Part shown: positions 1 through 64,000 of the stretch, piece by piece
Numbering within the stretch: the stretch's first letter is position 1
How the letters are laid out: the number at the start of each line of letters is the position of its first letter
NCBI GenBank assembly: GCA_026770025.1
Contig: JAMXDE010000004.1
Location: forward strand, 2,480,001 to 2,544,000
Length of the DNA stretch: 64,000 nt
DNA from: Craspedostauros australis
Lineage: Eukaryota; Bacillariophyta; Bacillariophyceae; Mastogloiales; Achnanthaceae
Direction of reading: 5' to 3'
The notes under the pieces: generated by a model
What the model was told of the DNA's origin: nothing
Databases searched by the model: none
What the model saw: only the letters and a program-made list of their open reading frames with translations
Program-made: the position numbers and the translations under genes

Positions 1-565
1 TCTGATGCTTCGTTCGTCACCCTTGTTGGGTATTGGCATATTGTGGTTAGCTGCCAGCTCTGTCGTCGTGTTGCCTTGCAACCACGCTGTCGATCCCCTT
101 CATCCTCTTCTGGATAGCATCGATTCATCATGCTGCAGCTTCTTCGTCATGGGAGTTGTTGGTGGCCTCCTGCCATTCATCCTCCATTCATCTGAGGTTC
201 CTCCCTTCCGGCTCTGTCATTCGATTCTTCATCCGACATGCCCGCGTCTCTCTCATTGATCGCATATCGATGCGTCTTGACTCACTGTATCTGGAATCCG
301 CCGTTCATGGCTCGCGCTCTCATAGCTGTATCCTTTTCAGATTCGAGTCTCTCTCTCTCATCGATCTCATTCTCATTGCACATCGATCTCATATCTGTGC
401 TCGCAGTATCTTGCCAATCATTCGGCATCCGGTTCTTCTAGATCATCTGTCATGCTCACGCCATGGCTATATCACTGAACCGTACCATCATGGCCTCCCA
501 CCATTCATTGCTCTTCTCGGGATCCACATGACCCCGTCATTCGTCAATTGTGGTTGGATCCAGCA
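1..565. other. No gene recognised
   Basis: The plus strand is pyrimidine-rich and full of short TCTC/ATCTCATC-like stretches. Overlapping short open frames occur on both strands, but none looks like a protein. The stretch is probably a continuation of the decayed minus-strand sequence that starts at 566, but nothing in it can be assigned. Confidence 0.4.
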
Positions 566-2511
566 TCATTGCGACATTTGGTTGCTCGGATCCCTCTCTT
601 CGTTCTGTATGTGGTTCAATGCTTGGTTCGCAGTGATGAAGTCACCCAGGCTCATCCTCTCATGAGTGATGTCAATCGTCATGCCTGCGATATCTCTGTT
701 GAATCTTGACCCTTCTGTGTGAATGTTGGGTCCTCCTGTCGCTGGTAGTGTGGTAGTCATCTTTCGAGTGGTCTCATACCCCTCATCATCTTCTGACTCT
801 GATTCTCCACTTGATCCAAGTTCTCGCTCCTCCTTCGGAGTGGGCATATCGTAGTATCCCTCGAGAGCACTCAGCATCCTTGGCATGTGCACGACAGGTT
901 CTGCGATTGGGACTGTGTTTGGTGCGTTCTCGACCAACTCGTCTTGTCCCGTCTCATCGTCCCTTCCGGATTCATTGTCGTCGTCATCGTCCGATGGTTC
1001 ATCCCCTTGGGTAGGGAGCAAGTCATCTTGCCCTCGAGCAGCGTCTTCTGTATCTGTATCGTCTCCGGCTCTTCTGCTCTGACCAGCGTCGTCGGTCTCC
1101 ATGCTTCAGATGGTATCCGCACGTCGCTCCCAAGTCACTCTTCTATCTAGGGTACTCATCCCTGAAGTAGAGTCGTCATCTCCCAGGTCTGTCAGTACTG
1201 ACCTGCTGGCATTCTCAATACTCTCGAATTGCTCACATGACGTATCCATCCATGTCACGTTCATCGTGAGTAGGATCCTGGTCATCACCAGGTGCACTTG
1301 TGCGGTCCATACCGCTTGCATGCGACTCCTGTATCCAATCAGCGTCTGTTGGATCGGAAGTGAAGTTGCTGTTCTCCAGCATGTTGTTGATTGCGTTCAC
1401 ATTGCGAGCCACATCGAGTGCGCTCCGCACGCCAATCTCATGCATCATGTAGTGCAACCCGCATGGGTGTACTCATCTGCACAGTCGACTCTCGAATTCG
1501 TCGATCGCATCGTAGCGGATCATCGAAAGCTCGACGCGCACATCGGTGGCAGACGCCATGCTGCTCAACGAGTATCGAACCAAGAGGCAGATCGGACCTG
1601 CATCCACAAGCAGTCCTCTGCGCTCCTCATCACTCGTTTCGCCTTCATTGTAGTTGGCGTTGCCGTCTTCCTCTTCATTCTCGGATGAAAAGGGTTGTTT
1701 GTTGATCCACTCCATCGTAATCGTTTGTAGACCCGTAGTAGCTATACACTCCTGGAGTGTACTCAGCTATCTCCTCCCTGGTCCACTCGTAGTCGTTGAC
1801 TGGTGTTCCGCTGTCGAAGTCGGAAACCCCATCATTGGTGATTGTTACGAGTGCCATGTTGTTCGTGATCGCGTTGTCGTCGCGCATCATCGTGTAGTTT
1901 CACATGGTCACATTTTGGTCGTTGTTCGCGATTTCGGTGATGGCCACGAATTTCGTGTTGGTCACATTTTTGATGCCGACCACATTTTCGTTGATGGGCA
2001 TGGACATCGGCTCGTCGTTTGTGATGAGAGCGATGTCATCCATCCCGTCCATCCCGTCTGTCGCGGCCTTGGCCGACCCGGCTTCCTTCATCTCACTCTC
2101 TCACTGCCATTGCCTCGTGCGCACTTATAACCGTGTTTGATACGGTGGCGGTCGTAGATGAGGTTCATCGCTCTGCGGGTGTCTGAAATCATCGTCTTCT
2201 CCGATGGCGAGGACACCTCTTGTTCCTCGGCTTCCGTATTGAGCCTGGGATCGAAGCGCGGAAGGACCTCCCGTCCAGCTTGTTGCAGCGCTCTCCCTTC
2301 TCACCGAAGCACACACATCATGTGTTGCTGTTTTCGTTGTTGTCGTCAATTCATGGCTGGCAGATTGCATTCTTGCCATCTCGATCATCTCATAGTAGGA
2401 ATCGCAGCCAGCCCTCGAGCACGTATCACACGATGGCAGTCGGTGCCACGTGATCATCTCGATGCTTTCCATTGCTGCTCCTCGCGTCACTCTTGAGATG
2501 ATCATGACCAT
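566..2511 (-). pseudogene. Decayed minus-strand coding sequence, unknown product
   Basis: A relay of minus-strand open stretches covers this interval in changing frames: 2511-2125, 2091-1900, 1890-1675, 1715-1473, 1457-1233, 1321-1106 and 1102-566. Each ends near where the next begins in another frame, the pattern left by small indels in one long coding sequence, although several short introns could mimic it. The last piece (178 aa) is acidic with an Asp/Glu/Ser-rich segment; another carries clustered Asp and Glu around 1640-1700. Low-complexity acidic linkers of this kind are common between integrase and reverse transcriptase of copia-type polyproteins, but no catalytic motif was found, so a dead transposon is only a guess. 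It lies downstream, on the same strand, of the reading frame interrupted by element 1 and may belong to it. Confidence 0.3.
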
Positions 2512-2556
2512 GGGCCATGCCCATGCCTGCGTAGATCTTGGTCGTCCTTTACCTTA

Positions 2557-2930
2557 TCATCCCTGCCTGCAAGCTCGTGCTCGATTGCGTCGCGCGCCCC
2601 ATGCGCACAGACGTTCAGCATCAGCTATCTGTGTTGCTCCTCGTCCATCTCGGCTTCCATATCGACCGAGTGCTGATGAGGCAGCTCCATTCTTGCAGGG
2701 TAGGTTGGAAGCTCTCATTGCTTCCTCAATTGCATCTCGTTGAGCTCTGTCAGCTATCTCGCCCTCATGGCGCAGTCTGCTGAATACGATGCATCCGAGA
2801 GCGTGGTCTGCTGCGTCCGAATCTCTTCTTGCGTACAGCTTGCTCTCGTACTCCAACACAGCCGTGAAGGTCTCCATGCCTTCCTCGACTTCATGGTCCC
2901 ATGACCATGGACAGTTCTTCCAATGCGCGT
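2557..2930 (-). pseudogene. Downstream part of an ORF split by element 1
   Basis: The minus-strand frame runs out of the LTR into about 124 codons of flanking DNA and stops at 2557. The peptide has a Trp/Cys-containing start followed by a charged helical stretch rich in Arg, Asp, Glu and Ala, and matches no family I recognise. The matching upstream part lies at 12578-12360 beyond the retrotransposon. Taking out the element and one copy of CGCGT joins the two in the same frame, giving an open frame of roughly 200 codons. This supports a coding target, although it could itself have belonged to an older transposon. No ATG start can be fixed. Confidence 0.4.
2926..2930. repeat. Target site duplication of element 1 (left)
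   Basis: CGCGT directly abuts the left LTR and is repeated at 12360-12364 after the right LTR. A 5-bp duplication is the usual footprint of Ty1/copia integration and fixes the LTR ends exactly. Confidence 0.9.
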
Positions 2931-3822
2931 AGTTAAATTGCGTTAGTTCGCGTCGTTTTTCGCGTGTCCGAGATGTCCCCGTAGATGGAACAAATCCGGA
3001 TTGGATCGTTTGTTGTTGTTGTTGTTGTTGTTGACAATAGGGACGGACTTTGTGTTTTTGTTGCTGTGAGAAAATTGTTTGTTGCGTTGCCTTGAGCAAG
3101 CGTTCAATGTCGCAACTCGGACCGACTGATGAAGTCGTTTGGTGTCAGAGTTTACGATGGGAAGACGAGAGTGAATGCAATTGATTTGTACTGTGTTTGA
3201 AGAGTGTTTTTGAGTTGTGAACTTTTGCATTTTATGATTAAGTTGATGAAGACAATGAAGATGATGATGAAGACAATGAAGAGGCAACAATCATGCAGGA
3301 CATGTTTCTTGGCAGTGTTGTTTGCAGGAGATTTCCTGCAGACATCGTTGTGTTTTCTGTGGGGCAAGACACTTGGTTGTGTGCCTTGTTTCACTCCCTT
3401 CTTGCAGTGTATCGACTCTTTGATCATCCCATGTTCTCCTGTTGATCTTGGTTCGTTGCTGAGCAGCAGAGAGCTGTTGGGCATGACCCTTTCTTCTATC
3501 ATGCTAATCATGTCAAGGGCTGGGATCTTACAGCCAAGCAGTCTTTGCAGTTCAATGCAATCACTCTTGTGATTCAAACATAAGCTGCAATGAACCTCTT
3601 GACAGGCATCTATGATTGGTAGTCTCCAATCCCTTGTAGCTTGATAATTCTCACTTGGTCTTGGTTCGTACCCAGGGGTACGCGCTTCGCGTTGGCGGAC
3701 AGTCGTGAGAAAACCAAGACCAAATATTTTTGGGGGGAAATTGTCAAATTGGACTAATCCGATTACAAGGAAACTCCGAAGAGTGTCCTGCTGTCGGACG
3801 TCCAGGGCCTCATGTTGTAACT
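2931..3822 (-). repeat. 3' LTR of element 1
   Basis: The 892-bp copy matches 11468-12359 at an offset of 8537, with one mismatch seen (3524). It begins AGTTAAAT and ends TTGTAACT, so the termini form a 5-bp inverted repeat AGTTA/TAACT. It contains a short TTG run (about 3011-3032). Open frames inside it (for example 122 aa on the plus strand) are present in both LTRs and have no recognisable product. Confidence 0.92.
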
Positions 3823-3831
3823 CTCCCTCTC
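3823..3831 (-). other. Polypurine tract of element 1
   Basis: Read on the element strand, GAGAGGGAG abuts the 3' LTR. This is the expected place and composition for the plus-strand primer of reverse transcription. Confidence 0.75.
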
Positions 3832-3874
3832 GATACGTTGTGTGAGAAGGGAGTCCCTGAGGTGAGGCACACCG

Positions 3875-6800
3875 TCACCAACCCATCAACAGCTTCCTGA
3901 GCTTGATGAATAGGTCGTGGGCAAGTCCCTTCGTGAAGATGTCGGCGACTTGATCTGTGCTGGCCACGTACTTGATGACGATGAAGGACTGTTTCACCCA
4001 GTACCAGAAGAAGTGATACTTGATGAGATAGTGCTTCGTGCGCGCTGTGACCTGATGGTTGTTGGCCAGAGAAATACAAGCGTTGTTGTCCTCAAACACC
4101 GTGCATTTGATGCCGGCCTCCAATTCTTGGTCCAAGTCCATTGCAACGGATATCTCGCGGATGAGTTGCATGAGTGGGATGACAACGCGCATTGCCTGTG
4201 AGAGCGCTGCATACTCCGCTTCCATTGTAGAGAGGGCAATCTCTGTCTGAAGTTTCGACTTCCAGACAAGAGGACAGCCCCCAAGCTCGATGATGTAGCC
4301 TGTTCGAGATCGTGCTGCGTTGATTGAGCGATGGTCCTCACATCGATATAACCCACCGAAATCGGCATCCACATAGCAAGTCAGCTGCAGTTTCCCAGTT
4401 GGCTTGATGATCGTGCCTCGGTCGGATGTACCAGCTAGGTATCGCACCAGCGTCTTCATGGCCTTGGCGTGTGTGCGCTTGGGATCGTTGCTGAATCGGG
4501 CGAGCTGGGATACTGCGAAAGCGATGTCCGGGCGAGTATTGGTTGCCAGGTAGAGTAGCATACCTACCACGGAGCGGTAATTCCAGTCTTCCGAATATGG
4601 CGGCTCGTGATCGTCGGCTCCGAGAGCTTGCTGGATGGTTGGCGTGGCATTCGGTTTACACTTCTGCATGCCAACCGCGTCGATGACCTTCTTGATGAGT
4701 CCGCGTTGAAGCATGTGCACCGTGCCTGCTTTTGGATCGTGCACCAGTTGAATGCCCAGGAATTCGGTGAAAGAGCCTTCCTTCTTCAGTTCAAATCCAC
4801 GGTTGCGCATGGAAGCAATGAATGCCTCCGCCTCCTGCTCGGTCTTGGATGCTATCCCAGCGTCATCCACATACAGGACGATCATCATGCCCTTGCGCAT
4901 GAATAAGCACTGTTCCTGATCGCATGCTCGAAAGCCTTCAGCGGTCAGTGCCTTCAGCAGGTGTTCGTACCACAAGCGTGGAGCGATGTTGAGGCCATAA
5001 AGACTTTTGTTGAGTCTGAGGCAGGTGTTGCGACCGTTGGTGGAATGGAATCCCCGAGGAAGGTGTAGGAACACAGGCTTGTGTATCTTTGCCTGCACGA
5101 ATGCATTGGAGAAGTCGATGGAGATTGTAGACCAGTTCATGATGGTGGAAATGATGAGGAAGGTTCGTACCGACGACCAAGCAACGACTGGAGCATACAC
5201 GGACTCGTTGGTGTCCATCAAGTCTCCGCGACAGCACCATCGTCCTTTGTATTTCTTGACCGTACCATCAGGAAGCCGCTTGCGTCGGAAGACCCAAGTT
5301 CCCGGAAAGATACGTGAGGTAGCTTGCGTCTTCGGCACCTCATCCCATGTGCCTTTGCTGATGAGTTCCCGAATCTCGGCTTCAGCTGCTTGCATCCATT
5401 GCGCTTTATCGTTGTCACGCATGGCTTCGTCGAATGATAGGGTATCAGGGTCACTGCTGGAAGCTTTGCAGATGATGGCTGTGTTGGCAAGGTACCCAGT
5501 TGCGTCTGTTTCGAAAAAGGGGCGCATCTCCATCTGGACGTGCAGGATGTTGGATGGCTCTGCTGAGGATCTGGTGGCACTGAGGACATCGCTGCATTCC
5601 TGAAGCAAGCATGTGCTCATGTGGGAGTTGGACAGTGGTGCGAGTTCGTCGTTGTCCATCTCGAATGCTCCCATGAGGGCGTAGTATTCGTCGTCGTTGT
5701 CTTCCATTTGGTCATCCTGAGTGGTGATCATCTCACCACCTCGTCCAAGCATGGATGCAAGTCCATAGAGCTGCCTGGACATGACAAGAGCGACGATGCG
5801 AATCGAGGATGAGAGCTGACCCAGTCGTCTCAGCATGGACACACGTAGCTGCGACGTGATGGTGTCAAATGCGCTCTCAGTCTCTCGTATGTGTTCCGCT
5901 GCTTCATTGGGATCGCAGATTTGGATTGGGTTCGACCACGGGCGCATCTGAATACGCCACTCATCGACTCCATTGACGCTGAAGAATGGACTTTGTCCAA
6001 AGGGGAGTAGATGTCGAAGACGAGTTGGTGCTTGCTGAATGCTTGGTGGCAAAGGATGGTTCTCAGAGCTGGATCCGTAGGTGGTGCTGAGATCATCGGC
6101 GATGCTGTGAAGTAGAGGAACGAGCTCCCTCGCGAAGGTTGATTCCATATGGGGGTTCATGTGAAGCTGCTCAGCGATGTCTTCCCGTACTTGGATGGCC
6201 ATGCGAATGGATGGTCGCTCAAGCATGTCAATGTTGGCGGTCGATGCGTTGTCTTCTTCGGTGAGAAGGACGATGATATCACCTCCATCATCGTCACAGT
6301 AGCGTCCTCCAAGAGTATCGTAGTGCAGGCGTGTTGGAGGCGCTCTGGTACGCTGTCCCATGATACGAGCCGATCGTCGGGTAGGCTCCCTCTGTTGACG
6401 AGATTTCGACGGCTTGCGAGGAGTAGATCGCTTTGGCTTGGCAGGTGTTGTTGCACGTCTAGGCGACAGTTGCGCCGTGATGGGCATTGGTGGCGTCCCT
6501 CCCTCTTGGGGAGAGTCTGGTAGCGGTGGGAGCTCCTCGTCATCAGCATCGGCCAATGGAGGTTCATCACGTTCGTTTTGTGACGAAGGTGATTTGGTTT
6601 GGAACGGGATAGTCTCTGGCGTCGAGTTCGCAATTGGCGAAGGCGGCTTCGAATTCAACGGCGTTGATGGCACAGCAGAGGATGGCGTTGCGATCGGTGG
6701 CTGGACCTCAGCGACGTCTGGTGATGGATTGTTTGGAGTTGTCGGTGGCTCAGCAGTCTGCTCCGGTGCTTGGATGAGGGGAGCAGCTGGTGGGTCATCG

Positions 6801-9800
6801 GCAAGTGGTACCAGAGGCCTGTTGTCGTGATCGGCTTCATCCGTTTGCTGTTCTCGACGAATCTCTCTGTCTGTTCGCTGAAGAGCTTCCTCTTCTTCCA
6901 GGAGACGGAGATCTTCCTCATCGAACGGATATTGGTACTCAGTTTCTCCAAACATCTTCACCCAGTCGTCCGATCCGAAGTCAGGTAGCTCCCTTGGATC
7001 AGTTGCCACGGTGGCAAACCAATCATCAAAGACCACATGATATTGGGATGTGATGGATCCAGTGCGAGGGCTGAGAAGTAGAGGAACCGTTGATGAGTGT
7101 CGTGCAGATAGTCCCATGTTGACATAACGTTCGCTGCGTGGTTCCCAGCGAGGGATCTTCTTGCCATCAGCGATAGTCTTGTTGAGGACGTATGCAGGTG
7201 ATCCCCACACATGCAAGTTGTGCAAGTGTTTGTGGGGGAATCGGACCCGTGCGAAGATGTCATATGGCGACAATCCAGTGGTGTGATTGGGGACGCGGTT
7301 GAAAACATATGCTGCATGGACAACCGCCATGGGCCAGATGTTGGGTTCGTAGATCTGTGGCCAATGAATGCATGCATGCATCATCATGGTCCGTGCCATG
7401 GAAACGATGGTTCGAATGCTGCGTTCCACAACGCCATTGTGATGATGAGCACCGGCTCCGGCGAAACGATTGATTTGTTGGAATCGTTCCAGCTCTCTCG
7501 CATAGTCCTTGGATGTGAAGACCCGTGCATTGTCCGATAGATAGGACTGCACGACGATGCCGAGGTCCCTGCAGGTGTCTTCGAACGAGTGCTTTGCTTT
7601 GAGCGTCGAATGGGTGTCGAGTGTGGTCACTGGCTCCACGTGGATGTACCCCGATGCGTGGTCAACGAAGACAGCTCCACCGCAGTACATGTCCTTCTCA
7701 CTTGTCTTGCCAAATCCGGTGAATAAACGACCGGGTGTGCGGCCGACGAAGTGATCAACCGAGACCTGTTGTCCTGGACGAAGATGATCCGCCCTGAGGA
7801 CACCTTGTCTGTCACGGATGATTTGTCGACGGATGCCTGGAGCTGGGCGCGCATGTTGCTTGCCAAATTGACAGGCAGTGCACTTTGGATAGTCAGTGAT
7901 CTTGGATGCTGCGGTCTGGAGCTTGCGTTTGGCCTCAGAATGAGCCAGCATTCCAGACCGGAAGAGGAACTGGATCTTGCGGAAGTCCAGATGACCGAGT
8001 CGGAAGTGCCAGCGAAGGAGTTCTTTGCTTGGTTCCGACAAGTTGAGGTTGTTCTCGGACACCGTCGTCACAATGCTGTTGAGGGCCCTTGGGATGTGTC
8101 CAAGGTCCTTCATGCGATATGCGGTGGTTGTTGGTAGTCCGCTGTGTGGATGGTAGATTGCCACAACTGGTCCTCGTTCCTCATCTCCAGATGATCCTGA
8201 TAGGGTGCACGAGTTGCCGTCCGCTCTGAGATGCTCGTCGGGGTATTCGCGCAGAAGACAAGTGGTGCTCAAGAGCTTCACTCGCGAGGATGGGATGTAG
8301 TAGGCTGGAAGTCGGATGTATCGAAGGTTCCCTTTCTTGTCCAACATGGCCCATTCCACGGTGCCGCGCTTGGTGACTTGCGTGCGCTTGAGAAAGCCGC
8401 TGAGGAAGATGGGCTTGTGTGGCGTTTCCACTCGTCCGACGAAGTCCCGAATGTCATTTGTGACACACACCGACGCTCCGCTGTCCCAGATGACTTGAAA
8501 GGTGGACTGGCCTTCGTTCTGGCCATGCGGAGTATCCATCAGGGAGAGGAGTCTGCCAGCTCTTGACGTGGGTGGAACATTGATTGCCATTGCACCATAG
8601 AGTTGGTCAGTGATGTCACGCTCATGTCCCAGGACGAAGAAGCTCCGAAGCATACTGATGAGCCTGATGGCTTGCTCAGAGACGGCTTTTGGGATTGGAA
8701 TGTCCCAGTCATGTCTGCCGATGGGTTCTCCTGGGTCAAAATCCTCTCGGGCTTGTTCTGATGTGGGAGTGGAAGCTTCGTGATGGCCATTGTGTTGGTA
8801 TCCGCGGTCTTGGTCGCGAAGAAAGCGTTGGAAGGATCCATCTGCAAAGAGCTCCTCGTACAGTCCGGATGGATTGCGTGTGAAGCGATTGTCGTTGCGA
8901 AGGCGCATCGGATAATGCGGATCCACATACGCTGGTCTCTTGTTGTGGCGTCCACGTTTCTTCCGAGCCTTGTTCCAACGAGCCTTTGCATGTCGAAGAT
9001 GTGCTCGTGGTGGGTGCTTGGGATCGTCCGATGGTCTGCCATGTAAGTAGCCAAGGGCAGTTGCTGTCCCTAACCACAAGAAGATGGCCACTGTTTTCCA
9101 TTCATGGAGGAGTCCAAGGAGGATGATCTGAACCAGGCCGAAGATGAGGGATGGGTTGGTCATGAGGACAAATTGCAGGATCCATGTAAGCATGTGTTGC
9201 AGATGTTTCCAGAATCCAATTTGGTTGGTTGGTTCTGTTTCCATCATGCACATCCATGCCGAAGGGTCGATTGCAAGATTGCCTTGGGCCTCCTTCCTGC
9301 CCCCAAAGTTCTCTTGGTGTTCCGATGTACCATGAGAGATGCGCCAGTGCTTGCACTTGGCACACCAGTGATACGTCTTGTTGTCCATGAGCTTCTTCTG
9401 GGGCTCTCCTTTGCGAGGTGGTGTGGTCTTCCACGAGTTCTTTCGCGATTGGCCACGATCAATCTTCTTGTTCGTCTTCCTCCCTTGGTTAGGCTTCCGA
9501 TTTCCAAGCAGTGGACAGTTGGCCTTGATGTGACCAGGCTTGCCGCAGTTGTAGCAGCTGACAGCAACTTGGGAGTTGCCTTTGCTGGACTGGATGAGCG
9601 TCCAGGCTTGGCTGATGTCTTGGTCCAAGGTTGTTGCTGCATGAGCGCCATGGCGAGGAATGGATCGGTCCTTTGTGCGTTGGTGGGCATGCCAGCGTCC
9701 GTCTTCCACCTCGATGTTGTAGAGCACCACAGCCTTGCGGCAAATGTTGCGCCATGTCATCTTGTGTTGGAGGAGGAGACGCTTTGCTGGTTCTCGGTCC

Positions 9801-11188
9801 ATCAGCCTGGTCTTCATCAGGAGATCGTTGAGGAGCGATGACATGTCATGGAGATCATGCCGAAACTTCTCTCCATGACCACCTGGGCCACCTGCATCGA
9901 GGAAGTTGTTGACGATGTTGAGCAGGAGGTTGTCATCGAACGCGTTGGCCTTCTCGAGTTGCGTGCACCAGGTGTCCAGCTTGTCGCACATGAGCTCGAT
10001 GTTCTCTCCCGGAAACTTGTTGGGTTTGAGATGTCGGACTTGCTCCTTGATGCGCTCGTACTTGTCGTTGGTGGATGGATCGCTGCCCATCACCAGCTCA
10101 ACCACGAGCATGCGGATGTCATGGTTGTACTCTGGTTGGGCTCGTCCACTGGTCTTGCGGAAGAGGTCCTGGTCCACGGATCCCTTGAAGAGGCGGTATG
10201 CTGTCATCATGTTGTACCGATCGTACGCGTCGTAGAGGTCCTGGTGGTCGTTGATGGTGTCAATGACATTGTCTGAGGTGTAGATACCTGAGTTGTCAAA
10301 GATGCTCACCATCTTGGTCTTGTCCACTGGGCTTCGGACGTAGGTGATGGCATCGATTCCTCTCATCTCACACTCTTCCTTCAGCTCGGAGAGGAAGTTG
10401 AGAAGATCGTCGCCGCGCTTGTAGCGTGGGCTGATTCCTTTCTCCATGGTGACTTGGATCTTGGATTCAGCACAGCTGTTGGCGGGGCGTCGTTGGTACG
10501 GATGGTGGTATCGCTTCTTCTCGCGCACCAATCCGCTCCAGTCTGCCTTCGGTGCTCCACCAGTCCAGGCCATGTACCGACGTTCTTCGGCACAGACTCC
10601 TCCCATGATGGGCTTGGTCGGTTTCTTGCCGACCTTGCCTCCTCGACCAGCTGAGGGTCCGTTCCCGCCTCCGCCGCCACCATCATCATCGCTTGGGTCG
10701 CTGTCGTCTCCGGAGTCGTCTCCGCCACCTCCACCAAAGAGATCGTCATCATCGTCCGAGATGTCGCTGGCATCGTTGTCCTTGCTCTTGTCATCGTCGA
10801 TGTCGTCGTTCTTTGGCTTGTCGTTCTTGCGGTTGCCTTCGTCATTGGGCTCCAAGACGTCATCCAGTCCCTTCATCATGATGGGTGACATGATCTCACT
10901 GATGAGCTTGCTGGCACCAAGGATGCTTCCTGGGGTCGCGGGATCCGACTTCATCAGTCCTTCGTATGCCTCCATACGTTGCTTGAGATTGGCCTCTCTT
11001 TCAGCCAGTATGGCTTGTGCTGCTTCGAGCTGGGCCTTTGCTTCGTTGAGCTGGGCCTCGTCTTGCTTCAGACGGGCCTCACGGAGATCCACTCCATCAT
11101 CATCATGCTGTTGGATTTCCGTTCGATCGGTTTGTTCTGCTGCTGCGGTCTCGCCGGGCAGCACCATGTCCTTGCTGGCATCAGTCAT
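3875..11188 (-). CDS. Ty1/copia Gag-Pol polyprotein (element 1)
   Basis: A single 2437-aa frame starting at an ATG. In order: an N-terminal Gln/Glu/Ala-rich coiled coil (about residues 30-80); an Asp/Ser-rich then Gly-rich linker; a capsid-like region; a CCHC zinc knuckle, CYNCGKPGHIKANC (about 545-558); a second HWC-type Cys/His finger (about 601-621); a hydrophobic segment able to cross a membrane (about 660-716); an aspartic protease with WDSGAS (about 902); a GAG-pre-integrase HHCC domain; an integrase core with D, D and E (the last in NGVVERS); an acidic/Pro-rich linker; reverse transcriptase with LYVDD (about 2102); and RNase H with MEAEY and ADIFTKGL near the end. No frameshift or stop is needed between gag and pol, unlike element 2. 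The length is greater than usual for copia polyproteins (about 1300-1500 aa) because of the long Gag and the linkers. Confidence 0.95.
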   Translation of the reverse strand: MTDASKDMVLPGETAAAEQTDRTEIQQHDDDGVDLREARLKQDEAQLNEAKAQLEAAQAILAEREANLKQRMEAYEGLMKSDPATPGSILGASKLISEIMSPIMMKGLDDVLEPNDEGNRKNDKPKNDDIDDDKSKDNDASDISDDDDDLFGGGGGDDSGDDSDPSDDDGGGGGGNGPSAGRGGKVGKKPTKPIMGGVCAEERRYMAWTGGAPKADWSGLVREKKRYHHPYQRRPANSCAESKIQVTMEKGISPRYKRGDDLLNFLSELKEECEMRGIDAITYVRSPVDKTKMVSIFDNSGIYTSDNVIDTINDHQDLYDAYDRYNMMTAYRLFKGSVDQDLFRKTSGRAQPEYNHDIRMLVVELVMGSDPSTNDKYERIKEQVRHLKPNKFPGENIELMCDKLDTWCTQLEKANAFDDNLLLNIVNNFLDAGGPGGHGEKFRHDLHDMSSLLNDLLMKTRLMDREPAKRLLLQHKMTWRNICRKAVVLYNIEVEDGRWHAHQRTKDRSIPRHGAHAATTLDQDISQAWTLIQSSKGNSQVAVSCYNCGKPGHIKANCPLLGNRKPNQGRKTNKKIDRGQSRKNSWKTTPPRKGEPQKKLMDNKTYHWCAKCKHWRISHGTSEHQENFGGRKEAQGNLAIDPSAWMCMMETEPTNQIGFWKHLQHMLTWILQFVLMTNPSLIFGLVQIILLGLLHEWKTVAIFLWLGTATALGYLHGRPSDDPKHPPRAHLRHAKARWNKARKKRGRHNKRPAYVDPHYPMRLRNDNRFTRNPSGLYEELFADGSFQRFLRDQDRGYQHNGHHEASTPTSEQAREDFDPGEPIGRHDWDIPIPKAVSEQAIRLISMLRSFFVLGHERDITDQLYGAMAINVPPTSRAGRLLSLMDTPHGQNEGQSTFQVIWDSGASVCVTNDIRDFVGRVETPHKPIFLSGFLKRTQVTKRGTVEWAMLDKKGNLRYIRLPAYYIPSSRVKLLSTTCLLREYPDEHLRADGNSCTLSGSSGDEERGPVVAIYHPHSGLPTTTAYRMKDLGHIPRALNSIVTTVSENNLNLSEPSKELLRWHFRLGHLDFRKIQFLFRSGMLAHSEAKRKLQTAASKITDYPKCTACQFGKQHARPAPGIRRQIIRDRQGVLRADHLRPGQQVSVDHFVGRTPGRLFTGFGKTSEKDMYCGGAVFVDHASGYIHVEPVTTLDTHSTLKAKHSFEDTCRDLGIVVQSYLSDNARVFTSKDYARELERFQQINRFAGAGAHHHNGVVERSIRTIVSMARTMMMHACIHWPQIYEPNIWPMAVVHAAYVFNRVPNHTTGLSPYDIFARVRFPHKHLHNLHVWGSPAYVLNKTIADGKKIPRWEPRSERYVNMGLSARHSSTVPLLLSPRTGSITSQYHVVFDDWFATVATDPRELPDFGSDDWVKMFGETEYQYPFDEEDLRLLEEEEALQRTDREIRREQQTDEADHDNRPLVPLADDPPAAPLIQAPEQTAEPPTTPNNPSPDVAEVQPPIATPSSAVPSTPLNSKPPSPIANSTPETIPFQTKSPSSQNERDEPPLADADDEELPPLPDSPQEGGTPPMPITAQLSPRRATTPAKPKRSTPRKPSKSRQQREPTRRSARIMGQRTRAPPTRLHYDTLGGRYCDDDGGDIIVLLTEEDNASTANIDMLERPSIRMAIQVREDIAEQLHMNPHMESTFARELVPLLHSIADDLSTTYGSSSENHPLPPSIQQAPTRLRHLLPFGQSPFFSVNGVDEWRIQMRPWSNPIQICDPNEAAEHIRETESAFDTITSQLRVSMLRRLGQLSSSIRIVALVMSRQLYGLASMLGRGGEMITTQDDQMEDNDDEYYALMGAFEMDNDELAPLSNSHMSTCLLQECSDVLSATRSSAEPSNILHVQMEMRPFFETDATGYLANTAIICKASSSDPDTLSFDEAMRDNDKAQWMQAAEAEIRELISKGTWDEVPKTQATSRIFPGTWVFRRKRLPDGTVKKYKGRWCCRGDLMDTNESVYAPVVAWSSVRTFLIISTIMNWSTISIDFSNAFVQAKIHKPVFLHLPRGFHSTNGRNTCLRLNKSLYGLNIAPRLWYEHLLKALTAEGFRACDQEQCLFMRKGMMIVLYVDDAGIASKTEQEAEAFIASMRNRGFELKKEGSFTEFLGIQLVHDPKAGTVHMLQRGLIKKVIDAVGMQKCKPNATPTIQQALGADDHEPPYSEDWNYRSVVGMLLYLATNTRPDIAFAVSQLARFSNDPKRTHAKAMKTLVRYLAGTSDRGTIIKPTGKLQLTCYVDADFGGLYRCEDHRSINAARSRTGYIIELGGCPLVWKSKLQTEIALSTMEAEYAALSQAMRVVIPLMQLIREISVAMDLDQELEAGIKCTVFEDNNACISLANNHQVTARTKHYLIKYHFFWYWVKQSFIVIKYVASTDQVADIFTKGLAHDLFIKLRKLLMGW

Positions 11189-11457
11189 GCTGATTCACTT
11201 CTTGAGCGTTTGCCTTGCAGGTGGCAGATCTTGTCTGCTTGTTGTCGATATCGTTGTCGCCGCGTGCTGGGATCCAACTTCCTGGCGGAAGGTGTGCACA
11301 GGATTCTGAGCTCCGGCGATGGTTGGTGGGCTGTTTCGTGAACAGCAGTTGGGAGTCTAGACTACTCCAGCTTCTTGTTTCGCTTGGGTAGTCAGGGGTA
11401 TTCGCTGCGTTGCGTTGTAGCAGAGGAAGCGTAGTTAGTGGATTCGAAGAATCAGAT

Positions 11458-11468
11458 CGCAGCTACCA
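11458..11468 (-). other. Primer binding site of element 1 (tRNA 3' end)
   Basis: On the element strand the LTR's last T is followed by GGTAGCTGCG, giving TGGTAGCTGCG, the complement of a tRNA ending CGCAGCTACCA. An acceptor 3' strand ending U before discriminator A implies an A1:U72 pair, the hallmark of eukaryotic initiator Met tRNA. The tRNA identity is inferred, because no tRNA gene is in the window. Confidence 0.65.
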
Positions 11469-12359
11469 GTTAAATTGCGTTAGTTCGCGTCGTTTTTCGC
11501 GTGTCCGAGATGTCCCCGTAGATGGAACAAATCCGGATTGGATCGTTTGTTGTTGTTGTTGTTGTTGTTGACAATAGGGACGGACTTTGTGTTTTTGTTG
11601 CTGTGAGAAAATTGTTTGTTGCGTTGCCTTGAGCAAGCGTTCAATGTCGCAACTCGGACCGACTGATGAAGTCGTTTGGTGTCAGAGTTTACGATGGGAA
11701 GACGAGAGTGAATGCAATTGATTTGTACTGTGTTTGAAGAGTGTTTTTGAGTTGTGAACTTTTGCATTTTATGATTAAGTTGATGAAGACAATGAAGATG
11801 ATGATGAAGACAATGAAGAGGCAACAATCATGCAGGACATGTTTCTTGGCAGTGTTGTTTGCAGGAGATTTCCTGCAGACATCGTTGTGTTTTCTGTGGG
11901 GCAAGACACTTGGTTGTGTGCCTTGTTTCACTCCCTTCTTGCAGTGTATCGACTCTTTGATCATCCCATGTTCTCCTGTTGATCTTGGTTCGTTGCTGAG
12001 CAGCAGAGAGCTGTTGGGCATGACCCTTTCTTCTATCATGCTAATCATGTCAAGGGCTGGAATCTTACAGCCAAGCAGTCTTTGCAGTTCAATGCAATCA
12101 CTCTTGTGATTCAAACATAAGCTGCAATGAACCTCTTGACAGGCATCTATGATTGGTAGTCTCCAATCCCTTGTAGCTTGATAATTCTCACTTGGTCTTG
12201 GTTCGTACCCAGGGGTACGCGCTTCGCGTTGGCGGACAGTCGTGAGAAAACCAAGACCAAATATTTTTGGGGGGAAATTGTCAAATTGGACTAATCCGAT
12301 TACAAGGAAACTCCGAAGAGTGTCCTGCTGTCGGACGTCCAGGGCCTCATGTTGTAACT
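11468..12359 (-). repeat. 5' LTR of element 1
   Basis: The second 892-bp LTR copy, upstream in the element's direction, so it should carry the promoter driving gag-pol. It is identical to 2931-3822 except for A at 12061. A minus-strand frame of 247 codons runs from flanking DNA (12432) into it and is a chimera without meaning. Confidence 0.92.
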
Positions 12360-12364
12360 CGCGT
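12360..12364. repeat. Target site duplication of element 1 (right)
   Basis: CGCGT repeats the five bases at 2926-2930, so the pair brackets the insertion. Confidence 0.9.
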
Positions 12365-12578
12365 GTTCCGAGCGCCTCCTTGCTTCCAGCAATACAAGTA
12401 GTGTCTGTACTTGCCTCAGCTGCGGTCTCCACTCTGCTGGTGGACTCGCGGTGGTGCTCGATTCGATCATCATCATCGTCTTGATATCGTCATTCGTGTG
12501 GGGGTTACCATGCCGATCCTGGCATCCATTGGCATGGAGCATCATGCTCCAGAGCGGCTTGCTCTCCTCTCTCTTCAC
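12360..12578 (-). pseudogene. Upstream part of the ORF split by element 1
   Basis: The minus-strand frame of about 73 codons enters the 5' LTR and stays in phase with the frame at 2930-2557 once the insertion is removed. The peptide is Met- and Ser-rich, then Gln/Leu-rich, with no recognised domain. The first codon at 12578 is GTG, so the true start is an internal ATG or lies upstream across an intron. Whatever it encoded, the insertion puts 9.4 kb into the frame and should inactivate it. Confidence 0.35.
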
Positions 12579-13496
12579 ACAGGGGGACCATTACTCGCGA
12601 TGGTCTTGGGTGTAGATGGTGGTCATGTCGATGATGGTGATGTTGGCTAGTGTTGGTGGTGGTGGAAACGTTGGATTTCAATCATAACGTTTCGAAACGT
12701 GTTGGAAATCCGGGGTACCCCAGTCTCTAGTAGTAGTCTCTGGTTACCTATTCCTGTTATTGCATTGTTGGAACTGTGAGTACAACATCTTCATCACTTT
12801 CAATTCCATTTGCCAAAGCATACATAATCCACAGTAGCACACAGTCTTGCCCTTGCTCATACAGTGCTGTCCTCCTGCTTCATCATGTCATGCAGCATGT
12901 ACTCCATGTACATCTCATCTTGCAGTATTGGTTCATCTCATCATGCATCTCATCATGCATCTCATCATGCATCTCAGATGTTCCATCTCCTGCCCTCTAC
13001 CGATAGTTTCGTTAGCATAGACATCGCCGAGTCGTAGGCATCACACAGATCGGTTCATTCGATCAGATCACGGTCTTCCCATTCGTCACGGGAACACCTT
13101 GGTTGGGAGCTCATTCAGCTCCTCGACCATCCCACATCTCCGATCATTTCACATCTCCGATCATCTCCGATCGACTCCGATTGTTTCTTCGCCGATCACT
13201 TCACCGGCTTCCTGGATGTTCCTCATCTCAGGTTCGTTCACAGGCCATCTCACACTTCGTGACATCGGCCTTCCTCCAGTACTCTTTTTCATTGGTTGCG
13301 ACATGGGGGCCGTAGTCGCTCGTGTCGTGATGTTGGTCACGATTCCAACATCCCCGCCCCCTGCGACATACACGTGTGATTGGCATTCCTGCATTGAGGT
13401 CACGGACACCATAGTCCGGTTCGCATTCGGCACGTGACGTTCTCCACCACAAGTTACGTGCAGCTCACATTTTTCTGTGTCACAATGATCAAACGT
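12579..13496. other. Intergenic, no gene seen
   Basis: No convincing reading frame. It contains the nested palindrome at 12673-12711 (listed separately), a run of ATGCATCTCATC-type units around 12935-12975 and many CATCTC/GATC motifs. Minus-strand frames near 13161-13452 are short and compositionally odd. Confidence 0.5.
12673..12711. repeat. Nested palindrome
   Basis: GGATTTC at 12673-12679 is answered by GAAATCC at 12705-12711. Between them lies the perfect 14-base palindrome ACGTTTCGAAACGT (12687-12700). The arrangement could bind a dimeric protein or form a cruciform; nothing in the sequence says which. Confidence 0.5.
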
Positions 13497-13790
13497 GGGA
13501 GTTGCGGTAATGTATCATTTCATGACATTCGACTCCTGACTCTTGGGCTATTGGGAGGTGCGGTAGTGTAGCATTCCACGATGCTCAACTCCACACTCTT
13601 GGGAGGTGCGGCAATTCGGTGTTTCACAACACCCGATTCCTGACAGACATGGTATACAAAGGTGTGACAAATAGTCTCAGAACATGTGATGAATAATATT
13701 CAAAGCTGTGGCGAACAATGTTGGGAGGTGCGGCAATTACGGGTATTCCGACAAAGTCGTACCCTCAATTCCTAACATGCATCAACAGCG
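13497..13790. repeat. Cluster of four related hairpin repeats
   Basis: Four units begin at 13497, 13553, 13601 and 13723 with GGGAG(G/T)TGCGG(T/C)A. Each is followed by a different inverted repeat: AATGT/ACATT in unit 1, AGCAT/ATGCT in unit 2, GGTGTT-TCAC-AACACC in unit 3, GGGTA/TACCC plus CGAC/GTCG in unit 4. A closing ACTCC or ATTCC can pair with the leading GGAG. The lead is conserved while stems differ in sequence but keep pairing. Units 1-3 are spaced 48-56 bases and unit 4 is 122 bases further, next to the transposase frame. It may be a short mobile repeat, a structured RNA family or part of a transposon end. Confidence 0.55.
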
Positions 13791-13862
13791 TTCGCCCCAA
13801 CAAATAACTGTTTTGCGAAAGGAGGAAAGGCGTATCGGGTCAGCTTTGAACGTGTTGGGCGC

Positions 13863-14883
13863 ATGGTCCCAGCGCAGAAGAATACGTACCAGCGAACTTG
13901 GGTCTCGCCAACCAAGTACAAGCACCTTCCTGATCCCAACAAAATCTCTCGTGTGAAGGGTGAACTGTACTTCCAGCCACTGGAGATCACAGGCAGCAAG
14001 GAAACAGATGGTCGTCATGATAAGCCCAAGCCAAAATACAGCCTCAAGAAATTCTTCCGCGAAAAAGAAATCCCCGCACTGGATTCGCTCGCCAACAAAA
14101 TCAAGGCCGAAACGGGCAAGAACGTGGTGATTCGGTACCAGATGGATGGCGCAGGGCCACACAGAGACACGGAACTACTCAGATTCATCAACGAGGAGTT
14201 CAACAGTCGTGGATGGCATCTACGATTCCAACCATCAAATTCTCCCATCACGAATGTGAAAGACGATGCGATATTCCCAGCAATGTCGAAACACGTGTCA
14301 GCACATCAAGGTAAGCACTACAGGAGTCGCATGTTCACCACTGAGGCGTTGTGGGGTGCTTGCAAAACCTGTTGGGAGCAATTTGGGCTGGACAAGGTGG
14401 CGCGTGCGTATGTTCGCCACCATCAGATCGCCTACGCAATTTGTGCTGCGAAAGGAGGTGACGAATTTGTGACGGAGCGCAAGGGACTGAGCATGAACGT
14501 GCGGAAACAAACGTTCACTGAAACTGACAAGGACGGCAACGACATCGGCGTTACTGTGTGTCACACGGACTTCGCGTTGGAGGAGGAGGAGGTAACCAAC
14601 GCGACCACCAAGAAGCCAACCGCAACAGGCAACAAAGGCAAATCAGATGGCTTCAAGTACGCCAAGCCCGACATCAAAGGTATGTACGATGATGCGCTCA
14701 AGGTGATGGCTGTCAGTGGACTGCAGTGCCTGAAAACGAACCTGCGAACAACCAGCAGCCTCATTCCATTGCTGGAGAAGCAAATTGTTGCGACAACCAG
14801 AGCCAATGAGGAGGCTGAGCAACAGAAGAAAGGCAAGAAAAAGAAGACGCCCAGCAAGAGCAAAGCCGAGATCATTGAGCCTC

Positions 14884-14937
<54 letters not shown>

Positions 14938-15041
14938 CCAAGGCAGCACCCACCATGAACACATTCGAAGTGGCCATGTTCGTTGGCAAGACCGAGCATC
15001 ACAGCAAAGCAGAGGAGGATACCAACACAGCAGAGATGTAA
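13863..15041 (+). CDS. Tc1/mariner (IS630)-type transposase, N-terminally truncated or domesticated
   Basis: The 392-aa frame carries the C-terminal half of a DDE transposase. 'VPAQKNTYQRTW' near the start resembles the PAQRNS segment of related transposases. IRYQMDGAGPH (about residues 95-105) matches the second catalytic Asp block. QPSNSPITNVKDDAIF (about 129-144) matches the QPPNSPDLNVLDLGFF block that carries the third catalytic acid, here with DD. The helix-turn-helix region and the first catalytic Asp are missing. The in-frame open sequence extends upstream only to a stop at 13773-13775, so an upstream exon or a deletion must explain the loss. A lysine-rich tail and about 17 Asn codons (AAC repeat) follow. 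No terminal inverted repeats were found. It is either a dead fragment or a recruited host gene. Confidence 0.65.
14886..14936 (+). repeat. (AAC)17 microsatellite
   Basis: Seventeen uninterrupted AAC codons encode a poly-Asn tract near the C-terminus of the transposase-like protein. The length is likely to vary between alleles. Confidence 0.9.
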
Positions 15042-15752
15042 CTGCAAGTCGAAGTATTATTATTATATGTTTTAGGCACACCTGTGATTGGAGTGTTTGT
15101 GTGCGCATCGTCTGCTTGATGGCATGGAGGATTGTGATGTGATGTGTTGTGTTTGGGTTTTTTGTGTTTTGTGATGAGTGAGGTAATTTTTGCCACGAGG
15201 ACCGTTATTTTTGTGTTGTGGATGGTGTGCGTTGTGTTGCGGCGCAACTGGTGTGTGCTGCGCAGCCATCACGTTGTGTCGTGAAGCAAGGCCCACGTGC
15301 TGCGAGACGCACTCACGTCTTGTGTTGTGAGTGGTTTCGCATGACGTCGAATCCGTCCTGTGACGTACAAGACGGATCATGGAGGGACAACACGAAATAG
15401 CTCTAAATGTACAATCGCCGTTGCTCCCAAAAGCAAGCAAACCAGTGGCAACAAGGGGCCAGAAGGGGCCAAAAACTCTACAACTAGCGTTATCGTTTGG
15501 GGTATTTTACATTCTCTGCAGGTCGTACCGCACAAAGCACGAGTAGTAGGATCCTCACTGAGCAAATGACCGCTGGTTGTGCAAATCAAGTCGTGCGAAA
15601 ACACGAGTAAACAACAACACAACAATGACGCGCAACTTCCGTTGTTCCACTGCAAAAGCTCATAATATCCATCCACCCTCCATCCCATTGCAGACGACCT
15701 ATTATACTCCATTGCATTGCATTGCATTGCATTGCATTAGACTTCCGCAGCC
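15042..15752. other. Intergenic between transposase and first membrane-protein gene
   Basis: GT-rich, non-coding-looking sequence containing several GTTGTG/TGTGTT runs. Five tandem ATTGC units (15711-15735) lie in the presumed 5' leader just before the ATG at 15753. No gene seen. Confidence 0.5.
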
Positions 15753-16700
15753 ATGTCAAGCCCCACCGAAGCTGACGTGGAACTGCCCATCGTGTATGCC
15801 AATGCCAGGATCATCCACAACGAGGAAGACCATGAGCCACAAGCAGCAGTACAAGCAGAACCAGAACCAGCAGAAGTAACAGAAGCAGCACCAACAACAG
15901 AACCAGAACCAACAACAGAAGCAGAAGTAGCAACAGAGGCAGCAGAAGAGACGCAAGATGCTGCTGCTGCGACAGAAGAGTCCGCGAACAACGCGCAATC
16001 CTCCCCCGAAGTCCCCGAGGTGGTGGCAGAGGCGCTCCTCGTCCAGCAGGACAGCCTGGCCTCCGAGACCCCCCTCGCCACCATATCGCCCATCGAACAC
16101 AACAACAACGACGAAGCCCTGACGCACGCCGTCATGTCCTCCATGCAGCAACAGCAGCAAAGCTCCGCCATCGAGATGGTCGACTTCGATGATGACAACG
16201 AACTGCTCGACGGCTACTTCGATCCCGAGCATCTGCAACGCCGAAAACGAGCCCGCAATACGCATTGCATCTTGTTCGGCGGTATTTGTATCGTGGTGTT
16301 CTTGTCCATCCTCCTCACCCTCTTGGAATCGGCGCCTTGGCAAGACAGCAATCAATCCGGTGACATTGTCCCTGACGTATTGACGCCATCGCCGACGGCG
16401 TCGCCGTTCGACTACACCTACCTCTTCGACGCCGACGAGGCCGTGCCGTTTTGGAACGCAACGACGACGAAGATGTACCGCGGCATGTGGGACGAAGTTT
16501 GGTGTGAAGATCTATGCCGTAGACAGGAGCGACCGATGGTGGGATACGTCTACATCTTTGTCGGCGACGTCTACGATGTGACGAATTGCGTTTGTTATTA
16601 CGATGCCATGCCAACCTGCTTGCAGCGGCAACCCCAGATCCTGGATCAACCATCGGTGATGCGGTCGAACGAGCCGATACCGAATGTGACGTGTTCATGA
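15753..16700 (+). CDS. Single-pass membrane protein with Cys-rich C-terminal ectodomain (paralog 1)
   Basis: A 315-aa protein. Residues 1-165 are acidic and rich in Glu, Ala, Thr and Pro with a Gln run (about 130-135), and look unstructured. A basic RRKRAR precedes one membrane span of about 20 residues (about 172-192), then a Pro/Ser/Thr linker, then a compact C-terminal region with six cysteines: C..LC, later NCVCYY, then TC and a terminal TC. The same order (two Cys close together, an aromatic Tyr/Ile patch, C-[VI]-C-Y, C-[LF], final Cys) occurs in the proteins at 19200 and 21172. The spacing recalls small apple/PAN or WSC disulfide domains, but I cannot assign a family. With no signal peptide, the span is probably a signal anchor, placing the Cys domain outside or in the lumen. 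ATG context is GCAGCCATG. Confidence 0.7.
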   Translation: MSSPTEADVELPIVYANARIIHNEEDHEPQAAVQAEPEPAEVTEAAPTTEPEPTTEAEVATEAAEETQDAAAATEESANNAQSSPEVPEVVAEALLVQQDSLASETPLATISPIEHNNNDEALTHAVMSSMQQQQQSSAIEMVDFDDDNELLDGYFDPEHLQRRKRARNTHCILFGGICIVVFLSILLTLLESAPWQDSNQSGDIVPDVLTPSPTASPFDYTYLFDADEAVPFWNATTTKMYRGMWDEVWCEDLCRRQERPMVGYVYIFVGDVYDVTNCVCYYDAMPTCLQRQPQILDQPSVMRSNEPIPNVTCS

Positions 16701-17107
16701 TGTTGTGGAGACGCGCCGCTTTGGAGTTTTGTGAGGATCGACCGCAGCGCAGTCAAAGTAGCAGCCGTTGCGCATGCTTTGTTGCCAACTTCAATCGCCT
16801 TGTCTTCTTGCGAACTTTGGGATCGTTGACATGGCCGAACGTCGTGCAATGAGATATCATCAGATGGAAACTATTTTACGAGAGCGCAACGATGCGATGA
16901 CTCCTGAGGGTTATGCAAATGGGATCAATCTGGTGGCAGTCTCACAAGCATGTACATACTGCGCGCAGCCAAAGCATGAACGTTTTGTGGGTAAAACACA
17001 ATGTACTCTTACATTTGAGTGCTGTGTTGATTTTTTTCCCGCAATAGTCTATTACCCTATACTACTCCGCATTTCATTGTTATTGTTAGGATTGTGATTG
17101 TGGTTGT
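16701..17107. other. Convergent 3' regions, no gene
   Basis: About 400 bases between the stop codons of the plus gene at 15753 and the minus gene at 17108. They should hold both 3' untranslated regions. Frames here are short and unconvincing. Confidence 0.5.
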
Positions 17108-18433
17108 TCACGTCTGCCTCCAATCTTTCCACGTCTTCATGTAGGGCCGAATGGCATCACCCGACCGCTTCCACATGTGCGTCATCAAGATCTCTTCATC
17201 GAAACATAGATGCAGATCGCGATCATGCAACACGTCCTGCAACGTCGCAAAGTACGTCTCGAGAACGCGCATCCACGCCGCGCGCGTCCCCAACATGACG
17301 CCGGCACGAAATCGGATCTTGCTGTGATTCCACGTCGTGATGCTGGGTCGGAAGTAGACGACGTCGCCCTGGATCGTGCGGTGGTAGACGCCGTGCAGAA
17401 GTTGCGTGGCCAACGCGCCGTCCATCCAGGCGAAGTAGGTTTTGTCGCAGTGATCGTGCAGCGTCTGATTGACGAGATGCATTTTGGAGATCCAAATGGA
17501 GATGACGTTGATCCAGTGGCGCAGCGGGTCGGCTCGTGGCAATATGGATGGAACGATGGCATGGTCGCCACGTAGTTGCATGGCGCGTTGCAACAATCGC
17601 GAATGTTGCAGCGCTTTGTCCATCTTGCCGAACGACGTCAAGTTCTGGTGTTGGCAATGATCCAGCACGAGCCTGCGGGCTTCGTCGTAGCGCAGATCCT
17701 CGAGTGGTGTGTACTTGAAGTGGATGGGCGACTCTTTGCGCACGTATTCCCCAAGGATGGCTTCAAATGGATCGCTGGTTGCCGCTCCTTGCATCGTTGC
17801 ATGCGTATCGACGTTGGTATGGTACAAGATGACGGTCTTGCGGTTGGTCGACCACCGATGAAAGAACTTGAGGGTCTTGGACACATCGTTGGTGAATTGC
17901 TGCACATCGTTCTTGACGTTCAATGGGATCTTCCAATATCCCGACGTGATCACGAGATCGTCCATGATGCTGTCGATGCGGACGCTCTCGTTCCGTTTGG
18001 TGCGGTTCGTGGAGGGGCATACTCGGAAGTTTGGCTGCGTATAGTGCACATCATTGGCGTTGGCACTGGCATGGCCGTCTGCGGATGATGCGACTGCCAT
18101 GACATCCGCCTCAGTCTGGACTTGCATGCGAATCTGAGTGGATTGCAAAGAGGCGGCATTCATCTGCTTCACGATCATCACCGCGGCGAAGATGACGATG
18201 CAGCAGAAGTACAGGAAACCATGATGGCATCGTCGACCTGATGCCTTTCGTTGTTGCGTCATGTCATGGCTGCTGCTGCTTCTGCTGCTGGTGCTGTTGG
18301 TTTGGAGAAGTGAGCTGAGATGAGATAGAACTGGGGAGCCGAAATGAGATGAGATAGATGGATGAGATATGTGTGTCTGTGCGGATTGTGGTTCTGACGG
18401 GTTGAGTGGTTCGACTTTCTCGGTGGCAGTCAT
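17108..18433 (-). CDS. Type II membrane protein with HtrL/YibB-like glycosyltransferase-type domain
   Basis: A 441-aa protein starting at an ATG. A Ser/Thr-rich cytoplasmic N-terminus is followed by a basic patch (QQRKASGRRCHH) and one membrane span (about residues 71-92), then a luminal domain with several NxT/NxS sites. The domain opens with 'LVITSGYWKI', has 'W...SIWISKMHLV' and an acidic 'FAWMDGALA' motif where GT-A enzymes place a metal-binding Asp. It ends with 'FRAGVMLGTRAAWMRVLETYF' and 'CFDEEILMTHMW', matching the order of conserved blocks in the HtrL/YibB family (bacterial LPS-locus protein, GT-A-like). The topology is that of Golgi glycosyltransferases. The donor and acceptor are unknown. 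It sits divergently from the gene at 19200, between members of the Cys-ectodomain family. Confidence 0.6.
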   Translation of the reverse strand: MTATEKVEPLNPSEPQSAQTHISHPSISSHFGSPVLSHLSSLLQTNSTSSRSSSSHDMTQQRKASGRRCHHGFLYFCCIVIFAAVMIVKQMNAASLQSTQIRMQVQTEADVMAVASSADGHASANANDVHYTQPNFRVCPSTNRTKRNESVRIDSIMDDLVITSGYWKIPLNVKNDVQQFTNDVSKTLKFFHRWSTNRKTVILYHTNVDTHATMQGAATSDPFEAILGEYVRKESPIHFKYTPLEDLRYDEARRLVLDHCQHQNLTSFGKMDKALQHSRLLQRAMQLRGDHAIVPSILPRADPLRHWINVISIWISKMHLVNQTLHDHCDKTYFAWMDGALATQLLHGVYHRTIQGDVVYFRPSITTWNHSKIRFRAGVMLGTRAAWMRVLETYFATLQDVLHDRDLHLCFDEEILMTHMWKRSGDAIRPYMKTWKDWRQT

Positions 18434-19199
18434 TTCAGGGAGTTGAGGGAGTTAGGCGAATCTTGGCAGAATGCCTCTATTTTGTGTGTTGTGATGGACT
18501 TTCCAACACACAACCATGGCTACATGTGTAGAATACTCCAGAGTACGGTTCTTGGACGCAAAGAGAGGTGATAGCTGCGGTATGTAAGCAACCGTCGCTA
18601 CGATCATGGCGCATGGCACAAGAAGAGGTGCCGGCGACACGCAAGAGATTGGCTCTGTCCTTCTTGAATTCCATGTTGTTGCGACAAGGATTGTGTTCAT
18701 CCTTCTTCACAATGATCCGCACCAGAAGCGGCTGTCATTAGCCTTGCCATTCTCGTGCAAACCTCCATCGTTCATTAAATGCAATACTCTATCAATGCAT
18801 TCTGATTCATGACATGCAATGTGTTACTCCGTTCATGGGCGATCGAACGCAGATGGCGCTCCCAAGTTCGCGTCGTTTGTGTTGTCATGTTCAACCAATC
18901 TGTATCAACATTCACGACACACTAACCTCGAAAGGCTTTCCTGCTCCCAGCTTCAAGGTGAGGTTGGTTTGAATCGAATCGTGTAAAACAGCCTGGGTCA
19001 CGATTTCGACAAGAATGGATTCGCTTTTCCACATCGCTTGTTTGCGACCAACATCCAAGGACCCGAACTCTCCCCCCTCCAGCATCGCTTCTCCTCTCTC
19101 TGCTGTCTCCATTCATCACATACTCGTACACATCCCGTCCCCGGCCATCGAGTGGGTGACGATAGAAGTAAGAAGCGACAACAAGAAGAGAAGCCAACC
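18434..19199. other. Divergent intergenic region
   Basis: 766 bases between the start codons of the minus gene at 18433 and the plus gene at 19200. This should contain both promoters. No reading frame of note and no clear TATA pair. Confidence 0.45.
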
Positions 19200-20567
19200 A
19201 TGACCAAGTACGCGGAGCATGTCCCGATTGTGTTTGCGACGGCGGCCATCGTCGAAGTCGATGATGGCGTGACGCATGCGAACGCGGAAGAGGTCGTCGC
19301 TGTGCCTGAGCGGCGTTGCGGCAATAGCGGCGATGCCGTTGTCGTGGAGATGGGAGGCGATGTCGAGCAGCAATCTCTGAGGGATAGTCGCCAGCATAAT
19401 CATGTGGATGTCGAAGGAACGGCGACAGACTGCCATGTGGACGGAGATTCGGACTATGATGACGATCGAGTTGAGGCACGTGTGTCAACTGAGCCTCCTT
19501 GTCCGCAGAACGAACAGAGAGAGGGAGAGGGGGAAATGGTTGATGGCGATGATAGTGATGATCGTGATGATGATGATGATGATAGTCACGATGATGATGA
19601 GCAACAGGCCGATGCTGAATCTCCTTCTTCCATGTCCCCTCCCGCCGAGGATGGAGCCGGTGTTGGAGGGGTGGAGCTGGTGGAACGGACGAGTTCCATG
19701 CGAACTCCTGAGTCGGCCTCGACTCGACCACGGCCGCTGTCGCGACCGGAAGAATCCATACCAGAGATTGCGACAGAAGTGGTCGCTTACCAACCAGCCC
19801 AGCCAGCATGGACGACACTGCGAGATGAAGTGCCGGTCCGCTTGGATCCATCCGCGTCCCGGATTGCCTTGGTCGAGATCGACGGTTCCGATGACTGTTT
19901 CCGACGCAGCGCATCACGCAATGCCGCACCGTCGGAACTGACGACCGCGGGCCAAGCCGGTGTTGCGATGGGGCATGAGTCGAGCGATGCGGATGAGACG
20001 TTGCCAGATCACGAACATTCCGAACATTATTTCTGTAACATTCGAGAGAAACGCAAGCGAGAACGCGTGGTCATCGGGGGGCTGCTTGCCATCAGCTGCA
20101 TTGTGGCGGTTGTGTACATCGGTCGGTTCGTGAAGAGTTTGAAGTGGGATGACGAAGAACAACCAACTCAATCACCCACACCAGAGCCAACGGCATTCTT
20201 TGAATTCGACGGAGGCACCGCCAACACCATATGGACGATTGCTCCGACGCCATCCCCACTGCCGCTCCTGCACGTCATTGGTGAGGCCAATGCCAGTTTG
20301 CCTCTCGTGGACGGTTCGGCCGAGACCTTCTGTCACATCGAATCGCAGACCGAATGCGGCATCCTGTGCGGTGCCTTCGATCCGCAGCGCGTGCTCATAG
20401 GGCACTTGTACTTACTGCACGGCAACATATCAGCCTGCGTCACCAACTGCATCTGCTACTATGAATTCTCCTGTCTCCAAACGCAGGAATCGTCCGGCCT
20501 GTCCGATGTGCGCGGCGTGCTGCGATCGAGGCAGGCTATACCGCAAGAGTTGTGCTCGGAAAGGTGA
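19200..20567 (+). CDS. Single-pass membrane protein with Cys-rich C-terminal ectodomain (paralog 2)
   Basis: A 455-aa protein from the ATG at 19200 (upstream codons in frame lack an ATG). The long acidic N-terminal half includes a run of Asp/His/Ser (DDRDDDDDD type). A basic REKRKRER precedes a membrane span (about residues 292-312). A Thr/Pro-rich linker leads into the Cys ectodomain: FCHIESQTECGILC, then an aromatic GHLYLL, then TNCICYYEFSCLQ, and a final LCSER. This is the clearest match to paralog 1 (NCVCYY against NCICYY). The function is unknown. The ectodomain/linker/span/acidic-tail layout suggests a surface or endomembrane receptor or scaffold. Confidence 0.7.
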   Translation: MTKYAEHVPIVFATAAIVEVDDGVTHANAEEVVAVPERRCGNSGDAVVVEMGGDVEQQSLRDSRQHNHVDVEGTATDCHVDGDSDYDDDRVEARVSTEPPCPQNEQREGEGEMVDGDDSDDRDDDDDDSHDDDEQQADAESPSSMSPPAEDGAGVGGVELVERTSSMRTPESASTRPRPLSRPEESIPEIATEVVAYQPAQPAWTTLRDEVPVRLDPSASRIALVEIDGSDDCFRRSASRNAAPSELTTAGQAGVAMGHESSDADETLPDHEHSEHYFCNIREKRKRERVVIGGLLAISCIVAVVYIGRFVKSLKWDDEEQPTQSPTPEPTAFFEFDGGTANTIWTIAPTPSPLPLLHVIGEANASLPLVDGSAETFCHIESQTECGILCGAFDPQRVLIGHLYLLHGNISACVTNCICYYEFSCLQTQESSGLSDVRGVLRSRQAIPQELCSER

Positions 20568-21171
20568 CCGGAGACGCAGCGGACGTTCGGATGCTCCACA
20601 TCACTTCACGTTTCGCTGACATGCAATGGTCGAACATCAAGTTCGGCCGCTTGCAGATGGCATGGAAGCGTATGAGCACGAACCAACATGGACTCGATCC
20701 GGCTTGTACAGGCGTTATGGATGGTGAAGTGGGTTCTGCTGGGAATATGCACCACCGAACACAGGATTGCACAGAGCGCAGCATGATCGTTCGTACAGCA
20801 CAGACGAGTATAAAAAGGTGATATCGGTGAGGCAGTATGATAGTACTCGTAGATGTGTAGTCACTCGAAAACAAAGCACCATCCTGGTCTGCTGATGCTC
20901 TCATTCCCATCCATTATGTTCACTTCACCTCACGTTTTCAGTGTCTCTGGGTTGCTTCTGGGACAGCACAGAAAGGTGATGTGTCCCAAGTCGTGCCGAC
21001 CAACGAGAAAGTACTGCCTGATGCGCGCTCGTAGCCGTAGGTGTCAGTCGCGCGGTGGGACAAAATGTGGGATGTAGAATCACTCACAATTTCCGCCAAC
21101 CCGAAGCACACAAAATCAAACAGAACAGATCATTGCCACCAGTGACAACGAAAGGAACAAACAGAGGCAAC
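20568..21171. other. Intergenic, no gene
   Basis: About 600 bases between two paralogous plus-strand genes, with the 3' end of the first and the promoter of the second. Short frames only. Confidence 0.5.
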
Positions 21172-21996
21172 ATGACGAACGAGAGCACAAGCAAGTTGAC
21201 AGTGGTGGAGGCGAAAGCTCGCTGCCTTCAAAACCACGATGATAGCCACCCCAGCATGGATGATTGCATCATTGCCACAACCATCGACACGCACAACCAC
21301 GATGATAGCCACCCCAGCATGGACGATTGCATCATTGCCACAACCATCGACACGCACAACCACGATTGTTGCGACGACACCAATGCCGATGCGGAGATTC
21401 CAGAAGCACCCATCTACATGGTCGATCTGGAAGATCAGACGGTGACGATGGAGCAAGACTCACCCAGCATCCATGGCGACAACGACAACGACGACGCGAC
21501 GCCCACCATCCTGGAAGCCACAGCGTACGCAGATTCCGACGCCTCGTCCTTCTGCTACCGCCACAAGAAGATCGCATTGATCCTATTGATCGCGTTGGGC
21601 GCCGTCGTCAGCGTGACCATGGCGGTCGTCATGACGTCTACCAACGATGACGACGTGCCCACCATGCAGCAGTTCCCCAGGACGCTGCCACCCATGCCAA
21701 CGACGCAATACACGCGGCGGTTCGCTGCGTCTGAAACGTTGTTCGTGCCAAAACCCACAGAGACGACGAAGTACGTGATGGGATCCATATCCTCGGAATC
21801 CGATTGCGCTGCGTGCTGTTGGAGAACGCAAAGCCGTGCGTATCTGTACCTAGATCAATCCGACACCGTCGGTTGCGTCTGTTACGAAACCGTCGGCGTT
21901 TGTTTCATGGAAAACGACAATCCAAAAATCAAGAATACGGCGGGTGCCGTCTTCGTGTCCTACGACGATGTCGAGCCAACGCAGCGATGCACGTGA
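21172..21996 (+). CDS. Single-pass membrane protein with Cys-rich C-terminal ectodomain (paralog 3)
   Basis: A 274-aa protein from the ATG at 21172 (context CAACATGACG). The N-terminus contains a perfect 21-residue tandem duplication (a 63-base DNA repeat), then an acidic stretch. One membrane span follows a YRHKK basic patch (about residues 138-158). The ectodomain shows SDCAACC, an AYLYLD aromatic patch, GCVCYE, VCF and a C-terminal RCT, the same cysteine order as paralogs 1 and 2 but one residue pattern more diverged. It is the shortest and most compact of the three. The membrane anchor suggests the Cys domain faces outward. Confidence 0.7.
   Translation: MTNESTSKLTVVEAKARCLQNHDDSHPSMDDCIIATTIDTHNHDDSHPSMDDCIIATTIDTHNHDCCDDTNADAEIPEAPIYMVDLEDQTVTMEQDSPSIHGDNDNDDATPTILEATAYADSDASSFCYRHKKIALILLIALGAVVSVTMAVVMTSTNDDDVPTMQQFPRTLPPMPTTQYTRRFAASETLFVPKPTETTKYVMGSISSESDCAACCWRTQSRAYLYLDQSDTVGCVCYETVGVCFMENDNPKIKNTAGAVFVSYDDVEPTQRCT
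21232..21357 (+). repeat. 63-bp tandem duplication inside paralog 3
   Basis: Two 63-base units (21232-21294 and 21295-21357) encode the same 21 residues with, as far as I can see, one silent change. A partial third unit begins at 21358. Recent slippage or unequal exchange within a coding region. Confidence 0.9.
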
Positions 21997-22600
21997 CACT
22001 TAATGCAACTCAATTGGAGATGGCTGGAAGGATGCAGACATGAATGGATTAGAACTGAATAGATACGATAGATGAGTCGATTACTCCACTACAACTCACA
22101 CTAATAATAATGCTATCATTGTTACGGATACAACATATGACGATACACACGTACAACATGGGAAGGCGAAGACGGATACCATTTAACACGAAAGAAGAGG
22201 AACAGAACCGTTTCGTCTGCGTTTCCGTTTGCTTTTCCCATCATCCAGCAAAATGTGAACGCTCGTTCCCCTTGAATGGAACAGTTCGAGTCGAAAAGAT
22301 ACCTTCCTAAGCGTATAGGAGGACAGACGGAATGATTTCGGCAGAAACCAACCGTTTCATTCGTCATCTCGTTTTCGTTCATCTCCGTCACATCCATCAC
22401 CATCGTCATCGATGTCGTCGTTGTCGCCATTTGCCTTCTCTTGCGTGAGCATAGTCGCCAAAGGTATCTCCATCGTCATCATCTTGGTCTCTTCATTTGC
22501 ATCTGCACCCGGAGTTGCCTCTTCAATCCGCGACAAGTCTCATCCCACGGCCGATACCGCCACCAGCAGGAGCAGCGGCACGAGCATCCACACGGCCGCC
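21997..22600. other. Intergenic / 5' leader of KRI1
   Basis: No independent gene. The KRI1 frame stays open upstream of its likely ATG back to 22412, but the extra 63 residues are hydrophobic/Ser-rich and unlike the family. CATCATCATC-type runs occur around 22395-22480. Confidence 0.5.
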
Positions 22601-24736
22601 ATGCCTTCCACGAAGAAGCGCGAGCTGTTCGAAGACAGCGAGAACAGTAGCGACAGTGATAGCGATAGCAGCAGCAGCAGCAGTAGTGGTGATAGCAATG
22701 ATAGTAGTAGCAGCAGCAGCGAAGAGGAAGACCGCAATGGCAAGAATGCCAACAAGCAATCCTCGACAAAGAAGCCATCCATCCTGAAGGTCAACGAATC
22801 GTTCGCCAAAGAGTACACATCGCGCAAACAACAGCAGGAGCTGCAGAACAACCGTGATCTCGTGGCCGATGATTCCTTCGATGAGGACTCCTCGTCTGAC
22901 GAGGAAGACGAGGATCTGGACAAGCCAGAGTTGGATCTGCAGTTCTTCCAGACGATGAACGCGCTGCGAAACAAGGATCAATCCATTTACGATCCCAGCA
23001 GCAAATTCTTTCAGGATGGCGATAATACTGCCGGGGTTTCCACGAGCAAGACGCACAAGATCAAGGACATGATGCGTGAGCAGATCTTGGACAAGATGGA
23101 GGGTGTCGAAACTGCTGTGGATGATGGTGGTGATGACAATGATGGCACGCGCAGGAGCAGGAGGATCGTGGAGGAGGAAGATACGTCTCGATTCGCGTAT
23201 GATGAGCAGCAACGCAAATTGCGTCAGGATTTGCTCAAGGGTATCAACGATAACGATGCCGATGGTGACAAGGATAGTGGCAACAATGAGAACGACGATG
23301 ACGACGACGATCTTCTCGTGCAGAAGAAGAAAAACAAGAAGAGCGCGTCAACAACGACGCCCGATGAGACGGAACAGAAGCTACGGAAGGAGATCAAGAA
23401 CGCCAAAAAGTCCTCATCGGTCGCCGACAAGGACTTTGTTGACCCACGTGGTGAGATCCAAGATGGTCAAGCCTTCCTGCTGGAGTACCTGTCCAACAAG
23501 AAGTGGAAGGACGATTTCGAGAATGACGCCAATGAGAACAACGGCAACACCAATGACGACGACAACGAAAGCACAGCATCATCCACCGACAAGGCCGACG
23601 AATTCGAGGCCAAGTACAACTTCCGATTCGAGGAGGCTGCCACTGCCACGGGAGCCTCCGGTGCCGATTTCTCCATCCGCACCTACGCGCGCGGCAATCA
23701 GATGAACACGCTGCGTCGCAAGGATGACACTCGCAAGCAGAAGCGTCTGGCACGCAAGGAGCGCAAGGCAGCCCAACGCAAGGCCAAGGAGGAACAGCTC
23801 AAGCGTCTCAAGAGTGCCAAGAAGGCCGAGCTGCACAAGAAGTTGGAGCAAGTCAAATCCATTCTGGGTCCGCAAGATGCGGAGGCGGCTGCGAAGGAAG
23901 CAGCAACTGCCATCGACGAAACGGCGATCCTCAAGATGCTGGAAGGCGATTACGATCCCGAAAAATTCGAACAAGCGATGAAGGATGCCTACAACGACGA
24001 CTTCTACGCGCAGCAGGATGGCGAATGGAAGAAGGATAAAGATGTTCGCGATGCCATGCTGCAGGATGCGAATGCCTTGGATTCCGGCGTGACGGAAGAA
24101 ACGTACGCGCATCAAGATGAAGGCGGAGAAAATTACAACGGCGGGGACGACGCAGATGGCGAAGAATACTACAACGATCAGAACGAAGGCTACGATGAAG
24201 ACGGTGATGCACAGCACGACACCACCGCGACACCCAAATCCCACCTCGAGGTCAAACTCGAAGAGAAGGTCCAGGACGAACTGTACAAGCTGGATTACGA
24301 AGACATCATCGCCGGTGATCTGCCAACGCGCTTCAAGTACCGCCCTGTCGAGAAGAATCGTTACGGCCTCAGCACCGAAGAGATTCTCTTCGCCAAAGAC
24401 AAGACCCTCAAGCAGTACGTCTCCGTTAAGTACATGGCGCCGTACCGTGATGAACATGCCAGGGATGGTACAGAATTCAAATTGGATCGCCGACGCAGGA
24501 AGAAGTTCCGCGATCTCATCCATGCGGACATGGACGAGTTGGTGGAGGCAGGTGCTGCTCCTGCCGGTGCCGCGGATGGCGCTGGCGGCGCCAATGCCGA
24601 GGAGAAGAAACGCAGCGCCGACGAACCCATCGGTGGTGGAAAGCGCAAACAACGAAGGCGGTTGAAGAAGGGCAAGAAGAAGTCCAAGGTGGCGGCGCAA
24701 GAAGATGGCAACGCGGAACTGAAGAGCGAGGCATAG
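22601..24736 (+). CDS. KRI1: KRI1 family ribosome biogenesis protein
   Basis: A 711-aa protein from the ATG at 22601, chosen over the longer frame from 22412 because the context is GCCGCCATG and the protein then opens with the family's Ser/Asp/Glu-rich tract. Recognisable blocks in order: a 'KRELFEDSENSSDSD' start; LKVNESFAKEY; a basic Lys/Arg/Ala/Glu coiled region (about residues 380-430); 'DYDPEKFEQAMKDAYNDDFY'; and the C-terminal KRI1 domain with LDYEDIIAGDLPTRFKYRPV, 'GLSTEEILFAKDKTLKQYVS' and 'MAPYRDE'. Yeast Kri1 acts with Krr1 in the nucleolus in 40S subunit assembly; the same role is expected here. A basic tail (KRKQRRRLKKGKKKSK) can serve as a nuclear/nucleolar signal. No intron is needed. 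Confidence 0.93.
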   Translation: MPSTKKRELFEDSENSSDSDSDSSSSSSSGDSNDSSSSSSEEEDRNGKNANKQSSTKKPSILKVNESFAKEYTSRKQQQELQNNRDLVADDSFDEDSSSDEEDEDLDKPELDLQFFQTMNALRNKDQSIYDPSSKFFQDGDNTAGVSTSKTHKIKDMMREQILDKMEGVETAVDDGGDDNDGTRRSRRIVEEEDTSRFAYDEQQRKLRQDLLKGINDNDADGDKDSGNNENDDDDDDLLVQKKKNKKSASTTTPDETEQKLRKEIKNAKKSSSVADKDFVDPRGEIQDGQAFLLEYLSNKKWKDDFENDANENNGNTNDDDNESTASSTDKADEFEAKYNFRFEEAATATGASGADFSIRTYARGNQMNTLRRKDDTRKQKRLARKERKAAQRKAKEEQLKRLKSAKKAELHKKLEQVKSILGPQDAEAAAKEAATAIDETAILKMLEGDYDPEKFEQAMKDAYNDDFYAQQDGEWKKDKDVRDAMLQDANALDSGVTEETYAHQDEGGENYNGGDDADGEEYYNDQNEGYDEDGDAQHDTTATPKSHLEVKLEEKVQDELYKLDYEDIIAGDLPTRFKYRPVEKNRYGLSTEEILFAKDKTLKQYVSVKYMAPYRDEHARDGTEFKLDRRRRKKFRDLIHADMDELVEAGAAPAGAADGAGGANAEEKKRSADEPIGGGKRKQRRRLKKGKKKSKVAAQEDGNAELKSEA

Positions 24737-27700
24737 GATACCTGCATACTCGCATGGCACAAAGAGGACTCTCTGGACAGCAAGCACTTTTGGCACACGA
24801 CCTACTCGTCTTCTGTGGAGTCTCTGCCTCTTACATACCAATAGGTCGTACACCGTTCCGCCCTCCTCTTCATCTCGCATGCAGCCGCACAGGAACTCCA
24901 GCCGGCGTCCCTGTACCATCCCCTTATGTACGTGCAAGCAAGACACCGTGAGATGCTTTGTCACTGTGCCTATCCCCTTGGTTCCTTAGAAACCCTGCTC
25001 CTCTTGGCAAGCTGGAATGGATAGTACAACATCGTATACCGTGGCATGGCATGGCGTGGCATAGTCGTAGCACAGCACAACAAAGCATGGCCGATCAGGG
25101 TGCTTCTGATGGATATGATATGACTACATCGACTAAGTTGATCGTGTTTTGCAGTTTTCCCAAACGTGTCCATTGAGACTCTACCTGTACGTTTTCTTTC
25201 CTTCCTCAATCTAGTTTCTCCCTCAACAGCACTGCATGACTTTTTCGGCCCCATCTGCGATACATAAAATACGAACCCCAACCGTTTCTCCCGTTGGGCC
25301 TCTGCTCTTGGACATGATGATGCCACAGACAAATGAAGAACATCAGCAGTCAGGAGGCGGGGCGAAGATTCCAACCTGTTCCTGACCTGTTGGCACACCG
25401 AAGGCGAGAAGGCAACAGCGGCACCAACGGGAGTGAACGGCATTAGCATCGGAAGAAGATGTCACCTCAAAGCGAAGTTCCGAACTCAACAAGTATCAGG
25501 CGAGGGAACAACATGTTCGCCCTCCCGACGATGAAATAGAACGTTACGTCAAGACACCCAATCGTGGCTGATGGATTGATGGATGGAGGAGAAGTGCGGC
25601 GCAGCTTGCAGCGCGGCATTGTGCAATGTGCGAGCTACTCGTGGCGCAGCACTGTCCATTCTCGCCCGCCAAGAGGGTCGCTGTTCTTTTCTCCTTGAGG
25701 ACCCGTGCAGCCCGCCTTTTGGTGGTGCGGAGGGAGCAAGGAGTGGATCGCAAGCTGGAGATGGTGAGATGGGGGCGGAGAGGACGAAGTGAGCGAAGGT
25801 GTCAATCAAGAAGGTCTGTTGGATCGCGGTGTTCGGGTCTTGGGTTCGTGGCCAAGGAGGCAGTCTCTTCTCTCCACTCCACTCCACTCCACTCCTCTTC
25901 GCTAAATCCGGCAGGCGCCGAAGGAACGAGTGCGTGTCCAGGTTACGACATCCTGGCTGTGACGGAGGTGCCGAAAACGTCGGAATCTGGAGTTCGGTCC
26001 GTATCGCCCGTTGAAGGGGTTTCTTCCAAACAGATGATAAGGCCTCTGCCGGAGCGGATACTCTGCCGCTCCACCAAAGAGGATCGTGGATGGCGAGGAT
26101 CGCGATGTGGGTTGGTCTCGTCTGTCTCGCTGGTCGCACTGCTTTCTACGCACTCACGCACTCACGCACTCAGCCTTGTCCTCATCTGTTTCGTTTGCCG
26201 TTTGCGTCGTCCGCGTTGATGTGCGATGTCGATCCTCCCTCGCCGCTTCGGGCGATTCAGAACTTTTGTCTCTGGTGCCCCATTCCACAAGAGTGAGAAC
26301 CACCTTTCTGTTCAGCGATACTTCATGCGCTTTGAATGGGGACGGAAAGGGAACGAGTCAATTTATACTCCCTCTGTCCTACCATCCTCTCGTACAAGAA
26401 TACGTGTTCTGTTCTACTTGTGCTATTGCCAGTCCTCCAGCAAGTATCTTTCTGCAGGCGATCTTGAAGCCAAGACAGAGACAGAGCGAGAAAGGTGCCA
26501 AAGAACCCAACAGCACAAGCAAACACACATCTCCCATCACTCCCTCGCACCGGTGCCTCGGTTCGCACAGGGTCCTTGACGCTGAACGACTTGAGAACGG
26601 GTGTCTTGGGGGCAGGTTTCCAGCGATAGAAAAGTGTGGCAACTGCCATCTGTCAAAACCTGTCAGGGCCATCTGCTTGACAGTTGTTGTTGCCGTCAAG
26701 ACCAAAATCGAATTATCACGACTTTGTTAGCGTTACCAGACAGTGCTTCACAATCACAACAGCCAGTCTCACGGGCGTTGCCTGGGCATCCTTCTTCTTC
26801 TGTTCTTTTTGTTGCAAGTGACGTGTATCTTTTGGGGCTCAGTCGCCGTACGTGACCTCAGTGATGAAGGGCGGTTTTCCGCAATGCCATCGGCTCTTGG
26901 TGGCAAACGCAAATTCTATGTGAGCTCGTAACTTCGCATGCACCCTGCTCCAGACGCCATCGTGTTCGAGCAAAGTGAAGGAGCTCGTACGCACGCTCGG
27001 GTTGAGCACGGCGACTCTGGAACTGTTGCCACTATTTTATCTGCAATTCTACTCAACGTACTCAAACTGTAGCCGCGAGCAAGAGCACTGCAGGTCCGTG
27101 CGAACACAGCCGAGTAAGTAATCGTCATCATGACCGTAGTCGTGCTTGCACATGGTGCCATTCCTTCACGACATCGGCACGGTGACAGATGAGATCGACG
27201 TTGTGTTTGGGGCATTCTCATCCTCATCGAGGGTGAAGGAAGGGAAGGAGTCAAAATCCTCCTGTCATCGCAACCCAAGGGACATCGCAGAACAGCCCCA
27301 GGTGCGGCACAACCTCGCTTCGGATTTGATGTTGCCTGGGAACGAAAACCGGGACAGGCACCCCATGCGTTGCGGGCGCGCGAAGAGTACATACTGTGTA
27401 CGAGTGCAGCCATGGTACATTCTCTAACAAGTACTATGGCTTTGTACGACAGGACGGCACACCAACGTGCCACACGAGAACACGAAACATTCCGCGGAGT
27501 GCTGGTGGTCGTTGGTTACAGTAGAAGGGATTTTTTCATCCAGACATCCTCGCAGCTTGTTCGCTTGTCTGCCAGCGGGTGTCACGACAGCGTTTCCTTT
27601 TCTTTGGATTTCCGTATCCGCCGCCTAAATGATGCAGTCACGCAACGAAGCGTACTTAACAAGTCCATCAACAGGAGTCTTTGACTTTCCCATATTCCGT

Positions 27701-28261
27701 TCCGTGCTGATATTTCCGCTCGACCGTTCTGCGGGGCTTATTCGTCGGTCCGGCTTCTGTCCGTCCATCCGTATGCGACGCCCAAGAATGACTTTGCGGC
27801 AGGAAAAGAACCCATTCCGCCTGCGTGTCAACCTGCCGTAGAAATATCACGACAGGCAGTAAGAGTTCACGCAAGCTGCTGGGTTGTAACAAGAGACATT
27901 CAGTGTGGTTGTCGATCGTTGTTTTGTTGGCAGCATGCGTATCAATGTGCGGTGGCAATACCACCGCAGGCACCGAAAGAAACATCGAACGCGACAAACA
28001 CCGCGACAAAACGAGAAATAGCAACCAACAGCGATACAAAAAGTTCATCCACAATCCCCTCCTCCACTTTCATTCTCACAAATCGCAAACTGCCCAAAAC
28101 TCAAAGCAACGTAACAACAACAACAACAACAACAACAACGTATCCACAACAAGGAAGCGACGAAGGGAGACCATCATCATCATCATCACCATCACCATCA
28201 CCACCGCCATCAAGCAATACGATCAACAAACGACGACAGCAACAGCATCAGACAACCAAAC
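24737..28261. other. Long intergenic region, no confident gene
   Basis: 3.5 kb without a convincing gene. The longest frames (minus 25549-26139, minus 26916-27473, plus 26086-26730) have Cys/Arg/Ser-heavy composition and no domain. Notes: CCACT tandem units near 25872-25897, an ACTCACGC run near 26150-26170, and AAC and CAT/CAC microsatellites at 28112-28205 in what is probably the 5' leader of the HSF gene. Confidence 0.45.
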
Positions 28262-30305
28262 ATGAGTCCATCACCCCAAGGAAGCAACAACGATCTGGAG
28301 CCAACTCCAATCAACGAACAGTTCATGGCACTGCCCAACGTCAGCGTCCCTGGGAATGGGAACGGCGGCAGCAACAGCAGCAACAACAACGGCATCAACG
28401 TCAACCTGGGAAACCTCAACGGCGACGCCGTCATCAGCAGCGCTTCCAACGGAGTCAAACACGAGGGACGCCCTGAGAAAACGAAGATGCACAGCGTCAT
28501 GGAGGCAGCCAACGCCCTGACGGCGCTCTGCGACGAAGACGAAGAGGAGGGGAACAACACCAACAACGGCAGCAGCGACGACAACAGCAACAACAGTCCT
28601 CAGGACACCGCTCCAAAGCCTGACAGCAGCAACAGCAACGCCAATGGCAACGGCGAAACCAGCAGCAGCAACAACGGCAGCCCTGCCCCAGAATCCTTGC
28701 CAAAACCGACGAAGCGCTTCATCCCCGAGCACAAGAAACCAGATGCAGCGTTGACATTTCCCGAAAAGGTCAGTGAGCATCTTGCCAAATTTCTGTTCTT
28801 GGCTGTTGGCGACCATGGACACGAGTCGCGTCCTGATTTGTTGTATCGTGGTGTGATGCTGTGTGATGTGATTGCGCCACGCGGTGGCGTTGCGTGGCGA
28901 AATTGCATGAGTTGTTTGCCTGCCTTCCAACGCCAGCCGGTGCCGTTTCGGGCTGAGTCGCACACAGCTGTTCGCCGTGTCGCACTCAGAAACTCGATGT
29001 CTGGCCTGGTACCTGCGCTTATGTGTTTCGCGAGCCACGATGGTAGGGCGCTTGTTTGTTTCGGAACTCGTTACCGGAGGTTTTTATCACCCCCGATAAT
29101 AACAAACATCACGACTATGGCGGGCATCTTCGTGAGCTTATCATGCCACAGCGCGTATTGTCATCGCTCGCCCAATCCTAACAGCACATCGACCATGATG
29201 TGCACCGCCCCACACCAGAGTCTCACACAATCAATTAATCCCTTCCTCCTTGTCTACCAACTCCCACCGACGCCCTTGTTTCATTGACATGCATCTCTTG
29301 CTATGTTGTAACCAACTTCTTTGGCTTGTTGCACCAATGCATCCGCCGTTGCTTCGCCGACGTGTGACAACCACACTCGTACTCTGACCACAGCTTATGA
29401 GCCTCATGAAGTTCGCCGACGATCAAGAAGACAAGCGCAATTACTGCATCTCCTGGTTGGACGATGGCAAGTCCTTCGTCATCCGCGACCCGGATGGCTT
29501 CACCCGCCAGGTGCTGCCCAAGTTCTTCAAGGCCACCAAGTTCTCATCCTTCACTCGCAAGCTCTACCGCTGGGGCTTCCGACAGGTCAACCGCGGCATC
29601 GGCCCCGACGACCCGATCATCTTCGGCAACGAGTACTTCCAACGCGACGATCCTGAGCAGATGAAGAAGATGAGGAGCGTCACCGCTGCTTCCACCAGGA
29701 AGACAGAGCAGGCCAATCTCCTGCTTCAACAGCAGCAGCAGCTTCAGCAGCAGCAGTTCACCCTCAACATGATGGGCATGAACAAGCGTCCCTTCGACGC
29801 CACAGGCGCCATCGCCGGCAACGACCCCAAGAGAATCCTCCTCGAACAGTGGATGCAGCAGAAGGCGATGACCCAGCAGAACATGTACAACCCCAACCCA
29901 GCCGGGCAGGGCATGAACCTGACATCTGCGCTCGGTCGCAACCCCCACTTCAACCCTGCCTCGTTGAACACCGGTGGGATGAAGCCATTCGAGATGATGG
30001 GATTCAACAACGGCAACCAGGGAGGGCAGATGGCGCCCAGCAACCCGCTGTTCGGGTCGTTCCAGATGCAGTCGCTTGCCCAGCAGCAGAACGACAACCA
30101 GCAGCAACAACACCATCACCAACAGCAGCAGCACCTCTTCCAGCAGCAACAACAGCAGCAACAGCAACAGCAGCACTTCCAACAGCAGCATCAGCAGCAA
30201 CAACAACAGAAGCAACAGCAGCAGCAAGGCAGCGGCTACCCGGCCACAGCCTCCACCGCTGACATCGTGAACGCTGCCATCAACGCCCTCAAGTACGCTT
30301 CCTAG
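28262..30305 (+). CDS. Heat-shock-factor (HSF) type transcription factor, two exons
   Basis: Exons 28262-28768 and 29394-30305, 472 aa. The donor AAG|GTCAGT and acceptor CACAG|CTT are in phase 0 and join ALTFPEK to LMSLMKF, restoring the start of the HSF DNA-binding domain. The domain spans about residues 165-270: FPEK, 'ISWLDDGKSFVIRDPDGF', 'VLPKFFKATKFSSFTRKLYRWGF'. The N-terminus is low-complexity Asn/Gly/Ser. The C-terminus is Met/Asn/Gln-rich with long Gln tracts (about residues 400-455), of the kind found in activation domains. The heptad repeat after the DNA-binding domain is weak or absent, as in many diatom HSFs. Expected in the nucleus, binding GAA-based heat-shock elements. The diatom family is large, so individual targets cannot be predicted. 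Confidence 0.9.
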
Positions 30306-32205
30306 AGAGAGAGAGGCACTGAGCGGTCCGCAGGCCGGTCTGGGTCAGGCCACACGACACCAGACCGCGCTCAAAAGACAAGACGGATGAAGTGGCACAG
30401 ACACACACAAACAAACAATCACACGATCGCCACATCACAACTCTTCCATGCATTTCGACGGGGGAAACGCGGATGCATGCATCCGCTCGGTCGCAGGTTG
30501 AGGGGGATATCTCAGCCCTCGATCCTGGCAGCCGAGGGATCAACCACAAGAGCTGATGCACATGTCCTTCATCCACGAAGGTGGTGGAGGCGGTAGCATC
30601 AGCGCAACAGCCTGGATGTATACTTTGTGCAGGGCGCGATGATGACGCAGGCAATGGGCGGATAGACGGATGGAGCGCGGGTGGCAACAACGCATTGGCA
30701 GCGATGCCGTGTGATGCCACACCACATCTGACGTCAACCATGCCTACAGGCATCGTGTTCAATTTGTTTCCATTATAACTATCTCAATTACTATCACTAC
30801 GCTGTAAATCCACCCTGAGGTCTGTGCAGATGGTACTTCAAGCCAACAAGGACAATGCCAGCAAGTCTCGACTTCGCTCTGGCCCCAGCCCACACCACAA
30901 GCACGCCTCTGGGCTATACGATTGGGACGTGGCATGCATCGCACACGTCCAAGAATTAACGATCTAAACTAATAGACTGACTGCATACTCCACGAATTCA
31001 TCACATCGGTCGGTTAGAGCAGAGCACTTTGCTTCTGTTGATTGGTGGATGGTACTATTTGGCGCAGAGGAGAGTTGCGCTTCCGTCTGTTGCGCCGGTC
31101 GTTGCGCGGAGGACTATCGCCTTCCGGTTTGGCCAGAAGACCCGCGACGCACGTTGGCGACACAGCAACACGGCAACATTGGGACTGACATGTTACGACC
31201 CTGCAACAGGTAGTCTCTAACTCTCTATCTATCTATTAGTACGCAGTTGCCGGGAAGTCTCTGAGATCGTTCGCACCATGCATACTCACAGCCACAAGTG
31301 TCCACAACGAAATGTTTGTGTGGTACAAAACTAGTCTTATTCGTAGACTCACAGTCGAAAAGTCAGACACGATCTGCGACATTCCACGGCAATCTTCTTC
31401 CCTTGTGCTGAAGATGTCACCCTACGGTGTTCGTGGTAGGGAACGTACGGGGTTCCGTTTTTGGATCCAGAGTGTTCGCAGACAGGCAAACAGAGCAGGA
31501 ACAAGGCACTCTTTGCTCGAACTCCACGAGCACCACCCGCGACGACAAGGGAGGCGAAGAGTCAAAGCGAAACAACACGAAGCAGGATACGAAAGAACAC
31601 AACAGACAACAAAAGCAGCAGGAACAGCCCACAGACAGAGAGGAGGGAAAATCAAACAGAAGGCAAGGAGAGTGCCATCACACACCCACACACATAGACA
31701 TACAGGCATCACCCTCCGTGGCATTCCCCCACAAGTGAAAGCTTTCGCATTGAGACGTTCGCATCATCGACATCGTCCAACGCCCATTGTCACTCACCAT
31801 CGTCGGGATCTTGCTCTATCTCTCTCTCTCTCTCTTTCTGCGGTGATCGACGCGAACAGCAGTAGCAACAGTAGTAGCAACAGCAATAGAGCATCAACAA
31901 TCTCAGGATCGCAGCAAGAGGAGCCCTCCGTTAGATCGATCCCCAGCCCACAATCTGTAATCCGCGGTCAACGCAGCACAGCACAGCACAGCGAAGAAAC
32001 CAAACGTCTGAATCCGTGACCCCCAAGCACACAGCTGCAAGCCACAGCCATACAAACAACCCCTTATCGTGGTCGCAGACCAGCAAGAGTGCAAGGATAG
32101 AACCCTCCACATCTACGTCCACTACACGCACATACATACACCCTGCGCATATTAACACACAAGAGTCAATCACAGCAATAGCATCAATCACAGCAACCCT
32201 TCGCC
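30306..32205. other. Intergenic, 3' end of HSF and 5' leader of GSK3
   Basis: No gene recognised. Features: a GA run right after the HSF stop, (CA)n-like ACACAC sequence near 30397-30415, a TC run at about 31815-31840, and an A/C-rich stretch with many CAC/AAC units before the kinase ATG that looks like a long 5' leader. Confidence 0.45.
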
Positions 32206-33738
32206 ATGACGTCCCTTTCCGCTGTGGCTGGATCCACGCAAGCCACGACCAACGCGGCAACCGCAGCGCCGGCGCTGGCCCCGTCCGATCGTGTTGCCGG
32301 TGGCGAAGCCGCAGCTACCAGCGGCAACGCTGCCGCCAGCAGCACCACCAACGGAGGTGCCGGCTCATCCGCAGCCGCCGCGACGCAACCATCTGCGGCG
32401 CCGCACATGCGCATGGGATCGTTGGACGATCCAGAGAACATCTCCTACAGCGCCGAGCGCATCATCGGAAACGGCTCCTTCGGCGTCGTCTTCGAAGCGA
32501 AGGTCGTGGAGACGCAGGAGGTCGTCGCCATCAAGAAGGTCCTGCAGGACAAGCGCTTCAAGAACCGGGAGCTGCAGATCATGCAGCAGCTCGTCAAAGA
32601 CCCGCACACCAACATCGTCAAGCTCAAGCATTGCTTCTTTTCTCAGGTACGTTCTTGGCTGCGTTGGCGAAGCGTCGCTGCTCTTCTCTTCTCGCATTGG
32701 GGCTGATCAACTGTTTGTGCACAATGGTCTTTCGCGCGTTCTGCACTGTTTGGTGTTCGCATCAATGCTCTGTCACCACCCTCTCTGTCTCTCACACCCA
32801 TACCACTCCATTCTATTCGTCTCTCCCTTTCCATTGCACACCTGCGCATCCATACGCACATGCGTATGCGTATGTGGATTGTATTGTATTGTACACAACC
32901 CATACGCATTCATATGCATTCATATGCACCCAAACACATCCAACCACAGGGCGAACGGGCTGAAGAGCTGTACCTCAATTTGGTTCTGGAGTTTGTGGAG
33001 GAGACCGTGCACAGCATCTCTCGCAGACATCAGCGGCACAACACATCCCTGCCATTGCTATACGTCAAACTATACCTCTACCAGCTCTCCCGCGCATTGG
33101 CTCACATTCATGGCATGGGAATCTGCCACCGCGACATCAAACCGCAAAATCTTCTCGTCAACCCAAACAACCAGCAGCTCAAGCTATGCGACTTCGGCTC
33201 GGCCAAGAGATTAGTCAGGGGAGAGCCAAACGTGGCCTACATCTGCTCCAGGTACTACAGAGCGCCGGAGCTCATCTTCGGATCCAACAATTACACCACG
33301 GCCGTCGATGTTTGGAGCCAGGGCTGCGTCGGGGCGGAGCTGCTTCTCGGACAGCCCCTCTTCCCGGGCGATTCCGGCGTAGACCAGCTGGTGGAAATCA
33401 TCAAGGTGCTAGGCACACCGACGAAGGAGGAGATCCGAACGATGAATCCAAACTACATCGAGTTCAAATTCCCGCAGATCAAGGGATGCCAATGGAAGAA
33501 GATGTTCCGCGACTCGACGCCACAATCGGCGATGGACTTCATCGCGGGAACGCTGGCCTACACGCCCGACAAACGCCTCGATCCCCTGGAGGGTTGCGCG
33601 CACGAATTCTTCGACGAACTCCGCGAACCAGGAAAGCGATTGCCCAATCACGCAGGATCCTTGCCGCCGCTATTTGACTTTACGGATCGTGAGAAGATGG
33701 TGGCCCCGGAACTGCTAGAGAAGGTGCGTTCCAAATGA
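32206..33738 (+). CDS. GSK3: Glycogen synthase kinase 3 / shaggy-type protein kinase, two exons
   Basis: Exons 32206-32646 and 32950-33738, 409 aa. The donor CAG|GTACGT and acceptor CACAG|GGC are in phase 0 and join CFFSQ to [15 protein letters not shown], exactly as in GSK3. Visible landmarks: Gly loop [12 protein letters not shown]; catalytic Lys in [14 protein letters not shown], whose Arg helps bind primed phospho-substrates; [16 protein letters not shown]; and the activation-loop [12 protein letters not shown] with the Tyr that GSK3 autophosphorylates. The Ala/Thr-rich N-terminal 75 residues are not conserved. GSK3 phosphorylates primed Ser/Thr substrates in glycogen, cell-fate and stress signalling. 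The C-terminus is short. All catalytic residues are present, so an active kinase is expected. Confidence 0.95.
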
Positions 33739-36455
33739 ATGTGGGTCTCCTTCCGTCATGCGCATCTCATCTCGTTCTATTGCTGTGCTGTTGCCGTCGT
33801 CGCAGCAAAGTGAAAGTGCTCAAGTCTTTGGACTGTGATTTATACCATTTCAGTCCATCATACGCACGAATGCAATCTCTCACATCACTCAAACTGCTCT
33901 GCTTTATCAACGACTGTATTCCGTTCATCGCACTTCGCTCCTGCAACAACAGCTTCTCCCAAGTCATGTCAAGTCTGCCGACACCTCCGCGACGGCTGAA
34001 TCAGGATGAAAAGATGCAACCAACACACTACGAAGAACGCAGCGGAATAAGCTCCGTTCGAATCGATCCGCGTGAATTCCACTCTAGATACCTTCTGCCT
34101 CCCATCCAATCACAATCTCCTTACAAATCATCCGCTCACTCACTCGACCAAGCCAACGAATCAACTACCTCATTTCGGAATATTGCACGGCGAACTCACC
34201 TGCGTTGCAGTGCTACAGAAGCACCCCCTCGTGCCACCGTCCCATCTGCGAAGTTGGATCGGACCCGTCCTTGCCCACCGCATGATATTGACATCCGCAT
34301 TACGTCGATCTCTTGCAGCAGCGCGAGATGGTCCAAGTAGCCAAACACGTACAGACACAATCCTCCGCGCTCCAGACTTGTCGTCGAACGTCATGCTGTC
34401 AGCACCGAGCTGCGTGAGTAGCGCAGGCTGGACGATAGTTGTATGTCGCCCAAGCAGCAACGAAGGAACCAGTCCACTCCTGCATATTCCATCCGCGTGC
34501 GCTTGCTGAGGATGTACATGCCACGGGCCGCAGTAGTCGGTACGGCACTCGCACTGACGAACATTTCGCACCTGGAGCCGCGTGCCGACAAGAAACGGTG
34601 TGAGTCTATGGGCATGTCGGAATGAAAAAAAAAAGAGTAGCCAGGTGGCTATGGGAAGAACAAGCACACGACAAAGACATGAAAAGGGTGCAGAACGTGG
34701 GCGAGGGTGGATGACACGAACATGAAGAGCATATTCGATTTCTTGCAGGAGCAGAAAAGTTGGCAGGCACACACCAATGAGGAAAGAGAGAGAGAGAGGC
34801 ATCACTGCAAGGCGCCGAAGGCGGCGGCGCGACCACTTGCACGGCCAACACGAGTCGTCGCCAATTGAGTTATCAGTTGGCGACGGCGAATCGTTGACGA
34901 AGATCACGCGAGAGGAATAAAACTAAACCATGACAATTCCTTGCGAACTAATAGTAGACCGCATCGCTGATGGTGCTTCCTGCCCTTGGCGTGGCGAGCG
35001 TTGATACCACACGCGATGCTGCGAATCTCCAGCTCGAGCCAAAAAACGATCTCGCATTATTGGATACACTCGTTTAATCACAAGGATTCGTCTGCCGACT
35101 GAGCCAACTGCACACAGCGTCATGCACATTTCCCAATCACAGCCATGATCCCTGACAGCATCCTGATCTTGTGTGATGGGATAGTCTGCAAGTGCACGCT
35201 TCAATGCGGATGGGTTCAGCGAATTGAGCAAGCCTGACGCATGTGCGATACCCGAGAAACGAGGCGTTGGTTGCACGGAGAGGAGCGGTCGTTCCACACC
35301 GAAGATGGAGGTCTCATCAGTCTGGGGCATCGATATTTTGGTCATTGCCAAGATGCCATATGTCGAGAGTTGCTTCTCTTAGCGTCGTCGTTGGCAACAC
35401 AATTGCGCAACACTTGAGAGTAGTCTCTCTACTCTAGTTTATTCTAGTTTAGTCCGCGGCACCATCGATCAGTCACACAGGACTGAAAAGTGTATTGATT
35501 ATTATAGTACAATGTGCAGAGTATCATAATTTTCAACGGTCGAACCCCTTTTAGCGCTTCGTGTGACCAATCAAAAATAAGGGGATCCAATATTCTGGGC
35601 TCAGGAACAGCCTGAATTAGCCTGTACGACTATGGGACCCATGTGAAGTGCTTTTATGTTTGTTAGATCCTCCGATTCGATCGTTTCTCCTCGTTGGACG
35701 AATGTTGTGGAAACGGTTACTCTCTCTCATGAGTTCTTCAGGAGCTTCATGCGATTCGAGATAAAGCTGTTAGTACAGGCACCTACTCCACATACCAATA
35801 GTTCGCTCGAGTGGTTGCAGAATGTCGAGAACGCAGCCGTTGGTCCGCACGCTGAGTGAACCCAGTTTTGCAGGCAGCCATGGTCGCACTCCTGGTGTTC
35901 GGTGTGGCAACGTGTAGGTGAGCGGTCGCAGGTGAGAAACGAAAGTATCACAGTTTCCTCTTCAGGAGATGAACGTGAACCACTCGTGACCTTCACAAGT
36001 CAACAAACGGTACTTTTTTGCTTTAGTTGCTGATTTTGCATCATGCGGCGCAGTTTCGTGGATGCCTTGGAGATGGGTGAAGGCATTGCAAGGCGCCATA
36101 CAAGCACTGTTCAAAGAGACGCAACGATTGCTGTCGACTTTGCCGTTCCTCATTCGCTACTGCAACAAGGTACGGTTGATGCATGCGGACACTGCGCATG
36201 GGTGTTGCTAATAGTCCTGACATGTATAATACCACACATAGTTTCCGACGAAGAGCGAGATGCACACTGGTACACGCAGAGCCATCGTACTGCCATACAC
36301 ATACTCTCTGTAGATTATTCTTGGACGTACACACTCCAAATACCTCTAGTAGCAACTGGCGTGAGCAACGGAGGCACACTGCGGTTTGATGGTGGGGAGT
36401 TGGCTGTTTCTGTTGCTCCGGTTCCTTCCGGCATTGGGCCCTTGCAAGAACTGCT
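33739..36455. other. Intergenic, one weak ORF
   Basis: Mostly without coding signal. A minus-strand frame with an ATG at 35345 and stop at 34923 (140 codons) has a reasonably balanced composition and could be an exon of a small gene, but shows no domain. A second minus frame at 34170-34907 is Arg/Cys-rich and overlaps others. A short A-run lies at 34624-34635. Confidence 0.4.
34923..35345 (-). CDS. Possible small hypothetical protein or exon
   Basis: 140 codons from an ATG at 35345. The first hundred residues are mixed and plausible for a folded protein, with two Cys-Met-rich turns. The last forty are Arg/Gln/Ser-rich and look less natural. I recognise no family, no splice partner is evident, and chance is a fair alternative. 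Confidence 0.2.
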   Translation of the reverse strand: MTKISMPQTDETSIFGVERPLLSVQPTPRFSGIAHASGLLNSLNPSALKRALADYPITQDQDAVRDHGCDWEMCMTLCAVGSVGRRILVIKRVYPIMRDRFLARAGDSQHRVWYQRSPRQGQEAPSAMRSTISSQGIVMV

Positions 36456-38139
36456 CTAGCGCTGAGTTGGTCCCGCAGGCTCCTCATTCGACCACTCTCC
36501 ACCTGCCGGCGGCGACCCGAAGCGACGAACTGCGCCATCATGGATGATACGAGGCGAGTATTGCGAAGTTGTGGGGTATGGGTACATGCCGACTGGAACC
36601 AAGGACAGCGGGGCTGCAGCGTTGTGGTCGAATCCATAAGGTCCGCCCACACGGATGAGTCTCATGTTGGGATAGTTTTGGAGGGGGACGAACTGTCCCA
36701 CGCTGTCCTCGATGTTGGCGTAGTGCGGATGGCCGTGCATGTACTGCGGCTGCAACTGCAATGGAGGCTGCGCAAGCATAAGCGGACGCTGATGAGCAGC
36801 AGCTTGTGGCATACTGAGCCGTGTATCGATTTCAGCCCTCGCATTGATCTCCTCGTTTGGATTCAGTGCAGAGGCATCCTTGGTCAGAGTCAGAGCCGCG
36901 GGAGCCCCCTGTGGTGATGGCTGTGACGACGACTGCGGTACTGGCTGAACACACAAGGCCTGTGGCGCCGAGTCAGCGGTATTCGATTTTCGCTCGATTT
37001 CAACAGCATGCGCCTGTGCCGCATCGGCCATCATTCTGAGCAGCTTGACTCGTTCTCTCAGCTCGTCGATTTGCTCTGATGCCGTTGCTCCAGCTGTCTT
37101 TGTGGCTGCTTCTATGGTGAGAGAGATGGTACCGTGATTCGCTTTGAGCTGAGCTGTGCTCAACTGCATCGCAGGACTTGCTTGATCTGCGATCGGTTTG
37201 GATGCATCTTGTGCTGGACAATGCAGGAAAGCTGTTGGTATGACATGATGCGGTATGATATGATACCGAAATGTGAAGTGCGCAAGTGTGGTGGATCCAA
37301 GTTTGTAGGCGAATTAGCGGTGAGTGAGTATAAGTGTGCATGTGTACGAGTACGCATGCATGTGCGTGCGCACGCGTATGTCAAGGAGAGACGGGACAGC
37401 GTTCTCCTGCACGTTCCGTCGCATTTTCAGGCAAGGTAATGCAGCTAAGGCGACGGAACTTTCACGGGTTGCGCCGATGTCGAGAGAGCGTGTGTTTCTG
37501 GTGAAGTCCTTGTATGGTACCAACACATGGAGCAGATAGTATAGTAGTCGGCATGCACTGTTATGACGTACCTGGGCGAGACAAGCTGCCACCGCGCGAT
37601 GCAGTGCTTTCCATTGCGACGCTTTCATCATCGGTGGCATTGTCTTGGTCGCCTTCACTGCCGGAAGACGCCGGCGACGATGCATTCACCGCCATGCCTT
37701 CAGCGTCCTGGTGCCGCTTACGCTTATGCATCGTGTAGGTCCGAAGGCGTTGACACGTCTTCTTCCATGCCAACTCATCTCCAATCTCGTAAAACAATTG
37801 GTCCTTTTTGTTGTACTTCATGAATCGGCCTCCGGACTTGCGGATGGCTCGGACGATCGCTTTGGAAATGTCGGGTTTGCGTGGTTTGGCTGCATTTTCG
37901 TAGTCAGAAGAGAGCTTCTTGATCAGCTTGGCGTACACATTACCTCCCGAGCTGCTCCTGCAGCTGCGGCCGCTCTGTCCTGTCCAAATGTCAGAGTCCT
38001 TCAGTGCCGTCACCCCCAAATCGGAGGGAGGCAATGCGCAATCGATGATCTCAGCTCTCACATCTCGCACCAAACTACCGATCGTCGTCGGTCGGTTCAT
38101 TCCTCCTCCCATCGACTTGCTGGGCTTGCGCGATGTCAT
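36456..38139 (-). CDS. DUF6824-domain protein, two exons
   Basis: Exon 1 is 38139-37572 and exon 2 is 37186-36456; about 432 aa. The donor CCCAG|GTACGT leaves one base and the acceptor CGCAG|AT supplies two, so the frame continues as ...SRPDQASPAM.... Exon 1 carries the DUF6824 domain (about residues 40-145): 'SDIWTGQSGR', GGNVYAKLIKK, 'AIVRAIRKSGGRFMKY' and 'LFYEIGDELAWKKTCQRLR'. This family is very abundant in diatoms, has a small basic fold and is suspected, not proven, to act in regulation or nucleic-acid binding. Exon 2 begins with a short coiled coil (EQIDELRERVKLLRMMAD) then a Gln/Pro/Ala-rich tail. The frame extends upstream of 38139 to 38589 but has no ATG at its head and encodes a Thr/Val/Ala-rich string, probably leader sequence. 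Confidence 0.75.
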
Positions 38140-41100
38140 GTCGTTTGGTCGTGCTGTCGTCTGCTGAGCTGCTATTACCGTGACCGTGATCGTGGCCGTG
38201 ATTGTAGCCGCTGCTACTCCTGCTGCCTCTCTGGCGATCGTGCGCGCGGCCGGTCTAACCACTTGCCTGTCGCTTGCACTTCGCACTCTTGAAGAATGAG
38301 GATTCCTCTGCACAATATCTCCACTTGGTGGTTCAGAGTGAACTCTTCTGAGTTTGTGGAACTGCTCCAACGATGATGATGAGACTGCTGCGGAGAGTAT
38401 GATATGTGCTCGTATTGCATGTGACAGCGGACGCCAATGACTGTAAAGTACTTGGTTTGGTTGTGTGGTAGCTGCCAGTTGTTGTGCTGGTCTTGCTCTT
38501 GCTGTTGGGACGGTGACAGTGATCGTTGATGTGAATTGCATTGTGCGCGTGTGCAGACGTCTCACGCTTTCGAGTGCGACCTTCCCCACCCCCGCGAGTG
38601 TGGGATGCTACACAGCGATTGTTCTCACCCTCGGAGAGTGCCATAACATGCCTTCACACCTGCCACACACATACCGTGCTCCATGAGGATTGGAGCAGAG
38701 GCGGAGCTGCGAGTGTGAAGACATGCTTGGAGTACTGAGGCAGTTGAATGTCAGCGTTCCTATTTCTGTCCGTCTCACTTTTGTCTCCAACCGCGTTCGC
38801 CAAAGTAGCTCAACAAATATCACGAGCTCGTTCATTCGATTTTGCACCATTAGTTGTTGACGCTGGAAATGTCGGATGTGACTCCAAGGACGACACCGAC
38901 GTTCATTTTTCGGCTTCTGTTAGTCGCTCGTTTGCTCGGCTCTGCCGCGTCTGGGCTCTCTCTTGGTTGCTGTCGATACAGATCGTGTCTTGGTTGACAG
39001 TTAGAGCAAAGAACAAGACGCCAAGTGCGCCGATTGCTTTGTTCCTTCCTTCCATGAACGCGAGCCACCTTGACCCGGCCTGTGGTACCCAAAATCCTCT
39101 AATTTGTCGGTGTCCCATCCGCAAGTAAAATAGTTCGAACAAGTATCGCATGAGTACCATGCACATGTGTGTGAAGCCTAACACGAAGCGCGTTTGCGTG
39201 GAGTACGTACCAGTTTGCGGAACTCAATCAAAATCGAGCCAATCCGGCTGCAGGCGCTCGTTTCGCTCTCCGATTTCAACGACAGCAAATGGCACCACAT
39301 CGACGATGTTGCTCAACCCTCTCTCTGTGAATGTCGTCAGAAAAAAGGCCCAACAACGATTGTTTCTCGGGAAGTGTGTGGTTGTTTGTTCGCAGCTGAG
39401 AGCTATCATCCCCCAGCACACGTACATGAAAAACAAGGAAGGCACATCGCAGCCTCCCTGTCCGCGCAAGGCCTGCTGCACCGGACTAGAGTATATATAT
39501 TACATTACAGTACTTTACTATATAGTACAAAACGACATAATCCACTAGCGGATGTCATAAATGGCTGATTCGTGTGCATAAGCGAGTCCTCGTCCAACGC
39601 TGTTTTGTTCTATGCCACGTGTGGAGCCAGCATTTCGTGACATGTTCGCGATGCAGACGAGGCGTGCGCCTTGAGTTTCTTTGTGGCGGATGGTTGCGCC
39701 TGTCGCCTCGAGTGGCGAAAGTGCGAACAAAGAATCTGGAGGTGGTGGCACAACAACAAGAACCAGGGCACACAGAGAGAGGTGCTCGTGCTCTCCGCAC
39801 AGCTCGCACCTTCTACTAAAAGATGGAGACGAGGTCACTCGTGGAAGCACCACGACCCATGTTTCTGGACGATCTGTCTGGTATCGTAGATACGTGCAAG
39901 CGCACATCAATCTCCTGACAATCGGCGCGCCAACGCTCTGATCCTTCCCGAGACTCACAATGTGGTGCAGGGCTCCGCGATGAGGAAGACTTTACTCTTT
40001 GGACCCAATGGTCTGTTTCTGGAGAGAGATGCATCCATGCTCGTACCCGTGCGAGCTCCGGATGGCAAGGGGTAATTGTTGCTATCGATCATTGAAGAAT
40101 TTCGAGACTCGTCAACACAGCGCACGTGAGTACGTGTTTGGGTGTCGGTGTCATGACGGCCTGCTGAGACCCTGGCCGCTGTTTTCCACAGTTGCTGTTG
40201 AAATCGATACCCCTGGTTTGCAACCGGATACGAACCACGCTGTTCCTATCGCGATCTCCTCGACGAATACTGTTATGAACTTCGTCCTCGTGTGGGGGAC
40301 GGAATCTCTTTGTGTTGGTGAAGCCGCGGAGGATTCGTGCGCACCGCAGAACAGACGCGGTTTTGGTGTTTCTCCGACATTGGTGGCATGCGCGCAGGGA
40401 AACAACTCTCCGCCGTGTCGACTCCAACAAAGTTTGAGATTTCTGCGCAGACGAGCATCGTCGATGGAAAGGACAGAGGGGCTGAGGTACTTTACGCACT
40501 TACTCTGGGGTCAGTCACCCTTCGGAAGCGCGAGGGAGTACCCACATATATCGAGGGCTATCCCATTCCTTGTGGCTGCACTTCCATCACAGTTCCGCGT
40601 CTCGAGTAGAAGGCTTACTTTGGAGCGGAACAGCCTCGAGTATCCCGTTACGAAAGCAATAGCTCTTCGTGTCAACCAAGATAGGAAACGAGCAAGGCCA
40701 GTCTTGTCGAAACTCCTTCGCGTTGCTCTTTCCAGTCGCGTTGCTGCACACATTCGGGCATGTTGTGTTACGGGGCCACAGCGCTTCACGACGAATCGCT
40801 TTTTGCGCCTCCCCCACACGGGTAAGGTGCAAGAATGCAGAGCACTCTCCATTCGTCATACTTGCAGCCTGCTCACCTGTCCAATGGAGCATTCAGGCAT
40901 CGGTATGGATGTGCAAAGACTTACTATACAATATTCTATTCTATTCTATTATATATAATATTATAATATATTATATTATTATAATGCACTGCAGTGATAC
41001 TTCATATAATTCATCTTTCCGCGTTTCTGTCAGTTATAGTAAATGCTTCTACGACTTCTCTCTGGAGAACCGAGTAGAGCATTTGCGGAGCGGAGGAAAA

Positions 41101-42010
41101 CAGGTACGTAGCTCGTGTGACATGTACCACAGAACATGTGGAATCACTACCCAGCCATGATCGGAGAGCGGTGCCGCCTTTGCGGCAACGGGGGGTCTTC
41201 ATGTTCTCGGGATTCCTCAAGAACGCACAGGCTTCGGGACCGATGCGACCACACGCATACCAAACGTTCACCTGCTCGTCCGCTGCTTCTCGCGTCTCTT
41301 TCAAGGTTGGCCCTGTTTGGCCTTCGCGGTTGCTTCTTCCTCGCAGCAACCTGCATGCTTGTCTGACTCTGCATACAACATGAGATTTGCGCGCAGTCAG
41401 AGTTGCCTACTGTGTGAATCGCGACTCTTGCGTTGTTGATGCGATCATTCTTATCCAGTGTGATGCATACGAGTATGGTACCATCCGGCCATGTTCCCCC
41501 TCAGGTCATCCTGAAGCAATCCGCACACTCGACGCTGAATGAGGCATCATCTTCTGCTGTGTCTGCACACCATCTCTCAGAAGAGTATGCGGGTCCACCA
41601 GCAAGATCTAGGCAACAATCCAAGGGTATCGACCTATCGTGCATAGTAGGTATTCTACATCACAATACCAACGGTGATGGTGGAATCAGTTGCAGAAGGA
41701 GTAGCAGTGCGGTCCGTTGGGGGGCTTGAGTTTGGATCTTTACACCGCGAATACGCGTCGTTGGTATCTTGGATCATGATTCGTGAATGAAGCGTGACCA
41801 ATCATCTCTCCTCGCACCATCATTCCCTCCGCACAAGAAGGGCGCGTCACTTTGGACACCGTGACGAAAATGTTCCTTGATCCGCCCACAGGGAGCAGAT
41901 CTTCGCCACCACCACCACCACCACCACACAGAACTTCTCACCAAAAGCAACCCCATACCCATCAACCTGCCTGTTGTACTCTCCCGAGCAGAAGAAGTCG
42001 ATACCACATC
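38140..42010. other. Intergenic, no confident gene
   Basis: 3.9 kb without a recognisable gene on either strand. The longest frame (plus 39999-40958) is Arg/Ser/Cys-rich and overlaps equally long minus frames. Two AT-rich tracts stand out: 39489-39545 and 40919-40985, the latter TATTA/TATAATA repeats in otherwise balanced DNA. A run of CCA/CAC before 42011 is in the leader of the next gene. Confidence 0.45.
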
Positions 42011-43180
42011 ATGCCGTCTCTGATCGTCGTACTCCTCTGGTGCATTGCCACTCCAGCCGGGGTGCTGCTTTTGCTGCCGATGGTCCTGGCGGCTCTGTCT
42101 TCGTTGATGAAACTGCTGACACCCTCATCGTCAACGTCGTCATCGCCATCGCCGTCAATGTCGTCGTCAACGTCGTCCTCCGACGAACTCAAGTACTCGG
42201 CCCTGTGCATTGGCAGAGTATGGCATGCACGCCTCCTCCCGAAGGTTCACGCTTTCGAATACCCCATCTTCAACTTCACATTGGACTTGGATGAGATCGC
42301 GGCCTTCCGAAGGCTGCTGGGTCCGTTGGGTTGGATCGTCCAGTTCCGCGAATCGGACCATCTCATCAACGGCGAGGGGCTTTCCGAAGCGACGCTTAGT
42401 GGCGAGGCACACAATGACACCAACTCACTCCGGGAACGGGTCTTCCGATTGATATCTCAAAAGACGAACGGCAAGTTCCAACCGCATGCCACGACGCATC
42501 GCGTTGTCATCATGTCGCATCTCTGCTACTACGGATACAATTTCAACCCCGTGTCCTTTTACTACATTCTGGAAAAGTCCACATCCCACGAGGACGGCTC
42601 GAATGATGCCACACTCAAGATACCGGCGATGGTCGCCGAGGTGAGCAACACGCCCTGGTGCGAAATGTACTGCTACGTGCTGCATCCGGATAGCGTCGAC
42701 AAGGTGCAGTTTCCCACAGACACCAAAACAAAGCAGGGTGGCGACGATAACGACACCTTCCACTGCGTCTTTCCCAAGACCTTCCACGTTTCGCCGTTCA
42801 TGGAAATGGAGTACATCTACGACTGGGCCTTTGAAGGCATTCCATACCCAAGTGCCAGCAGCAAGAAGCAAATCTCAGTGTGGAATTTGATGAAATCCAA
42901 GGATACCGACAAGACCCACTTCCGTGCCAAGCTGCTGATGGAACCGCATGTCATCACATCGCCATTCTTCGTGGCTTGGCAATTGGTGCGATTTCCGGCC
43001 TTCTGTGCCATCATCCAGCTATGGATCCACTACGAGGCGGTCCTCCTCTTCCTCAAGGGCATCGTCTACGTTCCACATCCCGAGGGCAGCGAGACGTTTG
43101 CCAGCAAACTGATCGCGAACATCATGACCCCGTTCTTTGCGATGCGTGATCGGTTCAATCCCAAGTCCAAGACAGCCTAA
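42011..43180 (+). CDS. DUF1365 family protein
   Basis: A 389-aa protein from the ATG at 42011. The frame extends to 41852, but that part encodes Pro/His/Arg-rich sequence with no family match. A hydrophobic N-terminal segment (about residues 2-35) may anchor or target the protein, followed by a Ser-rich linker. The DUF1365 domain follows: 'ALCIGRVWHARLLPKVHAFEYPIFNF' opening type, SHLCYYGYNFNPVSFYY, 'AEVSNTPWCEMYCYVL' and 'FPKTFHVSPFMEMEYIYDWAF'. In bacteria, DUF1365 genes commonly neighbour an FAD-dependent amine oxidase-like gene and a cyclopropane-fatty-acid synthase-like methyltransferase, which points to lipid modification; the reaction is not known. A C-terminal hydrophobic stretch (about 325-350) may touch membrane. 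Confidence 0.85.
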   Translation: MPSLIVVLLWCIATPAGVLLLLPMVLAALSSLMKLLTPSSSTSSSPSPSMSSSTSSSDELKYSALCIGRVWHARLLPKVHAFEYPIFNFTLDLDEIAAFRRLLGPLGWIVQFRESDHLINGEGLSEATLSGEAHNDTNSLRERVFRLISQKTNGKFQPHATTHRVVIMSHLCYYGYNFNPVSFYYILEKSTSHEDGSNDATLKIPAMVAEVSNTPWCEMYCYVLHPDSVDKVQFPTDTKTKQGGDDNDTFHCVFPKTFHVSPFMEMEYIYDWAFEGIPYPSASSKKQISVWNLMKSKDTDKTHFRAKLLMEPHVITSPFFVAWQLVRFPAFCAIIQLWIHYEAVLLFLKGIVYVPHPEGSETFASKLIANIMTPFFAMRDRFNPKSKTA

Positions 43181-43628
43181 ACGACAACCACCAGCGATGA
43201 ATGTGGGCATCTTCTGTTTCCGGCAAAAGGATCGAAGCAATCGCAGGTATCAGCATGCGAGTAACGGAACACCAAGCACTGGTTGTGGCCCCATCTCCGT
43301 TTAGGTATGTTCAACCCAACTACGTACCATGTGCGCAGGTGTACCATATGGTTCATGATATTTTACGTTATAAAGTGTATGTAGGGGGTGAAATGCATTT
43401 TTTGATGTCTGCGTGGGTGCATAACTTGGAAAAGGACACGTGTGGAGTACTCCAAGGTCTCATTGTTCCCTCGAAGTATGCCATGCTGTAACAAAGAGAA
43501 CGTTGGGAGTATCGCGCGTCCATCTTCGCATTATGCACACAGTGCCTCCACTTGAAAGTAAAGGACGTCTCTCATCTTCCTTGCTTTTGCTGCAACTCTT
43601 CGGACGCAGTGGCTTCTTTTCGATCAGA
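43181..43628. other. Convergent 3' regions, no gene
   Basis: About 450 bases between the stop of the DUF1365 gene and the stop of the minus-strand surface-protein gene. No coding frame of note. Confidence 0.5.
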
Positions 43629-46600
43629 TCACCCGATTCTGTTCCCATCATCCTGGTGAATCGGCGACGCCGTGAAGGTCAATGGTTCACCATTCTCATC
43701 CAATGGCATCTCAAATACCTCCGAATCAACGGAAGACGCCACCTCCGAATCCGAGCTGCCCGTAGCTCGGAGCAAAGATGGATAGAACTGAGGCGCAGTG
43801 CGCGTTTGGTTCTCGCCGTTGGTTGGTCCGTGCTGTTCGGGTTGTGTGCGTTCCATGCCATCTTCCGTGGCGGGTGATTTCGCAGATGTATCCACTAGAA
43901 AGTCGTTGTGTTCATCGATCGGCCCCAGAACTGCCGGCGTCGATCGGCGTTCGAGCTCAGGCTTGGCGAGGCGCTTCAGGTCATCGACTTGGACGACAAC
44001 TTTGCTCGCTGCAGCCTCGTCTTTGTCATCATCATCGCGGGATTCTGTCTGGACGTAGGAAGGAGGAGGCTGATCGCGTTGGACATCTTTCTCACGACTG
44101 TCACCTTCGTCATCGATACGATCAAATGAGAAATTTCCCTCTTCGATATCGAGCGAGGGGCTGCTGAGGCAGTCGTACTCAAATCCATCGTATTGTGATT
44201 CCTTGGACCGTGTGGCATGGATGCCAATGTTTTCGAAGCCTGGCGTGACGTCGCTGATGTCATCGGAATCGTTGTCGAACATGGCTGGGTGGCCCGACAC
44301 AAACCCCTCCGGCAGGTACACATCGGACGAATCAAGCGTAGTTGCGGCTGGGATCTCATCGCGGAACGATTCGGCTCGAAGTGTCAGTGCGATCGATGCG
44401 GGACTTTTGGCACCGGTGTTGGCGACGTCCTCAACATTCCAGTTGTTCTTCAATGTCAGGTGAGCCAATCGACCGGCTGTGGTCCCATTTGGTCTCTCCT
44501 CGATACTGGCGTTGAGAACGTCGTCGTCATCGCTATCGTCGTCCTCGTCACCGTCGCAGTTATCGTGTTCGATTTCGTCACCACTACCATGTACTGGTTT
44601 CGCCTCATCTTGGCCGACCGCCGACCGGAAGGAAGTCACGTTGCGAAAGATATCCTCTCGCGCGGTCGGAAGCCCAGGCGTGTCTTCGCTGGTCATGGAT
44701 GCCACAAAGATGGGATCATCATCCGAATCTGTGTCACTCCCAAGCACCCGCAGATAGGTGGCAGAAAGCATGTTGCTGAGGACGGGCCGGCCTCCCGTTT
44801 CCACATCGGTGAAACTCCCATTGGACGATTCGATGGACGTGTCGTATTCGTTGTCGTCGTCGTCGTCGTCAATCTCGAACTGCCTGGGTGGCATGGAGAG
44901 CTTGCTCATCGGCGATTCCGTGATATCCGACTCCATATCGATCATGGAAAGGAGCTCGTCCGGGATGTCATGCGATGGGACGAGCAGTGCTGTGCGGAAG
45001 ATGTCCATGTCATTGCGTGCGCTCTTTCCAGGGCTGATGTATGGCGAGACTCTTCCGTCTGCTCCAGCGAAATCCATCGTTTGGGAATTTGCCGGTGTGA
45101 CCACGAAACTCATGAACCTCGTTCCGCGGCAATGCGCGCAGTTGGTGGACAGGTACTGCGTCCCAAATTGGTTGTAGTGATAGTCACCATCGTGGCAGCT
45201 GCGGGGGTGATCGCCGGTTCCGACGTGACGATTGGCATCGTGGGAGTTTGCGGCTCCGAGGACCGGCTCGTGGGTTGTTTTCAAGAACAAGAAGCCCAAA
45301 CCAACCATCAAGGATACTGGGATGAAGCTCATGACGAAGATGAGCCCACCACCGAAACGGGTTCCACTTCCCGAATTGGTTTGGCCACCGACGACGTCCG
45401 GGTTTTTGCTATCCTCGCCGAAATCAAACGAATTCTCGCCGACTCCGTTCCCTGGCGTGTCAGAGTTGTCGTCGGCATCGTTGTCACTGTTCGAATCCTT
45501 TTCGTCGTCGATGTCGATGTCGCCGTCGGAGTCTGCGGCTTGATCAGCATCAGCATCTCCGTCCGTATTTTGACCGTCGGCGTCCGCATCAGTACCAGCG
45601 TCGTTGTCGTTGTCTCCATCAGAGTCAGTATCAGATCCGGACCCAGTGCCACCGTCGGTATCTTCATCACCGTCAACATTGGCATCGGTGTCGGTGTCGC
45701 CATCGACGTCGGAATCAAGGTCATTGTCCGCGTCCGCGTCTGCATCGGTGTCTGTGTCGGTGTCGGAATCAAGGTCGCTGTCCACGTCTGTATCGGTATC
45801 GGCATCCGTGTCAGTATCGGTGTCAGTATCGGTGTCAGTATCGTTGTCAGCATCTGTGTCAGCATCTGTGTCAGCATCTGTGTCGGAATCAAGGTCGCTG
45901 TCCACGTCTGTATCGGTGTCGGCATCCGTGTCAGTATCGGTTTGAGCATCTGTGTCAGCATCGGTGTCAGCATCTGTGTCAGCATCCGTATCGTTGTTCG
46001 CGTCAGAGTCGACATCGATATCAGTGTCGGCATCACTGTCGGGATCAATGTCTCCGTCCGCATCGTCGTTGGCGTCGGTATCGGTGCCATCATCGGCATC
46101 CGCATCGTGGTCGTCGGCGTCGGCGTCGGTATCGATGTCTGCGTCCACGTCAGCATCGGTATCTGTATCGACATCTGCATCCGCGTCTGCGCCGCTGTCG
46201 ATGTCTACGTCGTTGTCGGTGTCACCGTCCAAGTCCTTGTCATCGCCAGTATCCGCATCGACATCAGCATCTGTGTCTGCATCAGCGTCCACGTCAGCAT
46301 CCGCTCCCTCGTCACCGTCGTCACCATCTTCTCCTGTCGGTCGGCCATGATGGACATCGAAGAAGGGTGGGATTGGCCACTCCAGGTCAAAACCTGCAAG
46401 GGAGGTGCCCAACCATCGAGTGGTGCTCACGGTTGGAAAGTTCCCAGCAAAGACCAACTCATCCGTTTCAAGCGCACTCTGGATGAGTCGGAGCACCGAT
46501 TCCTCGACGCTCTCGAATTCTATGTTGTCAGAATCTCGCGCCATCAGAGTCATTTGGCCAAAGTACACGGTGCAGTTGTTGTCGTTGTACTCGTATGGGC

Positions 46601-47587
46601 ATTCGTCTTTGTTGCAAGGATGGGCATATGAGTAGAGTGCAGTGGCACGGCAGAAGGAAAGACCGCGCAGCAAACAACAACAAACAAGATAGTGTGAGCG
46701 GGAAGGAGAGAGCGTGATCAGACGATTGATCATGGACAAGTTTTGGAACGAAGAGAAATGGTGCGGAAACTGGGCACGGTATTTCTCATTCAGAGATTCT
46801 CTTTCAGCGATTCTCATTCAGAAGAGCGTTGGCGTATTCATACTTACAATCGACGGCCCTGTACGGACCAGAGCTGATGGCAGCAAATCCCAGGCGTTCG
46901 TCGATTTGATCCAGCTTCCTCTGCTTCCTAGCGAGGGCTGCTGCCGCGACGGCGGAACAATGTTTGGAGCGTGCCGCACGGAGAAACATTGGAAAAGCAA
47001 AGAGTGTGAGATGGGCGGGCTTGGGTCAACGGCAAAGGATCTGCAACAGCGTTTCACTCGATTCTGTTGCGCTTGGACGGGGCACAACCACCCGCCCTCG
47101 ACCTATTAGAGTTGAACTTACCATCGGCCGGCAGTGCGGCGTCACGAGCAAGACCGCGGCGTTGATTCCCCCCGCACAGGATGGTGCTGCGGCGGACGAG
47201 GTCGAAGAGACCTTCCGCAAGGCCATCAACGACATCCTGATCCGGAGGGTCCGATGACTCGATCGAGAAGAAATATTCGATGGCGGATAGATGGGCCGAT
47301 GCGATGTCATCGAGAGTTGTTGCATTCCCATCGACCTCGCCACAGCCGTCGTCGTACTGCACATCGAGACGCTTCCATTCGAAGTCATCCGGTGCAGTTT
47401 GGGATGAGGATTCCAGAATGCGCCCGGTGATTTGCGTTCGATGTGATGCGCCTCTCAGCGATATCGCTGGTCGGGATGGCGCGGCGTTCATCAAAGAACT
47501 CAGCGCATGCTGGGCATGGATGGTGATGACGAAGATGAAGACGACCACCTGAAAGCAGGGGTATTTGGTGGATGGACGCAAACGCAT
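43629..47587 (-). CDS. Large surface membrane protein with Asp-X dipeptide stalk (surface protein A)
   Basis: Proposed exons 47587-47122 and 46606-43629, 1147 aa. Exon 1 has a signal peptide ('[14 protein letters not shown]') and a globular start with '[10 protein letters not shown]' and Cys residues, ending at GTAAGT with one base over. A pyrimidine-rich tract precedes AAAG|AC at 46606, restoring the phase before '[19 protein letters not shown]' and '[20 protein letters not shown]'. Then come about 285 residues in which nearly every second residue is Asp, alternating mainly with Ala, Thr, Ser or Val; one membrane span ('[20 protein letters not shown]'); and a long acidic cytoplasmic tail with a Cys/His juxtamembrane block, an LDSSDVYLP motif and SKESQYD. 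The span and tail motifs recur in the protein at 58358. If the intron is wrong, the single frame could start at ATG 46733. The function is unknown; the design suggests a stalked adhesin or receptor. Confidence 0.65.
45480..46320 (-). repeat. Asp-X dipeptide repeat region
   Basis: A hexanucleotide-like degenerate repeat (GA[CT] plus a variable codon) encodes about 280 residues with Asp at almost every second position. The plus strand is open as well (reading Ser/Val or Ile/Val repeats), a mechanical effect of the repeat and not a gene. The pattern resembles the Ser-Asp stalks of staphylococcal surface adhesins in design only. Confidence 0.85.
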
Positions 47588-48462
47588 GATGTTTGGTTTG
47601 GTTGTGCCCGAAGGAGATCACGGATGGGATGAAATGTCGTTTGCGTTGAAGCAATTTTGTGATGCGGAAGGGTTGCTCATCAACCATGCACATGATGCGG
47701 TCTCTTGTACCCAGCATTCTATTGTGTGAGGGCACTCTCGCGGTACCCCACCACGCCGCCCTCCATCCGTATCCGCTTTCGTGGGGATGTGAGTAGGTAC
47801 AAGTCCATCAACTCATCATGATGATGATCATCAACTGCCGTTCAGAGTGTTGGCGCGTCCGCAAAAGCAAAACAACGTTGTCGGTGATCCGTCTTGCCTC
47901 GCTATCTCCCTGTGTTTGCCGCAACAGGTGCCATACCCATGCACATTCTGTCTTCGCCATACTGGTGGCGGGTATGGTTCCCACTGAAGCGGTCCTGTAA
48001 CGGTATGATCAGTGTGGGGAGAAATCTCGGCACGCGCGGAGGATCACTTCGCATTTGAAAATGATCGTTGTAACCGAAATATAACGTTCCAGACACATGA
48101 AACGCCGTTCAACTGAAACGTGGCAGAGTTGACATTCATCGAGTGACGTCGTGGTGGGGTGTCAACGCACGACTCGAGTTGATTTCTTCCACGAGACAAA
48201 TGTGGTGACTCGCGCTAATCGAAGTGTTTTTGGCGTCAAGACCGATTTTGGCGCCGAAATTGACACGAAAGGAACGGTTTGGGCAAGCAAAAATGCAGTG
48301 GCGTTGGGTGGAGAGACATCAACGTCTCTCTTTGCGAATGCTCTCACAAAAATTGGATGCTCCCTCGTTCGGATGGAACCATCGAAAGGGCAGATAGCAA
48401 CACTGTGATCCACAACATTGTTGGCGGGAACGGTGACACCAAAGTGAGCAACATTGGAACGG
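47588..48462. other. Divergent intergenic region
   Basis: About 875 bases between the minus-strand start at 47587 and the plus-strand DUF1517 start at 48463. It should hold both promoters. Short frames on either strand are not convincing. Confidence 0.45.
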
Positions 48463-49312
48463 ATGATGGCGAGGCGAGTTCCCTGGATCACGATCGCGTG
48501 CATCGTTGCGTGGGCCAATCCTTCGGCAGGCTTCGCTCCGCATCAGTCGCTGTTGGCATCGCCTCTGCGTCCGACCACCCACGATGCTGTGCATCTCGTG
48601 GTGCCGCTGCGAACGCCACGCAGTCTCCACCAGGCACAGCACCTCCCACCAAAGAATTCGACCCCAAGATACGCAGTGACTGTGGACGATGCCGACTCCA
48701 ACCAAGACGATTCTCCGAACGAGACGGCGAAGGGCATCTTCCCATTCTCATTTAAGTCCTTTCGCAAGCTGTGGAAGTCCACAAGATCCACAAGGGCGGT
48801 CATGGCAACGTTCTTCATGGTCTTTGCCCTCTTTTTCACACCGTTGCCAAGCGAGGCTCGCTCCGGAGGCAGAGTGGGCGGATCGTCGCGATCCAGCATC
48901 AATCGCAGCAGCGGCAGTCGCAGCAGCAGTCGCAGCAGTTCCAGTCGAAGTAGCAGCAGCAGAAGCTCAAGCCGAAGTGCCCCAAGCAGAAGCACACCAA
49001 GCCGAAGTGCCCCAAGTCGTCCCAGCAGCAGCAACAGCGGAAGCTCGAATAGAAGTCGCAGCAATAGTGCTGGTGGCAGAAGCGCCCCCAGTCGTAGCAG
49101 CGGAAGTGGTGGCAGCTCCGGAAGTGCACCCAGTCAATCCAGCAGCGGTGGCAGTAGCAGCAGCAGCTCATCCAGCCACCAGCCTTCAAGCTCAGCGACG
49201 GCGGTCAAGGAAGCGAGACCAGCCAGCAGAAATGATGCGGGCCCGACAATCATCATTCGACCACAACGCCTATTCTCACCATTCGGAGGCTACGACCGAG
49301 GTCCGACAATCC
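48463..49312 (+). pseudogene. 5' half of plastid DUF1517 gene, cut by element 2
   Basis: The ATG at 48463 (a second ATG follows at once) starts a hydrophobic signal peptide ending 'NPSAG|FAP', the diatom plastid-import signature with Phe at +1, then a transit-like region. A second hydrophobic segment ('VMATFFMVFALFFTPLPSEA') resembles a thylakoid-type signal or membrane anchor. EARSGGRVGGSS begins the DUF1517 region, followed by a long Ser/Arg-rich stretch and 'RPQRLFSPFGGYDRGPTI'. At 49313 the LTR of element 2 interrupts a codon. The rest continues at 56599. The joined gene would encode 576 aa. As it stands, the protein would read into LTR sequence and stop at 49570-49572. Confidence 0.88.
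49308..49312. repeat. Target site duplication of element 2 (left)
   Basis: AATCC abuts the left LTR and recurs at 56594-56598. Confidence 0.92.
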
Positions 49313-49848
49313 TGTCGGAATCGGTTTTGTGTCGACCATCAATCCATTTTGTGAGCGCACGAAACCACGACTGGCGACTCGTGACTCGAATCCGAACATC
49401 AGATCCGAACCACGAACCCGAACATCGATTGAGCAAACACAAAACAACAAAAACAACAATCGGCCAATTCGCGCCAAAACGCACTCAACCAAGACCTTCC
49501 ATCAGCAACCTGTGCGCTGAGAAGGTGCCTTGCACATCCAACGCATGGTCCGCTCGTGGGACCATGCCCTAAGTGCTAAGCTTCGTACGGATGGCAACGC
49601 AACAAAGAAGTCGTTCGTCTATCTAAGTTCGTTCATGGAGCGTTATCCTGTCAAGGTCATCTTGCTGAGCTCAACAAACTTCGGCCAGCGAAATTTTCCC
49701 AATCTCGCTCCATCTCGATCAACAGCTTCCTCTCTCTCTGTTTGCCCGCAATCACTCGCACAGCACCGCGATACACCGCACTGAACCTCGCCATGCATCC
49801 TGCACCTCAAGCAACTAATCATAAATCACTCGTTATCAGTTTACAAGA
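49313..49848 (+). repeat. 5' LTR of element 2
   Basis: 536 bp, starting TGTCGGAATC and ending TTTACAAGA. The 3' end is GA instead of the usual CA; the target duplication leaves no other choice. Should contain the promoter. Confidence 0.92.
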
Positions 49849-49862
49849 GGTTATGAGCCTGG
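49849..49862 (+). other. Primer binding site of element 2 (Met tRNA anticodon arm)
   Basis: GGTTATGAGCCTGG begins directly after the LTR. Its complement CCAGGCTCATAACC is the 5' stem and loop of an anticodon arm with CAT anticodon (stem CCAGG, loop CTCATAA). Drosophila copia and yeast Ty5 prime from the same internal region of initiator Met tRNA, using a cleaved half-tRNA. The match to a tRNA of this genome is inferred. Confidence 0.75.
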
Positions 49863-50162
49863 ATTCACATCCCTGCTAATCGCATCTTCCGTTCATCGTC
49901 TTCCGTCAGTTCCATCAGCTCTCAGCCGTCGCTCGTGCTTCACAGCCCCGACCGCTCATCTGATCTCCCCTCGCAGTCAGCTCTCAACCGTCGCTCGTGC
50001 TCACCAAGCCCCGACCGTTCAACCTGGCTCCACCAGCCCGACATCGCTCTCAGATCTCTTTCTCAGCGATCCTCCGCTCCCCGTCTCCCATCAGCCATCA
50101 GCAGACTGCCACCCATCCGCGTGCCAGCCTCCCATCTACCGACCCTCAACTCAGCCATCTGA
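49863..50162 (+). other. Untranslated leader of element 2
   Basis: C/T-rich leader between primer site and gag. It contains a near-duplicate of about 38 bases (CAGCTCTCA-CCGTCGCTCGTGCT type) near 49917 and 49980. No frame. Confidence 0.6.
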
Positions 50163-51554
50163 ATGTCCGCCAGCGTCTCCGGTGATATCAGCTCCACTCC
50201 GTCAGACGAGACTACCCCACGCTTGCCATCAGACTCAGCTTCCACTCCGGACCCTCCTTCGCTTCTCACGCCGCCGGTCCCCGCCATGTTTCAAGCCACC
50301 CGTCGCGCCTCCGTCGCATCCAAGAAGTGCCATGTGTTCTTAACCAAGGCACAGCGCGCCGCCCTCAGCGACAAGGATCGCATCCCTGTGCTTGAAAAGG
50401 CATCGAAGTCCATCGACGATGTCCAATTCATGGTGCAGGACCTCTCCTCCGACATCAAGTCGAACGACTTCTTGGAGAAGAACCATGACCTCAACGCCAT
50501 CCTCAGTCGCGTTGAAGAACACCTCGCGGCGTACGACATGACCGATGTCTTCGACATTGTCACACGCCCAGTCCTTTCCTCTGAGGGTACCCCGTCCTTC
50601 TCTTCCGACACCCCACGGAAGCTGTTCTCGGAGTACCTGAAGTGTACCGAAGCCGACGTCCGTGGATCCAATTGGACGTACCACAACTTCGCAAGCAGCG
50701 ATGAGATCGCGACCGACCTCGAGGTCTCTCAGCGTTTCATCCTGAACTCCTGCACTGAGGAGCTCCGCGCGATCGTCGCCAACCGCCTCCGCCTTGTGCC
50801 CTATGACGAAAAGGGTGGACCGCTCGCGCTCTTCTACATCGTCGAGTTGGTGGCCCGCACCAACTCCGATACGGCCCGCGAGATCCTCAACCGGATCCAG
50901 CATTTCAAGGTCAGCCAGATTGAGGGCGAGAACATCGAAGTGGCGTGTGCCTACCTCCGCTCGGCCATCTCCCGCATTGCGGCCTCCACCATCGACGTCC
51001 CCACCGACATGCCGCAGATCCTCATTCGGGTCTTCCACACATGCACCTGCCAGGCCTTCAAAACCCACCTGGGTTTCATGGAGATGTCCATGGAGATTGG
51101 AACGTCGTCCACCTTGGACACCTGGGAGGGCGTCCTTGACGTCTCCCTCGGCAAGTACCGCAAGCTCGTTGCCACGGACTCTTGGCACATCCGCCGTCGC
51201 CACCCCGCTGCTGCCAACAACACCACCGGGTCTGGGTCGGGCACCAAGCCCTCCGTCGACCGTCGGGGCAACCCCATCGACCGCACTCCTCCTCAGGAGG
51301 GCGAGAGCCACACCCGGGACCGCGCAAATGGCTCCGGTACGGAGCACTGGTGCGGCAACCCCCGCTGCCAGCGCTGGGGCAACCACGAGACCGACGGCCA
51401 CGACGCCTGGTTCCAGGAGTTCAAGCGCAAGCGCGGCGAGCGCCAGGCCTCCGCTGAGGCCAAAGCCACCGCCGTCGACGACTCCGCTTCCGTGGCCGCG
51501 CCTCCCCCGACCACCCTTCGCGTCCGCATGGCCGATGATGCATCGGGTTTTTAA
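50163..51554 (+). CDS. gag: Gag protein of element 2
   Basis: A 463-aa protein from the ATG at 50163. A Ser/Thr/Pro-rich start is followed by a helical capsid-like body (about residues 45-350) and an Arg/Gly-rich, presumably RNA-binding, segment. Instead of a CCHC knuckle there is an HWC finger of form C-x4-C-x5-H-x4-H (HWCGNPRCQRWGNH, about residues 393-406, plus the last His). A related finger occurs in element 1 after its true zinc knuckle. The frame ends ...GGT TTT TAA, where the slippery site allows entry into pol. Confidence 0.85.
   Translation: MSASVSGDISSTPSDETTPRLPSDSASTPDPPSLLTPPVPAMFQATRRASVASKKCHVFLTKAQRAALSDKDRIPVLEKASKSIDDVQFMVQDLSSDIKSNDFLEKNHDLNAILSRVEEHLAAYDMTDVFDIVTRPVLSSEGTPSFSSDTPRKLFSEYLKCTEADVRGSNWTYHNFASSDEIATDLEVSQRFILNSCTEELRAIVANRLRLVPYDEKGGPLALFYIVELVARTNSDTAREILNRIQHFKVSQIEGENIEVACAYLRSAISRIAASTIDVPTDMPQILIRVFHTCTCQAFKTHLGFMEMSMEIGTSSTLDTWEGVLDVSLGKYRKLVATDSWHIRRRHPAAANNTTGSGSGTKPSVDRRGNPIDRTPPQEGESHTRDRANGSGTEHWCGNPRCQRWGNHETDGHDAWFQEFKRKRGERQASAEAKATAVDDSASVAAPPPTTLRVRMADDASGF
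51545..51551 (+). promoter_or_regulatory. -1 ribosomal frameshift heptamer GGGTTTT
   Basis: In the gag frame the bases read G GGT TTT, matching the X XXY YYZ rule, with the TAA stop immediately after. Slipping back one base gives TTA as the next codon, which is precisely the frame that stays open to the pol stop at 56029. The pol frame is closed just upstream (TGA at 51536), so fusion must happen in this short overlap. No strong downstream stem-loop was obvious by eye. Confidence 0.8.
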
Positions 51555-54500
51555 AGGCGGCCCTTCTTCGCGTAAGCCCTCTCCTCTGCCTGCCAGTCAT
51601 CCTGCTCTTCCTCATTGAGGGGGTGGTAGGGTGCCTGGGGCTCTTCATTGAGCAACTCGCAGTCTCGACTACTTGGGTCCTTCAGTGGGTGCTCCCCGCC
51701 GATGCTTGGGTCGTCACCACCCTCCGGCACCTCCTCCGTCGTCCAGGCGGATCCAGCCTTCCCTCCGTCCCTCGCCATGTCGTCCGGCACTCCAGCCGCC
51801 TCGGCCTTGGCCTCCCCGCCCGCCTGATGGTCCTATCCTACCTGACCATCCCGGCGTCTACTCTCCGATACTTCGAGTACGCGCAAGTCCGGTCCAGCCG
51901 CCTTGTACATGCTCGGGGTTCCCCTCTCCCAGTCCTCGCTCCCTGCCGCATCCTGCAGGAAGTCGAGGCCGGCTCCTCCTCTCTTGGTGCCGCTCCTCCC
52001 TCTCCGTCCTCTACTCTCCACCTATCCGGTTTCGGGCACCAGTTCGACGATCTCATGGCCCATCGCCATGCCTCCGCCGCCGTCCAGGCATCCCGCCTGC
52101 CTGCTCCGGAGTCCGTTGCCGCCACTGACGACGCCATCCCACCGGATCTCTTCCGCCTCATCAGTCGGGCCTCAGACCCTTTTCGACCTGTCTCCAAGGG
52201 CCCCCTCACCATCTCTGCTCCGCTGGATATTCACCCACTTGCTTTCCAAGCTTCATCTTTCAACGTCGACCACCAGTTCATGTCGCAGCTCATCCACAAC
52301 GCCTACCACTCGCCGAAGGGCACTCACAAGAATCTCGTTCCCATCATCATGGACACTGGCTGTTCCTTCGCCATGACCTATGACGTTGACGACTTCCTGG
52401 ACGAGCCCATCTTCGGATCCTACGGCAAAGTGCACACCGCCAGCGGGTCAATGAACATCACCGCCATCGGCACCGTGTCGTACGACATCATGTCGATCGA
52501 CGGTACCTTCGATACAGTGGTCATGCCCGGCCATCTCATCCCCGGCAGCAACGTTCGCCTCGTTTCCCCCCAGGACTACGCCAAGACCGCGCGTCTCTAC
52601 GATGCAGAAACGTTCGGTGGGAACAGCCGGCAGTTCTGGATGAAGACTGCCGACAAGGGCACCATCACCGTCCCGGTCCACCCGCACTCCAACATCCCGA
52701 CTGCGCTTGGCCGCCCATCTGCTAAGCCGTCTCGCGGCTCCGCCCATCGCTCTGCCGCCCATCTCACCGAGTCCACCGCTCTGGCCGGCGTCGAAGCCCT
52801 CGAGCCAGCCAACGCCAACCTTTCCACCGCGCAGAAGGCTCTCCTGCATGCCCATCTCAAGCTTGGCCATCTCGGCATGGCTCATGTGCAGCAGCTGTTC
52901 CGCGCCCATGAGGTCCTGGACCCGGAGGACGAGGTGCCCCAGTCCCATCTCATTCCCTCTGTCTCCGGCATGAAGCGGTGCCCCCTGCCGAAGTGCGCCT
53001 CCTGCGTCCTTGCGAAGTCCCGCAAGCAACGCCTCCCCAACCGTCGCTCCGCTCCCGCCGGCGATATCCGTCCCATCGCTCCCGGAACTGCGCTTCCGGG
53101 CGAGCACGTGTCTGTCGATCAGTTCGAGAGCAGTGTTCGTGGCCGGCGTCTCAACACCTTCGGCCTGGAGCCCCAGACCCAGCGCTACGTCGGTGGGACC
53201 ATCTTCGTTGACTCACACACTGGTTTCATCTCCATCCACCACCAGGTCTCCTTCGGTGCCTCCGACACCATTGCGTCCAAGCGTGTCTTCGAGCAGTCCG
53301 CCCGCGCCCACGGGGTTCAAGTCCAGCACTACCACACCGACCGTGGGGTCTTCACCTCTGCTGCCTGGCGTGACAGCCTCGATGCCGACCAACGCCTCAC
53401 TTTCGGTGCTGTCGGTGCCCATCACCAGAATGGAGCGGCCGAGCGCGCCATCCTCACCTGTACCCTTCGCGCCCGGGCCATGATGGTTCACGCCCAGCTT
53501 CACTGGCCTAAGGAGTTCGCCACCGACTTGTGGCCGACCGCCATGTCGCATGCCGCGTGGTTGTACAATCACACGCCGCGCCGCACCTCCCGCACCACTC
53601 CGCATGACGCTTTCACTGGTTCCTCCGTCGGGTCCCAGTACCTCCCTCGCTCTCGCGTCTGGGGGTGCCCCGCCTACGTCCTCGACCCTCGGCTGCAGGC
53701 CGACAAGTCCATCCCTCGCTGGGAGCCACGGGCCCGGCTCGGCCAGTACCTTGGCTTCGATCCCGAGCACTCGTCCTCGGTTGGCCTCATCCGCAGCATC
53801 CAGACCGGATGGGTCTCCCGGCAATATCATGTGGTGTACGATGAGACGTTCTCCACTGTCTCCAATGCCTCCTCCGGTGACCTGGACCCGCTCTGGCACG
53901 ATCTCTTCCGCACCTCTCGCGAGCACGTGCTGGAGTTCCATGACGCTGCCATTGATGGCCCGCTTCCGCCGCCCGACCCGCATTTCTTTCCCACCGACCC
54001 GCCCGCTCTTCCTTTCTCTGGCCCCCCTCCTGGTGTCGGCGTTGAGGGCGAGGTGGTGGTACCTGCGGTAGAGAACAACGCCGATCCCCAGGACGTCGGA
54101 CCCCAGGACGCCGCCCCAGCTGAGGCACCAGCCCGTGCCGACCCTCCCCTGGGACGCGGTCATCGCATCCGCAGGCCCGCTCTCAAGTACGGCGACGACA
54201 CCGTCCACGTCGACACCGTGGCTTTCCACACGTCCTCGGTCCTCTCGACTGGCCGGCCCTCACGCCTGCATGCTCCCGTATCCATCCTCGACCGCCTGGA
54301 TTGGGACAACCCCGCGGCCATCGACCCTCGGTTCCATGCCCTTATGGAAGCCTCCACTCATCCGATCACCCAGGAGGTCCATCAGCTTGACCCTCGCCTC
54401 CTTGGCGTGCGGGTCCATGACGCAGATAACCCCACCCTTCGTGATGTCCTCCGGTGCGACGACCCCGAGGAGCGCTCCAAGTGGATCGCTGCCATCTACA

Positions 54501-56029
54501 CCGAGCTCGACCAACTTCAAGATAAGGGCACGTTCGACATCGTTCCCCGCTCCTCGGCAGGCTCCCACGAAATCATCCCCTCTACGTGGGTCTTCAAACG
54601 CAAGCGGTATCCGGACGGGTCGATCATGAAGCTGAAGGCACGCTTGTGCGTTCGTGGTGACCGACAGTTCGAAACAGGGCGAGACAAGAACCAAACGTTC
54701 TCCCCTGTTGTCGAATGGAGCACCATCCGGCTCCTTTTTGCTCTCACCGTCGAATTCAACCTGCACACCCAGTCAATCGACTTCAAGAATGCATTTGTCC
54801 AATCCTCTCTCCCTGAGCCAATCTACATGGAGCTTCCACCCGGGCCTTTCAGCGCCAACAAGGACCTCCGCGGTCGCATCTTCCAAATCAACAAGAGCCT
54901 CTATGGAGACCGACGTGCGCCTCGGCTGTGGTATGACCATCTGCGTGCGGCACTCCTTTCACCCACCTTCGGTTTCACTGTCTCCGTGAAGGACCCGTGC
55001 CTGTTCCTCAAGCCCGGACTGGTCCTCGTCCTCTACGTCGACGATGCCATCATCTGCGGCACCTCACCAGAGCAGGTGACGGCCCTCATCAACACCCTGG
55101 AGTCTGAAGGATTCGACCTCACCAGAGAAGGCGACCTCTCCGCCTACCTCGGGATCCAAATCGAGCGCAACTCCGAAGGCACGTTGAAGCTGTCGCAACC
55201 TGGTCTCACTCAGCGTGTGATCGAAGCCCTTGGCTTGGAGAATGCCACTTCCCGTCCTACTCCAGCGGACAAGGCCCTGGGCAAGGAGCCAGATGCACCG
55301 CCATGCTCAGGGCAGTTCAACTACCGCTCAGTCCTCGGCATGATGATGTATCTGGGAACCAACACACGTCCTGAATGTGCCTTCGCCATCAACCAATGCG
55401 CTCGCTTTTGCAATGACCCAAAGCTACCACACGAGCAAGCTCTCAAACGCATCGGCCGCTATCTGCTCGGCACGCTCCAAGAAGGCATCCTCGTCCAGCC
55501 ATCCACCAAGCGAGCACTCGACTGCTACGTCGACGCTGACTTCGCCGGCCTCTGGAATGCCGAGTCCGATCAGGACCCTACATGCGTCAAGTCGCGCACA
55601 GGATTCGTGGTCATGTTGGGGAATATGCCCATCATCTGGAAATCCAAGCTCCAGACGGAAATTGCAGTGTGCACTCAGGAATCAGAGTACATTGCGATGT
55701 CCACTGCCATGAGAGTCCTGGTTCCGCTCCGAGAGACCCTCCGCGAGATCACGCAGTGCTTCACCATCAGCTCGGACGGTTTGGACACACTCACTACCGT
55801 CCACGAAGACAACCAAGCTGCTATCACCCTCGCCACCACCGAACCAGCTCGAATGACTCCCCGCTCCAAACACATCGCGGTCAAATATCACTGGTTTCGC
55901 TCGCACCTCAAACAGGGCGAGATCCAGGTGAAACACATCGCCACAGACCTCCAGCTTGCGGACATCCTCACCAAGGCACTCTGCAAAATCAAATTTGCAT
56001 CTGCCCGGAAGAGTCTCATGGGCTGGTAA
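51551..56029 (+). CDS. pol: Pol polyprotein of element 2 (made as Gag-Pol by -1 frameshift)
   Basis: About 1492 codons from the shift to the stop. First comes a strongly hydrophobic stretch ('LLCLPVILLFLIEG', then 'VVGCLGLFIEQL', about 51580-51700), then an unstructured linker; protease with IIMDTGCSFAM; a GAG-pre-integrase domain with HLKLGHLG and CASCVLAK; an integrase core with D in SVDQF, D in YHTDRGVF and E in HHQNGAAERA; reverse transcriptase with WVFKRKRYPDG, SIDFKNAFVQ, SLYGDRRAPRLWY and LYVDDAII; and RNase H with ESEYIAM, HEDNQAA and 'LADILTKAL'. There is no in-frame stop or visible damage. No ATG lies at the head, consistent with frameshift expression. Confidence 0.93.
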   Translation, partial: LKAALLRVSPLLCLPVILLFLIEGVVGCLGLFIEQLAVSTTWVLQWVLPADAWVVTTLRHLLRRPGGSSLPSVPRHVVRHSSRLGLGLPARLMVLSYLTIPASTLRYFEYAQVRSSRLVHARGSPLPVLAPCRILQEVEAGSSSLGAAPPSPSSTLHLSGFGHQFDDLMAHRHASAAVQASRLPAPESVAATDDAIPPDLFRLISRASDPFRPVSKGPLTISAPLDIHPLAFQASSFNVDHQFMSQLIHNAYHSPKGTHKNLVPIIMDTGCSFAMTYDVDDFLDEPIFGSYGKVHTASGSMNITAIGTVSYDIMSIDGTFDTVVMPGHLIPGSNVRLVSPQDYAKTARLYDAETFGGNSRQFWMKTADKGTITVPVHPHSNIPTALGRPSAKPSRGSAHRSAAHLTESTALAGVEALEPANANLSTAQKALLHAHLKLGHLGMAHVQQLFRAHEVLDPEDEVPQSHLIPSVSGMKRCPLPKCASCVLAKSRKQRLPNRRSAPAGDIRPIAPGTALPGEHVSVDQFESSVRGRRLNTFGLEPQTQRYVGGTIFVDSHTGFISIHHQVSFGASDTIASKRVFEQSARAHGVQVQHYHTDRGVFTSAAWRDSLDADQRLTFGAVGAHHQNGAAERAILTCTLRARAMMVHAQLHWPKEFATDLWPTAMSHAAWLYNHTPRRTSRTTPHDAFTGSSVGSQYLPRSRVWGCPAYVLDPRLQADKSIPRWEPRARLGQYLGFDPEHSSSVGLIRSIQTGWVSRQYHVVYDETFSTVSNASSGDLDPLWHDLFRTSREHVLEFHDAAIDGPLPPPDPHFFPTDPPALPFSGPPPGVGVEGEVVVPAVENNADPQDVGPQDAAPAEAPARADPPLGRGHRIRRPALKYGDDTVHVDTVAFHTSSVLSTGRPSRLHAPVSILDRLDWDNPAAIDPRFHALMEASTHPITQEVHQLDPRLLGVRVHDADNPTLRDVLRCDDPEERSKWIAAIYTELDQLQDKGTFDIVPRSSAGSHEIIPSTWVFKRKRYPDGSIMKLKARLCVRGDRQFETGRDKNQTFSPVVEWSTIRLLFALTVEFNLHTQSIDFKNAFVQSSLPEPIYMELPPGPFSANKDLRGRIFQINKSLYGDRRAPRLWYDHLRAALLSPTFGFTVSVKDPCLFLKPGLVLVLYVDDAIICGTSPEQVTALINTLESEGFDLTREGDLSAYLGIQIERNSEGTLKLSQPGLTQRVIEALGLENATSRPTPADKALGKEPDAPPCSGQFNYRSVLGMMMYLGTNTRPECAFAINQCARFCNDPKLPHEQALKRIGRYLLGTLQEGILVQPSTKRALDCYVDADFAGLWNAESDQDPTCVKSRTGFVVMLGNMPIIWKSKLQTEIAVCTQESEYIAMSTAMRVLVPLRETLREITQCFTISSDGLDTLTTVHEDNQAAITLATTEPARMTPRSKHIAVKYHWFRSHLKQGEIQVKHIATDLQLADILTKALCKIKFASARKSLMGW

Positions 56030-56048
56030 GGCTCCTACTTGTCCAATT

Positions 56049-56057
56049 GAGGGCGAG
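56049..56057 (+). other. Polypurine-like tract of element 2
   Basis: GAGGGCGAG lies directly before the 3' LTR, with one pyrimidine inside. The position fits plus-strand priming. Confidence 0.6.
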
Positions 56058-56593
56058 TGTCGGAATCGGTTTTGTGTCGACCATCAATCCATTTTGTGAG
56101 CGCACGAAACCACGACTGGCGACTCGTGACTCGAATCCGAACATCAGATCCGAACCACGAACCCGAACATCGATTGAGCAAACACAAAACAACAAAAACA
56201 ACAATCGGCCAATTCGCGCCAAAACGCACTCAACCAAGACCTTCCATCAGCAACCTGTGCGCTGAGAAGGTGCCTTGCACATCCAACGCATGGTCCGCTC
56301 GTGGGACCATGCCCTAAGTGCTAAGCTTCGTACGGATGGCAACGCAACAAAGAAGTCGTTCGTCTATCTAAGTTCGTTCATGGAGCGTTATCCTGTCAAG
56401 GTCATCTTGCTGAGCTCAACAAACTTCGGCCAGCGAAATTTTCCCAATCTCGCTCCATCTCGATCAACAGCTTCCTCTCTCTCTGTTTGCCCGCAATCAC
56501 TCGCACAGCACCGCGATACACCGCACTGAACCTCGCCATGCATCCTGCACCTCAAGCAACTAATCATAAATCACTCGTTATCAGTTTACAAGA
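56058..56593 (+). repeat. 3' LTR of element 2
   Basis: 536 bp, apparently identical to 49313-49848. Confidence 0.92.
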
Positions 56594-56598
56594 AATCC
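56594..56598. repeat. Target site duplication of element 2 (right)
   Basis: The second AATCC, after which the DUF1517 reading frame resumes. Confidence 0.92.
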
Positions 56599-57479
56599 AT
56601 CACCACAATACTTACGTGAATCCGCAACAACCAATACAACCAAGAACTGGAGTCGTTGGCTCTGAGGCGGCCGTGGATGGCACGGTTCCAACACAGTTCC
56701 CCACGAGGATCGTTCCAACGAAGCACTCGAAGGCTTCGAAACGAGCCAAAGTACTTGTCGGTATTGCCGTGTTCGCCGCGATCGCCGCGAAGGTGACATC
56801 GGCGTACAACCCACAGTCACCATCGCAATCTGCGTTCGATGCACCTGCGAGGCCATTGCAGAACCAGGAGCCCGTCGCGTCAGTCGTGTTGCTACGCGTG
56901 GCCCTCAACGTTGCGAACCGAAAATCCAAACGCTCCATCCTGTCCGTGCTGGATCAACTGGTCGATGCCGCCGACGTCGACAGCACCATGGGATTGCAGC
57001 AGCTCACTGCCGACATTGCGCTGGCAATCTCACGCAACAAATCGTCTATCGCCTCGGCCTACGCACAGACGGACGAATATGTCGACATGGAGGATGCCTA
57101 CCGATCGTACGACAAGCTCTCCGTGGTGGAACGCAGCAAGTTCGATTCCGAATCACGCACCAAGTACACCAGCGAAGGTTACGCGCTCGATGCCGACACC
57201 AGATCCAAGTCGGAACCTGATCCGAATGCACCCAACGCAACCATGGCGGTGGTCACATTGATTCTTACCATCACGGGAGATCATTCCATCAAGGTCCCCA
57301 AAGACGAGATGCTCTCCACCGCGGACCTCGACAACCTCCTGGCCAAGATAGCATCAGAAGTGCGAGCTCCTGGTTGTTTGGAGGATGTGGAGATTCTTTG
57401 GACTCCAACAGAACCTGACGAAACAATCACGAAGGATGAGGTGACAGCTGATTATCCCGACCTGAACATGTTGCTGTAG
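56599..57479 (+). pseudogene. 3' half of plastid DUF1517 gene
   Basis: It continues the frame of 48463-49312: the C at 49312 plus AT at 56599 complete a His codon. It contains a hydrophobic segment ('AKVLVGIAVFAAIAAKVTSA') and the family's C-terminal core: 'VASVVLLRVALNVANRKSKR', 'STMGLQQLTADIALAISRNK', 'NATMAVVTLILTITGD', 'LEDVEILWTPTEPDETIT' and DYPDL close to the end. Plant and cyanobacterial DUF1517 proteins are plastid/thylakoid membrane proteins of unknown activity. On its own this half lacks a targeting sequence. Confidence 0.88.
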
Positions 57480-58357
57480 AGTAGAGGATTCCAAGCTTTC
57501 CCTGACCGTCGAGGTGGACTACCATACATACCACTCGTAGTATACGTATGGTACATGAGCAGAACTCAAACTCTGTGTTGGTGGGGCATCGATCACGTGC
57601 GTATACACGGACATACGCACTTTGGGAGAGAATACCGCCAGTTGCCTTCATTCCAGAGGCCGTGTGCACTACCTCTGTCTTTGCCACTACGATCAGAAAA
57701 CATCGGGACGAAGCCGAGAAGAGACCGTCTCTCCTCTCGCCGCAGCACAAGGTCTCGCGTCGTACCTGGGCACGATGCTTTGGGATGGTTGCGGCAGGAT
57801 GCGAGCACACAGACGCACACCTTTAGCCGACGTTCGGCAGAAGCAATTGACTTGTAAAAGGACAAGACCAACCACATCGTGCTCTTCCACAGTCTTGGTT
57901 CCACCGAGCGTGCGAAGAATCTCATTGCTGAATCATGGGATGTGATCCCAGTGACAACACTCTTCATCGTCACCCGAAGCAGTTTCAACAGAGCGGAACG
58001 ACAGATCAGTAGATCCAGAAGGATAAGTCTCACAAGTAGACAACGCAAACACCTTGACTCAAGAGTTTGATTTGTGGCGTGTGCTCGTATAATGTGAATA
58101 CAAGTGTTACAATTTATTATATATTGCTGGTAAAATACATTACACAAGTATTTAGTATACATATTTACATATCACACTATTAATATATGGCGTTGCTTTA
58201 TAAATCATGAATGCGGTCGTTCGCTGGGGTGCGCTCAAGTCGGCTGCTGCGCTGCGCTGCACTGTAACTGTTGCTTGCGCATTTGGTTGCCGACGAGCTG
58301 GATGTGGATTGCATGTGGCGCGGCAATGGCGCCATCAACCTTCTCCGCAGGACAGGT
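57480..58357. other. Convergent 3' regions, no gene
   Basis: About 880 bases between the DUF1517 stop and the stop of the minus-strand gene at 58358. An AT-rich tract at 58100-58200 contains TATTATATATT-type sequence. No frame is convincing. Confidence 0.5.
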
Positions 58358-61300
58358 TTAGATGCCTTGCTCGAGATCGATATCCTGCAACTCCAAGAAA
58401 GCTCCGTCCTTCGGAGATTCAAGGTCTTCCTCCTCCTCCGCTGTCAGGACGGCAGCAGGTGGGCTGGAGAAAGGACCGATGTTTTCGTACGTTGTGACAT
58501 TCGGACTCCTTGGTCTCGCGATGTACACGGCGCCTTGCTTTGCTGCAGGCGGTTTCATTTCGGTCTCATCTGCTTCTCCGCCTGCCCCCGCCACGATGCC
58601 GCCTCTCTTCTGCTTCATGCGAGCCGGTGGGAATTCGAAAATGCTGGTGAGGCTGGTGTCTTCTTCAGACGATTTGTCGCCTTCGAAGGATCCCAGCAAG
58701 GACGCGGTGATGGCAGCGTCATGCTTTGGCTCCACCATGAAGAATCCATTCTGTTTCGTCAGGTGCTGCAGTAGCGATCCGACGGATGCTGTGAGGCTCC
58801 CGTCTGTCGACTTCGGTGAACCCAGACCATACTCGATGCTGTCGTAGTTGGATTCCTTGCTCTGCGTCGGATAGATGTTGAGCTGTTCGATTCTGGGCGA
58901 CACAGTCGGTGTGATTACCTCATCGAATGGGAACATCTTCTCCGAGGTGTCGAGTGGTGACACGACCTCGAAACCCTTGGACGTTCTGCGGCTCCTTGAT
59001 TCTTTCGATCCATCCGAAAGCAGGTTGGCAGGGAGGTAGACCTCGTCGGAATCCATCGTCGATGACCCCTCCACCTTCAGCAGCATAGTGTCGATGTCAG
59101 ACAAGGGTTGTTCTTGTTGTTGTTGTTCTTGTTCTTGTTGTTGCTGCTGCTGTTCTTGTTGGTTTGGCGGGAGGGGAAGTGGAACCGGGAGTGGAAGTGG
59201 TGGCGACGGCGGCAGTGACAATGATGGTGGCTGCTCGATGTCAGGGCTGGGAAGTGCTGCTTCCACAGTGGTTCGCGGATCTCTCGTGGTGCTGGCATTG
59301 TTTGGTGTACTAGTGCCACCAAAGTCGAGTTGACTCATGGAGTCCTCGCTTGGCGTTCGCGTCTCCACGAAGATGTGAGGCTGTTCGATGTCTGCGTTGT
59401 AAGACGGGTTCGACAATGAGCTTGGTGTCAACATGGGCATCATTTGTGTCGTTGAGAAGCCACCTGGTCCATGCATGGGGCTCGGAATCGGGCTGACTGG
59501 GCGGTTTGCTGGATTCCGGAAAACAGTGATCAGGTTGAATGCTCGATCCGCTATGGATGACATCGTGGAGTCGTCGTTCGCTGGGCTGCTTGGCAGGGTG
59601 CCGAGCTGGCTTGTGGGAGTTGCGGCGCGTGGGGTGTGCAGATCGACGGTCGAGACGGAGTCTTCACTGCTGCTGACCGAGTATGGCTGCATCGTGAGCA
59701 TCGGTGGCAATGCGCCAGCATCGATGAATCCGGAGAATTTCGTGAAGTGCGTGTCTTCGCTGCTGGCTTCTGAGATGGTGGAAAGCGCAGGTGCCGTGAA
59801 GAAGCCGTGGACTCTGGTCTCGCGGCACTGCGGACAGTTCGTCGAGAGGTATCGTGCTCCTTCACGCGTGAAATGGTAGTTGCCGTCGTGGTAGCTGTTC
59901 GGTGGATCGCCGGTGCCAACGGCGTAGACGAGACTGGTGTCCACAAAGTCAAACACTGACGGTTCTTGGTATGCCTCATTGTGCCTCTTGATGAGGAACA
60001 GGCCGATGCCTGTCAAGAAGGCGATTGGGAGGAAGCTGATCACGAAGATCAAACCGCCGCTGAAGCGGTTCTTGTCGCCCGTCCCACGTCGGTTGGATGA
60101 GTCGGGGTCATCCTGTTGGATGGAAGTATTTCAGTATTTCAGGTGAGCACAAGTGGTTGCGGTGGTGGTGGCGTTGGCGGCAGAAATAGAGCCGAAGAGG
60201 AGCACAAAAGAAAAAAACAATATTGTGGCGCGTGTGAGATGAGATGCACTGGGTGTTCATGGTGGTAGAAGGCAGCGCATCGAGGTGGCAGGCAAATCGA
60301 TTCGTGGGCACTTACACCATTTCTGTTGACGTTGTCGGGATCAATTCCTCCTCTTGTTGTGTTTCCGATTTCGGTGGGTTGGGAAGAGACCGTTGGGGTT
60401 GCTGTGGGTGCTTGCGTGTCATCCGCAGTCATTGTGGGAGACATGGTTGCACTTGTCGGAGCGGATGTTGATGGGGAACTGGCGGGAGATGCCGATGATG
60501 TTGGTCCAACAACAGAAACAGACGGTGTCGATGTTGGTGGTGCTGTTGGCGACTCCGCGGGGCTCCCAGTGAAATCCGTGGGGTTGTTTGGTGCATTAAC
60601 TGTCGTTGGTGCGCTTGTTGGTGCACTCGTTGGTGTCTGATTTCCGGATCCATTTCCTCCCGTTGTTGATGGCGATGCTGTTGGAGACGATGTTGTTGCG
60701 GGTGATGGTTGGTTTGGTTCATCCATTGCGGTTGGATTTTGGGTTGGAATGGCATCGTTCGGCATCTCCGAGCTGGTTGGAGAAGCCGTTGGCTGGTTTC
60801 CTGCAGACGACGATGTTGGTTCTGAAGTTGCATCAGGAGATGCCGTGCCCACAGGAGTGGACGGAACCTCTGTTGGTGTGCCGGTGATGGTAACGGTGGT
60901 CATAGTTGGTGGCATTGTTTGAGTTGGCACGCTAGTCGTGTCTGTTGCCATGGTGGGCGATTGGGGCACGGGTGTTGAAGTTGGCGGATTGGTGTCACCC
61001 AGCTGTGTTGGAATAGGTGTGATCACAGATTGAGGTTCACCCGACGTCGTCGGCTCATTTTGAGATGGTGATGGAGCGACTCCATCAGTTGGCGCCGAGG
61101 TTCCAGATGGTGTATTTGGGTTACCGTGTGCTGGAGGCGTCTGCAGAGCCGTCGGGGAAAGAGTTGGCGACACGGGGGCATCGCCAACTTGATCAGATGA
61201 GGATGGAGCAGGAGTGATTGATGTCGCTGTCGGTGCTGTTGTCGATACATTCGTATATCCAACGATCGTTGGTTCGCTTGTTGCTGGGGTACCTGGTTGA

Positions 61301-63984
61301 TTTGTCTCCGTTGGCGTTGTTGGCACTGCAGGAGCTGGCGACAAGGTTGGAATAGCAGTTGGCGCGAATTGATCGGGTTGATCCGTCTGTGCCGAAACAA
61401 CCGGGCTTGGTGACAAAGTCGCAGAATCGGGCGACGGCGCATTTGGAGAACCGTCGGTTGTTGGTTGGTTGGTTCCTGTGCTCGCCCCCGCCGTTGGCGT
61501 TGGTTCCATGGTCGGGATGTTGGTTAGCGACGATGGTTGATCAGGAGTTGTTCCTGTTGTTTCGCTTGGCGATGGTGTCGGTGATTGCGCGATGTCACCT
61601 TCACTGGTCGGGAGGCCTGTGATAGTTGGTTCACCTGTTCCAGATGCTGATGATGGAGCCTTTGTTGGAGCACTTGTTGTCACCGTTAGTTCAGTTGGTT
61701 CAGTCTCTTCGCTTGGCGATGACGTTGGCGACTGCGCGATGTCACCTTCGCTGGTTGGAAGACCTGTGATAGTTGGCTCACCTGTTCCAGATGCTGATGA
61801 TGGAGCCTTTGTTGGAGCACTTGTTGTCACCGTTAGTTCAGTTGGTTCAGTCTCTTCGCTTGGCGATGACGTCGGCGACTGCGCGATGTCACCTTCACTG
61901 GTTGGAAGACCTGTGATAGTTGGCTCGTCTGTTCCTGATGCTGATGATGGAGCCTTTGTTGGTGCACTTGTTGACACGGTGGGTTCAGTCGCTTCGCTTA
62001 GCGATGATGTCGGTGATTGCGTCATGTCACCTTCACTGGTTGGAAGACCTGTGATAGTTGGCTCGTCTGTTCCTGATGCTGATGATGGAGCCTTTGTTGG
62101 TGCACTTGTTGACACGGTGGGTTCAGTCGCTTCGCTTAGCGATGATGTCGGTGATTGCGTGATGTCACCTTCACTGGTTGGAAGACCTGTGATAGTTGGC
62201 TCGTCTGTTCCTGATGCTGATGATGGAGCCTTTGTTGGTGCACTTGTTGACACGGTGGGTTCAGTCGCTTCGCTTAGCGATGATGTCGGTGATTGCGTCA
62301 TGTCACCTTCACTGGTTGGAAGACCTGTGATAGTTGGCTCGTCTGTTCCTGATGCTGATGATGGAGCCTTCGTTGGTGCATTGGTTGTCACGGTTGGTCC
62401 AGTCGCTTCGCTTGGTGATGATGTCGGCGATTGCGCGATGTCACCTTCGCTGGTCGGGAGGCCTGTGATAGTTGGCTCGTCTGTTCCTGATGCTGATGAT
62501 GGAGCCTTCGTTGGTGCATTGGTTGTCGCAGTTGGTTCAGTGGGTTCAGTTGGCGATGGCGTCGGCGACTGCGCGATGTCACCTTCACTGGTTGGAAGAC
62601 CTGTGATAGTTGGCTCGTCTGTTCCTGATGCTGATGATGGAGCCTTCGTTGGTGCATTGGTTGTCGCAGTTGGTTCAGTAGGCCCAGTTGTTTCGGTTGG
62701 CAATGACGTCGGCGATTGTGCGATATCACCTTCGCTGGTTGGAAGAGCTGTGACAGTTGGTTCACCTGTTCCAGATGCTGATGATGGTGCCTTCGTTGGA
62801 GCACGCGTTGTCACAGTTGGTTCAGTTGGTTCAGTTGTTTCGGTTGGTGATGGCGTCGGCGATTGTGCGATGTCACCTTCGCTGGTCGGGAGGCCTGTGG
62901 TAGTTGGTTTGTCTGTTCCAGATGCTGATGATGGAGCCTTTGTTGGTGCATTGGTTGTCACGGTTGGTCCAGTCGCTTCGCTTGGTGATGACGTCGGCGA
63001 CTGCGCGATGTCACCTTCGCTGGTCGGGAGGCCTGTGGTAGTTGGTTCACCTGTTCCAGATGCTGATGATGGAGCCTTTGTTGGTGCATTGGTTGTCAGG
63101 GTTGGTTCAGTGGGTTCAGTTGGCGATGGCGTCGGCGACTGCGCGATGTCACCTTTACTGGTTGGAAGACCTGTGACAGTTGGTTCGTCTGTTCCAGATG
63201 CTGATGATGGAGCCTTTGTTGGTGCACTTGTTGTCACAGTTGGTTCAGCGGGTTCAGTTGGTGCCGCTGTGACGGTTGGTGCGGCTGTGCCGGTTGGTGA
63301 AGTTGGAGCCACAGGAGCCAAGGTTGGCATATTTGGCTGATTGGAGGTAGTTGGAGCTGCATTGTTCGGAGACGACGTGGGTGCGTTCGGTGCGACACTG
63401 AATCCAGCTGGCTGGGTAGTCGCGGTTGGTTGTTCGGTTCCAGCCTCCGACTCTGCCGTTGGAACATCAGTCGTTGCTGGAGATCCTGCTGGCGATTCTG
63501 CTGGAGATCCTGTTGATGAGTTTGGCTTCGTTGGAGCAGCTGGCTCCGCAGGAGACCCAGTGACGGTGGGCTCAGCCGTGACAGAGTCATCAGTTGGTTG
63601 GCTGATTGCTGTTGGTTCGCCTGTTCCTCCACCAATCCCAGTTTTAGGCCCTGCGTCCACGGATGGTGTTGGCGCGGTTGTGGATGTGGGGGCATCTACT
63701 GGCGCAGCAGGTTGGTCTGACGTCGTAGGCGCTGCTTTGGATGGAGCGGATGTTGGTGAAGTCCCCGTCGCATCATCACTTGTCGTTGGCTGACTGGTTC
63801 CAGCAGCCGGACCAGCTGTTGTTGTCACTGCTGTGGGCGATGCAGTCGTAGTAGGCGTTGCCGTAGGTGCGTCTTGATCATCAGTCAATTCAACTGGCTG
63901 AGAGGACGGTGTGGGGACACCTGTGTGTCCATCTGCCATGGTTGGCCGTCCTGTCGCTGTTGGTTCGCTTGTCCCCGCTGTCAC
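58358..63984 (-). CDS. Large mucin-like surface membrane protein with PT-repeat stalk (surface protein B), 5' end outside window
   Basis: Exons from beyond 63984 down to 60316 and 60112-58358, at least 1807 aa. The intron 60113-60315 has GGT|GTAAGT and AACAG|GAT in phase 0. The visible ectodomain is almost wholly Pro, Thr and Ser: irregular PT-type units at both ends and twelve copies of a unit of about 46 residues in the middle. Next come the membrane span ('LIFVISFLPIAFLTGIGLFLI'), then a cytoplasmic tail beginning GTGDPPNSYHDGNYH and YLSTNCPQCRETR, a Gln-rich stretch and, further on, MDSDEVYLP and SKESNYDSIEY. The span and these blocks match surface protein A. Heavy O-glycosylation is likely. 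The signal peptide and N-terminal domain must lie to the right of the window. Confidence 0.75.
61560..63230 (-). repeat. Twelve tandem Pro/Thr-rich repeats of about 46 residues
   Basis: Each unit begins APTKAPSSASGT, followed by (D/G)(E/K)PT and LPTSEGD, then a variable QSPT...TEPT segment of differing length (41-48 residues). Three neighbouring units, starting near 62021, 62159 and 62297, are spaced exactly 138 bases and nearly identical in DNA, showing recent homogenisation. The opposite strand is open through the array as a by-product. Confidence 0.9.
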
Positions 63985-64000
63985 GGTTGGTTCCGTGATC

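Follow-up and report, generated by a model that had tools for sequence, protein, structure and literature searches.

The neighbouring genes A and B, on the minus strand of the window (the whole 64,000-nucleotide stretch analysed), encode members of a family of single-span proteins in which a conserved cytoplasmic part is combined with very variable stalks, as the preliminary description of this DNA had proposed. We suggest, with a probability of roughly 0.45, that they represent a diatom family of type I linkers in the wall-forming or plasma membrane, which would work in the manner of silicalemma-associated proteins (SAPs) and join the lumen or exterior to a constant cytosolic partner. Wall patterning and gliding in diatoms need carriers of information or force across membranes, few of which are known. 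In this family, the docking end is kept down to individual residues and the stalks are short, long, acidic or glycosylated, so that its members would offer naturally varied spacers fixed to the same anchor.

Structure of genes A and B

Three exons were predicted for gene A by a transcript-free splice model. Gene B has four predicted exons and extends 5.6 kb past the window to extended coordinate 69583, with exons 1 and 2 and more than half of the stalk exon lying beyond the window. The features are as follows.

47122..47587, minus strand: A exon 1 (predicted splice sites); hydrophobic signal peptide, RXL motif (RIL, residue 56) and first half of the head; donor GTAAGTTC
46848..46940, minus strand: A exon 2 (predicted), 93 bp; linker joining the two head halves
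46341..46606, minus strand: start of A exon 3; second half of the head (C.VYFGQM...RWLG) and short join to the stalk
45372..46340, minus strand: A stalk, 323 aa, Asp-X repeat, 42% Asp
45279..45350, minus strand: A membrane span, 24 residues, motif GGLIFV.SF.P
45117..45224, minus strand: A cytoplasmic block, carrying H-x-G-x2-H-x12-C-x2-C
43629..45116, minus strand: A distal tail, 495 aa; DSSDVYLP at 44333-44310; SKES.YD..EY (11 residues) at 44207-44175
Extended 69583-69088, minus strand: B exon 1 (predicted), outside the window
Extended 68909-68817, minus strand: B exon 2 (predicted), 93 bp, outside the window
60316..64000, minus strand: in-window part of B exon 3, Pro/Thr-rich stalk; the exon continues to extended coordinate 68603
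60113..60315, minus strand: predicted 203-bp intron of B, separating the stalk from the span (splice model)
59987..60058, minus strand: B membrane span, GGLIFVISFLPIAFLTGIGLFLIK, motif GGLIFV.SF.P
59813..59920, minus strand: B cytoplasmic block, carrying H-x-G-x2-H-x12-C-x2-C
58358..59812, minus strand: B distal tail, 484 aa; DSDEVYLP at 59053-59030; SKESNYDSIEY at 58861-58829

The earlier view of A and B as related genes with common motifs was confirmed, and all named motifs were found again at re-read coordinates, including the block motif GTGD.P.S.HDG.YH...YLSTNC..CR.TR (A, 45224-45117; B, 59920-59813). The gene extents given at that stage were correct in the motif positions but had B truncated and unspliced; both genes look spliced. 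The stalks differ as described, but the ectodomains are not wholly unrelated, as A and B have an N-terminal head in common. The full B stalk has 2,698 residues and is Thr/Pro-rich with 14% Ser, and its exon contains a 138-bp tandem repeat at 61561-63258.

The Smith-Waterman scores of A against B were 253 for the head (shuffles 33.8 ± 4.7) and 200 for span plus block (25.8 ± 4.8). The distal tails scored 95 (50.3 ± 7.7), and none of 1000 shuffles scored as high for any of these parts. Exon 2 is 93 bp long and in identical phase in both genes. A genome search identified one further copy, C, elsewhere in the genome, and the N-terminal head, the span and the block after the span are common to A, B and C. 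The C stalk consists of 1,134 residues of a Gly/Asn-Ser-Thr-Asp type with 122 N-glycosylation sequons, and is the only Gly/Ser-rich stalk of the three. For span plus block, every one of the six pairings among A, B, C and the database relative P0006 gave a score well beyond those of shuffled sequences. The distal tails of A and B gave no alignment with those of C and P0006, with 427, 435, 919 and 611 of 1000 shuffles scoring equally high. Thus, the distal motifs occur in A and B in the same order, as first described, but were seen only there among the sequences compared (C and P0006).

Some results speak against a simple sister pair of A and B. Among 92 of the 123 sequences, the second head half of A is nearest to that of P0118 (39% identity) and that of B to P0056 (39%), followed by A (36%). 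In the same sample, the block of B has its nearest neighbours, at 76%, in C and P0033, whereas the five blocks nearest to that of A do not include it. The putative pairing of A and B is based on the distal motifs, the span residues, the whole-head score and exon 2.

A family with a conserved block and variable stalks

The database search, to which a length limit was applied, yielded 130 relatives, of which 120 were listed; the head was outside the scored part of the query. Alignments A1, A2 and A3 comprised 92 sequences, 21 pieces and 73 sequences, respectively, and the distance analysis 92 of 123 sequences. The block pattern could be located in 117 of the 120 listed relatives, the other three lacking a locatable pattern, and in all 117 the block is preceded by a hydrophobic span. 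No further hydrophobic span was detected beyond the first 60 residues in the 120 sequences tested (of 123), indicating a single span. The pattern H-x-G-x2-H-x12-C-x2-C was present in the block of 122 of the 123 sequences. Median identity was 71% for the block versus 31% for the second head half (92 of 123 sequences), although the listed relatives were selected by block words and block conservation is therefore partly a selection effect. A second module, HxCx4CxxC, lies outside the query region and was observed in 116 of the 123 sequences (115 of the 120 listed relatives), but is missing from A and B.

These data bear on the possibility that the likeness is a chance product of low-complexity proteins. 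Acidic, repetitive stalks and tails do inflate naive scores, and the tail scores of A-C and B-C are no better than those of shuffles. However, the A-B scores for head, span and block beat all 1000 shuffles, at least 120 relatives exist, with a span ahead of the block in the 117 whose block was located, rather than only two genes or soluble proteins (the outcome named beforehand as refuting), and HxCx4CxxC recurs outside the query region. Chance is thus refuted for head, span and block, and we regard it as a practically negligible explanation overall; the distal motifs were seen in A and B only among the sequences compared.

In line with the earlier description, no named family was found, and no Pfam profile matches head or block. 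The SEA family (PF01390) was absent from the matches at E<=1 in 8 relatives and at E<=0.01 in 92. A head HMM seeded with seven of the sequences matched 99 of the 123, seeds included, and the head of A by itself matched at 9.7e-15. The head does not occur in every member: none was matched in P0114, although this sequence combines a signal-like N-terminus with an RXL motif and a stalk. The head is predicted to fold as two beta-alpha-beta halves of a common alpha/beta kind, and the tied matches include the SEA domains of MUC16 and TMPRSS6. The halves are joined by an AR-x-L-type linker that is kept in many members.

The block, a 36-residue segment with nearly invariant His/His/Cys/Cys, probably forms a small zinc-binding fold, as judged from the kept residues and the predicted fold. 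Because two relatives, P0005 being one, carry it twice, the block behaves as a module. Of the two copies in P0005, the second is modelled as a hairpin plus helix (pLDDT 91-95) and the first poorly (pLDDT <61). No structural relative of the block was retrieved with Foldseek or VIA-align.

The stalks of the family are absent, Asp-rich, Pro/Thr-rich and mucin-like, N-glycosylated and Gly/Asn-rich, or calcium-binding and thrombospondin-like; P0001 is almost without a stalk. The stalks had been described as freely swapped. The data do not support this, as the distances among heads are correlated with those among blocks (Mantel r 0.58; 0 of 2000 permutations; 92 of 123 sequences), so that both ends are inherited together. 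Stalk turnover in place is the simpler inference.

Possible roles at the silicalemma and the cell surface

A hydrophobic N-terminus, judged by hydropathy only, was found in 14 of the 18 sequences with a head near the start, including A, B and C; the remaining four start at most 23 residues from the head. In 11 of these 14 N-termini, again including A, B and C, an RXL motif lies no more than 60 residues from the hydrophobic core, as compared to 3.1 expected on shuffling. It was not found in the N-termini of P0034, P0098 and P0119. RXL cleavage sites were stated in 2017 to be known so far only from biosilica-associated proteins (PMC5647440). As a putative location, the silica deposition vesicle membrane is at least as good a reading as the cell surface with a receptor or adhesin role. 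This putative silica route is weakened by the shortness of the motif and by the close relationship of three of the 11 matches (P0084, P0085 and P0105).

In the linker reading that we prefer, the protein would enter the secretory pathway and be trimmed at the RXL site. Head and stalk, the latter acidic or O-/N-glycosylated, would occupy the space of the wall, within silica or its organic coat, and the block would dock an adaptor or cytoskeletal protein of the cytosol that is the same throughout the family. Changes of the stalk would alter reach and surface chemistry and leave the docking end untouched. The likeliest site would be the silicalemma, and then the plasma membrane after exocytosis.

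A taxon was shown for six of the 120 listed rows (P0001, P0016, P0057, P0067, P0085 and P0105), all Bacillariaceae or Naviculaceae, and the four species looked up belong to Bacillariophycidae; these are raphid diatoms. If a silica role were shared by all diatoms, centric members would be expected; none are among these six rows, and 114 rows carry no taxon. This distribution, with all six rows raphid-type, is consistent with an adhesion-motility link at the plasma membrane of the raphe, in which the block would attach to the actomyosin of the raphe, with or without an adaptor, and a long glycosylated stalk would cross the slit to the adhesive strands. Fully extended at 0.35 nm per residue, the stalk of A would measure about 113 nm, that of B 944 nm and that of C 397 nm. 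In Craspedostauros the raphe slit has a thickness of 300-500 nm (PMC11420354), a distance that can be set against the reach of B and C, but for which the A stalk is too short. The sequons of the C stalk agree with glycosylation, and the transmembrane part of the adhesion-motility complex is drawn but not named in a figure legend of PMC13056149. However, the RXL motif favours the silica route, P0001 is nearly stalkless, and relatives were sampled only inside the searched length range, so that a raphid-only distribution stays putative. We consider the raphe link rather unlikely. A narrower version, in which the family would supply the membrane-crossing component long sought in the gliding machinery of raphid diatoms, joining a raphid-specific zinc-module tail and actomyosin to adhesive strands through varied stalks, has lower odds for that reason and is distinctly improbable.

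The family might also comprise surface sensors, with a head that binds a ligand or bacterium and a tail that relays a signal, perhaps once the ectodomain or the tail has been cleaved. The receptor-like modular plan, the common alpha/beta kind of head fold, with SEA domains among the tied matches, and the kept AR-x-L-type linker are in line with such a role, which we nevertheless judge unlikely.

Comparison with known systems

The SEA-domain proteins MUC16 and TMPRSS6 would resemble the family, by its predicted head fold, in their outer alpha/beta sandwich, and mucins combine a glycosylated Pro/Thr/Ser stalk with a single span. The family head differs in being membrane-distal and in lacking an SEA profile match, and no motif resembling GSVVV, the SEA cleavage motif, was seen in the aligned linker of the heads. 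The raphid adhesive-trail or mucin-like proteins CaTrailin4, Ca5609 and CaFAP1 are likewise very long or mucin-like and extracellular, but are described as trail or mucin-like components (PMC11420354).

Diatom proteins with an RXL motif offer a further comparison. SAP1-3 of Thalassiosira pseudonana and Cyclotella cryptica have a signal peptide followed by RXL, a variable low-complexity lumenal part and one span. After the span they carry a short conserved cytoplasmic segment of 23-28 residues, comparable in position to the family block. They differ in their Ser/Gly-rich lumenal part, for which the accessible source text describes no head, and in their tails, which are 58-68 residues long in C. 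cryptica versus 495 in A. A Ser-rich or Ser/Gly-rich region is lacking in A (5.6% Ser, 42% Asp) and B (14% Ser), and C is Gly/Ser-rich. In PMC10503012, BLASTp with SAP parts (E 1e-5) gave no match in N. inconspicua or S. robusta, both of which have the present family (P0001 and P0067). This result argues weakly against homology of the SAP segment to the block, because the segment is kept only within species according to the same source. The family may work in the manner of the SAPs, and its membership in the SAPs themselves is putative. Silicanin-1, another diatom membrane protein of type I, likewise has an RXL motif behind its signal peptide and a lumenal part that goes into silica, but its lumenal domain is NQ-rich with 18 Cys and its cytosolic end has 20 residues and no known motifs (PMC5525289). 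Together, the SAPs and Silicanin-1 display a plan of signal peptide, RXL, variable lumenal part, span and cytosolic end, which provides a precedent for the reading of the family as linkers.

Gene models and neighbouring sequence

Every motif named in the preliminary description was found in A and B on re-reading of the sequence. Both genes lie on the minus strand, and the splice sites of their models are predictions from GT/AG and reading frame. In both predicted models the second exon measures 93 bp and has identical phases, and an intron separating the stalk from the span is present in the B model and absent from the A model.

Predicted genes and neighbouring features (positions above 64000 extend B into adjoining DNA, as the window cuts this gene)
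47587-47122, 46940-46848, 46606-43629, minus strand: A, predicted, 3 exons, 1,178 aa
69583-69088, 68909-68817, 68603-60316, 60112-58358, minus strand: B, predicted, 4 exons, 3,543 aa
44217-46631, strand opposite the A Asp-X repeat: 804-aa open frame
48454-49312: Ser/Arg-rich frame, left of the Copia element
49313-56593: Copia-type LTR element between A and B, LTRs 49313-49848 and 56058-56593
56594-57476: DUF1517 frame, right of the Copia element
3875-11188: second Copia-type element, single open frame of 2,437 aa with RVT_2, GAG pre-integrase and zinc knuckle

The Copia-type element between A and B has LTRs identical at 536/536 bases and a 5-bp flanking repeat (AATCC), and its insertion is thus probably very recent. 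The element may interrupt a single gene, whose two parts would be the Ser/Arg-rich frame (no match in a Pfam search) and the DUF1517 frame. The 804-aa frame is most likely a by-product of the A repeat.

The span and block (conserved cytoplasmic segment after the span) of A were used as query against the genome (74.8 Mb, 90 contigs). Among the best candidates, which alone were scored, this search identified A, B and one further locus, C, on contig C21 (E 1.2e-12). Queries with two outside relatives led to the same three loci and to one weak additional row, which was rejected as a family copy. Silicon transporters were also observed on many contigs, with 28 of 88 Silic_transp match rows near full profile and stop-free, a number that may include haplotype or assembly duplicates; several other rows contain in-frame stops. 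Usually a handful of silicon transporters is reported in diatoms, and this genome lies far above that. The abundance of these transporters, together with diatoms as the closest named relatives of the proteins studied here, makes a diatom origin of the genome very probable.

Shared and variable parts of A, B and C

Pairwise Smith-Waterman scores were compared with 1000 shuffles. The span and block were alike in all pairs (A-B 200, A-C 150, B-C 186; 0/1000 shuffles as high in each). The N-terminal outer domain, or head, scored 253 for A-B (shuffles 33.8 +- 4.7) and 73 for B-C, with 0/1000 shuffles as high in both cases, and a weak 54 for A-C (4/1000). The distal tails beyond the block were alike in A and B (95; shuffles 50.3 +- 7.7; 0/1000 as high), and showed no likeness above shuffles for A-C (72; 427/1000) or B-C (44; 435/1000). 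Thus, among the sequences compared, the distal motifs DS.(D/E)VYLP and SKES.YD..EY are seen in A and B only, whereas the span and block recur in 117 of the 120 listed relatives.

The stalks are 323 aa with 42% Asp in A, 2,698 aa with 21% Thr, 18% Pro and 14% Ser in B, and 1,134 aa with 43% Gly in C (predicted 1,930 aa), where Asn-Ser-Thr-Asp-Gly units prevail (81 NSTDG units, 122 N-glycosylation sequons). The proposal of a shared span and tail with unrelated ectodomain stalks holds for the span, block, A-B distal tail and stalks; the ectodomains as a whole are nevertheless related in part, as the head is common to A and B.

Across 92 sequences, block distances are correlated with those of the second head half (Mantel r 0.58; 0/2000 permutations), and by this sequence comparison the two ends are co-inherited. 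This covariation does not bear out the suggestion that stalks are freely swapped. From the correlation we infer that the stalk was probably altered in place, as its repeats expanded or were lost, and not through free exchange of ectodomains.

Relatives in the protein database

The protein database search gave 130 matches, of which 120 are listed. We conclude that the diatom family is real and so far without a name, and that the database contains many of its members. A taxon is given for 6 of the 120 listed rows and absent from the other 114: Nitzschia inconspicua, a Bacillariaceae bin, Cylindrotheca fusiformis, C. closterium (once by name, once by taxid 2856) and Seminavis robusta. All four named species belong to Bacillariophycidae. 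A hydrophobic span was located 19-57 residues upstream of the block in all 117 listed relatives with a locatable block. The block consensus is approximately VGTGDPP[RG]SFHEG[LM]YHY.R.G.RYLST[NR]C..C.ETR, a conservation that is partly a selection effect, as block words picked the matches.

The second module, HxCx4CxxC, and the head are independent features, since both lie outside the scored part of the query. The former is present in 115/120 listed relatives and C, and absent from A and B. A head HMM (7 seeds) matched 99/123 sequences, seeds counted (120 relatives plus A, B and C), and the A head when scanned alone (9.7e-15); 13 of the 24 misses have <90 residues ahead of the span. Relative P0114 has a signal-like start, RXL (a motif after the signal peptide) and a Pro/Ser/Thr stalk, but no head HMM match. 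Therefore the head is not universal, and it can be lost or replaced. In many members, e.g. P0006 (residues ~163-178), but not A or C, an AR-x-L-[SG]-[IL]-[VI]-S-type stretch links the head halves; this stretch includes an RXL, at which the protein might be processed internally. The block is present twice in P0003 and P0005, in P0003 with the second copy after the HxCx4CxxC module. Thrombospondin-3-like DSDGDGV repeats form the stalk in P0002, P0011 and P0013 (P0013 to Pfam TSP_3: E 0.002, below the family cut-off); other relatives have acidic Asp/Gly, Pro/Ser/Thr or beta-flower-like repeats.

Possible roles and comparison with SAPs

RXL follows a hydrophobic N-terminus in 11/14 sequences, 3 of the 11 being close relatives, where shuffling expects 3.1. 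Portions of the report by Tesson and colleagues (2017) describe RXL cleavage sites as so far known only from biosilica-associated proteins (PMC5647440). The family also has the same overall plan as the silicalemma-associated proteins (SAPs). For both reasons we rank first, at a probability of roughly 0.45, that its members act as SAP-like linkers at a wall-forming membrane. A bolder reading is that they would be the membrane-crossing link of raphe gliding, the model for which, as outlined in parts of two papers, calls for plasma-membrane-crossing molecules with raphe actin on one side and the adhesive strands on the other (PMC11420354, PMC13056149). The few named relatives (6/120 listed rows) are all raphid-type and the B stalk, if extended, might bridge a slit of 300-500 nm; however, the RXL motif, the short A stalk and the almost absent stalk of P0001 speak against it.

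Among the SAPs themselves, C-terminal fusions are reported to have placed two of three Thalassiosira pseudonana proteins at forming silica and the third in the cytosol, and knock-down of the two silica-located SAPs is reported to have deformed the valves. BLASTp with SAP parts gave no match in two species that hold the A/B family, according to part of PMC10503012, a weak negative because the SAP segment is described there as kept only within species. We do not class the family as SAP, given this negative and two differences from SAPs: A lacks a Ser-rich lumenal region, and A and B carry long distal tails of 495 aa and 484 aa, respectively.
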